NCBI GenBank assembly: GCA_016795345.1
Contig: JAEUHO010000347.1
Coordinates: 1-34,518 of the forward strand
From: Planctomycetia bacterium
Lineage (GTDB): Bacteria; Planctomycetota; PLA2; JAEUHO01
DNA length: 34,518 nt
Direction: 5' to 3'
How positions within the stretch are numbered: the first letter of the stretch is position 1; every line of letters begins with the position of its first letter. Shown piece after piece: positions 1 to 34,518 of the stretch. A model generated the notes under the pieces. That model worked only from the letters and a program-made list of their open reading frames with translations, was not told the DNA's origin and made no database searches. A program made the position numbers and the translations under genes.

Positions 1-919
1 ACGCCCGCGGCCCGTTCGCGCCCGCGCGCTCCACGAGGTCGGCGACCGTGTAGAAGTTCTTCTTGCTCTTCGACATCTTCGCGCCGTCCACCAGCAGGTG
101 GCGGCGGTGGATCCACACGCGCACGAAGGGCCGCTTGCCCGACGCCGCCTCGCTCTGGGCGAGCTCGTTCTGGTGGTGCGGGAACTTGAGGTCCTCGCCG
201 CCGAGGTGGATGTCGATCTGGTCGCCGAGCAGCGCCTGGATCATCACCGAGCACTCGATGTGCCAGCCCGGCCGCCCCTTCATCGGGCGGGCCTTGCCGT
301 CCACGACGAAGGTCGGCTCCCAGAAGACGGCGCCGTCGCTCGCGGGGTCGTAGACCTTCCAGAGCGCGAAGTCGCCGACGGCCTCCTTCTCGTACTCGTC
401 GGCCGCCACGCGCCCCGACGCGCCCGCCTTCACCGTCTCCTTCGAGAGGTTCGCGAGCTCGCCGTAGTGCGGGAACGACGCGACGCGGAAGTACACGCCG
501 TCGTCGGCGACGTACGCGTGGCCGCGGTCGAGCAGCGCCTGGATCATGCGCTGCATGCCCTCGACGTGCTCGGTCGCGCGCGGGTACGCGTCGGCCTCGA
601 CGCAGCCGAACGTCTTCCGGCCGTCGAGGTACGCCTTCTCCCAGCGCCGCGTGAACGCCTCGAGCGTCTCGCCGCCCTTGATGGAGTCGCGGATGGTCTT
701 GTCGTCCACGTCCGTCACGTTGGTGACGAAGCGCACCTGGTAGCCGCGCTGCCGCAGCCAGCGCACCACCACGTCGAAGAACAGGAACGACGACCAGTTC
801 CCGATGTGCGCGTGCCCGTAGACCGTGGGCCCGCAGGCGTAGACCGTCACCCGCGGAGGGTTCGCCGGGTGGAACTCCTCCACGCGACGCGTGAGCGTGT
901 TGTGGAACCGTAGGGGCAT
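1..919 (-). CDS. cysS: Cysteinyl-tRNA synthetase, N-terminal part (3' end outside window)
   Basis: Class I aminoacyl-tRNA synthetase that charges tRNA-Cys with cysteine in the cytoplasm. Reading from ATG at 919, the product starts [16 protein letters not shown]. It then shows the zinc-ligand and HIGH region [15 protein letters not shown], the CysRS-typical [12 protein letters not shown] segment and, near the window edge, the KMSKS loop ([10 protein letters not shown]). About 306 codons are present; the family is usually 450-500 residues, so the anticodon-binding C-terminus lies beyond base 1. The start is 46 bp below the stop of the IscU-like gene on the same strand, so the two may be co-transcribed. 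A TAGGAT hexamer overlapping the upstream stop could give cysS its own promoter. The Shine-Dalgarno is weak (GAG about 7 nt upstream). Identity is secure; only the end is missing. Confidence 0.96.
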
Positions 920-962
920 GGCGTGCTCGGGAGGTACACGGAGGTGGTCTCGGACCCCGGGG

Positions 963-991
963 ATCCTACCCGGCGTCGTCGTCCACGTCGC
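963..991 (-). promoter_or_regulatory. Possible promoter of cysS
   Basis: On the minus strand TAGGAT (968-963) sits about 44 nt before the cysS ATG and overlaps the TAG stop of the upstream gene. The hexamer 17 bp further upstream (991-986, GCGACG) matches the -35 consensus at only three positions. The same TAGGAT hexamer precedes two other minus-strand genes in this window, and that recurrence is the main support. Confidence 0.25.
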
Positions 992-1469
992 GCGGCGGCG
1001 GGACGGTCGGCGGCCGGGGGACCGGCTCGCCCCGCCCGACGCGCACCCCCTGCTTCAGCGCCAGCAGCGCGTACTGCAGCTTCTCGCGCGCGTCGTCCGG
1101 CCGGCCGCCCCCGCCCCCGGCCGCCGCGAGCGCCGCGAAGAACGGGTCGAGGCTCGCCGGCGCGAGCACGTCGAGCGCGAGCACGTCGTCGGCGGTCCGC
1201 CCGCGCGCGCCGTCGCACACGAGGTCGGCCGCGACGTACATCGCCGGGTTGCAGAGGCCGCACGACGCGCGCACGTCGTCGAGGCGGCCGCCGACGAGCC
1301 GCACCGACACCTCGAGGATGTTCTTGCCGCCGCCGGCGCACCCCTCGACCGACGACTTGCCCGACACCGGCGCCTCGAGGGGCCGGAAGTTCGGCGGCAC
1401 GCTCGTCCGCGTGCTGAGCGCGAAGATCCGCGCCGCGTAGTACGCACGGACGGGGGCCGAGACGGGCAT
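966..1469 (-). CDS. IscU/NifU-N-like iron-sulfur cluster scaffold protein, divergent
   Basis: 167 aa. Residues about 10-145 follow the IscU fold pattern: an N-terminal Tyr-rich helix, then [18 protein letters not shown] (Cys44, the position of the first IscU ligand), [15 protein letters not shown] (Cys70, with an extra Cys73), and the helix [10 protein letters not shown]. Such proteins assemble Fe-S clusters from sulfur delivered by a cysteine desulfurase. The third canonical ligand, normally in a K(L/I)HC segment, appears to be Tyr in [13 protein letters not shown], and Cys85 is extra. A glycine-rich insertion lies near residue 120 and the tail is Pro-rich and probably disordered. No clear Shine-Dalgarno precedes ATG 1469; a CAAGAT hexamer lies 6 nt upstream. 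The gene precedes cysS, a loose sulfur/cysteine context. The family assignment is fairly good; scaffold function is inferred and weakened by the missing Cys. Confidence 0.6.
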
Positions 1470-1574
1470 GGCGCGATCTTGCCGCGCCGCCCCGCGAACC
1501 GAAAGCGGAACGCGGGCGCGCGACGAGGACGCCCCCGAGCGCGGTCAGGGGGGGGCAGGGGATCAGGGGGAAGG

Positions 1575-1625
1575 GACGCGAGGCCCGTGCGGGGGCAGGG
1601 CCCGCCGGCGACCGGGCCTCGCGTC
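1575..1625. terminator. Long hairpin after the ABC ATPase gene, member of the dispersed CGAGGCCCG palindrome
   Basis: Perfect 13-bp inverted arms, GACGCGAGGCCCG at 1575-1587 and its complement at 1613-1625, enclose 25 nt of GC-rich sequence. It starts 24 nt beyond the stop of the ATPase gene (1650) on the minus strand, where a terminator is expected. There is no T-tract. The arm sequence is shared with copies at 4711, 23385 and 31581. Confidence 0.55.
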
Positions 1626-1649
1626 GGCGGAATGCGATCTCGCCCTGCG

Positions 1650-2393
1650 TCAGCGCGCGGCGAACGCGGGCAGGCGCAGCGCGGGCGACGCGTCGGCGAC
1701 GCGCCCGCCCTCGAGCGCGACCCGCAGCGTGCCGCGCGCGGCGGCCTCGGGGCTGTGGGTGACCATGACCACGGCGGTCTGGCGCTCGCGGTTCATCCGC
1801 TCGAGCAGGTCGAGGATGTCGCGCGCGAGCCGCGGGTCGAGGTTGCCGGTGGGCTCGTCGGCGAGCACGAGCAGCGGCTCCTTGGCGAACGCGCGCGCGA
1901 GCGCCACGCGCTGCTGCTGGCCCATGGAGAGCTCGCGCGGCAGGTGGTTCGCGCGGGCCGACAGGTCGACCTGGCCGAGGAGCGCGAGGGCCTTCTCGCG
2001 CCGGGCCTTGCGGTCGACCGCCGCGAGCGCGAGCGCCAGCTCGACGTTCTCGACGGCCGTGAGGTACGGGATGAGGCAGAAGCTCTGCATCACGAAGCCG
2101 AGCCGCAGCCGGCGGTGGAGCGCGAGGTCGGCCTCGGGCAGCGTGTCGAGCGAGCGGTCGCGGAAGGCGATGCGGCCCGACGTGGGCCGCGTGAGCCCGC
2201 CGAGCAGCGAGAGGAGCGTGGACTTGCCCGAGCCCGAGGGCCCGGTGACCGTCACGAACGCGCCCTCGGGCAGCACCAGGTCGACGCCGGCGAGCGCGTC
2301 CACCGGGCCGTCGGCGTGGGTGTACTGCTTGCCGACGCCCTCGAGGGTCATCAACGCGCCCTCGGCGCGGGGCGCGGTCGACGGGGCGGCCAT
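1650..2393 (-). CDS. ABC transporter ATP-binding protein, MacB/LolD type
   Basis: 247 aa cytoplasmic ATPase that powers the permease encoded immediately upstream. Visible motifs: Walker A GPSGSGKST (51-59), Q-loop Gln103 in FVMQSF, signature LSMGQQQR (155-162; Met replaces the usual first Gly of LSGGQ), Walker B LLVLADEPTGNLDP (from 174) and switch His213 in MVTHSPEAA. The short length, the DEPTGNLD segment and the FtsX-like partner place it with LolD/MacB exporters rather than importers. The ATG overlaps the permease stop by one base (TGATG), so translational coupling is likely. The reading frame is open well upstream, but that part runs over the permease in another frame, so 2393 is the start. 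The substrate is unknown. Confidence 0.93.
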   Translation of the reverse strand: MAAPSTAPRAEGALMTLEGVGKQYTHADGPVDALAGVDLVLPEGAFVTVTGPSGSGKSTLLSLLGGLTRPTSGRIAFRDRSLDTLPEADLALHRRLRLGFVMQSFCLIPYLTAVENVELALALAAVDRKARREKALALLGQVDLSARANHLPRELSMGQQQRVALARAFAKEPLLVLADEPTGNLDPRLARDILDLLERMNRERQTAVVMVTHSPEAAARGTLRVALEGGRVADASPALRLPAFAAR

Positions 2394-3595
2394 CACGTCT
2401 CCCCGAGGTCGGCCTGCGGCTCGATGCGCGAGGCGAGGTGGGCCGGGAGGAACGCGCCGAGCAGCGCGGTGCCGACGGCGACGAGGAGCGACGTGCCGAG
2501 GAGCGACGCGACGGGGCGGACCTCGAGGCCGGTGATGTCGGCGCCGAGCGTCGAGCCGGCGATGGTGCCGGTGACCCAGCCGAGGAAGCCGCCGAGCACG
2601 CCGAGGATCGCGGCCTTGCCGAGGAGGAGGCCGTAGATGCCGCCGCGGGGCGTGCCGAGCAGGCGCAGGATGCCCAGCTCGCGGCGCCGCTGGTTGACGT
2701 TGGCCCAGATCGAGTTGCCGATGGAGAGGCCGCCGACGACGAGGACGACCCAGAGGAACGCGAACGACACCTTCTTCACGAGGGCGTTGGTCTCGATCTG
2801 CGTCGCGACGATCTGCTGGACCGTCGTGATCTTCGTGTCGGGGAGGACGTTGCGGAGCTTGCCGAGGAGGCCGTCGGTGATGGCGTTGCAGCAGCCCATG
2901 ATCTCGATGGACGAGACCTGGCCCTTCGTCGAGGTGAGGCGCTGCATCGCGCGGAGGTGGACGAAGACGCGGTCGTCGTCGACGGTGCCCGTCTCGGGCA
3001 GGACGGCCTCGACCTTCAGCGGCGTGCCGAGGAGGTCCACCACGCCGCCCTTCTCGACCTTCAGGCGCGCGGCCGCCGCGGCGCCGACGAGGCAGGCCGT
3101 CTCGGCGAGGGAGCCGACGGCCTTGCGCTTGAGGCGCGGGTTGACGTAGGCGCCCGCGTCCTTGCTGCACGTGTGGCCGGCGCCGCCGGAGAGGCCGTCG
3201 AGCTGCCAGACGGGCTTCGAGGCGAGCTCGTTCGACGGGAGGATGCCCGTGACGACGAGCTTCTGGCCGCCGACCTCCATGCGCCGCGTGAGCTTCGGCG
3301 AGAGGTTGTCGACGCCCGGGAGCGTGGAGGCCACGATGCGCTCGACGTAGGCCTCCGGGAGCGTGGGCGCGTCGATGTCGGCGGAGCGGTAGTCGTCGAC
3401 GCTCGTGCCCTGGGGCAGCACGAGGATGTTGGCGCCGAGGTTGTCCAGCTTGGTGGCGACGGCGATCTCGCTGACGCGCGTGACCGAGCGCAGCGCGACG
3501 ATGACCGCCACGCCGAGCACGATGGCGAGGAGGCCGCTGACGGCCTGCCCCTTGCGGTGGGAGAGCTCGCGACGGACGAGGCCGAGGAGGTTCAT
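2393..3595 (-). CDS. ABC transporter permease, FtsX/MacB family
   Basis: 400 aa inner-membrane protein with the MacB/LolC layout: one N-terminal membrane helix (about 17-37), a large periplasmic domain (about 40-270), then three helices (about 275-296, 318-347, 363-386). The helix-loop segment NQRRRELGILRLLGTPRGGIYGLLLGKA is the family hallmark that contacts the ATPase. MacB-type pumps act on lipoproteins, peptides or other periplasmic substrates by mechanotransmission. The periplasmic domain carries Cys143, Cys168 and a vicinal pair Cys235-Cys236 (IMGCCNAI), which is unusual. The gene starts 22 bp after the secreted thioredoxin-fold gene and runs into the ATPase gene, so the three look like one operon. 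The substrate is not evident; thiol or metal chemistry is a guess from the cysteines. Confidence 0.9.
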   Translation of the reverse strand: MNLLGLVRRELSHRKGQAVSGLLAIVLGVAVIVALRSVTRVSEIAVATKLDNLGANILVLPQGTSVDDYRSADIDAPTLPEAYVERIVASTLPGVDNLSPKLTRRMEVGGQKLVVTGILPSNELASKPVWQLDGLSGGAGHTCSKDAGAYVNPRLKRKAVGSLAETACLVGAAAAARLKVEKGGVVDLLGTPLKVEAVLPETGTVDDDRVFVHLRAMQRLTSTKGQVSSIEIMGCCNAITDGLLGKLRNVLPDTKITTVQQIVATQIETNALVKKVSFAFLWVVLVVGGLSIGNSIWANVNQRRRELGILRLLGTPRGGIYGLLLGKAAILGVLGGFLGWVTGTIAGSTLGADITGLEVRPVASLLGTSLLVAVGTALLGAFLPAHLASRIEPQADLGET

Positions 3596-3617
3596 GGATG
3601 CGGGGCCGCGGGGCGGC

Positions 3618-4382
3618 CTACTTCTCCTCGTGCTCGCAGACGCCGCCCTCGCCGCAAGAGCAGCCCTCCTTGACGGCGGCCTCGGCGAGCGCGGCGGCGG
3701 TCCACGGGGCCCGCAGCGTCGTGATGCGCTTGCCGGCCGCGTTGAAGACGACGACCGTCGGCACCTCGAGCGCGCCGAGCTTCAGGTCGGCGACGTAGGC
3801 GGCCTCCTTCGGGTCGGCGACGTCGACGAGCACCATTCGCGCCTTGTTCGGCGTCATCTCCATGGCCTGCATGGCGAGGCTCGCCTGCTCGATGGCGGCC
3901 GTGCGGCCCGCCATCTTCTCGCCCGACACCACGACGAACGCCGCGCGGCGGTCGTTCAGCGCCGTCAGCGTCTCGAGGCGCTTCGGCGACGGCAGCGCGG
4001 CGACGAGGGCCGCGGCGGTCGCGCGCTCGCCCGGGAGGCCCGCGACCGGGAGGCCGTTGCTCGCGAGCACCAGCACCAGCGGCACCGGCGCCGACGCGAG
4101 GCGGTACTTCGCGACGAGGTCGGCGTTGGCGGCCGCGCCGCGGTCGAGCAGGAGCGACTTCCCCTTCACGGTGGCGGCGGCCTCCGCGGCGGCCGCGGCC
4201 ACGGGCTTGACGTCGGCGACGGACGCATCGGTCACGACGATGTAGACGGCCTGGCCGGCGGCGGTCGCGGCGGTCACGTCGTCGGCGGCGGACGCGAGCG
4301 CCGGGCGCGGCGCGATCGCGGCGAGGGCCGCGAGGGGCAGGAGGGCGGCGAGCACGGGGGCGACCAAGGTGACGCGGCGCAT
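3618..4382 (-). CDS. Secreted tandem thioredoxin-fold-like protein with Cys-rich C-terminal tail
   Basis: 254 aa from ATG 4382, chosen because GGAG lies about 8 nt upstream and because a signal peptide follows (MRRVTLVAPVLAALLPLAALA, likely cleaved near ALA/SAADD at about 30). Two halves each look like a thioredoxin-type beta-alpha-beta unit with a cis-Pro loop (ASAPVPLVLVL near 115; LEVPTVVVF near 205). Neither half has a CXXC active site. The tail ends CSCGEGGVCEHEEK: Cys241, Cys243 and Cys248 with His250 and acids, resembling a metal-binding site. It leads the ABC transporter operon (22 bp before the permease), whose periplasmic domain is also Cys-containing, so it may hand over a metal or thiol substrate. 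The fold call is moderate and the function is inference. Confidence 0.6.
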   Translation of the reverse strand: MRRVTLVAPVLAALLPLAALAAIAPRPALASAADDVTAATAAGQAVYIVVTDASVADVKPVAAAAAEAAATVKGKSLLLDRGAAANADLVAKYRLASAPVPLVLVLASNGLPVAGLPGERATAAALVAALPSPKRLETLTALNDRRAAFVVVSGEKMAGRTAAIEQASLAMQAMEMTPNKARMVLVDVADPKEAAYVADLKLGALEVPTVVVFNAAGKRITTLRAPWTAAALAEAAVKEGCSCGEGGVCEHEEK

Positions 4383-4395
4383 GGGAATCTCCGGA

Positions 4396-4440
4396 CCGAG
4401 GGCCCCACCGGCCCTCGGGGACGTCGAGCCCCGGAGCATA
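4396..4440 (-). promoter_or_regulatory. Possible promoter and leader hairpin of the thioredoxin-fold/ABC operon
   Basis: On the minus strand a -10-like TATGCT lies at 4440-4435. Between it and the GGAG of the 4382 start is a perfect 9-bp hairpin (arms 4396-4404 and 4410-4418, loop 5 nt) ending only a few bases from the ribosome site. It could affect translation initiation. No good -35 was seen. Confidence 0.3.
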
Positions 4441-4587
4441 CGCGATCCCTCGGGTCCGAGCGGCCGAATCCGCCCCGCCCATCCCCCCCTCGGCCCCGTG
4501 GGTCGCTCCCCGGGGCGCGCCGCCCCCTCCGCGGGCCCGTCCGTGGGCCCGTCCGCAGGCGCCCGACACGGCGTGCCCCCCGGGGCC

Positions 4588-4691
4588 GCTACGTGGCGGA
4601 CGCGGAGACCGGGGACAGACGCCGCGTGTCGGTGCCGTTCGAGGTCCGAGGCGACGGCGAGCCGCCCGTGGAGCTCGACCTGTCGAGGTGA
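4588..4691 (+). pseudogene. Possible remnant of a C-terminal coding region
   Basis: An open stretch to TGA at 4691 would encode RYVADAETGDRRRVSVPFEV and then RGDGEPPVELDLSR. Its codons show the coding pattern of this genome: about 94% GC at third positions and clearly lower GC at second positions. Upstream in the same frame the sequence becomes low-complexity Pro/Arg/Gly with no start or ribosome site. The peptide resembles the beta-strand tail seen at the end of carboxypeptidase-like or PEGA-like domains of large secreted proteins or kinases; that is an impression only. It could be a decayed gene end, a tiny gene starting at GTG 4594, or chance. Confidence 0.25.
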
Positions 4692-4710
4692 GGGGACGGC
4701 GGACAGGGTC

Positions 4711-4773
4711 GGGACCGCGAGGCCCGGCGGCCGGCGGGCCTCGCGGTCCCGAAGAGGGGTCGCGTCCCGGATC
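4711..4773. repeat. Dispersed palindromic repeat, copy B (also terminator-like)
   Basis: A perfect 16-bp stem, arms GGGACCGCGAGGCCCG (4711-4726) and its complement (4735-4750), with an 8-nt loop. The 40-bp palindrome matches the copy at 31581-31620 at 39 positions, and similarity continues into the flank (GGTCGCGTCCCGGAT here, GGTCGCGGCCCGGAT there). It lies 43 nt past the stop of the LURP-one-like gene (minus) and 19 nt past the plus-strand TGA at 4691, so it may terminate both ways. Confidence 0.75.
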
Positions 4774-4793
4774 GTCGGGAGCGCGCGCGACGA

Positions 4794-5279
4794 TCAGCGG
4801 GGTTGGTGGCAGCAGAGGTCGATGACGACCGCGACGCAGAGCGCGAGGACGTCGTCCTCGCCGTCGGCGACGTCGATGCCGTAGCTGTCGGTCCACGACC
4901 ACCACGCCTTCGAGACGGTCGCCACGACGGCGCCGCCGCGGACCAGTTCGTACTCGTGGTCGAGGAAGTCGCCGACGGCCTCGAGGTCGTCGGGGCCCGC
5001 GACGTCGACGGCGAAGCGGGCGCGGAAGAAGGTGAAGAGCTGCTTCTTCACCACCGCGACGAGCACGCCGTCGCGCGTGATCTCGTAGGTCGGCCCCCAC
5101 GCGAGGAGCCGCTGTGAGATGAACGCGACCTCGTGCCCGCGGGGGGCCTCGACGGAGAGCTTCTTGCCCCACGAGAACGCGCGGCCGTCCACGAAGAAGG
5201 CCTCGCGGCCGTCCTCGTCCTCGACGGCGAAGTCGTCGCCGAACGCGAACCACCGCTGTGCCAGGCGATATCGCCCCAC
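4794..5279 (-). CDS. LURP-one-related (Tubby C-terminal-like) family protein
   Basis: 161 aa. The pattern fits LURP-one-related/YxjI proteins: short beta-strands rich in aromatic and acidic residues around FxVxDxxGxxxFxVDGRAFSWGKKL, then ...EITRDGVLVAVVKKQLFTFF, then EYELVRGGAVVATVSKAWWSWTDSYGIDV, matching the repeated 12-strand barrel with a central C-terminal helix (DDVLALCVAVVIDLCCHQPR). Length is typical. The molecular role of bacterial members is poorly known; they have been compared with phospholipid scramblase and Tubby folds. Translation starts at GTG 5279, supported by GGAGG about 7 nt upstream. It has no signal peptide, so it is probably cytoplasmic. Strong hairpins follow the neighbouring cytochrome gene upstream, and palindrome B lies downstream, so it is probably monocistronic. 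Confidence 0.8.
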   Translation of the reverse strand: MGRYRLAQRWFAFGDDFAVEDEDGREAFFVDGRAFSWGKKLSVEAPRGHEVAFISQRLLAWGPTYEITRDGVLVAVVKKQLFTFFRARFAVDVAGPDDLEAVGDFLDHEYELVRGGAVVATVSKAWWSWTDSYGIDVADGEDDVLALCVAVVIDLCCHQPR

Positions 5280-5376
5280 CCTCGTCCCTCCGCGGGCGCC
5301 GCGGGCCGCCCTCGGGAGAGTACGACGGCGGCCGGCGGTCGTGCGTTCCGTGGGATCGCGCGCCCGGGACAGGACA

Positions 5377-5406
5377 CCGGCCCCCGCGATCGCTCGCGGG
5401 GGCCGG
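5377..5406. terminator. Strong hairpin downstream of the first decaheme gene
   Basis: A perfect 13-bp stem, arms CCGGCCCCCGCGA (5377-5389) and TCGCGGGGGCCGG (5394-5406), with loop TCGC. It is the second hairpin after the stop at 5485 on the minus strand. No T-tract. Confidence 0.5.
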
Positions 5407-5446
5407 CGGGAGGAGCGGCCGGCCCCCCCACGGGTCCGGCCGCGAC

Positions 5447-5472
5447 CGCGTCCCGTCCGGAGACGGGACGCG
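5447..5472. terminator. Terminator-like hairpin right after the first decaheme gene
   Basis: A perfect 11-bp stem, arms CGCGTCCCGTC (5447-5457) and GACGGGACGCG (5462-5472), with loop CGGA, 12 nt beyond the stop codon at 5485-5487 (minus strand). With the hairpin at 5377 it makes a double stem typical of gene ends in this window. Confidence 0.6.
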
Positions 5473-5484
5473 GCGGAGGAGGGA

Positions 5485-8418
5485 TCAGCGCGGCACGTGC
5501 ACCTTCACCACGTCCTCGGGCTTGCCTTCGCCGTGGCACACGTCGCACGCCTCCTGACCGTTCGGAGCGGTCTGCGTGTCGATGTGCGCGTGCGCGGCCG
5601 TCGAGTCGTGGCAGGAGCCGCAGACGAAGCCCCAGACGCGGGCCGGGACGGACCCGACCGCCGGGTGCGTGCGGTTCTGCGGGGCGTGCCAGGCGTCGTT
5701 GCCGTGGCAGCGATCGCACTGGCGGACGGCGCCCGGCCAGGCCGGGAAGACCACCGCGTCGTACTTGTTCCGGCTCGGCGGGGTGCCGTTGCCGAGGACC
5801 TCGTACGTCGCGCCGTTGGTCAGCTCCTCGCCCATGTGGATCTTGTGCAGCATCTCGCGGAAGCCGATCGAGACGCCGACCGTGTCCACGTAGTTCGCCG
5901 TGTTGGTCTTGAACCGGCCCGCGTCCTCGGCGGTGGAGTCGCCGTGGCACATGATGCAGGTCTTGAAGCCGCGGCGGCCGCCGCCGTGGAACCACATGTC
6001 GTTGTGGCAGGTGTAGCAGTTCGACTGGTCGGAGATGACCTCGTACGGCGCCAGCGTGGAGGCGTTGCCGACGAGGAAGTCGACCGCGCCCGCGTCCGAC
6101 GTGGACGGGTACGACTGGGTCTCGCCGTAGAGCACCACGGGGTTGTTCACGCGGGCGTAGCAGTCGAGCGTGTACGTGCCGTCCACGATCGCCTTGTTCT
6201 TCCACTCGCCGGACGACTCGCCGATGTCCGGCGTGTCGTTGAGGGGCGCGGGGAACTCGGTGGGCATCACGAAGTCGGCCCAGTAGGTCGCGATCGCGAT
6301 CTGGCCGGCGACGAACTGGTCGCTCGACTCGGCGATGTTGCCGCCGGACACGGCCCAGTTGCCCGAGGCCGAGACGGACGTCAGCGTGATCTCCTGGATC
6401 GTGGCGCCGGCCGCGTGGGCGAACCGGAGCTGCTGCTTGATCCACAGGCGGTTGCCCTCGCCGACCGCCACCTGGGCGTACTCCTCGGTGGGCAGGCCGT
6501 CGTCGATCACGACGTAGTCCGGGTTCGCGAAGTTCGCGATGCTCGCGACGTCGAAGTAGTTCTGGCGCTTCTGCGCCGCGACCGTCGCCGTCGTGCTGCC
6601 CGGCGTGCCGCCCGCCGCGGACCGGCGGTACAGCGTCGTCAGGTTCGTGGCGAGCGCGCCGCGCGCGGTGTTGAACGTGTCGAGGCCGACGGTGCCGACG
6701 CCGACCTTCTCGAGCAGGATCTGCTCGGGCACCAGCATCGTGTACACGCCGCCGACCGGCGACGCCCACGCGGGGTGCGCGCTGGCCGGGTTCGAGTTCA
6801 TCGGGACGCCCGAGTTGACGACCAGGTTGTAGTTGCTGGTCGGGCCCGCGATGATCATCGTGAAGCTGCCGGCGGAGGCGCCCGACGGAGGCGTGTGGAA
6901 CGCCGTCAGCGGGACGTCGAGCCCCGCGTTCGGGCCGTTCGTGTACTGGATGCGGAACTTGACCTGGATCTTCTCGCCCGGGTCCACGGTGTTGTCGGAG
7001 TTGTGGGTGCCGGCTTCCTTCACCTCGGACACGTTGACCGCGATCTCCGGGGCCTGCGCCGGGTTCAGGATCGGGTGCCGGTGCGCGTCCTCGACGGACA
7101 GCGGGGTGCCGCTCGCGTCGTGGCAGCCGGACAGCGCGCACGTCTCGTTGCCCTTGTTGGCGCCCATGGTCTGCAGGTTCGCCGTGTAGGGCTTCGTCCA
7201 GTCCACGTCGTCGTGGCAGGAGCCGCACGAGTGGCGGGCGGGCTGCGACTTCCACAGGTTGCCCTGGGCCGGCGCGGTCTCGGGGCCCGTGCCGTCCGGG
7301 TCGCCGTGGCACTTCTCGCAGGAGACGACGCCCGTGCGGACGAGGTTCTCCTTGCCCTGGTTCGTGGACGAGAGGGCGGCGTAGCCCGCGTCACGCGGCA
7401 TCTGGATGTTGAACGCCGGGAAGACCGGGAAGGCGGCCTCGGAGAGGTCGATGATCGAGTTGTTGAAGCCGACGTACTGCAGCGGGATGCTCGCGCCGTA
7501 GACGCGGGCGCCGGCGTTGTCGGTCGTCAGGCCGTTCACCGACGGGAGGTGCTTGCCGTTGTGGATCTTGTGGATCATCACGCGGAAGTCGACCGAGACG
7601 CCCGGCGTGCCGCCGGCGAATGAGGCGTTGTTGCGGTCCTCGGCGCCCGACGTGTGGCAGAGCAGGCAGAGGTCGACGTCGACGCGCGAGCCGCCGTGGG
7701 CGCGGACCGTCGTGTGGCAGACGTTGCAGTTGGCGTCGGCGACCACCGCGCGCGGGGTGACCGTCGTCGCGCCGCCGTACAGGAAGTTGTGGGTCGCGGC
7801 CCCGGCGTCGCGGAAGTTCGTGTTGTCGAACTCGTAGTTCGCGACCAGCTGCAGGCCGATCGTGTAGGTGCCGTCGAGCAGCGCCTGGCCGGTCAGCTCG
7901 CCGTCGATCGCGCCGAAGGACGTCGTGTCGTTGAGGGGCGCGGCATAGACCGACGGGAACGCGGGCAGGTAGTAGCCCCACTCGCCGCCGCCGAGGTAGA
8001 ACGCGTTCGCGACGACGTTCGTCTGCGGGACGATGACGCGGTTGTAGTTGTTCGTCGGGCCGGACACGTAGATCTGGCCGTTCGTCATGTTCGGGACGTA
8101 GAGGTCGGTCCCGTCGTTCGCCTTCGCGGTGAACTTCACCCCGATGACGTCGCCCGGGAGGATGTTCCCGTTGGCGCCGGTGCCGCCGACGATCCCCGTG
8201 ATCACGAGGTTGCAACCCGGCAGGCGGTCGTACTCGCCGACGGTCAGGACGGTCTCCGCCGGCAGCGGCTGGGCCGGGGGCAGCGTGCCGCCGCCACCAC
8301 CACCTCCGCCTCCGCCACCACCACCACCGCCACCACCGCCGCAAGCCGTGAAGCCGCCCGCCATGGCGATCGCTGTCAGGATCGCGAGGGTCGAGCGGCG
8401 CATCGTGGACATCGTCAT
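5485..8418 (-). CDS. OmcA/MtrC-family decaheme c-type cytochrome lipoprotein (paralog 1)
   Basis: 977 aa. Family members sit on the outer face of the outer membrane and pass electrons to extracellular acceptors. The signal peptide MTMSTMRRSTLAILTAIAMAGG leads to lipobox FTAC (Cys26), then 18 glycines. The layout matches the family: beta domain (about 50-225), five hemes (about 231-405), a second beta domain (about 430-750), five hemes (about 755-962). Nine sites are CXXCH. The fifth is CX4CH (CALSGCH). The hallmarks VSVDFRVMIHKIHNGKHLPS and IGFREMLHKIHMGEEL are present. No CX8C disulfide pair, as in Shewanella MtrC, is seen. ATG 8418 has AGGAGG just upstream; the frame is open further up but has no such support. 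It is the distal member of a tandem pair with its own leader and terminators. The in vivo acceptor is unknown. Confidence 0.93.
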   Translation of the reverse strand: MTMSTMRRSTLAILTAIAMAGGFTACGGGGGGGGGGGGGGGGGGTLPPAQPLPAETVLTVGEYDRLPGCNLVITGIVGGTGANGNILPGDVIGVKFTAKANDGTDLYVPNMTNGQIYVSGPTNNYNRVIVPQTNVVANAFYLGGGEWGYYLPAFPSVYAAPLNDTTSFGAIDGELTGQALLDGTYTIGLQLVANYEFDNTNFRDAGAATHNFLYGGATTVTPRAVVADANCNVCHTTVRAHGGSRVDVDLCLLCHTSGAEDRNNASFAGGTPGVSVDFRVMIHKIHNGKHLPSVNGLTTDNAGARVYGASIPLQYVGFNNSIIDLSEAAFPVFPAFNIQMPRDAGYAALSSTNQGKENLVRTGVVSCEKCHGDPDGTGPETAPAQGNLWKSQPARHSCGSCHDDVDWTKPYTANLQTMGANKGNETCALSGCHDASGTPLSVEDAHRHPILNPAQAPEIAVNVSEVKEAGTHNSDNTVDPGEKIQVKFRIQYTNGPNAGLDVPLTAFHTPPSGASAGSFTMIIAGPTSNYNLVVNSGVPMNSNPASAHPAWASPVGGVYTMLVPEQILLEKVGVGTVGLDTFNTARGALATNLTTLYRRSAAGGTPGSTTATVAAQKRQNYFDVASIANFANPDYVVIDDGLPTEEYAQVAVGEGNRLWIKQQLRFAHAAGATIQEITLTSVSASGNWAVSGGNIAESSDQFVAGQIAIATYWADFVMPTEFPAPLNDTPDIGESSGEWKNKAIVDGTYTLDCYARVNNPVVLYGETQSYPSTSDAGAVDFLVGNASTLAPYEVISDQSNCYTCHNDMWFHGGGRRGFKTCIMCHGDSTAEDAGRFKTNTANYVDTVGVSIGFREMLHKIHMGEELTNGATYEVLGNGTPPSRNKYDAVVFPAWPGAVRQCDRCHGNDAWHAPQNRTHPAVGSVPARVWGFVCGSCHDSTAAHAHIDTQTAPNGQEACDVCHGEGKPEDVVKVHVPR

Positions 8419-8482
8419 GGGGCTCCTCCTGCCGTTCCCCGGGCGCTCGATCGATAACGGGCCCCGGGGCGTCGGACTTCCT

Positions 8483-8529
8483 AAGCACGCCGCGTTCCGA
8501 ACCGTCCCCCGGCGTGCTTGCAGATCGTA
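8483..8529 (-). promoter_or_regulatory. Promoter-like -10 and overlapping inverted repeat upstream of decaheme paralog 1
   Basis: On the minus strand a -10-like TACGAT (8529-8524) lies about 105 nt before the start codon. Just after it, perfect 10-bp inverted arms (8510-8519 and 8483-8492, AAGCACGCCG and its complement, 17 nt apart) begin at the expected transcription start. This could be an operator or a leader hairpin. The -35 is not convincing. Confidence 0.4.
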
Positions 8530-8830
8530 ACACCCTGAAGACAATCGAGTTGCACCCATTGAGCTCGTGGGAAGCGGCAGGGGCAACCGGCCCGGGCGTG
8601 GGGAGAGGCCCACCGGTGGGGAGCCATCCCCAGGGACCTGGCAGGCGGGCGGCCGCGCCAGCCGATCGGCCCGGACACCGGAGAGGCCGGGGACCTGGGA
8701 GGCAGGGTGGTGGACGTCGGAACCGTCGGGGGTCCCGGGGCTGCGTCCGTCGCCGGCATGTGGCCGGCGCCCCTCGCCTGGGTCGGCCGCGGACCTGCCG
8801 CCGCCCGTGCCGGACCGCCCCAAGAGCGAA

Positions 8831-8858
8831 GGTCCGCCGTCGCGACCGACGGCGGACC
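8831..8858. terminator. Perfect 12-bp hairpin after decaheme paralog 2
   Basis: Arms GGTCCGCCGTCG (8831-8842) and CGACGGCGGACC (8847-8858) with loop CGAC, about 67 nt past the stop at 8925. It acts as a second stem after the nearer hairpin at 8898-8917. No T-tract. Confidence 0.55.
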
Positions 8859-8897
8859 TCCGAGGTCCTGATTCGCGGGGTCTTCCGACCGGGCTGA

Positions 8898-8917
8898 CGG
8901 AGGGGGCGGCCCCTCCG
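8898..8917. terminator. Short hairpin just after decaheme paralog 2
   Basis: An 8-bp stem, CGGAGGGG (8898-8905) and CCCCTCCG (8910-8917), with a 4-nt loop, 7 nt past the stop codon on the minus strand. The first of two stems at this gene end. Confidence 0.45.
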
Positions 8918-8924
8918 CCGACGA

Positions 8925-11900
8925 TCACCGCGGAACGTGGAACTTCACGACGTCCTCGGCCTTCCCCGGCCCGTGACACGTCGCGCAGGACTCGACACCC
9001 GTCACGGTGGCGTTGGTGTCGAGGTGGGCCGTGGCCGCGTCCGAGTCGTGGCACGAACCACAGCTGGCACGCCACGTCCGGACCGACACCGAGGCCGACG
9101 GGTGGACCCGCGCGGCCGGCTGCTGCCACGACGCACTCGTGCCGTGGCAGGAGGCGCAGTCACTCACGCCCCCGGTCGTCAGCGGGAACCCGACCTCGTC
9201 GTACTTCGCGGGGTAGGGGACGCCGAGGAAGACGCCGATCGCGACGTACTCGTGCCCCTTCGAGAGCTCCATCCCCATGTGGATCTTGTGGAGCAGCGTC
9301 CGGAAGTCCATCGTGACGCCCTGCGTCGGAGGGATGAACCCCGGCGAGTAGCTGTTGAATGTGTACCGCGGGCCGTCCTCGAGCCCGGAGACAGCGTGAC
9401 AGCTCAGGCACGTCGCCAGGCCGCGGCGCCCGTTCCCGTGGAACGTGAGGTCACCGTGGCATCGATCGCAGGCGGCGGCGTCCGCGATGATCGCGCGGGT
9501 CGTCAGGGTCGTCGCGGTGCCGTAGAGGAACTGGATCGTCGCCGGCGGCGAGATCATCCGGTACGACGTCGACTCGTTGGCCGGCGCACCGAGGGTCGCG
9601 ACGGTGAAGTCCCGGTTGACCCAGAACCCGATCGAGTAGGTCCCGTCGAGGAGCGGCAGGCCGATCCAGTCGCCCCAGAACTGGTCCAGCGCGTCGGAGT
9701 CCGCGACCGGCGCCGGATACACCGCCTGGAGCGTGTCGCCGGGGAAGCGCCGGAACCCGAACCGGAGGTCCGTCCGGTACGAGACGACGATCGGGTTGCC
9801 GGTCGTGCCCGCGAGCACGGTCAGCTGACCCGTCGCCGGGTCCGTGACGGTGTACGACACGCCCTCGCGCATCGTCGTCAGCGTGACCTCTTGCAGTTGC
9901 GCGCCCACCGCGTGGGCGAACCGCAGGGGCGTCGTGAACCAGAACCGGTCGTTGACGCCGAGGTCGAGCCCGGTCACGTCGTCCGTCGTCTGGATCCGAC
10001 CGACCTGGGCGTACTCCTCGACGCCGAGGCCCGAGTCGATCACGACCCGGTCACCGACCGCGACGCCGGCCAGCGCCGCGGCGTCGGCGACGACATAGCG
10101 GCCGTACAGGGTCGAAGCCACGGCGATCGGGGCCCCGGCCTGCGTCGCCGTGCGCTCGAACACCGTCTGCCGCCCCCAGTAGAGCGGAAGGCTGGAGACG
10201 TTCACCGTCGCCGGGAGCGAGGCGGCGACCGTGCCGACGCGTTCGAAGCTGATGTCCGTCGGGATCGGCATCGTGTAGGACGGCGCCGTCGGGTACACCT
10301 CGAGATAGAAGCGGTCGCCCGCGGCGAAGTCGGTGCCCGTGTCGTTCACCCGGAGCGACACGCCGAGCGCCGTCACGTCGAGGAAGCCGCCGGACGGGAC
10401 GACCTGCCCGGTGAGCGGCGTGGCGAACGTGTTGGCCGCCCGATCGTAGGTGACGACGTCGAACGTGTTCACGCCCGTGAAGACCACCGCGTAGACCCGC
10501 CGCAGCGCGGTCGCGCTGATCACGACGTTCGTGACGGTGCCCGCGCCGGTGAAGGCGGGCGACTTCCGGAACGAGAGCGTGTCGAACAGGGTCGCGTTGG
10601 CCGCCAACATCTGGGGGTTCTCGGTGGGCCCCGTCACGATCGCCTGCCCACGGACCGTCGAGTGGAGGGAGACGTCCGCCAGCGCGTCGTTCCTCACCGT
10701 GAACGTCGCCGTGATGTTGTCGCCCGCCTGGTGACGACCGGACGGACCCGTGCCGCCGCCGACGGCGCTCGCGTCGAGGTTGATGCCCGTGTTCAGGGCC
10801 GGGTTCAGGTATGGGTGCAGGTGCGCGTCCCGCACGGACAGCGGCGTCCCCGACGGCGTGTGACAGCCGGACAGCGCGCAGGTGTCGTTCGTCTTCCCCG
10901 CGCCCATCAGCTGCCCGTTCGCCTGGTACGGCTTCGTCCAGTCGAGGTCGTCGTGGCACGACCCGCACGCGGCGCGCGACGGCCGCGTCTCGACGTTCGC
11001 GGCCTGCGCCGCGCCGTCGTGACAGCTCCCGCACGCGACCACGCCCGCGCGCATCTGGTCCTCGAGGTGCTTCTGCGCCGCGGCGAGGCCGGTGTAGCCC
11101 AGGTCCTTCGGCATGGGCCCGTTGCCGCCGTAGCCGGTGTATGTCGTGCCCGTGACGTCGAAGAGGTACGCGACGTACGCGCTCGGCATCACCGGGTACC
11201 CGACCTCGGAGACGTCGATGACGTGATCCTGGAACCCGACGTACTGCAGGGGCTTCGGCGCCGTCGCGTAGTTCCGCGTCCCGTCCACGTTCGTGCCGAC
11301 GCCGAGCACCGACGGAAGGTGCTTGGCGTTGTGGACCTGGTGGATCATCGCCTTGAAGTCGACCGAGACCCCCGGCGTGCCGCCGGCGGTCGCGTTGTTG
11401 CGGTCCTCGGCCCCGGCGGTGTGACAGAGCAGGCAGAGCCGGACGCCGACGCGGACCCCGCCGTGCGCGCGCACCTCGGTGTGGCACTTCGCGCACGCGT
11501 CATCCGTCACGACCTCGCGTACGTCGAGCGGGCCGGCGGCGCCGACCCGGAAGTCGAACACGCTCGAGCCGGCGTCACGGAAGGACGTTTCGCCCACCTC
11601 GATCGTGCGGAAGAGCTCGATGCCGACCGAGTACGTGCCCGCCACGATCGGCTGGCCCGTGCGCTCGCCGTCGTCCACGCCGAACGACGGCGAGTCGTTC
11701 ACCGGCGCGGCGAACGTGGACGGGAAGGGCGACGGGAAGGCATAGACCCAGGTGGCGTCGCCGGCGTAGTACGCCGACGTGAGGAAGTCGAACTGCGGGA
11801 CGACGACGCGCTGGTAGTCGTCCGTCGGGCCGGAGACGAAGATCGAGCCGTAGTCGAAGTCCGCGAGGGCCAGCGGCGCGCCGGCATCGTCGCGCAGCTC

Positions 11901-12179
11901 GAACGCGACCCAGAGCACGTCACCGGCGAGCACCGTGCCGGAAGTGCCGGAGCCGCCGTTGACGGCGACGACCTCGACCTTCACGCCCGGCAGCGGATCC
12001 GTCGGTCCGACGACGACGACCGGCGACGTCGGAGCCGGCTGGGCGGGCGGGAGCCCCCCCCCGCCACCGCCGCCGCCTCCACCTCCGCCTCCGCCCCCAC
12101 CGCCGCCGCAGCCGGCGAGGATGGCGACCGCGAGAAGCGCGGAGATCGAGAGACAGGTGTGCTGCATGCGTGAGCCCAT
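8925..12179 (-). CDS. OmcA/MtrC-family decaheme c-type cytochrome lipoprotein (paralog 2)
   Basis: 1084 aa, about 107 longer than its tandem neighbour, with most extra length in the second beta domain. Signal peptide with a clean lipobox LAGC (Cys24), followed by 18 glycines and LPPAQPAPTSP. Ten hemes in two groups of five: nine CXXCH plus a fifth site CX4CH (CALSGCH) at the same place as in paralog 1. It shares VSVDFKAMIHQVHNAKHLPS, MDFRTLLHKIHMGMEL and the same end, CATCHGPGKAEDVVKFHVPR. These features mark the outer-surface decaheme family that reduces extracellular metals, quinones or other cells. ATG 12179 is preceded by GGAGG. The pair probably arose by duplication but is well diverged, so the two may prefer different partners or acceptors. 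Confidence 0.93.
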   Translation of the reverse strand: MGSRMQHTCLSISALLAVAILAGCGGGGGGGGGGGGGGGGGGLPPAQPAPTSPVVVVGPTDPLPGVKVEVVAVNGGSGTSGTVLAGDVLWVAFELRDDAGAPLALADFDYGSIFVSGPTDDYQRVVVPQFDFLTSAYYAGDATWVYAFPSPFPSTFAAPVNDSPSFGVDDGERTGQPIVAGTYSVGIELFRTIEVGETSFRDAGSSVFDFRVGAAGPLDVREVVTDDACAKCHTEVRAHGGVRVGVRLCLLCHTAGAEDRNNATAGGTPGVSVDFKAMIHQVHNAKHLPSVLGVGTNVDGTRNYATAPKPLQYVGFQDHVIDVSEVGYPVMPSAYVAYLFDVTGTTYTGYGGNGPMPKDLGYTGLAAAQKHLEDQMRAGVVACGSCHDGAAQAANVETRPSRAACGSCHDDLDWTKPYQANGQLMGAGKTNDTCALSGCHTPSGTPLSVRDAHLHPYLNPALNTGINLDASAVGGGTGPSGRHQAGDNITATFTVRNDALADVSLHSTVRGQAIVTGPTENPQMLAANATLFDTLSFRKSPAFTGAGTVTNVVISATALRRVYAVVFTGVNTFDVVTYDRAANTFATPLTGQVVPSGGFLDVTALGVSLRVNDTGTDFAAGDRFYLEVYPTAPSYTMPIPTDISFERVGTVAASLPATVNVSSLPLYWGRQTVFERTATQAGAPIAVASTLYGRYVVADAAALAGVAVGDRVVIDSGLGVEEYAQVGRIQTTDDVTGLDLGVNDRFWFTTPLRFAHAVGAQLQEVTLTTMREGVSYTVTDPATGQLTVLAGTTGNPIVVSYRTDLRFGFRRFPGDTLQAVYPAPVADSDALDQFWGDWIGLPLLDGTYSIGFWVNRDFTVATLGAPANESTSYRMISPPATIQFLYGTATTLTTRAIIADAAACDRCHGDLTFHGNGRRGLATCLSCHAVSGLEDGPRYTFNSYSPGFIPPTQGVTMDFRTLLHKIHMGMELSKGHEYVAIGVFLGVPYPAKYDEVGFPLTTGGVSDCASCHGTSASWQQPAARVHPSASVSVRTWRASCGSCHDSDAATAHLDTNATVTGVESCATCHGPGKAEDVVKFHVPR

Positions 12180-12600
12180 GGTGACCCTCCATCACGTTTC
12201 GAGCGACCGCCCTCGACTCGGGGGCGCCGTACGCGCTCAAGGACCGCACCGGTCCGGCCCGAACCACGCCGCGATGTGGGCGTGCGTCCGGGGAGCGAGA
12301 TGACCTCGTCGCCGGCCGTCCGCCGACGAGTCGGGAGCGGCACCGCAAGTCTCGGCCCAATGGTCCATGGGCCCCGTCGCACGCGGAATCGAGGCGGGCA
12401 GAGCCCCTCGTGGCGCCGATGCATCGGATTCGGTGCGCCACACCCCCGACGGCATGGGGACTCATGCCCATCGCACCGAGGATTCCGCCGCAGCGGGCGC
12501 CCCGAAGCGCGGCCCCCGCGCACGCCCGCAGCCCGACATGGACCGGGCCGGGCGCCCCCCTCGGGGGACGCCCGGCCCGGTGCGGCCTCGGGGCCTCGCG
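12180..12600. other. Intergenic region upstream of decaheme paralog 2
   Basis: About 420 bp. It holds the terminator of the 15-heme gene (12542-12581), the GGAGG of paralog 2 and a weak inverted repeat (CACGCC 12265-12270 / GGCGTG 12279-12284) after CGAACC, loosely like the leader repeat of paralog 1. No convincing -10 was seen, although separate transcription of paralog 2 is likely given the terminator. Confidence 0.6.
12542..12581. terminator. Long hairpin after the 15-heme gene
   Basis: Arms ACCGGGCCGGGCG (12542-12554) and CGCCCGGCCCGGT (12569-12581) pair perfectly. Inside them five C pair with five G, leaving one bulged A. It lies 19 nt past the stop of the 15-heme gene on the minus strand. 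A strong terminator candidate without a T-tract. Confidence 0.65.
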
Positions 12601-13857
12601 TCAGCGGTGGCAGTGCTGGCACTCGCTCCCGTTGTCGATGTGCGGGACCGGCGGCGCGCCGCCGGGGCCGGGGCCCGCCGGCAGGTGGCACGTCCGGCAG
12701 TTCATGCCGGGGACGTGCCAGGCGGGCTGGTCGGTCGCCGTCTCGTGCTGCGGCTCCTCGAAGTGGCACACGCGGCAGCCCTGCTCGCGCGAGATCGGGA
12801 AGTGGCACTCGCCGCAGTGCGTCGAGGGGTTCGCCGTCCAGCGGCCGCGGTGGGACAGCGGGGCGGTCTCCTCGTGGCACCGGACGCAGTAGTCCGTCTG
12901 GTGGCAGACCGCGCAGCTCTTCCGGTCCATGGCCGCCATCACGCCGTGGGTCTTGAGCCGCCACATCGTGTCGTGGCTGCGCGGCATCTCCTCGCGGTGG
13001 CAGCGGTCGCAGAAGATCTGGTCGTCGTGGCACATGTCGCAGCGCGCCTCGGCCTTCGCGCGGTCGTTCGCGGCGATGGAGCCGTGGCGCTCCTTCCACA
13101 GGTGCTTGTGCGACGCCGGCGGCGTCTTGGCGTGGCAGTCCGTGCAGAAGGCCTGGTCGGCGTGGCAGAGGTCGCAGTGCTGCTCAGCGCGGTCCTGCGC
13201 CGTGGCCGCGAGCTTGCCGTGGTCCGCGCGCCAGTTGGTGAGGTGCGACGCGGGGGCGACCTCCGCCCGGAGGTCGCGGTGGCAGGTCTGGCAGTCGTTC
13301 TTCCCGCCCTTCTGCTGGTGGCACTGCATGCACGCGGCCATCGTGAACCGGACGCCGACGAAGCGCTCCGCGCCCTTCATCTCGCCGTGGCACGGGAAAC
13401 ACGACGCCGAGTCGGTCGCGTGCTTCGCGTGCGAGAACTTCACGTCGCCGCCGTAGGAGGCGATCGCCTTCGTCCACTTGGGGGCCCCGTCCGCCGTGAA
13501 GAACGAGTTCTTCACCTTCTCGGCGTCCGGCTTCTTCTCGTCCTCCTCGTCGTGGCACTCGGCGCAGGTCGCCTCGTACGTCATCTTGCGCGGCTCGAAG
13601 GGCTCGCCCTCCTTCCGCTCCTTCATGTGGCAGTCGGCGCACTCGAGGCCCTTGTCCATGTGGGCCGGGTGCGGCATCCGGGGCCCGGGGGCCGCCGCGA
13701 ACGTGCCGGGCACGACCCGCGCCGCGCCCGCGGGCGGGGCGCTGACGAGGTTCGACGTGAGCGACGGGAGGGGGATCCTCCCGCGCGCACAGGAGAGCAG
13801 CACGATCCCGGCGACCACCGGGACCGCCCAACGCAGGGTCTTCTTGGCGGGGCCCAT
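12601..13857 (-). CDS. 15-heme c-type cytochrome lipoprotein
   Basis: 418 aa from ATG 13857 (GGAG about 8 nt upstream). Lysine-rich n-region, hydrophobic stretch and lipobox LLSC (Cys23) predict a lipoprotein. Fifteen CXXCH sites run from CADCH (73-77) to CQHCH at the very C-terminus, with no other recognisable domain. The spacing is short and regular, often as pairs (CDLCH..CTDCH, CDMCH..CDRCH, CAVCH..CVRCH, CGECH..CRVCH), which suggests an extended heme wire. Frequent extra His residues (SHKHLW, SHLTNW, SHDTMW) could be distal ligands for bis-His hemes. It starts 11 bp after the beta-barrel gene, so barrel and cytochrome are made together and probably form one complex at the outer membrane, analogous to MtrA with MtrB. 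No close named homolog is recognised. Confidence 0.88.
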   Translation of the reverse strand: MGPAKKTLRWAVPVVAGIVLLSCARGRIPLPSLTSNLVSAPPAGAARVVPGTFAAAPGPRMPHPAHMDKGLECADCHMKERKEGEPFEPRKMTYEATCAECHDEEDEKKPDAEKVKNSFFTADGAPKWTKAIASYGGDVKFSHAKHATDSASCFPCHGEMKGAERFVGVRFTMAACMQCHQQKGGKNDCQTCHRDLRAEVAPASHLTNWRADHGKLAATAQDRAEQHCDLCHADQAFCTDCHAKTPPASHKHLWKERHGSIAANDRAKAEARCDMCHDDQIFCDRCHREEMPRSHDTMWRLKTHGVMAAMDRKSCAVCHQTDYCVRCHEETAPLSHRGRWTANPSTHCGECHFPISREQGCRVCHFEEPQHETATDQPAWHVPGMNCRTCHLPAGPGPGGAPPVPHIDNGSECQHCHR

Positions 13858-13868
13858 GGGGTCTCCGA

Positions 13869-15485
13869 TCAGAACTCGAACCGGGCGCCGGCCTGGACGG
13901 TGACGAAGGTGTCCACGTCGTCGTCCTCGAGGCGCACGGACAGGTCGAACTTCCAGCGCCCCCACGGGGCGTAGGTGGCCTTCACGTACCCGTTCCACGA
14001 GTCGAAGCGCTCGCTGGCGGTGTACAGGTCGGTCCGGTAGAGCGAGTAGTCGATGCCGCCGACGAGCTTGAACACGTCGCTCGGCTGGTACCGGGCCTCG
14101 AAGGCGCCGGCGAACGTGTCCTCGTCGTCCGACACCCAGTAGTCGGCGGTCACCGAGAACGACCAGCAGGTGCGCGGCCAGCCCTCGACGGCGAGGGTGG
14201 CGAAGAACCGCCCGAACTCGCGGTTGAAGGCGCCCTCGTCGTCGTCGTCGTAGAGCGCGCGGCCGGTGGCGCCGACCTCGACGGTCGTGCAGTCCGACAG
14301 CGACTTGGCGACGGCGAAGTGCGCGTCCCAGAAGGGCTGCAGCGTCTCCTCGATCGCGTAGTACGGGTCGAGGTCGTAGACGAGGGCGTTCTCCTCCTCG
14401 AGCTGCGTGCGGAACGAGCCGCGGAACGTCGCGTTGAGCCGCGGCGAGAACCCGGTGCCGGACAGGCCGAGCTCGCGGGGGTCGTCGTCCACCTGCTGGT
14501 ACCACAGCCGCGCGTTCGTCCACTCGCTGATGCGCTGGCGCAGCTCGGCGGTGATCAGGTTGTTCGTCGGCCGGCCGTAGAACTCGTTCTCGTCCTCGAC
14601 GTAGACCCAGTCGAGGCCGAAGTCGCCGCCGCGCCAGGGCCGCAGCGCGATCCCGGCGCCGCCGATGAAGTCGCCCTCGGGCGAGGCCTCGTAGATGTGG
14701 GCCGGGACGCCGGCGAACGCCGACGCCTGGAACTCGGCGCACCCGGCGGGCGCGGTGCGGACGTGCACGCCGTCCACGAGGAACGGGTACCCGCCGTCCA
14801 CGTCCTGCCGGCCGACGCGCACGCGCTCGAGGAAGCCGCCCGCGAACCGGTAGCTCGCGTACAGGTGGTAGAGCCGCCCCGTGACCGCGGAGTCGAACGT
14901 GTCGTCGACGCCGTCGAAGACGTAGAAGCCGCTGTTGTCCTGGTCGCCGTCGAGGTCCTCGGCGAGCCGGCCGTAGAACGAGCCGGACCACCCGAGGTCG
15001 CTGTCCTTGCGGTAGGTGACCGTCCCGTACTCGTACAGGTCGTTGTCGCTCTCGCCGTCGCCGCTGCGGGAGCGGAACCGGATCGCGATCGAGCCGTGGA
15101 AGCAGCACGGCTCCGTCCACGGCCGGACCGCGACCGGCGCGTCGGCCGGGAGCACGCCCGCGACGGCCGACTTCTCGGCCGCCGTCGGCGCCGGCGGCGG
15201 CGTCGGCTTCGGGACGTCGGCCGGCAGCACCTCCGGCTTCGGCGCGTCGGCGGGCTTGGCCTCCGCGGGGGGCGGCGGCTCCGTGGCCGGCGCAGGCGAC
15301 TCGGCGCCCGACACCCCGGCCGCCGGCGCCGCGGGAGCGGACGGCGGCGCCGGCGGTTCGGCAGCGGGCGCTGCCGGAGCGGCCGGCGGAGGCGGCGCGT
15401 CCTCGGCGCGGGCGGTCCCGGCGCCGGACACGAGCACGACGGCCCCGAGGACCGCCGCGCACCAACGACGTGTTGTCGAACCCAT
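13869..15485 (-). CDS. Outer-membrane beta-barrel protein, putative porin partner of the 15-heme cytochrome
   Basis: 538 aa. Signal peptide MGSTTRRWCAAVLGAVVLVSGAGTARA, probably cleaved before EDAPPPP. Then about 100 residues of Pro/Ala-rich linker (to about 130), then about 400 residues of alternating amphipathic strands (SIAIRFRSRS, WSGSFYGRLAED, HLYASYRFAGG, FDLSVRLED). The last residues, VTVQAGARFEF, carry the terminal Phe recognised by the BAM machinery. The closely linked 15-heme gene points to a porin-cytochrome conduit. The barrel domain is much smaller than MtrB (about 26 strands), so 16-20 strands are more likely here; this is an estimate. GGAGGG lies about 13 nt before ATG 15485; a GTG one codon earlier is an alternative. 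Homology to MtrB/PioB could not be established by eye. Confidence 0.8.
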   Translation of the reverse strand: MGSTTRRWCAAVLGAVVLVSGAGTARAEDAPPPPAAPAAPAAEPPAPPSAPAAPAAGVSGAESPAPATEPPPPAEAKPADAPKPEVLPADVPKPTPPPAPTAAEKSAVAGVLPADAPVAVRPWTEPCCFHGSIAIRFRSRSGDGESDNDLYEYGTVTYRKDSDLGWSGSFYGRLAEDLDGDQDNSGFYVFDGVDDTFDSAVTGRLYHLYASYRFAGGFLERVRVGRQDVDGGYPFLVDGVHVRTAPAGCAEFQASAFAGVPAHIYEASPEGDFIGGAGIALRPWRGGDFGLDWVYVEDENEFYGRPTNNLITAELRQRISEWTNARLWYQQVDDDPRELGLSGTGFSPRLNATFRGSFRTQLEEENALVYDLDPYYAIEETLQPFWDAHFAVAKSLSDCTTVEVGATGRALYDDDDEGAFNREFGRFFATLAVEGWPRTCWSFSVTADYWVSDDEDTFAGAFEARYQPSDVFKLVGGIDYSLYRTDLYTASERFDSWNGYVKATYAPWGRWKFDLSVRLEDDDVDTFVTVQAGARFEF

Positions 15486-15507
15486 CACGAGCCGAACCCT
15501 CCCTCCC

Positions 15508-15534
15508 ACCCGAACCCGAACGCACCCGAACCCG
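15508..15534 (-). repeat. Direct repeat in the leader of the barrel gene
   Basis: ACCCGAACCCG occurs at 15508-15518 and 15524-15534, 16 bp apart start to start, just upstream of the ribosome-binding region of the barrel gene. It could be a regulator site or simple low-complexity sequence. Confidence 0.35.
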
Positions 15535-15657
15535 CGGACGACGGCCGCTCCCCGACGGAGCGCGGCCGACCCGCGGCACATGCCGACGGCGGGGGACCCT
15601 CCCAGGACCCCCGCCGCCGGGCTCCGAACGACCGACGATCGACGAACCGTGGCCCGG

Positions 15658-15686
15658 CACCCGTCCCGCCGGTGGCGGGACGGGTG
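15658..15686. terminator. Hairpin after the c554-like gene
   Basis: A perfect 13-bp stem, CACCCGTCCCGCC (15658-15670) and GGCGGGACGGGTG (15674-15686), with a 3-nt loop, 9 nt past the c554-like stop on the minus strand. It suggests that the barrel/15-heme operon is transcribed separately. Confidence 0.65.
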
Positions 15687-15695
15687 GGCCGGGGG

Positions 15696-16337
15696 CTAGT
15701 GCTGGCCCTTCAGCGGGACGTGATCGTGGATCTTGTCCTTCGCGTCCTTGGCCTTCTCGAAGTCGAAGGCGTAGTCCTTCGGCATCGTGGGGCACTCCTT
15801 GACGTGGCAGGGCATGCACGTCTCGGCCTTCGGGATCACGGCGCCGAGCTTCTCGATCTCCGCGCGCTTGAAGTCGGGGTGATCCTTCTTGTACGGGCCG
15901 TACAGGCTGCCCGGGCCGTGGCAGGCCTCGCACGTCACGCCCTGGTTGAGCTTCATGCGCTCTTCCTCGGCGGGCGTGCAGGCGGCGCCGGCGGCGGGCG
16001 GGGCCGGGTACCCGGACTCGGTGCCGTAGCCCGTGGTGTGGCACTTCAGGCACTTCGGGTCCTTCGTGTAGTCGGCCTTGGGGTCGAGGCCGCCCGCCGT
16101 CTTCTTCTCGGCGGCGACGTCGGGCTTCAGGCTCTCGAACGTCTTGGCCATGCCCGTCTTCTTCCACGACGAGTGCTGCTTGAAGTGGCACTTCTTGCAG
16201 GCGTCGGCACCGACGTAAGCAGGCTTGGGGTCGTCGGCCTGGGCCGTCGGGCGGGTCGAGAGCAGACCGCCGACGAGCCCGGCCGTCGCGATCACGCTCG
16301 CGACGAGCCAGAAGGAGCGCACCGAGGGATGACGCAT
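15696..16337 (-). CDS. Tetraheme cytochrome c554-like protein, periplasmic
   Basis: 213 aa with a signal peptide (1 to about 34, ending TAQA/DD). Four CXXCH sites: CKKCH (47-51), CLKCH (96-100), CEACH (136-140), CMPCH (174-178). The start of the mature protein, YVGADACKKCHFKQHSSWKKTGMAKTFE, is the family signature of cytochrome c554 (Nitrosomonas-type, also tetraheme and of similar length). The family carries electrons in the periplasm and some members reduce nitrogen oxides. Here, between a quinol-oxidising membrane cytochrome and an outer-membrane conduit, a shuttle role is likely. Two further cysteines (120, 182) are not in heme motifs. ATG 16337 has GGAG just upstream. It probably has its own promoter and terminator. 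Confidence 0.88.
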   Translation of the reverse strand: MRHPSVRSFWLVASVIATAGLVGGLLSTRPTAQADDPKPAYVGADACKKCHFKQHSSWKKTGMAKTFESLKPDVAAEKKTAGGLDPKADYTKDPKCLKCHTTGYGTESGYPAPPAAGAACTPAEEERMKLNQGVTCEACHGPGSLYGPYKKDHPDFKRAEIEKLGAVIPKAETCMPCHVKECPTMPKDYAFDFEKAKDAKDKIHDHVPLKGQH

Positions 16338-16406
16338 GGAGATCTCCGAGGCCCGGCCCGGTCGCCGGCGGCGTTCGCTCGCGCCGGGGACCGTCGGGCC
16401 CTACGA

Positions 16407-16412
16407 ATCCTA
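16407..16412 (-). promoter_or_regulatory. -10-like TAGGAT upstream of the c554-like gene
   Basis: TAGGAT on the minus strand, in an A/T-richer patch with GTTTTCC about 16-20 bp further upstream, gives a leader of about 65 nt to ATG 16337. The hexamer recurs before other minus-strand genes of the window. Confidence 0.35.
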
Positions 16413-16528
16413 CATCGGTCGTGGGTCGGAAAACGAGAGGCGTCGCGCCCCACGACCCCGCGAACGAAGGGCCGTAAGACGCGAATCAGGCATGGTTTCA
16501 GTACGTAGTTCCGATTTCCCCCCGGGGG

Positions 16529-18676
16529 TCAGGTGACGAGGCCGTAGATCATGAGCGCGAGGAGCGCGAGCGCGATCGAGAGCATCGTGCCGCCGACCAC
16601 GTAGGCGCGTCGGACGAGGCCCGCGTCCGGGGCGGGCAGGGCCTCGCGGTCGAGGCGCCCGTCGGCCTTCATCCGCTCGTACTCGGCGGGCCGCTCGAGC
16701 CTCAGCTCCTCCTCGGGGATGCGGCCCGTGAAGATGATCGGGTCGAGCGGGAACTTCCCGGGCCGCAGGTTGGCGTGGAAGAAGTGCACGCTGAAGATGA
16801 AGCCCGTCGCGAGGAGGGCCTCGTAGCTGTGGAGGATGTGGGCGAGGTTGACCGCCCAGCCCGGCAGCACGGCGGTGGACGCGATCGGGAACCACATGAT
16901 CAGGCCGGTGATGCCGATGAAGCCGACGCCCCACACCTCGGCCCAGAAGTCGAACTTCTCCCAGTAGGTCCACCGGTCGAAGTGCGGCCGCTGGCCGCCC
17001 TTGAAGAACCAGCGGAAGTTCGCGCGCACGTCCTGGACGTCCTTCCACCGCGGCAGCATCGTGTGCGGGCCCTTGAAGAGGCCCTTCTCGCCGCGCAGCA
17101 TGCGGCGGGCGATGTGCACGAGGTAGACGGCGAAGTACGCGAACGTGACCACGCCGCCGAGGCGGTGCAGGAACCGGACCGAGGCCGGCCCGCCGAGCAG
17201 CCCGTACAACGTGTGCCCCCACGCGGTGTCGTGGAACCGCAGCGGCATGCCCGTCAGCGCCAGCAGCAGGAACGTCGACGCCACCGTCATGTGGAGGATG
17301 CGGTAGAAGGGCGGCCACCGCTGGTACCACCGGCCGCCGAGGTGGCTGTGGTGGGGCATGGGCTCGCGGATCGCGCGGAAGAACCAGAGCAGGATGTGCA
17401 GGCCCGCGAGGCACCACACGACGACGATCAGGGTCGTCATGATCGTGCGGGCCCAGTAGAGGACGGGCCACTTCTCCTTGTCGTCGGGGTTCGCGTGCAC
17501 GGCATAGGTCGCGAACGCGTCCGTCGCGCCCGGGTGGCACGTCGCGCACGTCTTCGTGCGCGGCCCCGGGTGGTGCACCGACGACCTCGGGTCGGACGTC
17601 GGGAGGATGTCGTGGGCCGTGTGGCAGTCGGTGCACGACGCCACGCCGCCGCCGCCGAGGTCGGAGACGCGGCCGTGGTAGGTGTTGCGGTACGAGCCGA
17701 GCTTCGACTCGTGGCACTCGCCGCAGGTGTCCATCACCTGGCGCTTGAAGTCGGCCTCGGTGAGCGGGTCGCGGACGTGGTGAGGCTTGTGGCAGGTCGT
17801 GCAGGTCGCGGGCTCCTTGCCCACGGCGTTCTTGTCGGTCGCGTGCCGGGCCGTCGTCCCGTGCACGCTCCGCTGGTACTGCGCGAGGACGCCGGCGTGG
17901 CACTTCCCGCACGTCGCGCTGACGTTGTCGGGGTGCACCGGCGAGGCGGCGTCCTTGACGCCCACCACCTTGTGGCCGCCGTGGCACGTGACGCAGGTCG
18001 CGGTGACCACCAGGCCCGACTTCAGCAGGCCCCGGCTGTGCGTGTCGTCGGTGTACCGCTCGGCCATCAGCTTCGCGACCTCGGCGTCGCCGCGGGCGTC
18101 GGGCGCGAAGTGGCACGAACCGCACGTGAGCGGCACGTTGAGCGGGTACAGGCGCGAGGCCGGGTCCGTCGACTTGCGGATGTCGTGCGCGGGGCCGTGG
18201 CACGCGACGCACGAGGGCGCGCGGCGCTCGGCGGGCGGGGGCTTCTCGCCCTCGGGCGGCAGCTCGGCGGCCTTCTTGTGCGACGACTCGAGGACCTGGG
18301 CGGCCTCCTTGTCGTGGCACTCCGCGCAGCCGACGGTCTTCGCCTCCTTCGAGTGCGGCGCGGTCTCGAAGTCGAAATGGCACTCGGTGCAGTCCTTCTT
18401 GCCGTGCACCGACGCCGCGTGGGCCTTCGGGTCGACGAGGTGCTTCCCGGCCTTCGCGGGGTCGGCGTGGCACGCGAGGCAGCCGTCGTTCGGCGACGGC
18501 TTCGCCGGCGCGGCCGGCGGCGCGTCGTCGTCGCCGGCGCGCGCGAGGGCGCCGCGCACCGACGCGGCGACGATTGCGACGAGGAACACGAGCAGCCCCG
18601 CGCCCCACGCCCGCCGCGCGCGCCCGCCCCGTCCCGTCGCGCCCCCCGCCGCCGACCCGGTCACGCGTCCGCCCAT
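16529..18676 (-). CDS. Undecaheme c-type / cytochrome b membrane fusion, CbcL-like quinol oxidoreductase
   Basis: 715 aa from ATG 18676 (GGGAGG about 8 nt upstream). An N-terminal membrane anchor (about 25-45) is followed by a periplasmic domain with 11 CXXCH sites (66-381). The membrane domain has helices near 411-433, 457-479, 504-525, 581-600, 611-633 and 689-713. Conserved His in RILHMTV, RFLHRLGG, YLVHIARR and NLAHILHSYEA could ligate b-hemes. WTYWEKFDFWAEVWG is typical of formate dehydrogenase gamma / hydrogenase cytochrome b proteins. Fusion of a multiheme c domain to such a diheme b domain is the plan of Geobacter CbcL (nine c-hemes), which takes electrons from menaquinol for metal reduction. 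By analogy it would move electrons from the quinol pool to periplasmic cytochromes. It could instead serve a hydrogenase- or formate-like donor, but no such genes are nearby. Confidence 0.85.
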   Translation of the reverse strand: MGGRVTGSAAGGATGRGGRARRAWGAGLLVFLVAIVAASVRGALARAGDDDAPPAAPAKPSPNDGCLACHADPAKAGKHLVDPKAHAASVHGKKDCTECHFDFETAPHSKEAKTVGCAECHDKEAAQVLESSHKKAAELPPEGEKPPPAERRAPSCVACHGPAHDIRKSTDPASRLYPLNVPLTCGSCHFAPDARGDAEVAKLMAERYTDDTHSRGLLKSGLVVTATCVTCHGGHKVVGVKDAASPVHPDNVSATCGKCHAGVLAQYQRSVHGTTARHATDKNAVGKEPATCTTCHKPHHVRDPLTEADFKRQVMDTCGECHESKLGSYRNTYHGRVSDLGGGGVASCTDCHTAHDILPTSDPRSSVHHPGPRTKTCATCHPGATDAFATYAVHANPDDKEKWPVLYWARTIMTTLIVVVWCLAGLHILLWFFRAIREPMPHHSHLGGRWYQRWPPFYRILHMTVASTFLLLALTGMPLRFHDTAWGHTLYGLLGGPASVRFLHRLGGVVTFAYFAVYLVHIARRMLRGEKGLFKGPHTMLPRWKDVQDVRANFRWFFKGGQRPHFDRWTYWEKFDFWAEVWGVGFIGITGLIMWFPIASTAVLPGWAVNLAHILHSYEALLATGFIFSVHFFHANLRPGKFPLDPIIFTGRIPEEELRLERPAEYERMKADGRLDREALPAPDAGLVRRAYVVGGTMLSIALALLALMIYGLVT

Positions 18677-18807
18677 GGCGCACCTCCCGCGAGCGGGGCC
18701 GGCCGCGCCGTCGCGTCTCGGGACGCTCGGGCCGCCACGGTCGGCGCGCGCTCGCCGTTCCCGCGCGTCGCGCGCGACCTCGGTCGCGCGCGGCCCACGG
18801 GAGTCGG

Positions 18808-18813
18808 AGTATA
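18808..18813 (-). promoter_or_regulatory. -10-like TATACT upstream of the CbcL-like gene
   Basis: TATACT (18813-18808, minus strand) is five of six to TATAAT and stands out in the GC-rich context. It lies about 130 nt before ATG 18676 and just beyond the terminator hairpin of the ccsA gene. No good -35 was found. Confidence 0.4.
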
Positions 18814-18835
18814 GGCCTCGAACCGCTGCGCGCTG

Positions 18836-18860
18836 CCGCGGGAACCGAGCGTTCCCGCGG
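18836..18860. terminator. Terminator hairpin abutting the ccsA stop codon
   Basis: A perfect 10-bp stem, CCGCGGGAAC (18836-18845) and GTTCCCGCGG (18851-18860), with a 5-nt loop, starting at the base next to the stop codon (18861-18863, minus strand). It separates the maturation operon from the CbcL-like gene. Confidence 0.65.
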
Positions 18861-20867
18861 TCAGGACGTCGTGGAGGCCGAAGCCCCGCTTCCACGACGG
18901 AAGAGGTACGAGAAGCCCGCCGCGAGGACGAGCGCCTCGACCACGTAGAAGATCGTGAGCGTCGTGATCACGCCCTGCGTGAAACCGTACGCGTGGAGTC
19001 CGATGCCGAGGTGATTCACGTGCCACCACGAGAAGGCGACGATCGTGCCCTGCGCGATCGTGGCCATCGCGATGCCGAAGGTCTTCAGGTAGCCGCCGAG
19101 CCGCCCGTGCAGGATCGCGAGCTGCGCGAGGCAGATCATGAGGGCGCCGTTCTCCTTGGGGTCCCAGCCCCAGAAGCGGCCCCACGAGTCGTTGGCCCAG
19201 ATGCCGCCGAGGATGGTCCCGACGACGCTGAAGAGGAGGCCGAACGCGAGCATCCCGTACGTCATCTTCCCGGCCGACCGGTAGAACGCCTCGTCGCCGG
19301 CCCGCAGGCCGAACGTGCGCCCGAGGACCGTCACGTGCGCCAGGGCTGCGGCGACGAGGCCGCCCGTGTACCCGATGGCGATGCACGTCACGTGCAGCGT
19401 GAGCCAGTAGTTCGTGTCGAGCACGGCCACCAGCTGCGGCATGGTGTCCTCGCCCTTCAGCGACTCGTAGCTGTTCGCGAGCATGAGGCCCAGCGCCCCG
19501 AGGACGGGGGCGAGCGTCAGCGCGATCCCGCGCCGGTCGAACAGCTCGGCCACCGCGCACGCGGCGACGCCGAGGGCCGAGATGAAGAGCACCGTCTCGT
19601 ACAGCGTGCTGATGGGCGGGCGCTCGCGCAGGATGCAGCGCATCCAGATGCCGGCGACCTGCAGCACCAGCGCGGCGAGCAGCACGGTCCACGCGGCGCC
19701 CCGGACCCAGCGGTTGCGCACAAGCCACCCCGCCGCGACCAGGAGGAACGCGAGGATGTAGAGCCCCGCGCCGCGGTGGAACGGGTCGAGGCGGTTGAGC
19801 GACACCTCGAGGGGGATCTTCTCGTACTCGCCGCGCGTGCGGGTCATGCGCTCGGCCGTCGCCGCGACGTCGCGCAGGTGCGCGACGAACGCCGCGCGGT
19901 CGCCGACCGACCCGCCCATGCCCGCCAGGCCGAGCATCAGGGCCTGGATCTCGGGCGGCAGCGTGATGCCCTCGGTGACCGCCTGCAGCGCCTCGCCCGG
20001 CGTGAACCACGTCTCCTGCTCCGAGACGGGCCCGGGCGGCGGGATCATCGCCACGGCGTTCGAGGCCTCGGCCAGCTCGCGCAGGCGCGCGAGGAGGCTC
20101 GCGACGCCGGGGTCCGACGCGACGGGGCCGGCGCCGCCGCCGTGGGGGTCGCCGCGCGGGAGCACCCGCGACAGCGACGGCGCGCGCGCCAGCACGTCGG
20201 CCACGCGCACGCGCTCCTTGCCGTCGAACACCGCCTTGAGCGCGGGCGACGCCGACACGTCGAGCTCGGCGCGGCCGAAGTCGACGAGGTGCGAGAGCCG
20301 CTCGAACGTCGTCGTGCCGCGGTAGAGGTCGACGACGCCGTGCTGGACGGGCGTCAGCCCCTTCGCGTCCTTCTTCATGTAGACGAGCGCCAGCTCGCGC
20401 AGCTTGGCGGCCGCGGGCCGGAGCGCGGCGTACGAGTACAGGTCGCGCTTCTTCTTGCCCTCGTGGGCGAGGCCCACCGCGTCGAGCACCTCGTCGTTCT
20501 CGACGAGGAAACACGGGTGCGTCTCGGCGACCGACGGCCGGAACACCACGTCGAGCAGCCACGCCGTCGGCGTCAGCTTCTCGCCCGCGGCGTCCTTGGC
20601 CGAGCGCTTGTGGGCGATGCCGAGCAGCGTGTACGTCGCGAACGTGTCGAGCGGCTTCACGCGGCCGCCGTCCTGCACGGGCAGGCGCGCCGCGAGGTCG
20701 AGGACCTCGTCGCTCCACGGCCCGGCGCCGGCGCCCGAGGGCGCGGGCGCGGCGGGGCCGTCGGCGGCGGCGCGGCCCGCGAGGAGCGGCGACGCGAGGC
20801 CCGCGACGAGCACGAGGACCAGCGCGGCGACGGTCGCGGGGCGGCGGAGGGCGGGCGGACGGGTCAT
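18861..20867 (-). CDS. ccsA: Cytochrome c biogenesis protein CcsA (ResC), long form
   Basis: 668 aa. System II heme-handling protein: with ResB it delivers heme to the periplasm and attaches it to CXXCH apocytochromes. The C-terminal membrane half has the WWD heme-binding signature (IWANDSWGRFWGWDPKENG, near 560-578) and candidate flanking His residues (TLHVTC near 492, WHVNH near 615). The N-terminal 390 residues are a signal peptide plus a large periplasmic domain beginning LPVQDGGRVKPLDTFATYTL, which makes the protein nearly twice the classic CcsA length. Similar long forms are known in several Gram-negative phyla. It starts inside the resB stop (ATGA overlap), so translation is probably coupled. 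It would serve the roughly 50 heme sites encoded downstream. Confidence 0.92.
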   Translation of the reverse strand: MTRPPALRRPATVAALVLVLVAGLASPLLAGRAAADGPAAPAPSGAGAGPWSDEVLDLAARLPVQDGGRVKPLDTFATYTLLGIAHKRSAKDAAGEKLTPTAWLLDVVFRPSVAETHPCFLVENDEVLDAVGLAHEGKKKRDLYSYAALRPAAAKLRELALVYMKKDAKGLTPVQHGVVDLYRGTTTFERLSHLVDFGRAELDVSASPALKAVFDGKERVRVADVLARAPSLSRVLPRGDPHGGGAGPVASDPGVASLLARLRELAEASNAVAMIPPPGPVSEQETWFTPGEALQAVTEGITLPPEIQALMLGLAGMGGSVGDRAAFVAHLRDVAATAERMTRTRGEYEKIPLEVSLNRLDPFHRGAGLYILAFLLVAAGWLVRNRWVRGAAWTVLLAALVLQVAGIWMRCILRERPPISTLYETVLFISALGVAACAVAELFDRRGIALTLAPVLGALGLMLANSYESLKGEDTMPQLVAVLDTNYWLTLHVTCIAIGYTGGLVAAALAHVTVLGRTFGLRAGDEAFYRSAGKMTYGMLAFGLLFSVVGTILGGIWANDSWGRFWGWDPKENGALMICLAQLAILHGRLGGYLKTFGIAMATIAQGTIVAFSWWHVNHLGIGLHAYGFTQGVITTLTIFYVVEALVLAAGFSYLFRRGSGASASTTS

Positions 20868-22090
20868 GCGGCGCTCCCGGCGGCGGCGCGACGACGCGAC
20901 TCGCGCGCGATGTAGCGGACGAACTTGAACACCACGAAGTGGACGAAGAGCCCGAGCGCGATCACGTAGCAGGCGTACTTGGGCACCTGGTCGCTCGGGT
21001 TGCGCACGACGGAGAAGGTCGAGAACAGCGGCGTGCCGGGCGCGGCGCCCTCGGGCCCCCAGCCGGACTGGTACAGCGTGTACCCGTGGTGGCGCAGGGG
21101 CGCGTTCATCGTGATGTGCGACGCGGCGTCCACGCCGTCCTCGGTGCGGGTGACGTACGACGAGAACCGGCGGGCCATCCCGATGCCCGGGTGGTCCTCC
21201 TTCACGAACCGGTCGAGCGTCACGCGGAACGGCAGGGTCCAGCGCACCTTGCGGAGCTCGACCTCGAAGCGGCGGCCGTCCTCCTCGTGCACCCACGGGA
21301 GGCCGTGCGCGCCCCACAGCAGCGTGCGCGCGCGGACGGACCCGCCGCCCTTCCCGGCGAGCCCGACGAGCGCCCCGGGCAGGTTGCGCTCGGCCTCCTT
21401 CTCGGGCTTGCGGGGGTCGAAGCGCCAGCCGTCCACCGCGTCGGCGCCGCCGGCGCGCGAGGGCTCGACGTTGCGGTGCCAGCGGCTCACGACGACGTCG
21501 AACGGGAGCCGCGCCGACGCGAAGCGCGCCGTGTCCTCGGGCTCGAGGTCCATCAGCCGGCGCGCCGGGAGCACGAACTCCGTGGCGGCCCCGCCGTCCT
21601 TGCGCTCGCGGACGACGATCTCCCAGTCGTGGTAGCTCGCGAACTCGTCCGACGACTGGCCCTCCATGAGGGTCATCTGCCCCTTGTCGGAGAGCAGCCA
21701 CTCGACGTAGCTGCCGGCGAGCAGCAGGAGGATGCCGAGGTGCGCCACGAGGATGCCCGCGGTCTCGTACCGCTTGCGCATCCGCACGACGCCGCCCACC
21801 ACCAGGTTGACCGCGAGGAGCGTGAGCACGGGCGTCGCGCCCGGCAACGGGATCGAGAGGAACCCGATGTCGTGGATCACGAACCACGACTCGAAGTACT
21901 TCACCTGCACGTCGAGGAGGCTCATGTGCGCCTGCTCGAGCGTCCCGAAGAACGTCAGCACGAGCAGCACGAGCAGCAGGGTGATCGCCAGGGCGTAGGA
22001 GCCCAGCGCGGCCACGACGCGTCGCGCGACGAGGGAGAGGGTGCCGGCGGCGGAGGTCGCCGGGGCGGCGGGGAGCGGGCCGTCACTCAC
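20864..22090 (-). CDS. resB: Cytochrome c biogenesis protein ResB (Ccs1)
   Basis: 408 aa. Partner of CcsA in system II. Three N-terminal membrane helices (about 30-49, 80-103, 109-130; the third contains AHLGILLLLAG with a conserved-type His), a large periplasmic beta-rich domain (about 135-370) and a final helix (about 374-395). Segments typical of the family include FFGTLEQ, MNAPLRHHGYTLYQSGW and FSVVRNPSDQ. It starts at GTG 22090, eight bases inside the end of the preceding lipoprotein gene, and its stop overlaps the ccsA start by four bases, so the three genes form a tight operon. Role: holding or presenting apocytochrome and heme during ligation. Confidence 0.93.
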   Translation of the reverse strand: MSDGPLPAAPATSAAGTLSLVARRVVAALGSYALAITLLLVLLVLTFFGTLEQAHMSLLDVQVKYFESWFVIHDIGFLSIPLPGATPVLTLLAVNLVVGGVVRMRKRYETAGILVAHLGILLLLAGSYVEWLLSDKGQMTLMEGQSSDEFASYHDWEIVVRERKDGGAATEFVLPARRLMDLEPEDTARFASARLPFDVVVSRWHRNVEPSRAGGADAVDGWRFDPRKPEKEAERNLPGALVGLAGKGGGSVRARTLLWGAHGLPWVHEEDGRRFEVELRKVRWTLPFRVTLDRFVKEDHPGIGMARRFSSYVTRTEDGVDAASHITMNAPLRHHGYTLYQSGWGPEGAAPGTPLFSTFSVVRNPSDQVPKYACYVIALGLFVHFVVFKFVRYIARESRRRAAAGSAA

Positions 22091-23216
22091 GGAAGGACTC
22101 GCAGAAGGCGCGGAACCGGTCCTGTTCGCCGCGCACCTCGGCGGCGGGACCCGTCATCTTCACGAACACCATGTCGCCGGGCCGCGGGAGCGCCATGCCG
22201 AGCAGCATCGAGCCGGCGGCGCCCGCGCCGCCGCTCATCCCCGCGTACGCGCCCTCGACGGCGAGGAACACCGCGGTGCCGCCGAGGACCTTGGCGCGGG
22301 GCAGCGCCTCGAACTCGGCGTCGGTGAGCGGCGCCGCCCCCATCTGGCCGCGCCAGCGGTCGAGGTTGGCGCGGACGCCGCCGGCCGTCCCCTTGAGGAT
22401 CGACACGGCGACCTCGCTCGACGGCGCGCCCGTGGGCACGAACGTCGCGACGCGCATGGAGCGCGCCGGGCCCTGCGTCCACCCCGCGGGGGCCGTCCAC
22501 TGGAACGGCGCGGCGGGCGCGGGCGGCTCGGCTCGCGTCGCCGCCGCGGCCCCGGACCCCGGGGCGATGGAGGCCGCGAGCTCGAGGAACCGCGTCACCT
22601 CGGCGTCGACCGACGCGGCCGGTCCCGTCAGCTTGAGGAACGCCGTCGCCTGCGGGAGCTCGGCCACGAGGCCCACGAGCTTCGCGCCCTCGACGGTCGC
22701 CCCGCCGCCCATCCCGACGTACGTGCCGGTCAGCTCGACCCACCGCGCGGGACGCCCGAGCAGGGTGCCCTTCGTCGGCAGCGCGGCGACCGCCGCCTCG
22801 TCCGTCGGCTCGAGCGACATCTGCTTCCGCCACCGGTTGACGTTGGCGACGAACCCGCCGCCCGACGCCGGCAGCGTGCTGAACGTGCACTCGGTCCCCG
22901 GCGCCGCGGTCACCTTCCAACCGGCCGCGCGCATGGGCGCCGCGGGCAGCGGCTCCCAGCCCGCGGGCGTGGACCACGTGTACGCGACGCCGGACGACGC
23001 CGCGCCGCCCATCGCCCCGTGCGGGTCGGCCCCGTGCGGATCGCCCGGCATCTCGCCGCGCATCCGCTGGTCGAGCGTCGAGCGCGGCGCGGGCACGCCC
23101 GCGTGCCCGCGCTCGCGGACGTCCTCGATCTCGGTGACCTCGCTCCCGCCGCAGCCGGCCGTCGTGAGGAGCAGGGCGAAGGCACCCGCGCGGAAGAGCG
23201 GAAAGCGGACGGTCAT
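22083..23216 (-). CDS. Lipoprotein with two tandem copies of a PAGW domain, first gene of the resB-ccsA operon
   Basis: 377 aa from ATG 23216. The signal peptide MTVRFPLFRAGAFALLLTTAGC ends in a lipobox (TAGC, Cys22). After a Gly/His/Pro linker come two related domains of about 130 residues: one begins YTWSTPAGWEPLPAAPMRAAG, the other FQWTAPAGWTQGPARSMRVA. Shared features are an NxxRWRxQM helix (NRWRKQMSLEPTD, DRWRGQMGAAPLTD), an ALP segment, a (T/A)YxGMxGG turn and a final KxTGPAAxVxxExxRFxxxxxS helix. I recognise no named family. The 8-bp overlap with resB suggests a link to cytochrome c maturation or to the respiratory complex, for example as a periplasmic chaperone, but that is inference from position only. 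Confidence 0.8.
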   Translation of the reverse strand: MTVRFPLFRAGAFALLLTTAGCGGSEVTEIEDVRERGHAGVPAPRSTLDQRMRGEMPGDPHGADPHGAMGGAASSGVAYTWSTPAGWEPLPAAPMRAAGWKVTAAPGTECTFSTLPASGGGFVANVNRWRKQMSLEPTDEAAVAALPTKGTLLGRPARWVELTGTYVGMGGGATVEGAKLVGLVAELPQATAFLKLTGPAASVDAEVTRFLELAASIAPGSGAAAATRAEPPAPAAPFQWTAPAGWTQGPARSMRVATFVPTGAPSSEVAVSILKGTAGGVRANLDRWRGQMGAAPLTDAEFEALPRAKVLGGTAVFLAVEGAYAGMSGGAGAAGSMLLGMALPRPGDMVFVKMTGPAAEVRGEQDRFRAFCESFRE

Positions 23217-23643
23217 CGGGATCTCGCAGGGGGGATCGGAGCGAAGCGTAGAGACGCCTGCCCGCGCTTGGATAGCACTACGCGTGCCGTTGCCTCCACG
23301 CGTGCAACGCAAGTGTCGCATCCCTTCGTCCCGGGCGCGGAAGCCCCGGTGAATCCTGGGGTTTCGAGCCACCCGGGCGTCGGTACGCGAGGCCCGGCGG
23401 CCGCCGGGCCTTGCGTCCCCGGACGACGCCTGGGGGATCCTCCCCACTCGCCCGGTTGAAGCCGACCCATACCGGTCCCCGATGGATACCGGGCCGGTCG
23501 CGCGGGGGCCCTCGGGGAGGCGGCCGCCCGCGAGGTCGGCGCCCCGGCGGGCCAACCGGCGGCGGCCCGGGCCGGCACGCACCCGCGCGCCGCACCGCGC
23601 GGGACTCCGCGTCGGGGCGCGGACCCCCGCTCGGGGAGCCGGC
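23217..23643. other. Intergenic region between the resB operon and the cysteine desulfurase-like gene
   Basis: About 430 bp. It has a hairpin (GAAGCCCC 23340-23347 / GGGGTTTC 23358-23365, one mismatch), palindrome copy C (23385-23416), a small GATCC-centred palindrome (about 23431-23444), and a GC-rich stretch to 23640 with no coding signature I trust. The resB-operon promoter should lie near 23250-23310, but no clear -10 stands out. Confidence 0.6.
23385..23416. repeat. Dispersed palindromic repeat, copy C
   Basis: Arms ACGCGAGGCCCGGCGG (23385-23400) and CCGCCGGGCCTTGCGT (23401-23416) pair over 16 bp with one G-U type mismatch and no loop. It shares the CGAGGCCCGGCGGCC core with copies at 4711 and 31581. 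It lies mid-intergenic, 228 nt past the neighbouring stop. Confidence 0.65.
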
Positions 23644-24972
23644 CTACGCGTCGTCGAGGTAGGCGAGCGGGTCGCGGACGACGCGCTCGACGACGGAGGC
23701 GAAGAGATCGACCTCTTCCTCTGTGGAATACAAGTACATCGAAGCCCGCAGGTTGTTCTTCGCGGTCCCGGCGGCGTCGAAACGGCGGTGGAGGTAGGCG
23801 TTCACGCAGAACATGCCCTTGCGGAGCATGAGGTTGTGCTCGACGTCGCCGATGCGCTCGATGGCGTTCAGGAGCCCGCCGACGGGCGAGGTCAGGGTCA
23901 CGATCCCGCCGCGGAGCTCGGGGTCGCGGGGCCCGAGGAGCCAGAACCGGTCGTTCTCGAGGGGCAGGAGGCGCTCGGTCAGCCGGCGGTTGAGCGCGCG
24001 CTCGTGGGCCGCGATCGCGTCGAGCCCGACGCGCCGCGTCACGTAGTCCACCGCCGCGGCCGCGCCGAGGAACCCGGCGTAGTCCTGGAGGCCGGCCTCG
24101 AAGCGGGCCGGCGGCGGCTTGTAGACGACGCGGTCGTGCCACGTGTCGCGGACGGTGTCGCCCCCCACGACGAACGGCGCGACGCGCTCGAGCCGGTCGT
24201 ACCGCCCGTACAGCGCGCCGACGCCCGACGGGCCGCACATCTTGTGGAGGGAGAACGCGAGGAAGTCCACGCCCAGCGCGCGCACGTCCACGCGGCGGTG
24301 CGGGACGCTCTGCGCGCCGTCGAGGACGAGCACGCCGCCGACGCGGTGGACGGCGTCGGCCACCGCGCGGAGGTCGGCGTCGGGGATCGTGGTGCCGTCG
24401 AGGTTGCTCGCGTGGCCGAGCGCGACGACCTTCACGCCGGGCCGGATCGCCGCGAGGGCGCGGGCGAGGTCGAACGCGCCGTCGGGGGCGAGGTCGAACG
24501 TGCCCACCACCTCGAGGCGCGGGTCGCCGGCCTCCGCGCGCAGGCGGCGCTCGGCCTCGAGCCACGGCACGAGGTTGCTGTTGTGCTCGCGCTCGGAGAG
24601 CAGCACGCGGTCGCCGGGGACGAGGGGGAAGCCGTGGGCGACGATGTTGAGGGCTTCGGTGGCGTTGCGGGTCCAGACCAGCTCGTCCGGGCGGGCGGCG
24701 TTGACGAACCGCGCCAGCGCCTCGCGGGCCGACGCCTCCTCGGCCTGCAGCTCCTCGGCGAACCACGAGTGGAGCTTGCGGGCCCCCTCGCTCCGCCCGC
24801 CGCCGCACGTGGGGAAGTCGGTGTAGTAGCGGGTCACCGCGTCGATGACGGCGCGCGGACGCAGCGTCATGCACGTGTTGTTGAGGTAGACCGGCGGCTT
24901 GCCGTTCCGACGGCGGGCGAGGGCCGGGAAGTCGGCGCGGAGCGCGCGGAGGTCGGCGGGCGAGAACGTCAT
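23644..24972 (-). CDS. Cysteine desulfurase-like PLP enzyme (class V aminotransferase, SufS/CsdA type)
   Basis: 442 aa cytoplasmic. PLP-site features: TEALN (105-109), EHNSNLVPW (129-137, the EHHxNxVPW region), DGAQSVPHRRVDV (Asp218, Gln221), and Lys244 in FSLHKMCGPSGVGALYG, which forms the Schiff base. Cys389 in LRKGMFCVNAY sits where SufS carries its persulfide cysteine. The N-terminal region reads YLNNTCMTLRPRAVIDA...FPTCGGGRS rather than the usual YLDNAATTxKP...HRG; such NxC/CGGGRS variants form a separate, little-studied subgroup. It would supply sulfur for Fe-S or thio-cofactors, though another class V reaction is possible. There is no Shine-Dalgarno: TAGGAT lies 8 nt before the ATG, so translation may be leaderless. 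It is divergent from the cyclophilin gene. Confidence 0.85.
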   Translation of the reverse strand: MTFSPADLRALRADFPALARRRNGKPPVYLNNTCMTLRPRAVIDAVTRYYTDFPTCGGGRSEGARKLHSWFAEELQAEEASAREALARFVNAARPDELVWTRNATEALNIVAHGFPLVPGDRVLLSEREHNSNLVPWLEAERRLRAEAGDPRLEVVGTFDLAPDGAFDLARALAAIRPGVKVVALGHASNLDGTTIPDADLRAVADAVHRVGGVLVLDGAQSVPHRRVDVRALGVDFLAFSLHKMCGPSGVGALYGRYDRLERVAPFVVGGDTVRDTWHDRVVYKPPPARFEAGLQDYAGFLGAAAAVDYVTRRVGLDAIAAHERALNRRLTERLLPLENDRFWLLGPRDPELRGGIVTLTSPVGGLLNAIERIGDVEHNLMLRKGMFCVNAYLHRRFDAAGTAKNNLRASMYLYSTEEEVDLFASVVERVVRDPLAYLDDA

Positions 24973-25037
24973 CGCGCGGGATCCTATCCCGCGGCGGGCC
25001 TCGCGTCAGGGAGGGGTGCGTGCCGTACGATGGGCCC
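24973..25037. promoter_or_regulatory. Compact divergent promoter region with leaderless-type -10 elements
   Basis: Minus strand: CTGACG (25009-25004), 17-bp spacer, TAGGAT (24986-24981), then 8 nt to ATG 24972. Plus strand: TACGAT (25026-25031), then 6 nt to ATG 25038. An 8-bp hairpin (24975-24982 / 24986-24993) overlaps the minus -10 and start region. A half copy of the dispersed palindrome (GGGCCTCGCGTC, 24996-25007) overlaps the minus-strand -35. Confidence 0.5.
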
Positions 25038-26777
25038 ATGCGTCCGCTCGTCCTCGCCCCGGCCCTCGTCCTCGGCTCGCTCCTGGCGTCCGGCGCCGCC
25101 CCGCGGGCCGGCGCGGGCGACGCGCCGCCCGTCGCGCCCCCCGTCGCCTTCGCGGTGCCCGTCGGGATGCCGATCACCCTCGACGGCCGCCTCGACCCGG
25201 GCGAGTGGGCCGACGCCGCGCCCGTCGCGCTCGGGGTGCCGGGGCTGACGGTGCGCACCAAACACGCGCGCGGCGCGTGGATGCTGGGCGTGGCGCTGCC
25301 CGAGCGGTGGCCCCTCCGCGGCGACCTCCGGCTCTACACGACGCCGGCGCCCGCGGCCGCCGACGACGCCGCGCGGTTCGACCGCCCCGGCTCGGCCCTC
25401 CTCGACGTCGAGCCCAACGACCACAACCGCCCCCACGCGTTCCTGCAGGTGCGCGTCGCGCCGCCGGACGGGCCGCCGCGATGGACGCGGACCGACGACC
25501 GCGCGCTGGTCCGCTTCGACGGGCTCCGCAAGGCCGCGACGGCGGAGATCGTCGTGCCGCTCGACGTGCTCGGCGTCACGGGCCGCGACGCCGCGGCGCT
25601 GCGCTGGACCCTCGCGTGGGCCGTGCCGGGCCGCGCGCCGTCGCTCGTCACGTTCCCCGCGGGCCTCGACCTCGGGCCCGCCGCGCCCGACACGCTGCCG
25701 CCGGACTTCGCGACCACGGCGCGCTGGGCGCGCACGACGTTCGCGGAGCCGGCCGGGCCCGGCATCCTCCCGAAGGCCACGTTCGACGCGCTCGTGGCGG
25801 AGAGCCGCGACCTCACGCAGCGCGGCGAGCGCGCGCACCGCACGGTGCTCGCGCTGCTCGGCGCGTTCGACGAGCTGCCCGTGGAGCCGACGAAGGTGGA
25901 CGCGCCGCTCGAGGCCGCCCTCGACGACCTCCGCTGGATCTCGCTGCGCGAGCCGTGGAGCCGCGACGACGGGCGCGCGTACGCGACGGCGCTCTGGAAG
26001 CTCAACCGCGCGCCCGAGGCGCTCGGCGTGCTGCGCGCCATGGTCGCCGACGCGCCGTGGACGGACCACCTCGAGGAGCTGCGCCTCGCCGCCATGATCG
26101 CGCAGGGCGCGGAGCGCTTCGACGAGGCCGAGGCGCTCTGGACGGCGCTCGCCGACGCGCTGCCGCCCGAGGCCGCGGGCACGTACCGCCGCCACGCGAC
26201 GACGGTGAAGGAGGTGGCGGCGCAGCACCGCGCGACGCTCGACGCGCGCAAGGCCGACGACGCGAAGGACGACCTGCCGCTCGTGCTCCTGCGGACGTCG
26301 CGCGGCGACGTCACGCTGCGCCTCCTCGAGGACGACTGCCCCGAGGCCGTGAAGCACTTCGTGCACCTCGTCGAGGCGACGAAGACGGCGGACGGCGTGC
26401 CGTTCTACGACGGGACGCGGTTCCACCGCGTGGTCGGGGCCGGGCTGGTGCAGGGCGGCGACCCGACCTCGCGCGGCGACGGCTGCGCGACCGCGGGGAG
26501 CGGCGGCTCGCCGTGGACGATCGCGCCCGAGCCGAACGCGCGGCACGGGCTCTTCCGGGGGTCCGTGGGGTGGGCCATGGCCCTCGACCGCCGCATCCGC
26601 AGCCAGTTCTTCGTCATGACGACGCCGAAGCCGGAGCTCGCCGCCGAGGGCTTCTCCTGCTTCGCCACCGTCGTCGCGGGCATGGACGTCGTCGACCGCC
26701 TCCAGCAGTGCGACACGCTGATCAGCGCGCGGGTGCTCCGCAAGCGCGACCACCCCTACGTGCCCGAGAAGCGGTGA
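25038..26777 (+). CDS. Secreted cyclophilin-type peptidyl-prolyl isomerase with N-terminal CBM9/DOMON-like domain
   Basis: 579 aa. Signal peptide MRPLVLAPALVLGSLLASGAAPRAGA. Residues about 40-240 begin ITLDGRLDPGEWADAAPV, the opening of CBM9-like (DOMON-related) domains that bind sugars or heme. A helical stretch follows (about 250-405). The C-terminus (413-579) is a cyclophilin: RTSRGDVTLRLLEDDCPEAVKHFVHLV, FYDGTRFHRVV with the catalytic Arg, LVQGGDPTSRG, SQFFVMTT and FATVVAGMDVVDRL. It would catalyse proline isomerisation during folding of exported proteins. Start: TACGAT is 6 nt before ATG 25038, which fits a leaderless mRNA. GTG 25020 with GGGAGGGG about 5 nt upstream is a real alternative and would add six residues before the signal peptide. 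This domain pairing is uncommon as far as I know. Confidence 0.85.
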   Translation: MRPLVLAPALVLGSLLASGAAPRAGAGDAPPVAPPVAFAVPVGMPITLDGRLDPGEWADAAPVALGVPGLTVRTKHARGAWMLGVALPERWPLRGDLRLYTTPAPAAADDAARFDRPGSALLDVEPNDHNRPHAFLQVRVAPPDGPPRWTRTDDRALVRFDGLRKAATAEIVVPLDVLGVTGRDAAALRWTLAWAVPGRAPSLVTFPAGLDLGPAAPDTLPPDFATTARWARTTFAEPAGPGILPKATFDALVAESRDLTQRGERAHRTVLALLGAFDELPVEPTKVDAPLEAALDDLRWISLREPWSRDDGRAYATALWKLNRAPEALGVLRAMVADAPWTDHLEELRLAAMIAQGAERFDEAEALWTALADALPPEAAGTYRRHATTVKEVAAQHRATLDARKADDAKDDLPLVLLRTSRGDVTLRLLEDDCPEAVKHFVHLVEATKTADGVPFYDGTRFHRVVGAGLVQGGDPTSRGDGCATAGSGGSPWTIAPEPNARHGLFRGSVGWAMALDRRIRSQFFVMTTPKPELAAEGFSCFATVVAGMDVVDRLQQCDTLISARVLRKRDHPYVPEKR

Positions 26778-26781
26778 CGCG

Positions 26782-26808
26782 CGGGCCCGCGGGCGCCGGG
26801 CGGGCCCG
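26782..26808. terminator. Hairpin after the cyclophilin gene
   Basis: A perfect 9-bp stem, CGGGCCCGC (26782-26790) and GCGGGCCCG (26800-26808), with a 9-nt loop, 4 nt after the stop on the plus strand. No T-tract. Confidence 0.5.
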
Positions 26809-26904
26809 AGGGCCGTCCGACCGTGCCCCCGGGCCGCGGGAGCGACCCCTCGCGACCTGCGGCCCGCGCCCGCGAGGCGCGGCGCCCGGGCCGGCGTTCG
26901 AACG

Positions 26905-26910
26905 TACGAT
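26905..26910 (+). promoter_or_regulatory. -10-like TACGAT before the HEAT-VWA gene
   Basis: TACGAT is followed after 7 nt by GTG 26918, matching the spacing at the cyclophilin gene. It overlaps ATG 26909, so if it is the promoter the true start is GTG 26918 on a leaderless mRNA. Confidence 0.4.
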
Positions 26911-28459
26911 GCGCGGCGTGCACGCCGGACGATTCGCCCTCGCCCTCCTCGGGGTCCTCGCGACCCTCGGGGCGGCGCTGCGCCCCGCCGTCGCCGACGA
27001 GGCCAGCGACTTGGTGGACGCGTACCGCGCCACCACGGGCCGGCGCGACGACGCCGCGTACGCCACCCAGGAGCGGACGCTGACCGCGCTCGCGGACCTG
27101 CGGACGCCCGTCGCGCAACGCGCGGTCCGCCGCCTCCTCGACGAGGCGCGCGCCGCGTCGCCCGGCGGCGTGTCGGACCGCCGCCGGCTCGTCCTCGTGC
27201 TCGCCGCCTTCGTCCGCCACGGCGCCCCCGAGGACCTCGACGCGGCGCTGCGCATCGTCGAGGGCGAACGCGACCCGGCGCTCGTCGCGGCGGTGCCGCG
27301 CATCGTCGCGGGCCTCCAGGCGCCCGCGACGCGCGAGCACCTGCGCGGCGCCGCGTTCCGCCGCGCCGTCCCCGCGCTGAAGGCGAAGCTCGCCCGCGCG
27401 CTCGGCGCGTCGGGCGACCGCGAGGCCACGCTCGCGCTGGTCGCGGCCCTCGCCGACCCGGACTTCGACGTGCGGGCCGAGGCGCTCTTCGCGCTCGGCG
27501 AGCTGCGCGACGAGGGGGCCTACCCGAACCTGGCGGTCTTCCTGTCGGGCGAGGACCCGCGCCTGCGCGAGGTCGCGGCGCGCGCCCTCGGCCTGCTCGG
27601 CGCGCCGCGCGCGGTCCCCGCGCTCGCGCGCGCGCTCGACGACCCGGCGCCGCGCGTGGTCGAGTCCGCGGCGACGTCGCTCGGCGTCCTCGGCGCGCCC
27701 GCGGGCGTCGCGCCGCTCATCGAGCGGCTCGCCAAGGCCCGCGGCGCCGACCTGCGCCTCGAGGAGGCGCTCGAGCGCGCGCTGGTCCGCCTCACCGGCA
27801 AGGCCGACCTCGGCGCCGACGCCGAGCTCTGGCGCGCGTGGTGGGCCGAGCACCGCGACGACGCCTCGCCGCGCGCCGAGCCCGAGGCCCCCACCACCGT
27901 CGCGGGCCCGCGGTACTACGGCTTCCCGGTCCGCACGAGCCGCGCGGTCTTCGTGCTCGACGTCTCGCGCAGCATGGGCTGGAACGGCCGCCTCGAGACC
28001 GCGCAGACCGAGCTGAAGCAGGTCCTCGCGCACCTGCCGCCGGCGACGAGGTTCAACCTCGTCACGTACAGCGACACCGCCTCGGCGTGGAGCGAGACGC
28101 TGGTCCCGGCCACCGTCGAGAACGTGCGCCGGGCCGCGCGCTTCGTGGACCGGCTGCGCCCCGTCAACGCCACCAACATCTGGGACGGCCTCCGCGTCGC
28201 CATGGCCGACGAGGCCGTGGACACCGTGTTCTTCCTCTCCGACGGCTCGCCGACGGCCGGCGCCATCGTGGACCCCGAGACGATCCTGGCCGAGCTCGAG
28301 GCCATGAACCGCTGGCGCCGCGTGCGGTTCCACACCATCGCGCTCACCCGCGGCGCGCCGCCCGCGATGTTCGCGGGGAGCGAGGACCCCGTGGCCGCCG
28401 CGTCGTTCATGGCCCGCCTCGCGAAGGCGACCGACGGGACGTTCCGCGAGGTGAAGTAG
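26909..28459 (+). CDS. Secreted HEAT-repeat and von Willebrand factor A domain protein
   Basis: 516 aa from ATG 26909 (513 from GTG 26918, favoured if leaderless). The signal peptide ends near AVADE (about 30). Residues about 60-300 are HEAT/PBS-lyase-like helical repeats (ATLALVAALADPDFDVRAEA, REVAARALGLLGAPRAVPAL, VESAATSLGVLGAPAGVAPL), a protein-interaction scaffold. From about 345 a VWA domain follows with an intact MIDAS: Asp351-Ser353-Ser355 in FVLDVSRSMGW, Thr422 in VNATNIWDGL and Asp445 in LSDGSPTAG. It should therefore bind a divalent metal and a partner protein. It follows the cyclophilin gene by 131 bp across a hairpin, so transcription is probably separate. Such HEAT-VWA proteins are common in Planctomycetota-like genomes; their function is unknown. 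Confidence 0.88.
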   Translation: MRGVHAGRFALALLGVLATLGAALRPAVADEASDLVDAYRATTGRRDDAAYATQERTLTALADLRTPVAQRAVRRLLDEARAASPGGVSDRRRLVLVLAAFVRHGAPEDLDAALRIVEGERDPALVAAVPRIVAGLQAPATREHLRGAAFRRAVPALKAKLARALGASGDREATLALVAALADPDFDVRAEALFALGELRDEGAYPNLAVFLSGEDPRLREVAARALGLLGAPRAVPALARALDDPAPRVVESAATSLGVLGAPAGVAPLIERLAKARGADLRLEEALERALVRLTGKADLGADAELWRAWWAEHRDDASPRAEPEAPTTVAGPRYYGFPVRTSRAVFVLDVSRSMGWNGRLETAQTELKQVLAHLPPATRFNLVTYSDTASAWSETLVPATVENVRRAARFVDRLRPVNATNIWDGLRVAMADEAVDTVFFLSDGSPTAGAIVDPETILAELEAMNRWRRVRFHTIALTRGAPPAMFAGSEDPVAAASFMARLAKATDGTFREVK

Positions 28460-28472
28460 GGCCGCGGCGGCG

Positions 28473-28511
28473 ACGCGCGGAGGTGACGCGTGGAGGTGGC
28501 GCGCGGAGGTG
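28473..28511. repeat. Three tandem 13-bp repeats between convergent genes
   Basis: Units ACGCGCGGAGGTG (28473-28485), ACGCGTGGAGGTG (28486-28498) and GCGCGCGGAGGTG (28499-28511), in the short gap between the HEAT-VWA gene and rsmB, which converge. No function is evident; replication slippage is a likely origin. Confidence 0.6.
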
Positions 28512-28544
28512 GCGCGCGCGATCGCCCCACGGAGGGGGCCCGCG

Positions 28545-29933
28545 TCAGGCGCCCGCGTCGGCGGGTACCTCGAGCACCGCCGCGAACCCGCCGTCGGCGT
28601 CCGCGGTCGGGGCCACGTCGAAGCCGCCGCGGCGGACGAGCCGCGGGTGCGCGGCGAGGAGGCGCGCGACGCGGCCCTCGTTCTCCTCGGGCTCGATGGA
28701 GCACGTCGCGTACACGAGCCGGCCACCGGGCCGCACGAGCGGCAGCGCGCGGTCGAGCAGCGCGTCCTGCACGCCGACGAGGCTCGCGACGTCCTCCGGC
28801 CGCAACCGCAGCCGCACCTCGGGCCGCCGCCGGAACACGCCGGTGTTCGAGCAGGGCGCGTCCACGATCACCACGTCGAACGACGCGGGGGCGAACGGCA
28901 GCGGCCCGTGGGCCGGCACGACGACCGCGCGGGCCGCGGGCCCGCCCGGCGGCCGCGTCGCGAGCGTCGCCGCGAGGTGCTCCACCTTGGCCGGGTCCAC
29001 GTCGGCGGCGATCACCTCGCCCGGCGGCGCGCCGGGCCTCGCGTCCCGGAGGAGGAGATCGAGCACGTGGAGCGCCTTGCCGCCCGGCGCGGCGCAGAGG
29101 TCGAGCACGCGCTCGCCGGGGCGCGGCGCGGCGAGCGGGGCCACGCGCTGGGCCGTGCCGTCCTGCACCGCCGCGCGGCCGTCGCGCACCACGTCGAGCG
29201 CGATGGCGTCGCCGTCCGGCGCGAGGACCTCGTCGGGCCCGGCGCCCGCGCGGGCCGAGACGCCCGCGGAAGCGAGCGCGGCGAGCACCTCGTCGCGGCG
29301 GCCGGGCCGGGCGCGCAGCGACAGCGGCGGCTTGCCGCAGCCGAGCGCGAGGAGCGCCCGCGTCCGCTCGGCGCCGAGGCGGCCGAGCCAGCGGTCCACG
29401 AGCCAGGCGGGGTGCGCGTACCGCACCGCGAGGTTCTCGGCGAGCGACCGCGCCGGGTCCGGGAAGACGGGCCGCGAGAGGCGGAGGGCGAACGTCCCGG
29501 GACGGGGGAGGTCGCACCGCGGCTGCTCGGCGCCCTCGGCCTTGCCGTTCACCGAGCGGAGGATCGTGCGGAGCACCCCGTTGGCGAAGCCGGCGAGGCG
29601 CGGGTTCGTGCGGGTCTTGACGGCCTCGACGGCGGCGTCCACGGCGGCGAAGGCGGGGATGCGGTCGAGGAAGAGCGCCTGGTAGAGCGCGCAGCGGAGC
29701 GCGGCGTGGACGGCCGGGTCGAGCTTGCGCAGGGGCGTCTTCGAGACCGCGGCGAGCAGCGCGTCGAGGGTCGGCAGCCGGCGGACGACGCCATAGACGA
29801 TCTCGGTCAGCAGGCCGCGGTCGCGCGGGTCGGCGAGCTGGTCGCGGAGCGCGTCCACCGTCTCCTTGGCGCGGGTGCCGTCGCGCTCCATGGCGATCAA
29901 GGCGTCGAGGGCGAGGTCGCGGGCGGTGGGCAC
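28545..29933 (-). CDS. rsmB: 16S rRNA (cytosine-5) methyltransferase RsmB
   Basis: 462 aa from GTG 29933. It methylates a cytosine of 16S rRNA (C967 in E. coli) using S-adenosylmethionine. The N-terminal NusB-like domain (1 to about 135: TARDLALDALIAMERDGTRAKETVDAL, LTEIVYGVVRRLPTLDALL) is followed by the methyltransferase fold: SAM loop DLCAAPGGKALH (near 280), VDAPCSNTGVFRRRPEVR (near 357) and YATCSIEPEEN (near 410), which hold the two catalytic cysteines. The start is supported by TAGGGT 7 nt upstream and by homology; GTG 29969 would add 12 Gly/Arg-rich residues. Between the SAM loop and the next strand it carries an extra RDARPGAPP loop that matches the dispersed palindromic repeat at DNA level. 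Confidence 0.93.
   Translation of the reverse strand: MPTARDLALDALIAMERDGTRAKETVDALRDQLADPRDRGLLTEIVYGVVRRLPTLDALLAAVSKTPLRKLDPAVHAALRCALYQALFLDRIPAFAAVDAAVEAVKTRTNPRLAGFANGVLRTILRSVNGKAEGAEQPRCDLPRPGTFALRLSRPVFPDPARSLAENLAVRYAHPAWLVDRWLGRLGAERTRALLALGCGKPPLSLRARPGRRDEVLAALASAGVSARAGAGPDEVLAPDGDAIALDVVRDGRAAVQDGTAQRVAPLAAPRPGERVLDLCAAPGGKALHVLDLLLRDARPGAPPGEVIAADVDPAKVEHLAATLATRPPGGPAARAVVVPAHGPLPFAPASFDVVIVDAPCSNTGVFRRRPEVRLRLRPEDVASLVGVQDALLDRALPLVRPGGRLVYATCSIEPEENEGRVARLLAAHPRLVRRGGFDVAPTADADGGFAAVLEVPADAGA
29019..29049. repeat. Palindrome-like segment inside rsmB
   Basis: On the minus strand the bases read GGGACGCGAGGCCCGGCG and then CGCCGCCGGGC, closely following the repeat cores at 1575 (GGGACGCGAGGCCCG) and 23385 (GGCGGCCGCCGGGC). 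It is in frame and encodes the extra RDARPGAPP loop. Confidence 0.45.
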
Positions 29934-29940
29934 CGGGCCG

Positions 29941-29946
29941 ACCCTA
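29941..29946 (-). promoter_or_regulatory. -10-like TAGGGT before rsmB
   Basis: TAGGGT (29946-29941, minus strand) is followed by 7 nt and GTG 29933, the same arrangement as at the desulfurase, cyclophilin and HEAT-VWA genes. It supports GTG 29933 as a leaderless start. Confidence 0.3.
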
Positions 29947-30043
29947 CCCGCCCGGCCCGCCCGCGGCACGGGGGGATCGGGGGGTCGGGGGGTTCCACCG
30001 GCCCGGAGTTGTGGCAGGATTCCCCCCCTCTCCGGAGGTCCTC

Positions 30044-30613
30044 ATGGCGTACTCGTCGCGCGGTGGCTCGGCTCGGGGCGGTTCCGGCCGCGGGGGCGGC
30101 AGCGCCCGCGGCGGCGGCGGCTCCCCCGCGACGGCCTACGCCGTGGCGGGCGTCCTCGTCGTGCTCGTGGTCGTCGTCTTCATGGTGCTGTCGAAGAAGA
30201 AGCCGGTCGCGGAGCTCCCGCCCCCGCCCCCGCCGGCCCCGACCGTGATCGTCCCGAGCGGGCCCACGAAGCCGGGCGAGAAGCCGTACCCGCCGATCAC
30301 CGAGGCGATGCTCAACGAGGGCCGCAACCTCGTCCGCACGTTCGAGAAGGACGCCGCGACCGCCGACCGCCTCTACACCGACAGCCAGAAGGCCAAGAAG
30401 GCGGGCGACGACGCCGGCTGGCAGGCCAAGCTCCGCGAGGCCTCGAACCTCTATCACGGCATCAACGTCAAGTGGAACGACTTCGTGGACCGGCTGCCCA
30501 CGGGCAACGGCTACGACACGAACGACGTCGAGCGCCACTACTTCCCCCGCGAGGCCGGGCAGGTGCAGCGGTACACGAAGCTCCTCGCGGCGATGAAGTC
30601 CGACCTGAAGTGA
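30044..30613 (+). CDS. Single-pass membrane protein with Arg-Gly-rich N-terminus, unknown function
   Basis: 189 aa from ATG 30044, set by GGAGG five bases upstream. Residues 1-28 are almost only Arg, Gly, Ser and Ala in RGG-like blocks (SSRGGSARGGSGRGGG). A single membrane helix follows (about 31-49), then KKK, a Pro-rich spacer (60-80) and a soluble helical domain (about 85-189) with many Lys, Asp and aromatic residues (NLYHGINVKWNDFVDRLP). Charges flank both sides of the helix, so topology is unclear. RGG tracts in other proteins bind RNA or drive phase separation; whether that holds here is unknown. The stop overlaps the GTG of the TIM-barrel gene (GTGA), so the two are co-translated. No family is recognised. 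Confidence 0.8.
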   Translation: MAYSSRGGSARGGSGRGGGSARGGGGSPATAYAVAGVLVVLVVVVFMVLSKKKPVAELPPPPPPAPTVIVPSGPTKPGEKPYPPITEAMLNEGRNLVRTFEKDAATADRLYTDSQKAKKAGDDAGWQAKLREASNLYHGINVKWNDFVDRLPTGNGYDTNDVERHYFPREAGQVQRYTKLLAAMKSDLK

Positions 30614-31461
30614 CCACGCCGACGGGCAGGAACCCGCTCCTCTACAACACGAACGGCTTCGCGTTCCACCGCCTCGAGGACGCGGCCCGCCTGCTGGCCG
30701 ACCTCGGGTACGACGGCGTCGCCCTGACGCCCGACGTCCACCACCTCGACCCGTTCCGCGCCCCGCAGGCCGAGGTGAGCGCCTTCCGCCGCCTCCTCGG
30801 CGATCTCGGCCTCTCCGTCGTCGTCGAGACGGGCGCGCGGTTCGTGCTCGACCCCGAGCGCAAGCACCGGCCCTCGCTGCTCGACGACGCCCCGGGCGCG
30901 GCGCGGCGCCTCGACTTCCTCAAGCGCTGCGTGGACCTCGCCGGCGACCTCGGGGCCGCGGTCGTCTCGACGTGGTCGGGCTCCGGCCCCGACGACCTCG
31001 ACCCCGAGGAGGCCTTCGACCGCCTCGCCGACGGCCTCGCGCGCCTGTGCGCGCACGCGGCGGGCAGCGGCGTCCGGATCGGCTTCGAGCCGGAGCCCGG
31101 CATGGCGGTGGACACGACGGGCCAGTGGCCGACCGTCCGCGCGGCCGTCGGCCACCCGGCGCTCGGCCTCACGCTCGACGTCGGCCACTGCCTCGCCACG
31201 CGGGAGGGCGACCCCGCGCGCATCCTGCGCCGGTACGCCGCCGACGTGGTCGTGCTGCAGGTGGACGACCACCGCGCGGGGCGCCACGAGCACCTCATGT
31301 TCGGCGAGGGCGACGTCGCGTGGCCGGAGCTCGCCGCCGCCGTCCGCGAGTGCGGCTACGCCGGCCCCATCGAGGTCGAGCTCTCGCGGCACTCGTCCGA
31401 GGCGCCCACGGCCGCACGTCGCTCGCGCGACTTCCTCCGCGCGCTCTTCCCCTCCGGCTGA
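30610..31461 (+). CDS. Sugar phosphate isomerase/epimerase-like TIM-barrel protein (xylose isomerase-like family)
   Basis: 283 aa from GTG 30610, overlapping the previous stop by four bases. Alternating strands and helices match AP-endonuclease-2/xylose isomerase-like barrels: LYNTNGFAFHRLEDAARLLADLGYDGVAL at the start, then GFEPEPGMAV (Glu160/Glu162), TLDVGHCLATREG (Asp190, His193), LQVDDHRAGRHEH (Asp219, His221) and IEVELSR (Glu257). These residues are the usual metal ligands, so a divalent-metal-dependent sugar or polyol isomerisation, epimerisation or dehydration is likely. There is no signal peptide, so it acts in the cytoplasm. The substrate cannot be read from the sequence. Coupling to the RGG-type membrane protein is unusual for this family. 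Confidence 0.85.
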   Translation: MTTPTGRNPLLYNTNGFAFHRLEDAARLLADLGYDGVALTPDVHHLDPFRAPQAEVSAFRRLLGDLGLSVVVETGARFVLDPERKHRPSLLDDAPGAARRLDFLKRCVDLAGDLGAAVVSTWSGSGPDDLDPEEAFDRLADGLARLCAHAAGSGVRIGFEPEPGMAVDTTGQWPTVRAAVGHPALGLTLDVGHCLATREGDPARILRRYAADVVVLQVDDHRAGRHEHLMFGEGDVAWPELAAAVRECGYAGPIEVELSRHSSEAPTAARRSRDFLRALFPSG

Positions 31462-31462
31462 G

Positions 31463-31548
31463 ACGCGCCATTGGGTGTCCGGCACCGGATGGCGGGTTTG
31501 GCGCCCCGCCGGCAAACGCGCCATATGGTGTCCGGCACCGGATGGCGG
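31463..31548. repeat. Two direct copies of a 33-bp imperfect palindrome
   Basis: Copies at 31463-31495 and 31516-31548 agree at 31 of 33 positions. Each has the core GGTGTCCGGCACCGGATGGC bounded by CGCCAT and ATGGCG, so each can fold on itself. They begin two bases after a stop codon and are separated by 20 bp that also has weak dyad symmetry. They are unrelated to the CGAGGCCCG family. Confidence 0.75.
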
Positions 31549-31580
31549 AACAGGCACGGGGGGGGAACGATCCGGGGCGA

Positions 31581-31640
31581 GGGACGGCGAGGCCCGGCGG
31601 CCGGCGGGCCTCGCGGTCCCGGCAGGTCGCGGCCCGGATT
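31581..31640. repeat. Dispersed palindromic repeat, copy G
   Basis: GGGACGGCGAGGCCCG (31581-31596), an 8-nt loop, then CGGGCCTCGCGGTCCC (31605-31620): 39 of 40 bases match the copy at 4711-4750, and the right flank (GGTCGCGGCCCGGAT) also matches. One arm mismatch relative to the perfect stem at 4711. Confidence 0.75.
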
Positions 31641-31838
31641 GACGCGGTCTTCACGGCGGGATCGCGATCCGCCCGGAAGCAGGGGGGCGGCGCGTCCCGC
31701 GACGTTCCTGCCCGCCTTGTGCCGATTTCGGCGCCGTGGTGGAATCTCCCGCTTCCCCCCCGGCCCCCTGGGTCCCTGGCGCCAGCGCGTCCCCCGTCGT
31801 GACGCGCGTCGCCTTCCCGCCCTCGCGGAGTTGTCCCG

Positions 31839-34518
31839 ATGTCCGACACCGTCCCCCCCGCCGATCCCGCGCCCGTCGACCCGGTGGTGCCCGCGCCCGA
31901 GGGCGCGCCCGTGACGCCCCCGTCGCCGGAGACCGTCGCGGCGGACGCGGCCGTCGCCGCGGAGACGGCGGCGGCGGTGGAGGCGGCGATGGCGTCGGTC
32001 GCGGAGCCGGCGCACGAGGAGGAGGCCCCCGCGGGCGCGGGGCACCCGGCGGAGGGCGAGGAGGAGAAGCCGAAGGAGCCCGCGGCGCCGACGTCGGCGA
32101 GCACGCGCGCGCGGCTGCGGGCCGAGGCGCGCGCGAAGATGCTGCCGCGGCTGGCGCACTACCTCGGGCGCGGCGTCGGGGAGAAGGTCGAGGCCATCGT
32201 GGCGGCGCTCGAGGCGGGCAAGGACCCGATCTACCTCGGCCGGTTCCGCCGCGACCTCGTGGCCGGCCTCGACGAGCGGCGGATGCTCGACGCGCGGGCG
32301 GCGTGGAAGGGCATCCTCGCGGAGGAGGAGCGTCGGGCCGAGCTGCGCGAGCTGCTCGCGTCGCGCGCGGCGCTGACGGAGGAGCTCGCGGGCCGCCTCG
32401 AGGCGGCGCCCGACGTCGCGACGATGGAGGACGTGGCGGCGCCGTGGCTGCCGGTCACCGCGAGCCGCGCGACGGTGGCGCGCGGCCAGGGCCTGTCGGG
32501 CCTCGCCGACGCGATCCGCCACGCGAAGGACGCGACGGCGCTGTCGGACCTCGCGAAGCCCTTCGTGAAGGAGGGCACCGAGATCGCGACGCTCGACGCC
32601 GCGCTCGCCGGCGCCCGCGACATCCTGGCCGAGGGGTTCTGCCTCGACCCGGCGCTGCGCGCGCGGCTGCGCGAGATGTTCCGCCGCGGCGCGGTCCTGA
32701 CGGTGGCGCTGCGGGCCGACCGCAAGGGCGACGCCGGACGGCACGGCGCGTTCGTCGGGTTCTCGGCCCCGGCCGCGAAGGTGCCGCCGCTGAAGCTGCT
32801 GGCGATCCGCCGCGGCGAGCGCGAGCGCGTGCTGACCGTGACCTGCGAGCCGCCGGAGGCCGCGGCCCTCGAGGTCGTGCACGACTCCGCGACGAAGGCG
32901 TTCGGCGCCGAGCACCCCCACGCGGGGTTCCTGCGCGCCGCCGCGGAGGACGGCTACCGCCGCATCCTGCGCCCGCTGCTGCAGACGGAGATCCGCGCCG
33001 ACTTCAAGGCGCGCGCCGACGACTTCATGTCGGAGACGTTCGAGCGCTCGCTGCGCAACCTGCTGCTCGGGCCGGTGGGCGGCCCGCGGCGCACCCTGGG
33101 CCTGCGGCCCGACGTCACGGCCGGGCACCGCGTCGCCGCCGTGGACGAGGCGGGGCGCGCGGTCCACGCGGGGCGCCTGCCCCACGAGGCCACGGCGGGC
33201 CGTGAGGCCGCGGTGGCGGCGCTGAAGGAGCTCCTCGACGTGCACGCGGTCGAGGTGATCGCGGTCGGGTCGGGCGGCGGGCGCAAGGAGGCGATGGCGC
33301 TGGCGGAGGAGGCCGCGCGGGCCACGGGCCGCGAGCTCCTCGTCACCGAGGTCTCCGACGGCGGGACCCGCGCGCTCGAGACGGCGGCGGTCGAGAAGCC
33401 GGTGCGCACGGAGACCGGGCTCGAGATCGGCCCGGAGTTCGTCGGCGCGCTGTCGCTGGCCCGGCGCTTCCAGGACCCGCTCGCGGAGTACGTGCGGCTC
33501 GACGCGCGGTCCCTCGGCCTCGGGCCGAACGTGCACGACGTGCACCAGGGCCGGCTCAAGGAGCGGCTCGACGACGCCACCGCGTGGTGCGTGGCCCACG
33601 TCGGCCCGGACGCGACGACGGCGCCGGCGGAGGTGCTCGCGCACGTCCCCGGCTTCGACGCCGCGAAGGCGAAGGCCTTCGTCGCCTGGCGCGCCGCGGG
33701 CGGCCACCTGCACGGCAAGGCCGCGATCGCCGGCGTGGACGGCGTGGGCCTCGCGGCGGCCGAGCAGGCCGTCGGGTTCCTCCGCGTGCCCGGCACCGCG
33801 GACCCGCGCGACCGCACCCAGCTGCACCCCGAGCAGTACGCGCTGATCGACGCCATGGCGGCCCAGGTGGGCACCGACGTGGCGGGGCTGTTCCGCGACC
33901 CGCGCCTGCGCGCGCGCGTCGACCTCGGGGCCCTCGCGAACGAGGCGACGCCGATGCCCGCGTGGAAACACGCGCTCTGGCAGGCGACCGCCGGCCTCAC
34001 CGACCCGCGGCCGCGCTTCGCGGTGCCGATGAAGCCGCCGCCGGAGCTCACGCTGCAGTCGCTGCGGCCGGGGCTCGTGCTCGAGGGCCGCGTCACGCGC
34101 GCCGTGCCGTTCGGCATCTTCCTCGACGTCGGCCTGCCGGCGGACGCGCTCGTGCCGCTGCCGCACATCGGCGACCGGCCGGGCACCGACCCCGCGGTGG
34201 TCGCGCCCGTCGGCGCGGTCGTCCAGGGCCGCGTGCTCGAGGTCGACGTCGCCAAGCGGCGGATCACGCTGTCGATGCGGACCGACGTCCGCGACGAGCG
34301 GCGGCCCCGCTTCGACGATCGCGGGCCGCGGGGCCCGCGCCCGGAGCGCGGCGAGCGCCCGCAGGGCGATCGACCGCAGGGGGATCGCCCCCAGGGCGAT
34401 CGGCCCCAGGGCGACCGGCCCGCGGGCGACCGGCCCCGGTTCGGCGCGGACCGCCCCCCGCGGGGTGCGGGCGGCGGCGCCGGACGTGGACGCTTCGGCG
34501 ACAAGCGCGGCGGCGACC
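31839..34518 (+). CDS. tex: Tex-family RNA-binding transcription accessory protein, truncated by window end
   Basis: At least 893 aa, open to the last base. Cytoplasmic, nucleic-acid-binding; Tex/YhgF proteins associate with the transcription machinery. An acidic Ala/Pro/Glu-rich extension (1 to about 88) precedes the Tex N-terminal helical domain (KDPIYLGRFRRDLVAGLDERRMLDAR, the counterpart of VPFIARYRKEVTGGLDD in E. coli), a YqgF-like domain (about 428-540), the SLARRFQDPLAEYVRLDARSLGLG segment, helix-hairpin-helix motifs (about 598-654) and an S1 domain (about 742-815: LRPGLVLEGRVTRAVPFGIFLDVG). The tail is Arg/Gly-rich with RPQGD repeats. GGAG lies 8 nt before ATG 31839. The N-terminal extension and the tail are longer than in E. 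coli. Confidence 0.93.
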   Translation, partial: MSDTVPPADPAPVDPVVPAPEGAPVTPPSPETVAADAAVAAETAAAVEAAMASVAEPAHEEEAPAGAGHPAEGEEEKPKEPAAPTSASTRARLRAEARAKMLPRLAHYLGRGVGEKVEAIVAALEAGKDPIYLGRFRRDLVAGLDERRMLDARAAWKGILAEEERRAELRELLASRAALTEELAGRLEAAPDVATMEDVAAPWLPVTASRATVARGQGLSGLADAIRHAKDATALSDLAKPFVKEGTEIATLDAALAGARDILAEGFCLDPALRARLREMFRRGAVLTVALRADRKGDAGRHGAFVGFSAPAAKVPPLKLLAIRRGERERVLTVTCEPPEAAALEVVHDSATKAFGAEHPHAGFLRAAAEDGYRRILRPLLQTEIRADFKARADDFMSETFERSLRNLLLGPVGGPRRTLGLRPDVTAGHRVAAVDEAGRAVHAGRLPHEATAGREAAVAALKELLDVHAVEVIAVGSGGGRKEAMALAEEAARATGRELLVTEVSDGGTRALETAAVEKPVRTETGLEIGPEFVGALSLARRFQDPLAEYVRLDARSLGLGPNVHDVHQGRLKERLDDATAWCVAHVGPDATTAPAEVLAHVPGFDAAKAKAFVAWRAAGGHLHGKAAIAGVDGVGLAAAEQAVGFLRVPGTADPRDRTQLHPEQYALIDAMAAQVGTDVAGLFRDPRLRARVDLGALANEATPMPAWKHALWQATAGLTDPRPRFAVPMKPPPELTLQSLRPGLVLEGRVTRAVPFGIFLDVGLPADALVPLPHIGDRPGTDPAVVAPVGAVVQGRVLEVDVAKRRITLSMRTDVRDERRPRFDDRGPRGPRPERGERPQGDRPQGDRPQGDRPQGDRPAGDRPRFGADRPPRGAGGGAGRGRFGDKRGGD
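34356..34430 (+). repeat. Five in-frame 15-bp repeats in the tex tail
   Basis: Five consecutive 15-bp units (CGCCCGCAGGGCGAT and variants) encode four RPQGD and one RPAGD. Synonymous drift between units shows the repeat is not brand new. The flanking residues are also Arg/Gly/Pro-rich. Confidence 0.85.

Follow-up and report, generated by a model that had tools for sequence, protein, structure and literature searches.

Nine genes on the minus strand of a contig from an uncultured planctomycete probably encode an electron conduit across the cell envelope. It would be of the Pcc (porin-cytochrome) kind and combine a CbcL/MtoC-like protein on the quinone side with an Mtr-type terminal at the surface. 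This reading rests on the gene content, the conserved linkage, the predicted barrel, the lipoboxes and the family of the decaheme proteins. Each of the part families is known already, as are Pcc pairs in anammox bacteria. What looks new is the exit, i.e., a Pcc pair coupled to an OmcA/MtrC-type decaheme, with the CbcL/MtoC-like entry on the other side.

The locus and its genomic context

The window, by which we mean the whole stretch of DNA analysed (34,518 nt), is an entire contig of a 4.9-Mb genome that is 88% complete and consists of 614 contigs. Analysis of open reading frames with Pfam and NCBIfam placed the nine genes within positions 5485-23216 (Table 1). The order of transcription runs from an unknown secreted lipoprotein through ResB, CcsA, an 11-heme/cytochrome b fusion, a c554-type cytochrome, a barrel and a 15-heme lipoprotein to two decahemes. 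The five heme proteins have 50 heme sites in total (10+10+15+4+11), made up of 48 CXXCH motifs and one CX4CH motif per decaheme. In a scan of the whole window, more than one CXXCH per open frame was seen only in these five proteins. The first-pass annotation had described about 50 c-hemes and all of the protein classes it named on one strand of what looked like a non-proteobacterial genome; the site count, the family scores over cut-offs and the Planctomycetota host bear this description out.

Table 1. Genes of the locus, with positions in the window
Feature	Position	Strand	Evidence
MtrC1, OmcA/MtrC decaheme lipoprotein, 977 aa	5485..8418	-	TIGR03507 225 bits; PF22113 135 bits
MtrC2, OmcA/MtrC decaheme lipoprotein, 1084 aa	8925..12179	-	TIGR03507 218 bits; PF22113 133 bits
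15-heme lipoprotein, proposed trans-outer-membrane wire, Pcc-type partner	12601..13857	-	15 CXXCH; lipobox LLSC
Outer-membrane beta-barrel, porin-like, Pcc-type	13869..15485	-	AlphaFold 22 strands; terminal Phe
Tetraheme c554-type cytochrome	15696..16337	-	PF13435 66 bits, cut-off 20.8
11-heme c-type domain + b561/FdnI-like membrane cytochrome b, CbcL/MtoC-like	16529..18676	-	11 CXXCH; PF01292 34.5 bits, cut-off 30.1
CcsA, system II heme ligation, long N-terminal extension	18861..20867	-	PF01578 73 bits, cut-off 29.9
ResB (Ccs1), system II maturation	20864..22090	-	PF05140 71 bits, cut-off 24.6
Secreted lipoprotein, two similar halves, no known family	22083..23216	-	Lipobox TAGC; overlaps resB

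The flanks (positions 1-5300 and 23500-34518) hold ordinary genes only, for a class I tRNA synthetase, an ABC transporter, a cyclophilin, RsmB, a sugar isomerase-like protein, and HEAT/VWA and Tex proteins. A scan for promoters and terminators gave nothing informative in the GC-rich DNA. Among named genomes, the related contigs are mostly from Planctomycetota; a search of viral contigs found no relative.

We also observed further large multiheme genes elsewhere in the window genome (contigs C547, C243, C58 and C278), one frame having 21 heme motifs. Partial matches to PF18582, a hydrazine synthase alpha domain, were seen on contigs C40, C57 and C276 as well as in the same-genus relative; the host is presumably a non-anammox planctomycete.

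The gene order proposed at first pass was looked for in related genomes. All nine genes were found in identical order in a genome of the same genus (G001), while in G003 every component was present on one contig in a rearranged order. Four other genomes (G009, G005, G014 and G016) kept together the cytochrome b fusion, the c554-type gene, the barrel and a 15- or 17-heme protein. The neighbourhoods of relatives, which could have shown the genes to be normally unlinked, showed linked parts. An origin by chance or artefact was rejected, since the nine genes keep their order within the genus and the core pair of barrel and multiheme partner is adjacent in every neighbourhood that we read (see below). 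The locus is real, conserved and well linked, and probably encodes a conduit.

Maturation genes

Both ResB and CcsA scored over their Pfam cut-offs, as expected of system II cytochrome c maturation; against TIGR03144, CcsA scored 104 bits, which is under the cut-off of 187.6. The two proteins would attach the hemes of the conduit. That they are dedicated to the hemes of this locus is only possible, since a second ResB is present elsewhere in the genome. The gene at positions 22083-23216 was missing from the earlier list of parts and has no match in Pfam or NCBIfam. Its product is conserved, with 56% identity in G001 and 43-44% in G003, and the gene adjoins ResB/CcsA wherever it was seen.

The barrel and its multiheme partner

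The barrel protein has a signal peptide, a Pro/Ala-rich linker and a barrel of ~415 aa. The AlphaFold model of the 22-strand barrel had a pLDDT of 82 and a pTM of 0.74, and the terminal Phe was invariant in 13 of 13 homologs aligned over the whole barrel. The fold search returned barrels of many unrelated kinds (AlgE, ushers, Occ channels) with a TM of ~0.56 at most; the model thus appears to support an outer-membrane barrel and suggests no closer relative. A PDB sequence search with the barrel profile gave no matches.

For the 15-heme protein the AlphaFold model was too poor for use (pLDDT 46). In the alignment of its homologs, the core heme sites were invariant and the extra hemes appeared as lineage-specific insertions, while the lipobox Cys was invariant in all 13 sequences aligned.

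The barrel family was found in 80 of the 392 Planctomycetota genomes sampled, and 73 barrel neighbourhoods were read. In all 73, a multiheme partner follows directly downstream of the barrel on the same strand. In 48 loci the partner carries 13 hemes, and in another 21 it carries 14-19; the four remaining ones have 2, 8, 12 and 12 hemes, some being cut by the contig end. A lipobox was detected by script in 68 of the 73 partners and by eye in four of the other five.

A porin gene adjoining a multiheme cytochrome gene is the mark of a Pcc system, and the 22 predicted strands fall within the range of 18-22 published for Pcc porins (PMC4245776). The two-gene pcc cluster of Kuenenia was reported to encode a porin and a cytochrome with 12-14 hemes and 338-344 residues, values pooled with those of Anaeromyxobacter (Shi et al. 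2014, PMC4245776). In anammox genomes we observed the barrel and partner as a two-gene pair. For example, family f43, where hydrazine synthase alpha was present in five of the eight genomes tested, has a homologous barrel with a 14-heme partner, and in G100, a member of this family with a 4.41-Mb genome on one contig, the partner has 14 hemes and 338 residues. From the homologous pair, the matching heme number and length, and the genomes that bear hydrazine synthase, we infer that this is likely to be the Kuenenia pair itself. In Kuenenia stuttgartiensis, as in our locus, the porin gene is directly followed by that of a c-type cytochrome (there with 14 hemes), but its neighbours there include neither a decaheme nor a c554 or cytochrome b fusion gene. 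The barrel/15-heme middle of the locus apparently belongs to the known Pcc kind. It had been called unfamiliar at first pass, a description that gives way to a precedent: a Pcc-type pair widespread in Planctomycetota, apparently the Kuenenia pair of 2014.

Outside Planctomycetota, a barrel and 13-heme pair was seen in Candidatus Coatesbacteria (L050), with no other heme genes on that stretch. A wider barrel profile matched a barrel of Mucispirillum, a gut member of Deferribacterota (E ~1e-24), which is followed by a 5-heme protein and fits the published spread of Pcc. Mucispirillum genomes (L055-L065) have several related barrel/5-heme copies each, at one locus two of them in tandem.

The decaheme exit

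MtrC1 and MtrC2 both scored over the OmcA/MtrC cut-off of TIGR03507 (209.3 bits), so that the MtrC-like exit of the first-pass annotation was supported. Both have a 5+5 heme layout and a lipobox, and in each of them heme 5 is a CX4CH site. Since nearly all relatives have an ordinary CXXCH at the aligned position, both look like genuine heme sites with a two-residue insertion. The 5+5 layout was present in all 25 of the relatives' decahemes examined, mostly with a lipobox and then a collagen-like linker. Right behind the lipobox Cys, MtrC1 and MtrC2 have 16-18 consecutive Gly, in the place where relatives have collagen-like GxxGxxG. The decaheme tree formed one clade except for the G003 and G051 proteins, a long-branch warning applying to both.

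Co-occurrence of the barrel, the partner and the decaheme

OmcA/MtrC-family matches were found in 34 of the 392 genomes. The barrel was present in 29 of them compared to 6.9 expected (Fisher p 1e-17); no barrel was found in the five others, drafts being incomplete. In 24 genomes no more than 12 kb separates the barrel from MtrC, both being on the same strand; the distance is mostly 1.4-1.6 kb, which is just the space for the partner gene. The order of barrel, multiheme lipoprotein and ten-heme OmcA/MtrC protein was seen in 22 of the 73 loci, in several families. Over these 22 loci, Spearman correlations of the distances, with species relatedness ignored, were 0.64 for barrel and partner, 0.49 for partner and decaheme, and 0.34 for barrel and decaheme. 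Such values fit a joint evolution of the three proteins.

MtrB (PF11854) was over the cut-off in just one of the 34 genomes (G019, on a different contig and beside an MtrA-like gene), and an MtrA-type protein (TIGR03508) also in one (G134). The window genome had no match to PF11854 (MtrB/PioB) and, at E 1e-15, none to TIGR03508. With MtrB and MtrA nearly absent from the genomes with MtrC, another conduit must serve the decaheme, and in most of the 34 genomes the Pcc-type pair is the only visible route under the MtrC-type cytochrome.

The neighbouring genes could also be separate modules: the barrel and the 15-heme protein would form a conduit on their own, like the anammox pair, the decahemes would work with other partners, and the vicinity would reflect shared regulation. 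Many genomes, anammox ones included, do hold the pair without MtrC, with other multiheme genes or none behind it, so that the decaheme is not obligatory; the weak distance correlation of barrel and MtrC points the same way. We still consider separate modules improbable, given the three-gene order conserved in several families and the strong co-occurrence of barrel and MtrC in genomes with almost no MtrB. We lean slightly towards a hybrid conduit as a common feature of Planctomycetota. Under an OmcA/MtrC-type surface cytochrome, a Pcc-type barrel of 22 strands and a lipoprotein wire of 13-19 hemes, anchored in the membrane, would stand in for MtrAB.

Comparison with known conduits

Membership of the locus in MtrCAB was rejected, as MtrA and MtrB are both absent. 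A diverged MtrCAB, with the barrel as MtrB and the 15-heme protein as an enlarged MtrA, would account for an exit that is truly of the MtrC family. In addition, one barrel homolog matched PF11854 (E 0.0014), the G001 barrel scored a sub-threshold 19 bits against the MtrB profile, and the 15-heme profile aligned over its N-terminal part with 6r2q chain A (E 1.4e-5), which we take to be MtrA. On the other hand, this profile matches other multiheme proteins better, ActA among them (E ~1e-21), and the 15-heme protein itself scored 21 bits against the TIGR03508 cut-off of 192. MtrB was absent from the first 50 structure matches of the barrel, whose 22 predicted strands compare with 28 predicted motifs for MtrB (PMC4245776). 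The best published counterpart being the Kuenenia Pcc pair, we regard a diverged MtrCAB as very improbable.

With Shewanella MtrCAB the locus shares the family of the surface decaheme lipoprotein and its 5+5 hemes, while it differs in having another barrel and a 15-heme wire. OmbB-OmaB-OmcB of Geobacter sulfurreducens has the same order of porin, inner and outer multiheme cytochrome, as well as a porin of the 18-22-strand class. Its outer cytochrome is OmcB, whereas that of the window is of the OmcA/MtrC family; OmaB has 8 hemes compared to 15 and a lipobox in the inner cytochrome of the window, so that the likeness is one of gene order and porin size class. A porin, multiheme cytochromes and a b-type protein of the inner membrane are also encoded together in the PCC3 and PCC4 clusters of iron oxidisers (He et al. 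2017, PMC5566968), and PCC4 subgroup II includes Planctomycetes (PMC5566968). By the published description, however, the median heme numbers of the PCC3 cytochromes are 34 and 21, PCC4 is without an outer cytochrome, and both clusters have a separate inner-membrane protein with five helices (PMC5566968).

MtrCAB is known in three phyla, Planctomycetes not being among them (PMC8805035). A potential for iron reduction and porin-cytochrome genes were reported for a few Planctomycetota genomes by Suarez et al. (PMC10732223). In the literature searched, which did not extend to subscription papers and preprints, no account of a Pcc pair joined to an OmcA/MtrC exit came to light.

The quinone side and the direction of electron flow

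The fusion protein combines an N-terminal multiheme c-type part with a C-terminal HydC/FdnI-like cytochrome b, a layout by which it is likened to CbcL/MtrH/MtoC. With 11 CXXCH motifs and a PF01292 score over the cut-off, the CbcL-like entry of the first-pass annotation held up. The similarity of the C-terminus to FdnI was weak (32.5 bits), and His residues in the membrane part were invariant across six homologs. Simple hydropathy of the C-terminal half gave five peaks, two of them overlapping, compared to the six transmembrane helices of CbcL/MtrH/MtoC. CbcL has 9 hemes, compared to 11 here; the CbcL/MtrH/MtoC family spans 15 phyla, including two planctomycete sequences, and 3-23 hemes (PMC6295460). 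The c554-type gene beside the barrel is conserved in the nearest relatives, and its tetraheme product is a probable periplasmic carrier.

In the conduit proposed here, the fusion protein would exchange electrons with the quinone pool and hand them on through its periplasmic hemes. The tetraheme carrier would probably relay electrons from the fusion protein to the 15-heme lipoprotein. The latter may bridge the outer membrane, lodged inside the 22-strand barrel or lying against it, and two OmcA/MtrC-type decahemes, presumably on the outside, would finish the path to a mineral, an electrode, a shuttle or a partner cell.

We consider outward flow likely, given two tandem exits of the MtrC type in the locus, while the Mtr clusters for Fe(II) oxidation are often without MtrC (PMC4245776). 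In the alternative of electron uptake, Fe(II), Mn(II), a cathode or a partner cell would feed electrons inward through the conduit to the quinone pool, and oxygen or some other oxidant would finally accept them; this seems unlikely for the same reasons. Nevertheless, homologs of CbcL/MtrH/MtoC occur in iron oxidisers as well as iron reducers, with both directions of flow implicated (PMC6295460), and the window genome has three heme-copper oxidase genes. The first-pass annotation had called the candidate locus complete and described one route from quinol to the cell surface. These terms exceed the evidence, as flow either way is implicated for the CbcL/MtrH/MtoC family and nothing in the locus fixes one direction.

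Implications

Published descriptions treat the Mtr and Pcc conduits as having arisen independently, with a barrel, a wire and a surface cytochrome particular to each. The 22 planctomycete neighbourhoods suggest that a surface cytochrome from one system's family has been joined to the other system's wire, which would make conduits modular across systems. If the hybrid conduit is true, the lipid anchor in nearly every homolog would mean that the wire is held unlike MtrA.

Electrode-dependent ammonium oxidation has been measured in the anammox group (PMC7188810). The uncharacterised anammox pair now stands in a family for which a barrel structure has been predicted and which offers obvious candidate partners. 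Many uncultured planctomycetes would join the organisms for which extracellular respiration is likely.

Follow-up and report, generated by a model that had tools for sequence, protein, structure and literature searches.

A conduit-like pair of outer-membrane barrel and multiheme lipoprotein genes, of an unusual Pcc form, conserved in Planctomycetota

The minus strand of the window, a stretch of 34,518 nucleotides (74% GC) that is the whole of one contig (G000:C242) of a 4.9-Mb assembly, encodes an outer-membrane beta-barrel followed by a lipoprotein with 15 heme motifs. The pair is real, conserved and conduit-like, and it is an unusual form of the Pcc kind and not a separate kind. We think it probable that the two proteins make up a trans-outer-membrane electron conduit of this kind, belonging to the same lineage as the Kuenenia two-gene cluster. 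Close relatives of the window in the genome collection are Planctomycetota MAGs. A sequence-only reading of the window had treated the two genes as an operon; they do adjoin, and the cluster around them turns out to be larger than the pair (Table 1).

Table 1. Genes of the window around the barrel, listed in order of transcription.
Feature	Coordinates	Strand	Remarks
Cytochrome c maturation, ResB-like	20864..22090	minus	named by sequence reading, no family search; adjoins the cluster in L026 and L028 too
Cytochrome c maturation, CcsA-like	18861..20867	minus	named by sequence reading, no family search; adjoins the cluster in L026 and L028 too
Membrane protein, 11 CXXCH and cytochrome b561/formate-dehydrogenase-gamma-like domain, presumed quinone-linked entry or exit	16529..18676	minus	PF14522, PF01292
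Tetraheme cytochrome, c554-like, presumed periplasmic carrier	15696..16337	minus	PF13435 E 4.9e-18
Outer-membrane beta-barrel, Pcc-type porin of planctomycete/Kuenenia kind	13869..15485	minus	signal peptide, Pro/Ala linker, predicted 22 strands
15-CXXCH lipoprotein, presumed wire	12601..13857	minus	lipobox; head of five hemes like ActA, then a ladder with ten hemes
OmcA/MtrC-family surface lipoprotein, 9 CXXCH + 1 CX4CH	8925..12179	minus	TIGR03507 218.2 bits (cut-off 209.3); PF22113
Second OmcA/MtrC-family surface lipoprotein, 9 CXXCH + 1 CX4CH	5485..8412	minus	TIGR03507 225.1 bits (cut-off 209.3)

The barrel protein has 538 residues, reading from an ATG at 15485, with an in-frame GTG at 15488, down to 13869. 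Its signal peptide is followed by a Pro/Ala-rich linker of about 95 residues and then by about 410 residues, the last being Phe. The sequence-only reading had this layout and its coordinates right, at about 400 residues after a long linker, but judged the barrel too small. AlphaFold2 prediction, a step which that reading had proposed, gives for an input of seven sequences a model with mean pLDDT 77.8, pTM 0.69 and 22 strands, where only strands of at least 10 residues are counted and two strands of three residues are left out. Predicted strand numbers given in PMC4245776 are 18-22 for Pcc porins of the Geobacter and Kuenenia kind versus 28 for MtrB, MtoB and PioB, and the MtrAB structure has a 26-strand barrel (PMC7198977). 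Because its 22 predicted strands fall within the Pcc range and short of the 26 of MtrB, we set the barrel apart from Mtr and place it with Pcc; its size is anomalous only against MtrB. Computed as ideal barrels, 22 strands give a width at the backbone of about 40 Å versus 47 Å for 26, so a wire as thick as MtrA, which folds to about 80 x 30 x 35 Å (PMC7198977), would be a tight fit.

Among the VIA-align matches listed, the nearest solved folds to the model are TonB-dependent receptors (Fiu, with Z 19.1 and rmsd 5.0 for 348 residues) together with the FimD usher (Z 18.4). As these pass other cargo, the resemblance lends some weight to a reading in which the lipoprotein sits on the periplasmic or the outer face, the barrel serves only to receive or tether it, or else to export a different partner, and electrons cross elsewhere. 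A predicted barrel narrower than MtrB, and a lipid anchor unusual for a protein in the MtrA position, speak for it as well, and we weigh it below against the distribution of the pair. Searching the PDB by sequence gives no significant match for the single barrel or for its profile, and some barrel relatives have weak matches to Porin_4 and OMP_b-brl. With sides of the strands assigned by hydrophobicity, the 45 best conserved barrel residues, an arbitrary cut, divide into 23 facing the lumen, 9 facing lipid and 13 in loops (Fisher p 0.008); over all positions the difference is weak, with a mean entropy of 2.19 for the lumen side versus 2.42 for the lipid side (p 0.083). Taken together, the conservation of the lumen side is suggestive only.

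The view of the earlier reading that the barrel is not of MtrB type holds up, as neither PF11854 nor TIGR03509 matches the window barrel with E as high as 1 allowed, and hhalign against six planctomycete MtrB_PioB proteins gives a probability of 13.5%. We rejected membership in MtrB/PioB on these family profiles and hhalign. Of 12 barrel relatives, 2 have a weak match to PF11854 (best 0.0023) and 1 to TIGR03509 (0.0048). Of 392 planctomycete genomes, just 7 have a PF11854 score above its cut-off, and the window's own is not one of them. The absence of 6r2q, the entry with MtrB, from the 50 matches listed by Foldseek and by VIA-align for the barrel model excludes nothing.

Downstream of the barrel, and starting 11 bases past its stop codon with a Shine-Dalgarno-like GGAG of its own, is encoded the presumed wire. 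Its 418 residues contain exactly 15 CXXCH and the lipobox VLLSC at residues 19-23, just as the sequence-only reading had counted hemes and lipobox. Over its first five hemes the lipoprotein matches ActA, the pentaheme protein of alternative complex III, with profile E 1.3e-19 to 6f0k, whose chain A we take to be ActA; chain A of 6btm is named ActA in the search output. ActA itself is not known to have a ladder and is part of an inner-membrane complex. The mean heme spacing drops from 27.4 residues in this head to 22.0 after it. Against TIGR03508, the DmsE/MtrA family, the lipoprotein scores 23.2 bits, below the cut-off of 192.2, and the cytochrome profile matches 6r2q chain A weakly (E 2.9e-5), a chain which is presumably the MtrA of that entry, though labelled otherwise there. 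AlphaFold2 prediction of the cytochrome with six sequences yields a pLDDT of 38.8 and no usable model.

Counting CXXCH only, the 69 complete partner cytochromes have 12 (4 cases), 13 (48), 14 (6), 15 (4), 16 (1), 17 (4) or 19 (2) hemes, so the 13-heme form is commonest and the minimum is 12. Most forms with 15, 17 and 19 hemes have one, two and three units of two hemes inserted immediately behind the head, spaced by about 10 and 35 residues, and the window's protein has one such unit. L106 and L107 carry their extra hemes elsewhere, and L112 has a variant spacing. Our reading of these spacings is that the ladder may grow by two-heme units of about 45 residues just after the head. A regular expression finds a lipobox in 65 of 72 partners, and reading by eye finds a hydrophobic stretch ending in GC in 6 of the other 7, leaving the partner in L085 as the only one without. 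In this the pairs depart from a Pcc with a non-lipidated periplasmic wire. The listings and passages of literature searched contain no description of a lipid anchor or of a wire-length series.

Barrel and cytochrome go strictly together. The 12-row barrel profile A1, searched against 392 Planctomycetota genomes, matches 82 of them, and a cytochrome profile (E <= 1e-30) finds 75 genomes, every one inside those 82; the seven with a barrel only comprise some fragments and some weak barrel matches. Neighborhoods were compared at 73 loci, namely the window, 12 regions and 60 further loci, with L043 dropped as being the same locus as L077; barrel-profile matches outside this set include G161, G221, G173, G193, G381, G048:C138 and fragments. 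In 72 of the 73 the next gene downstream, read in the same direction, is a multiheme one whose first heme is no more than 700 bases from the barrel end, and at the sole exception, L095, the contig ends 2 bases after the barrel. Kept to this degree, the adjacency is more than chance, and the pair is a planctomycete module found phylum-wide. It is also kept in the MAG loci L038-L043, where the cytochrome of L041 runs off its contig. Barrel and cytochrome distances correlate with a Mantel r of 0.913 (n=69, permutation maximum 0.149), a figure with species history left in. Nearest neighbors of the two proteins agree in 36 of 69 cases and disagree for paralogues in G211 and G353. A single-sequence scan of the collected genome contigs found no relatives; a scan with the six-row alignment A3 found six loci, all in Planctomycetota, which is no guide to the range beyond the phylum.

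A generic barrel fold and the weak Porin_4 and OMP_b-brl matches in some members would suit an ordinary substrate porin that happens to stand beside an unrelated respiratory cytochrome. Adjacency and co-occurrence kept across the phylum strongly disfavor such an accident; we give it hardly any credence and rejected it on gene linkage.

Barrel genomes of family f43 number 18, and because 11 of these have HZS_alpha (hydrazine synthase alpha), we take f43 as an anammox family. Most f43 loci have no further gene with at least 3 CXXCH within the stretch examined, L119 excepted, so that with the pair alone or nearly so, one cytochrome must suffice there if the pair is a conduit. G100, a complete f43 genome in one contig of 4.4 Mb, encodes the barrel and then a cytochrome of 338 aa with 14 CXXCH and the lipobox LSGC. 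The two-gene Pcc of Candidatus Kuenenia stuttgartiensis, its genes printed as Kuster_4034 and Kuster_4025, likewise has a porin and one large multiheme cytochrome, and the Anaeromyxobacter and Kuenenia Pcc cytochromes together are given as 338-344 aa with 12 or 14 heme motifs (Shi et al. 2014, PMC4245776), in agreement with G100. As profile A1 matches the 18 f43 genomes and G100 fits these published figures in size and heme number, we conclude that the pair in the window and the Kuenenia Pcc are related, a conclusion in which the step from G100 to Kuenenia is inferred from size, hydrazine synthase and these figures; with G100 so taken, A1 links the barrel by homology to the Kuenenia pair. The sequence-only reading had named a clear profile match to a known conduit porin as what would speak against a new type: MtrB and PioB profiles give none, and profile A1 does find the barrel of this anammox pair fitting the Kuenenia Pcc as described. 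The likeness has limits, in that the Kuenenia cytochrome is described as periplasmic (PMC4245776) whereas the G100 protein has a lipobox, and the window differs further in its 15 hemes, its long Pro/Ala barrel linker and its OmcA/MtrC-type partners.

These two-gene loci also bear on the reading in which the barrel only receives or tethers the lipoprotein. With most anammox-family loci lacking other cytochrome genes nearby, the pairing strictly one-to-one in 72 of 73 loci, and at least 12 hemes in every one of the 69 complete partners, we consider it rather unlikely that electrons cross elsewhere, and continue with the conduit.

Both surface lipoprotein genes downstream in the window reach the TIGR03507 cut-off for OmcA/MtrC decahemes. 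Because the stretches are unequal in length, neighbor counts at the 73 loci are lower bounds: at least 23 have an OmcA/MtrC-like gene in the vicinity (in 21 of them downstream, in the same orientation), at least 34 a c554-like gene and at least 19 a cytochrome-b/multiheme gene. Within the stretch examined, an OmcA/MtrC-like gene was not seen in 50 of the 73. One could read the 15-heme lipoprotein as an outer-surface cytochrome like OmcB, with the tetraheme protein or another cytochrome as the periplasmic or membrane-spanning partner, in keeping with Geobacter, whose conduit lipoproteins are described as surface cytochromes (PMC6148476), and with the c554-like gene in 34 of 73 stretches. But two surface lipoproteins of the OmcA/MtrC family are present in the window anyway, no c554-like gene was seen in the stretches of 39 of the 73 loci, and most anammox-family loci have the pair without surface lipoproteins or c554-like genes, and so we regard this arrangement as improbable. 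Conservation of the pair and its surroundings point instead to a different porin-cytochrome conduit, which the sequence-only reading had offered as one possibility.

Compared with MtrCAB and PioAB, the likeness is that of a barrel, a multiheme wire and a surface cytochrome of the OmcA/MtrC family, and the differences are a barrel outside the MtrB_PioB family with its lower predicted strand number, and a wire that is lipidated, has 15 and not 10 hemes and stays below the TIGR03508 cut-off. The Pcc and Ext conduits of Geobacter (OmbB-OmaB-OmcB, ExtABCD, ExtEFG) share a small porin, a multiheme cytochrome and an often-swapped surface redox lipoprotein, the surface partner being exchanged around a conserved core (PMC4245776, PMC6148476); by their description, the periplasmic cytochrome is separate from the lipoproteins, whereas here the pair's own cytochrome is a lipoprotein. 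He et al. (2017, PMC5566968) proposed PCC3 and PCC4 as novel porin-cytochrome types, with planctomycetes in PCC4 subgroup II. Going by their description, PCC3 differs in porins of up to 42 strands, and PCC4 in combining a porin with three periplasmic cytochromes and a five-helix inner-membrane protein.

In the conduit that we favor, the 15-heme protein would be exported, would mature and would receive its lipid on the N-terminal Cys, an anchor that would keep the ActA-like head at the periplasmic face. The rest of the ladder would insert into and pass through the 22-strand barrel to the surface, there meeting the two OmcA/MtrC-family cytochromes, and on the inner side the quinone pool, the membrane protein with cytochrome b domain and 11 hemes, and the tetraheme protein would exchange electrons. 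The wire would presumably run N-in/C-out, and the order and direction of electron flow given here are presumed as well. MtrAB has the N-terminus of its wire towards the periplasm and the C-terminus towards the surface (PMC7198977), and lipid attachment by the N-terminus, in the inner leaflet, would fit such an orientation.

More tentatively, and at somewhat less than even odds in our judgment, there may be a distinct class of conduits, spread through the planctomycete phylum, with a lipid-anchored wire. Its head would remain on the periplasmic side, and its thin ladder, at about 22 residues per heme versus 27 for the head, would thread a barrel of smaller width than MtrB. Two-heme units inserted after the head would let evolution tune wire length while the surface partner is exchanged. 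The bold part is a lipid-anchored wire of adjustable length in so narrow a barrel. It is a design question whether a heme wire can be sheathed by a smaller barrel, with the MtrAB structure as the comparison case, and a conserved two-gene system in which one kind of barrel goes with wires of between 12 and 19 hemes offers a natural series for relating barrel width and wire length to outer-membrane electron transfer. The 82 of 392 genomes sampled suggest that such transfer may be widespread in Planctomycetota, anammox included, and for anammox bacteria there is a proposal of electrode-dependent ammonium oxidation that involves a porin-cytochrome complex (PMC7188810).

Several minor observations go with these results. 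The presumed surface partner differs between loci, being of OmcA/MtrC type, another cytochrome, a molybdoenzyme, or none. At L043, the genes after the pair encode a lipoprotein with 4 CXXCH, a Tat-signal molybdopterin oxidoreductase and a chaperone-like Nitrate_red_del protein, an arrangement reminiscent of conduits that feed surface enzymes. Partial HZS_alpha matches also occur in G000, G001, G353 and G211, with a full-length match too in G353, and so a partial match is no anammox marker. Candidate barrel-cytochrome fusions in L006, L013, L016, L026, L033 and L036 (853-957 aa, 13 CXXCH) were rejected as products of frames, the cytochrome frame staying open upstream of its start through the GC-rich barrel gene.

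The long Pro/Ala-rich linker of the barrel gene lies N-terminal to the barrel and is pronounced in the window's own family of planctomycete loci (L026 to L029); in several remoter members (L033, L036) it is far shorter. In each of the two OmcA/MtrC-family lipoproteins, the presumed lipobox Cys is immediately followed by a stretch of about 18 Gly, and each has nine CXXCH motifs plus one CX4CH (CALSGCH).

In three relatives (L027, L028, L029) the cytochrome b gene is separated from the c554-like gene by a 7-CXXCH ORF, upstream of the latter, whereas the window has none at that site. At another related locus, L043, the barrel/13-heme pair and a 4-heme lipoprotein are followed directly downstream by a molybdoenzyme of the tetrathionate/DMSO reductase superfamily with a Tat signal, which is possibly an exported reductase coupled to the conduit.

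Elsewhere in the window's genome, partial matches to HZS_alpha (hydrazine synthase) score above cut-off on contigs C40, C57 and C276, for which the hzs-like genes reported in PMC10732223 offer a comparison point.

Coordinates of the genes discussed
Feature	Location	Strand	Detail
Barrel gene	13869-15485	-	linker at residues ~28-125
OmcA/MtrC-family lipoprotein	8925-12179	-	
OmcA/MtrC-family lipoprotein	5485-8412	-	
Molybdoenzyme	L043:3894-7040
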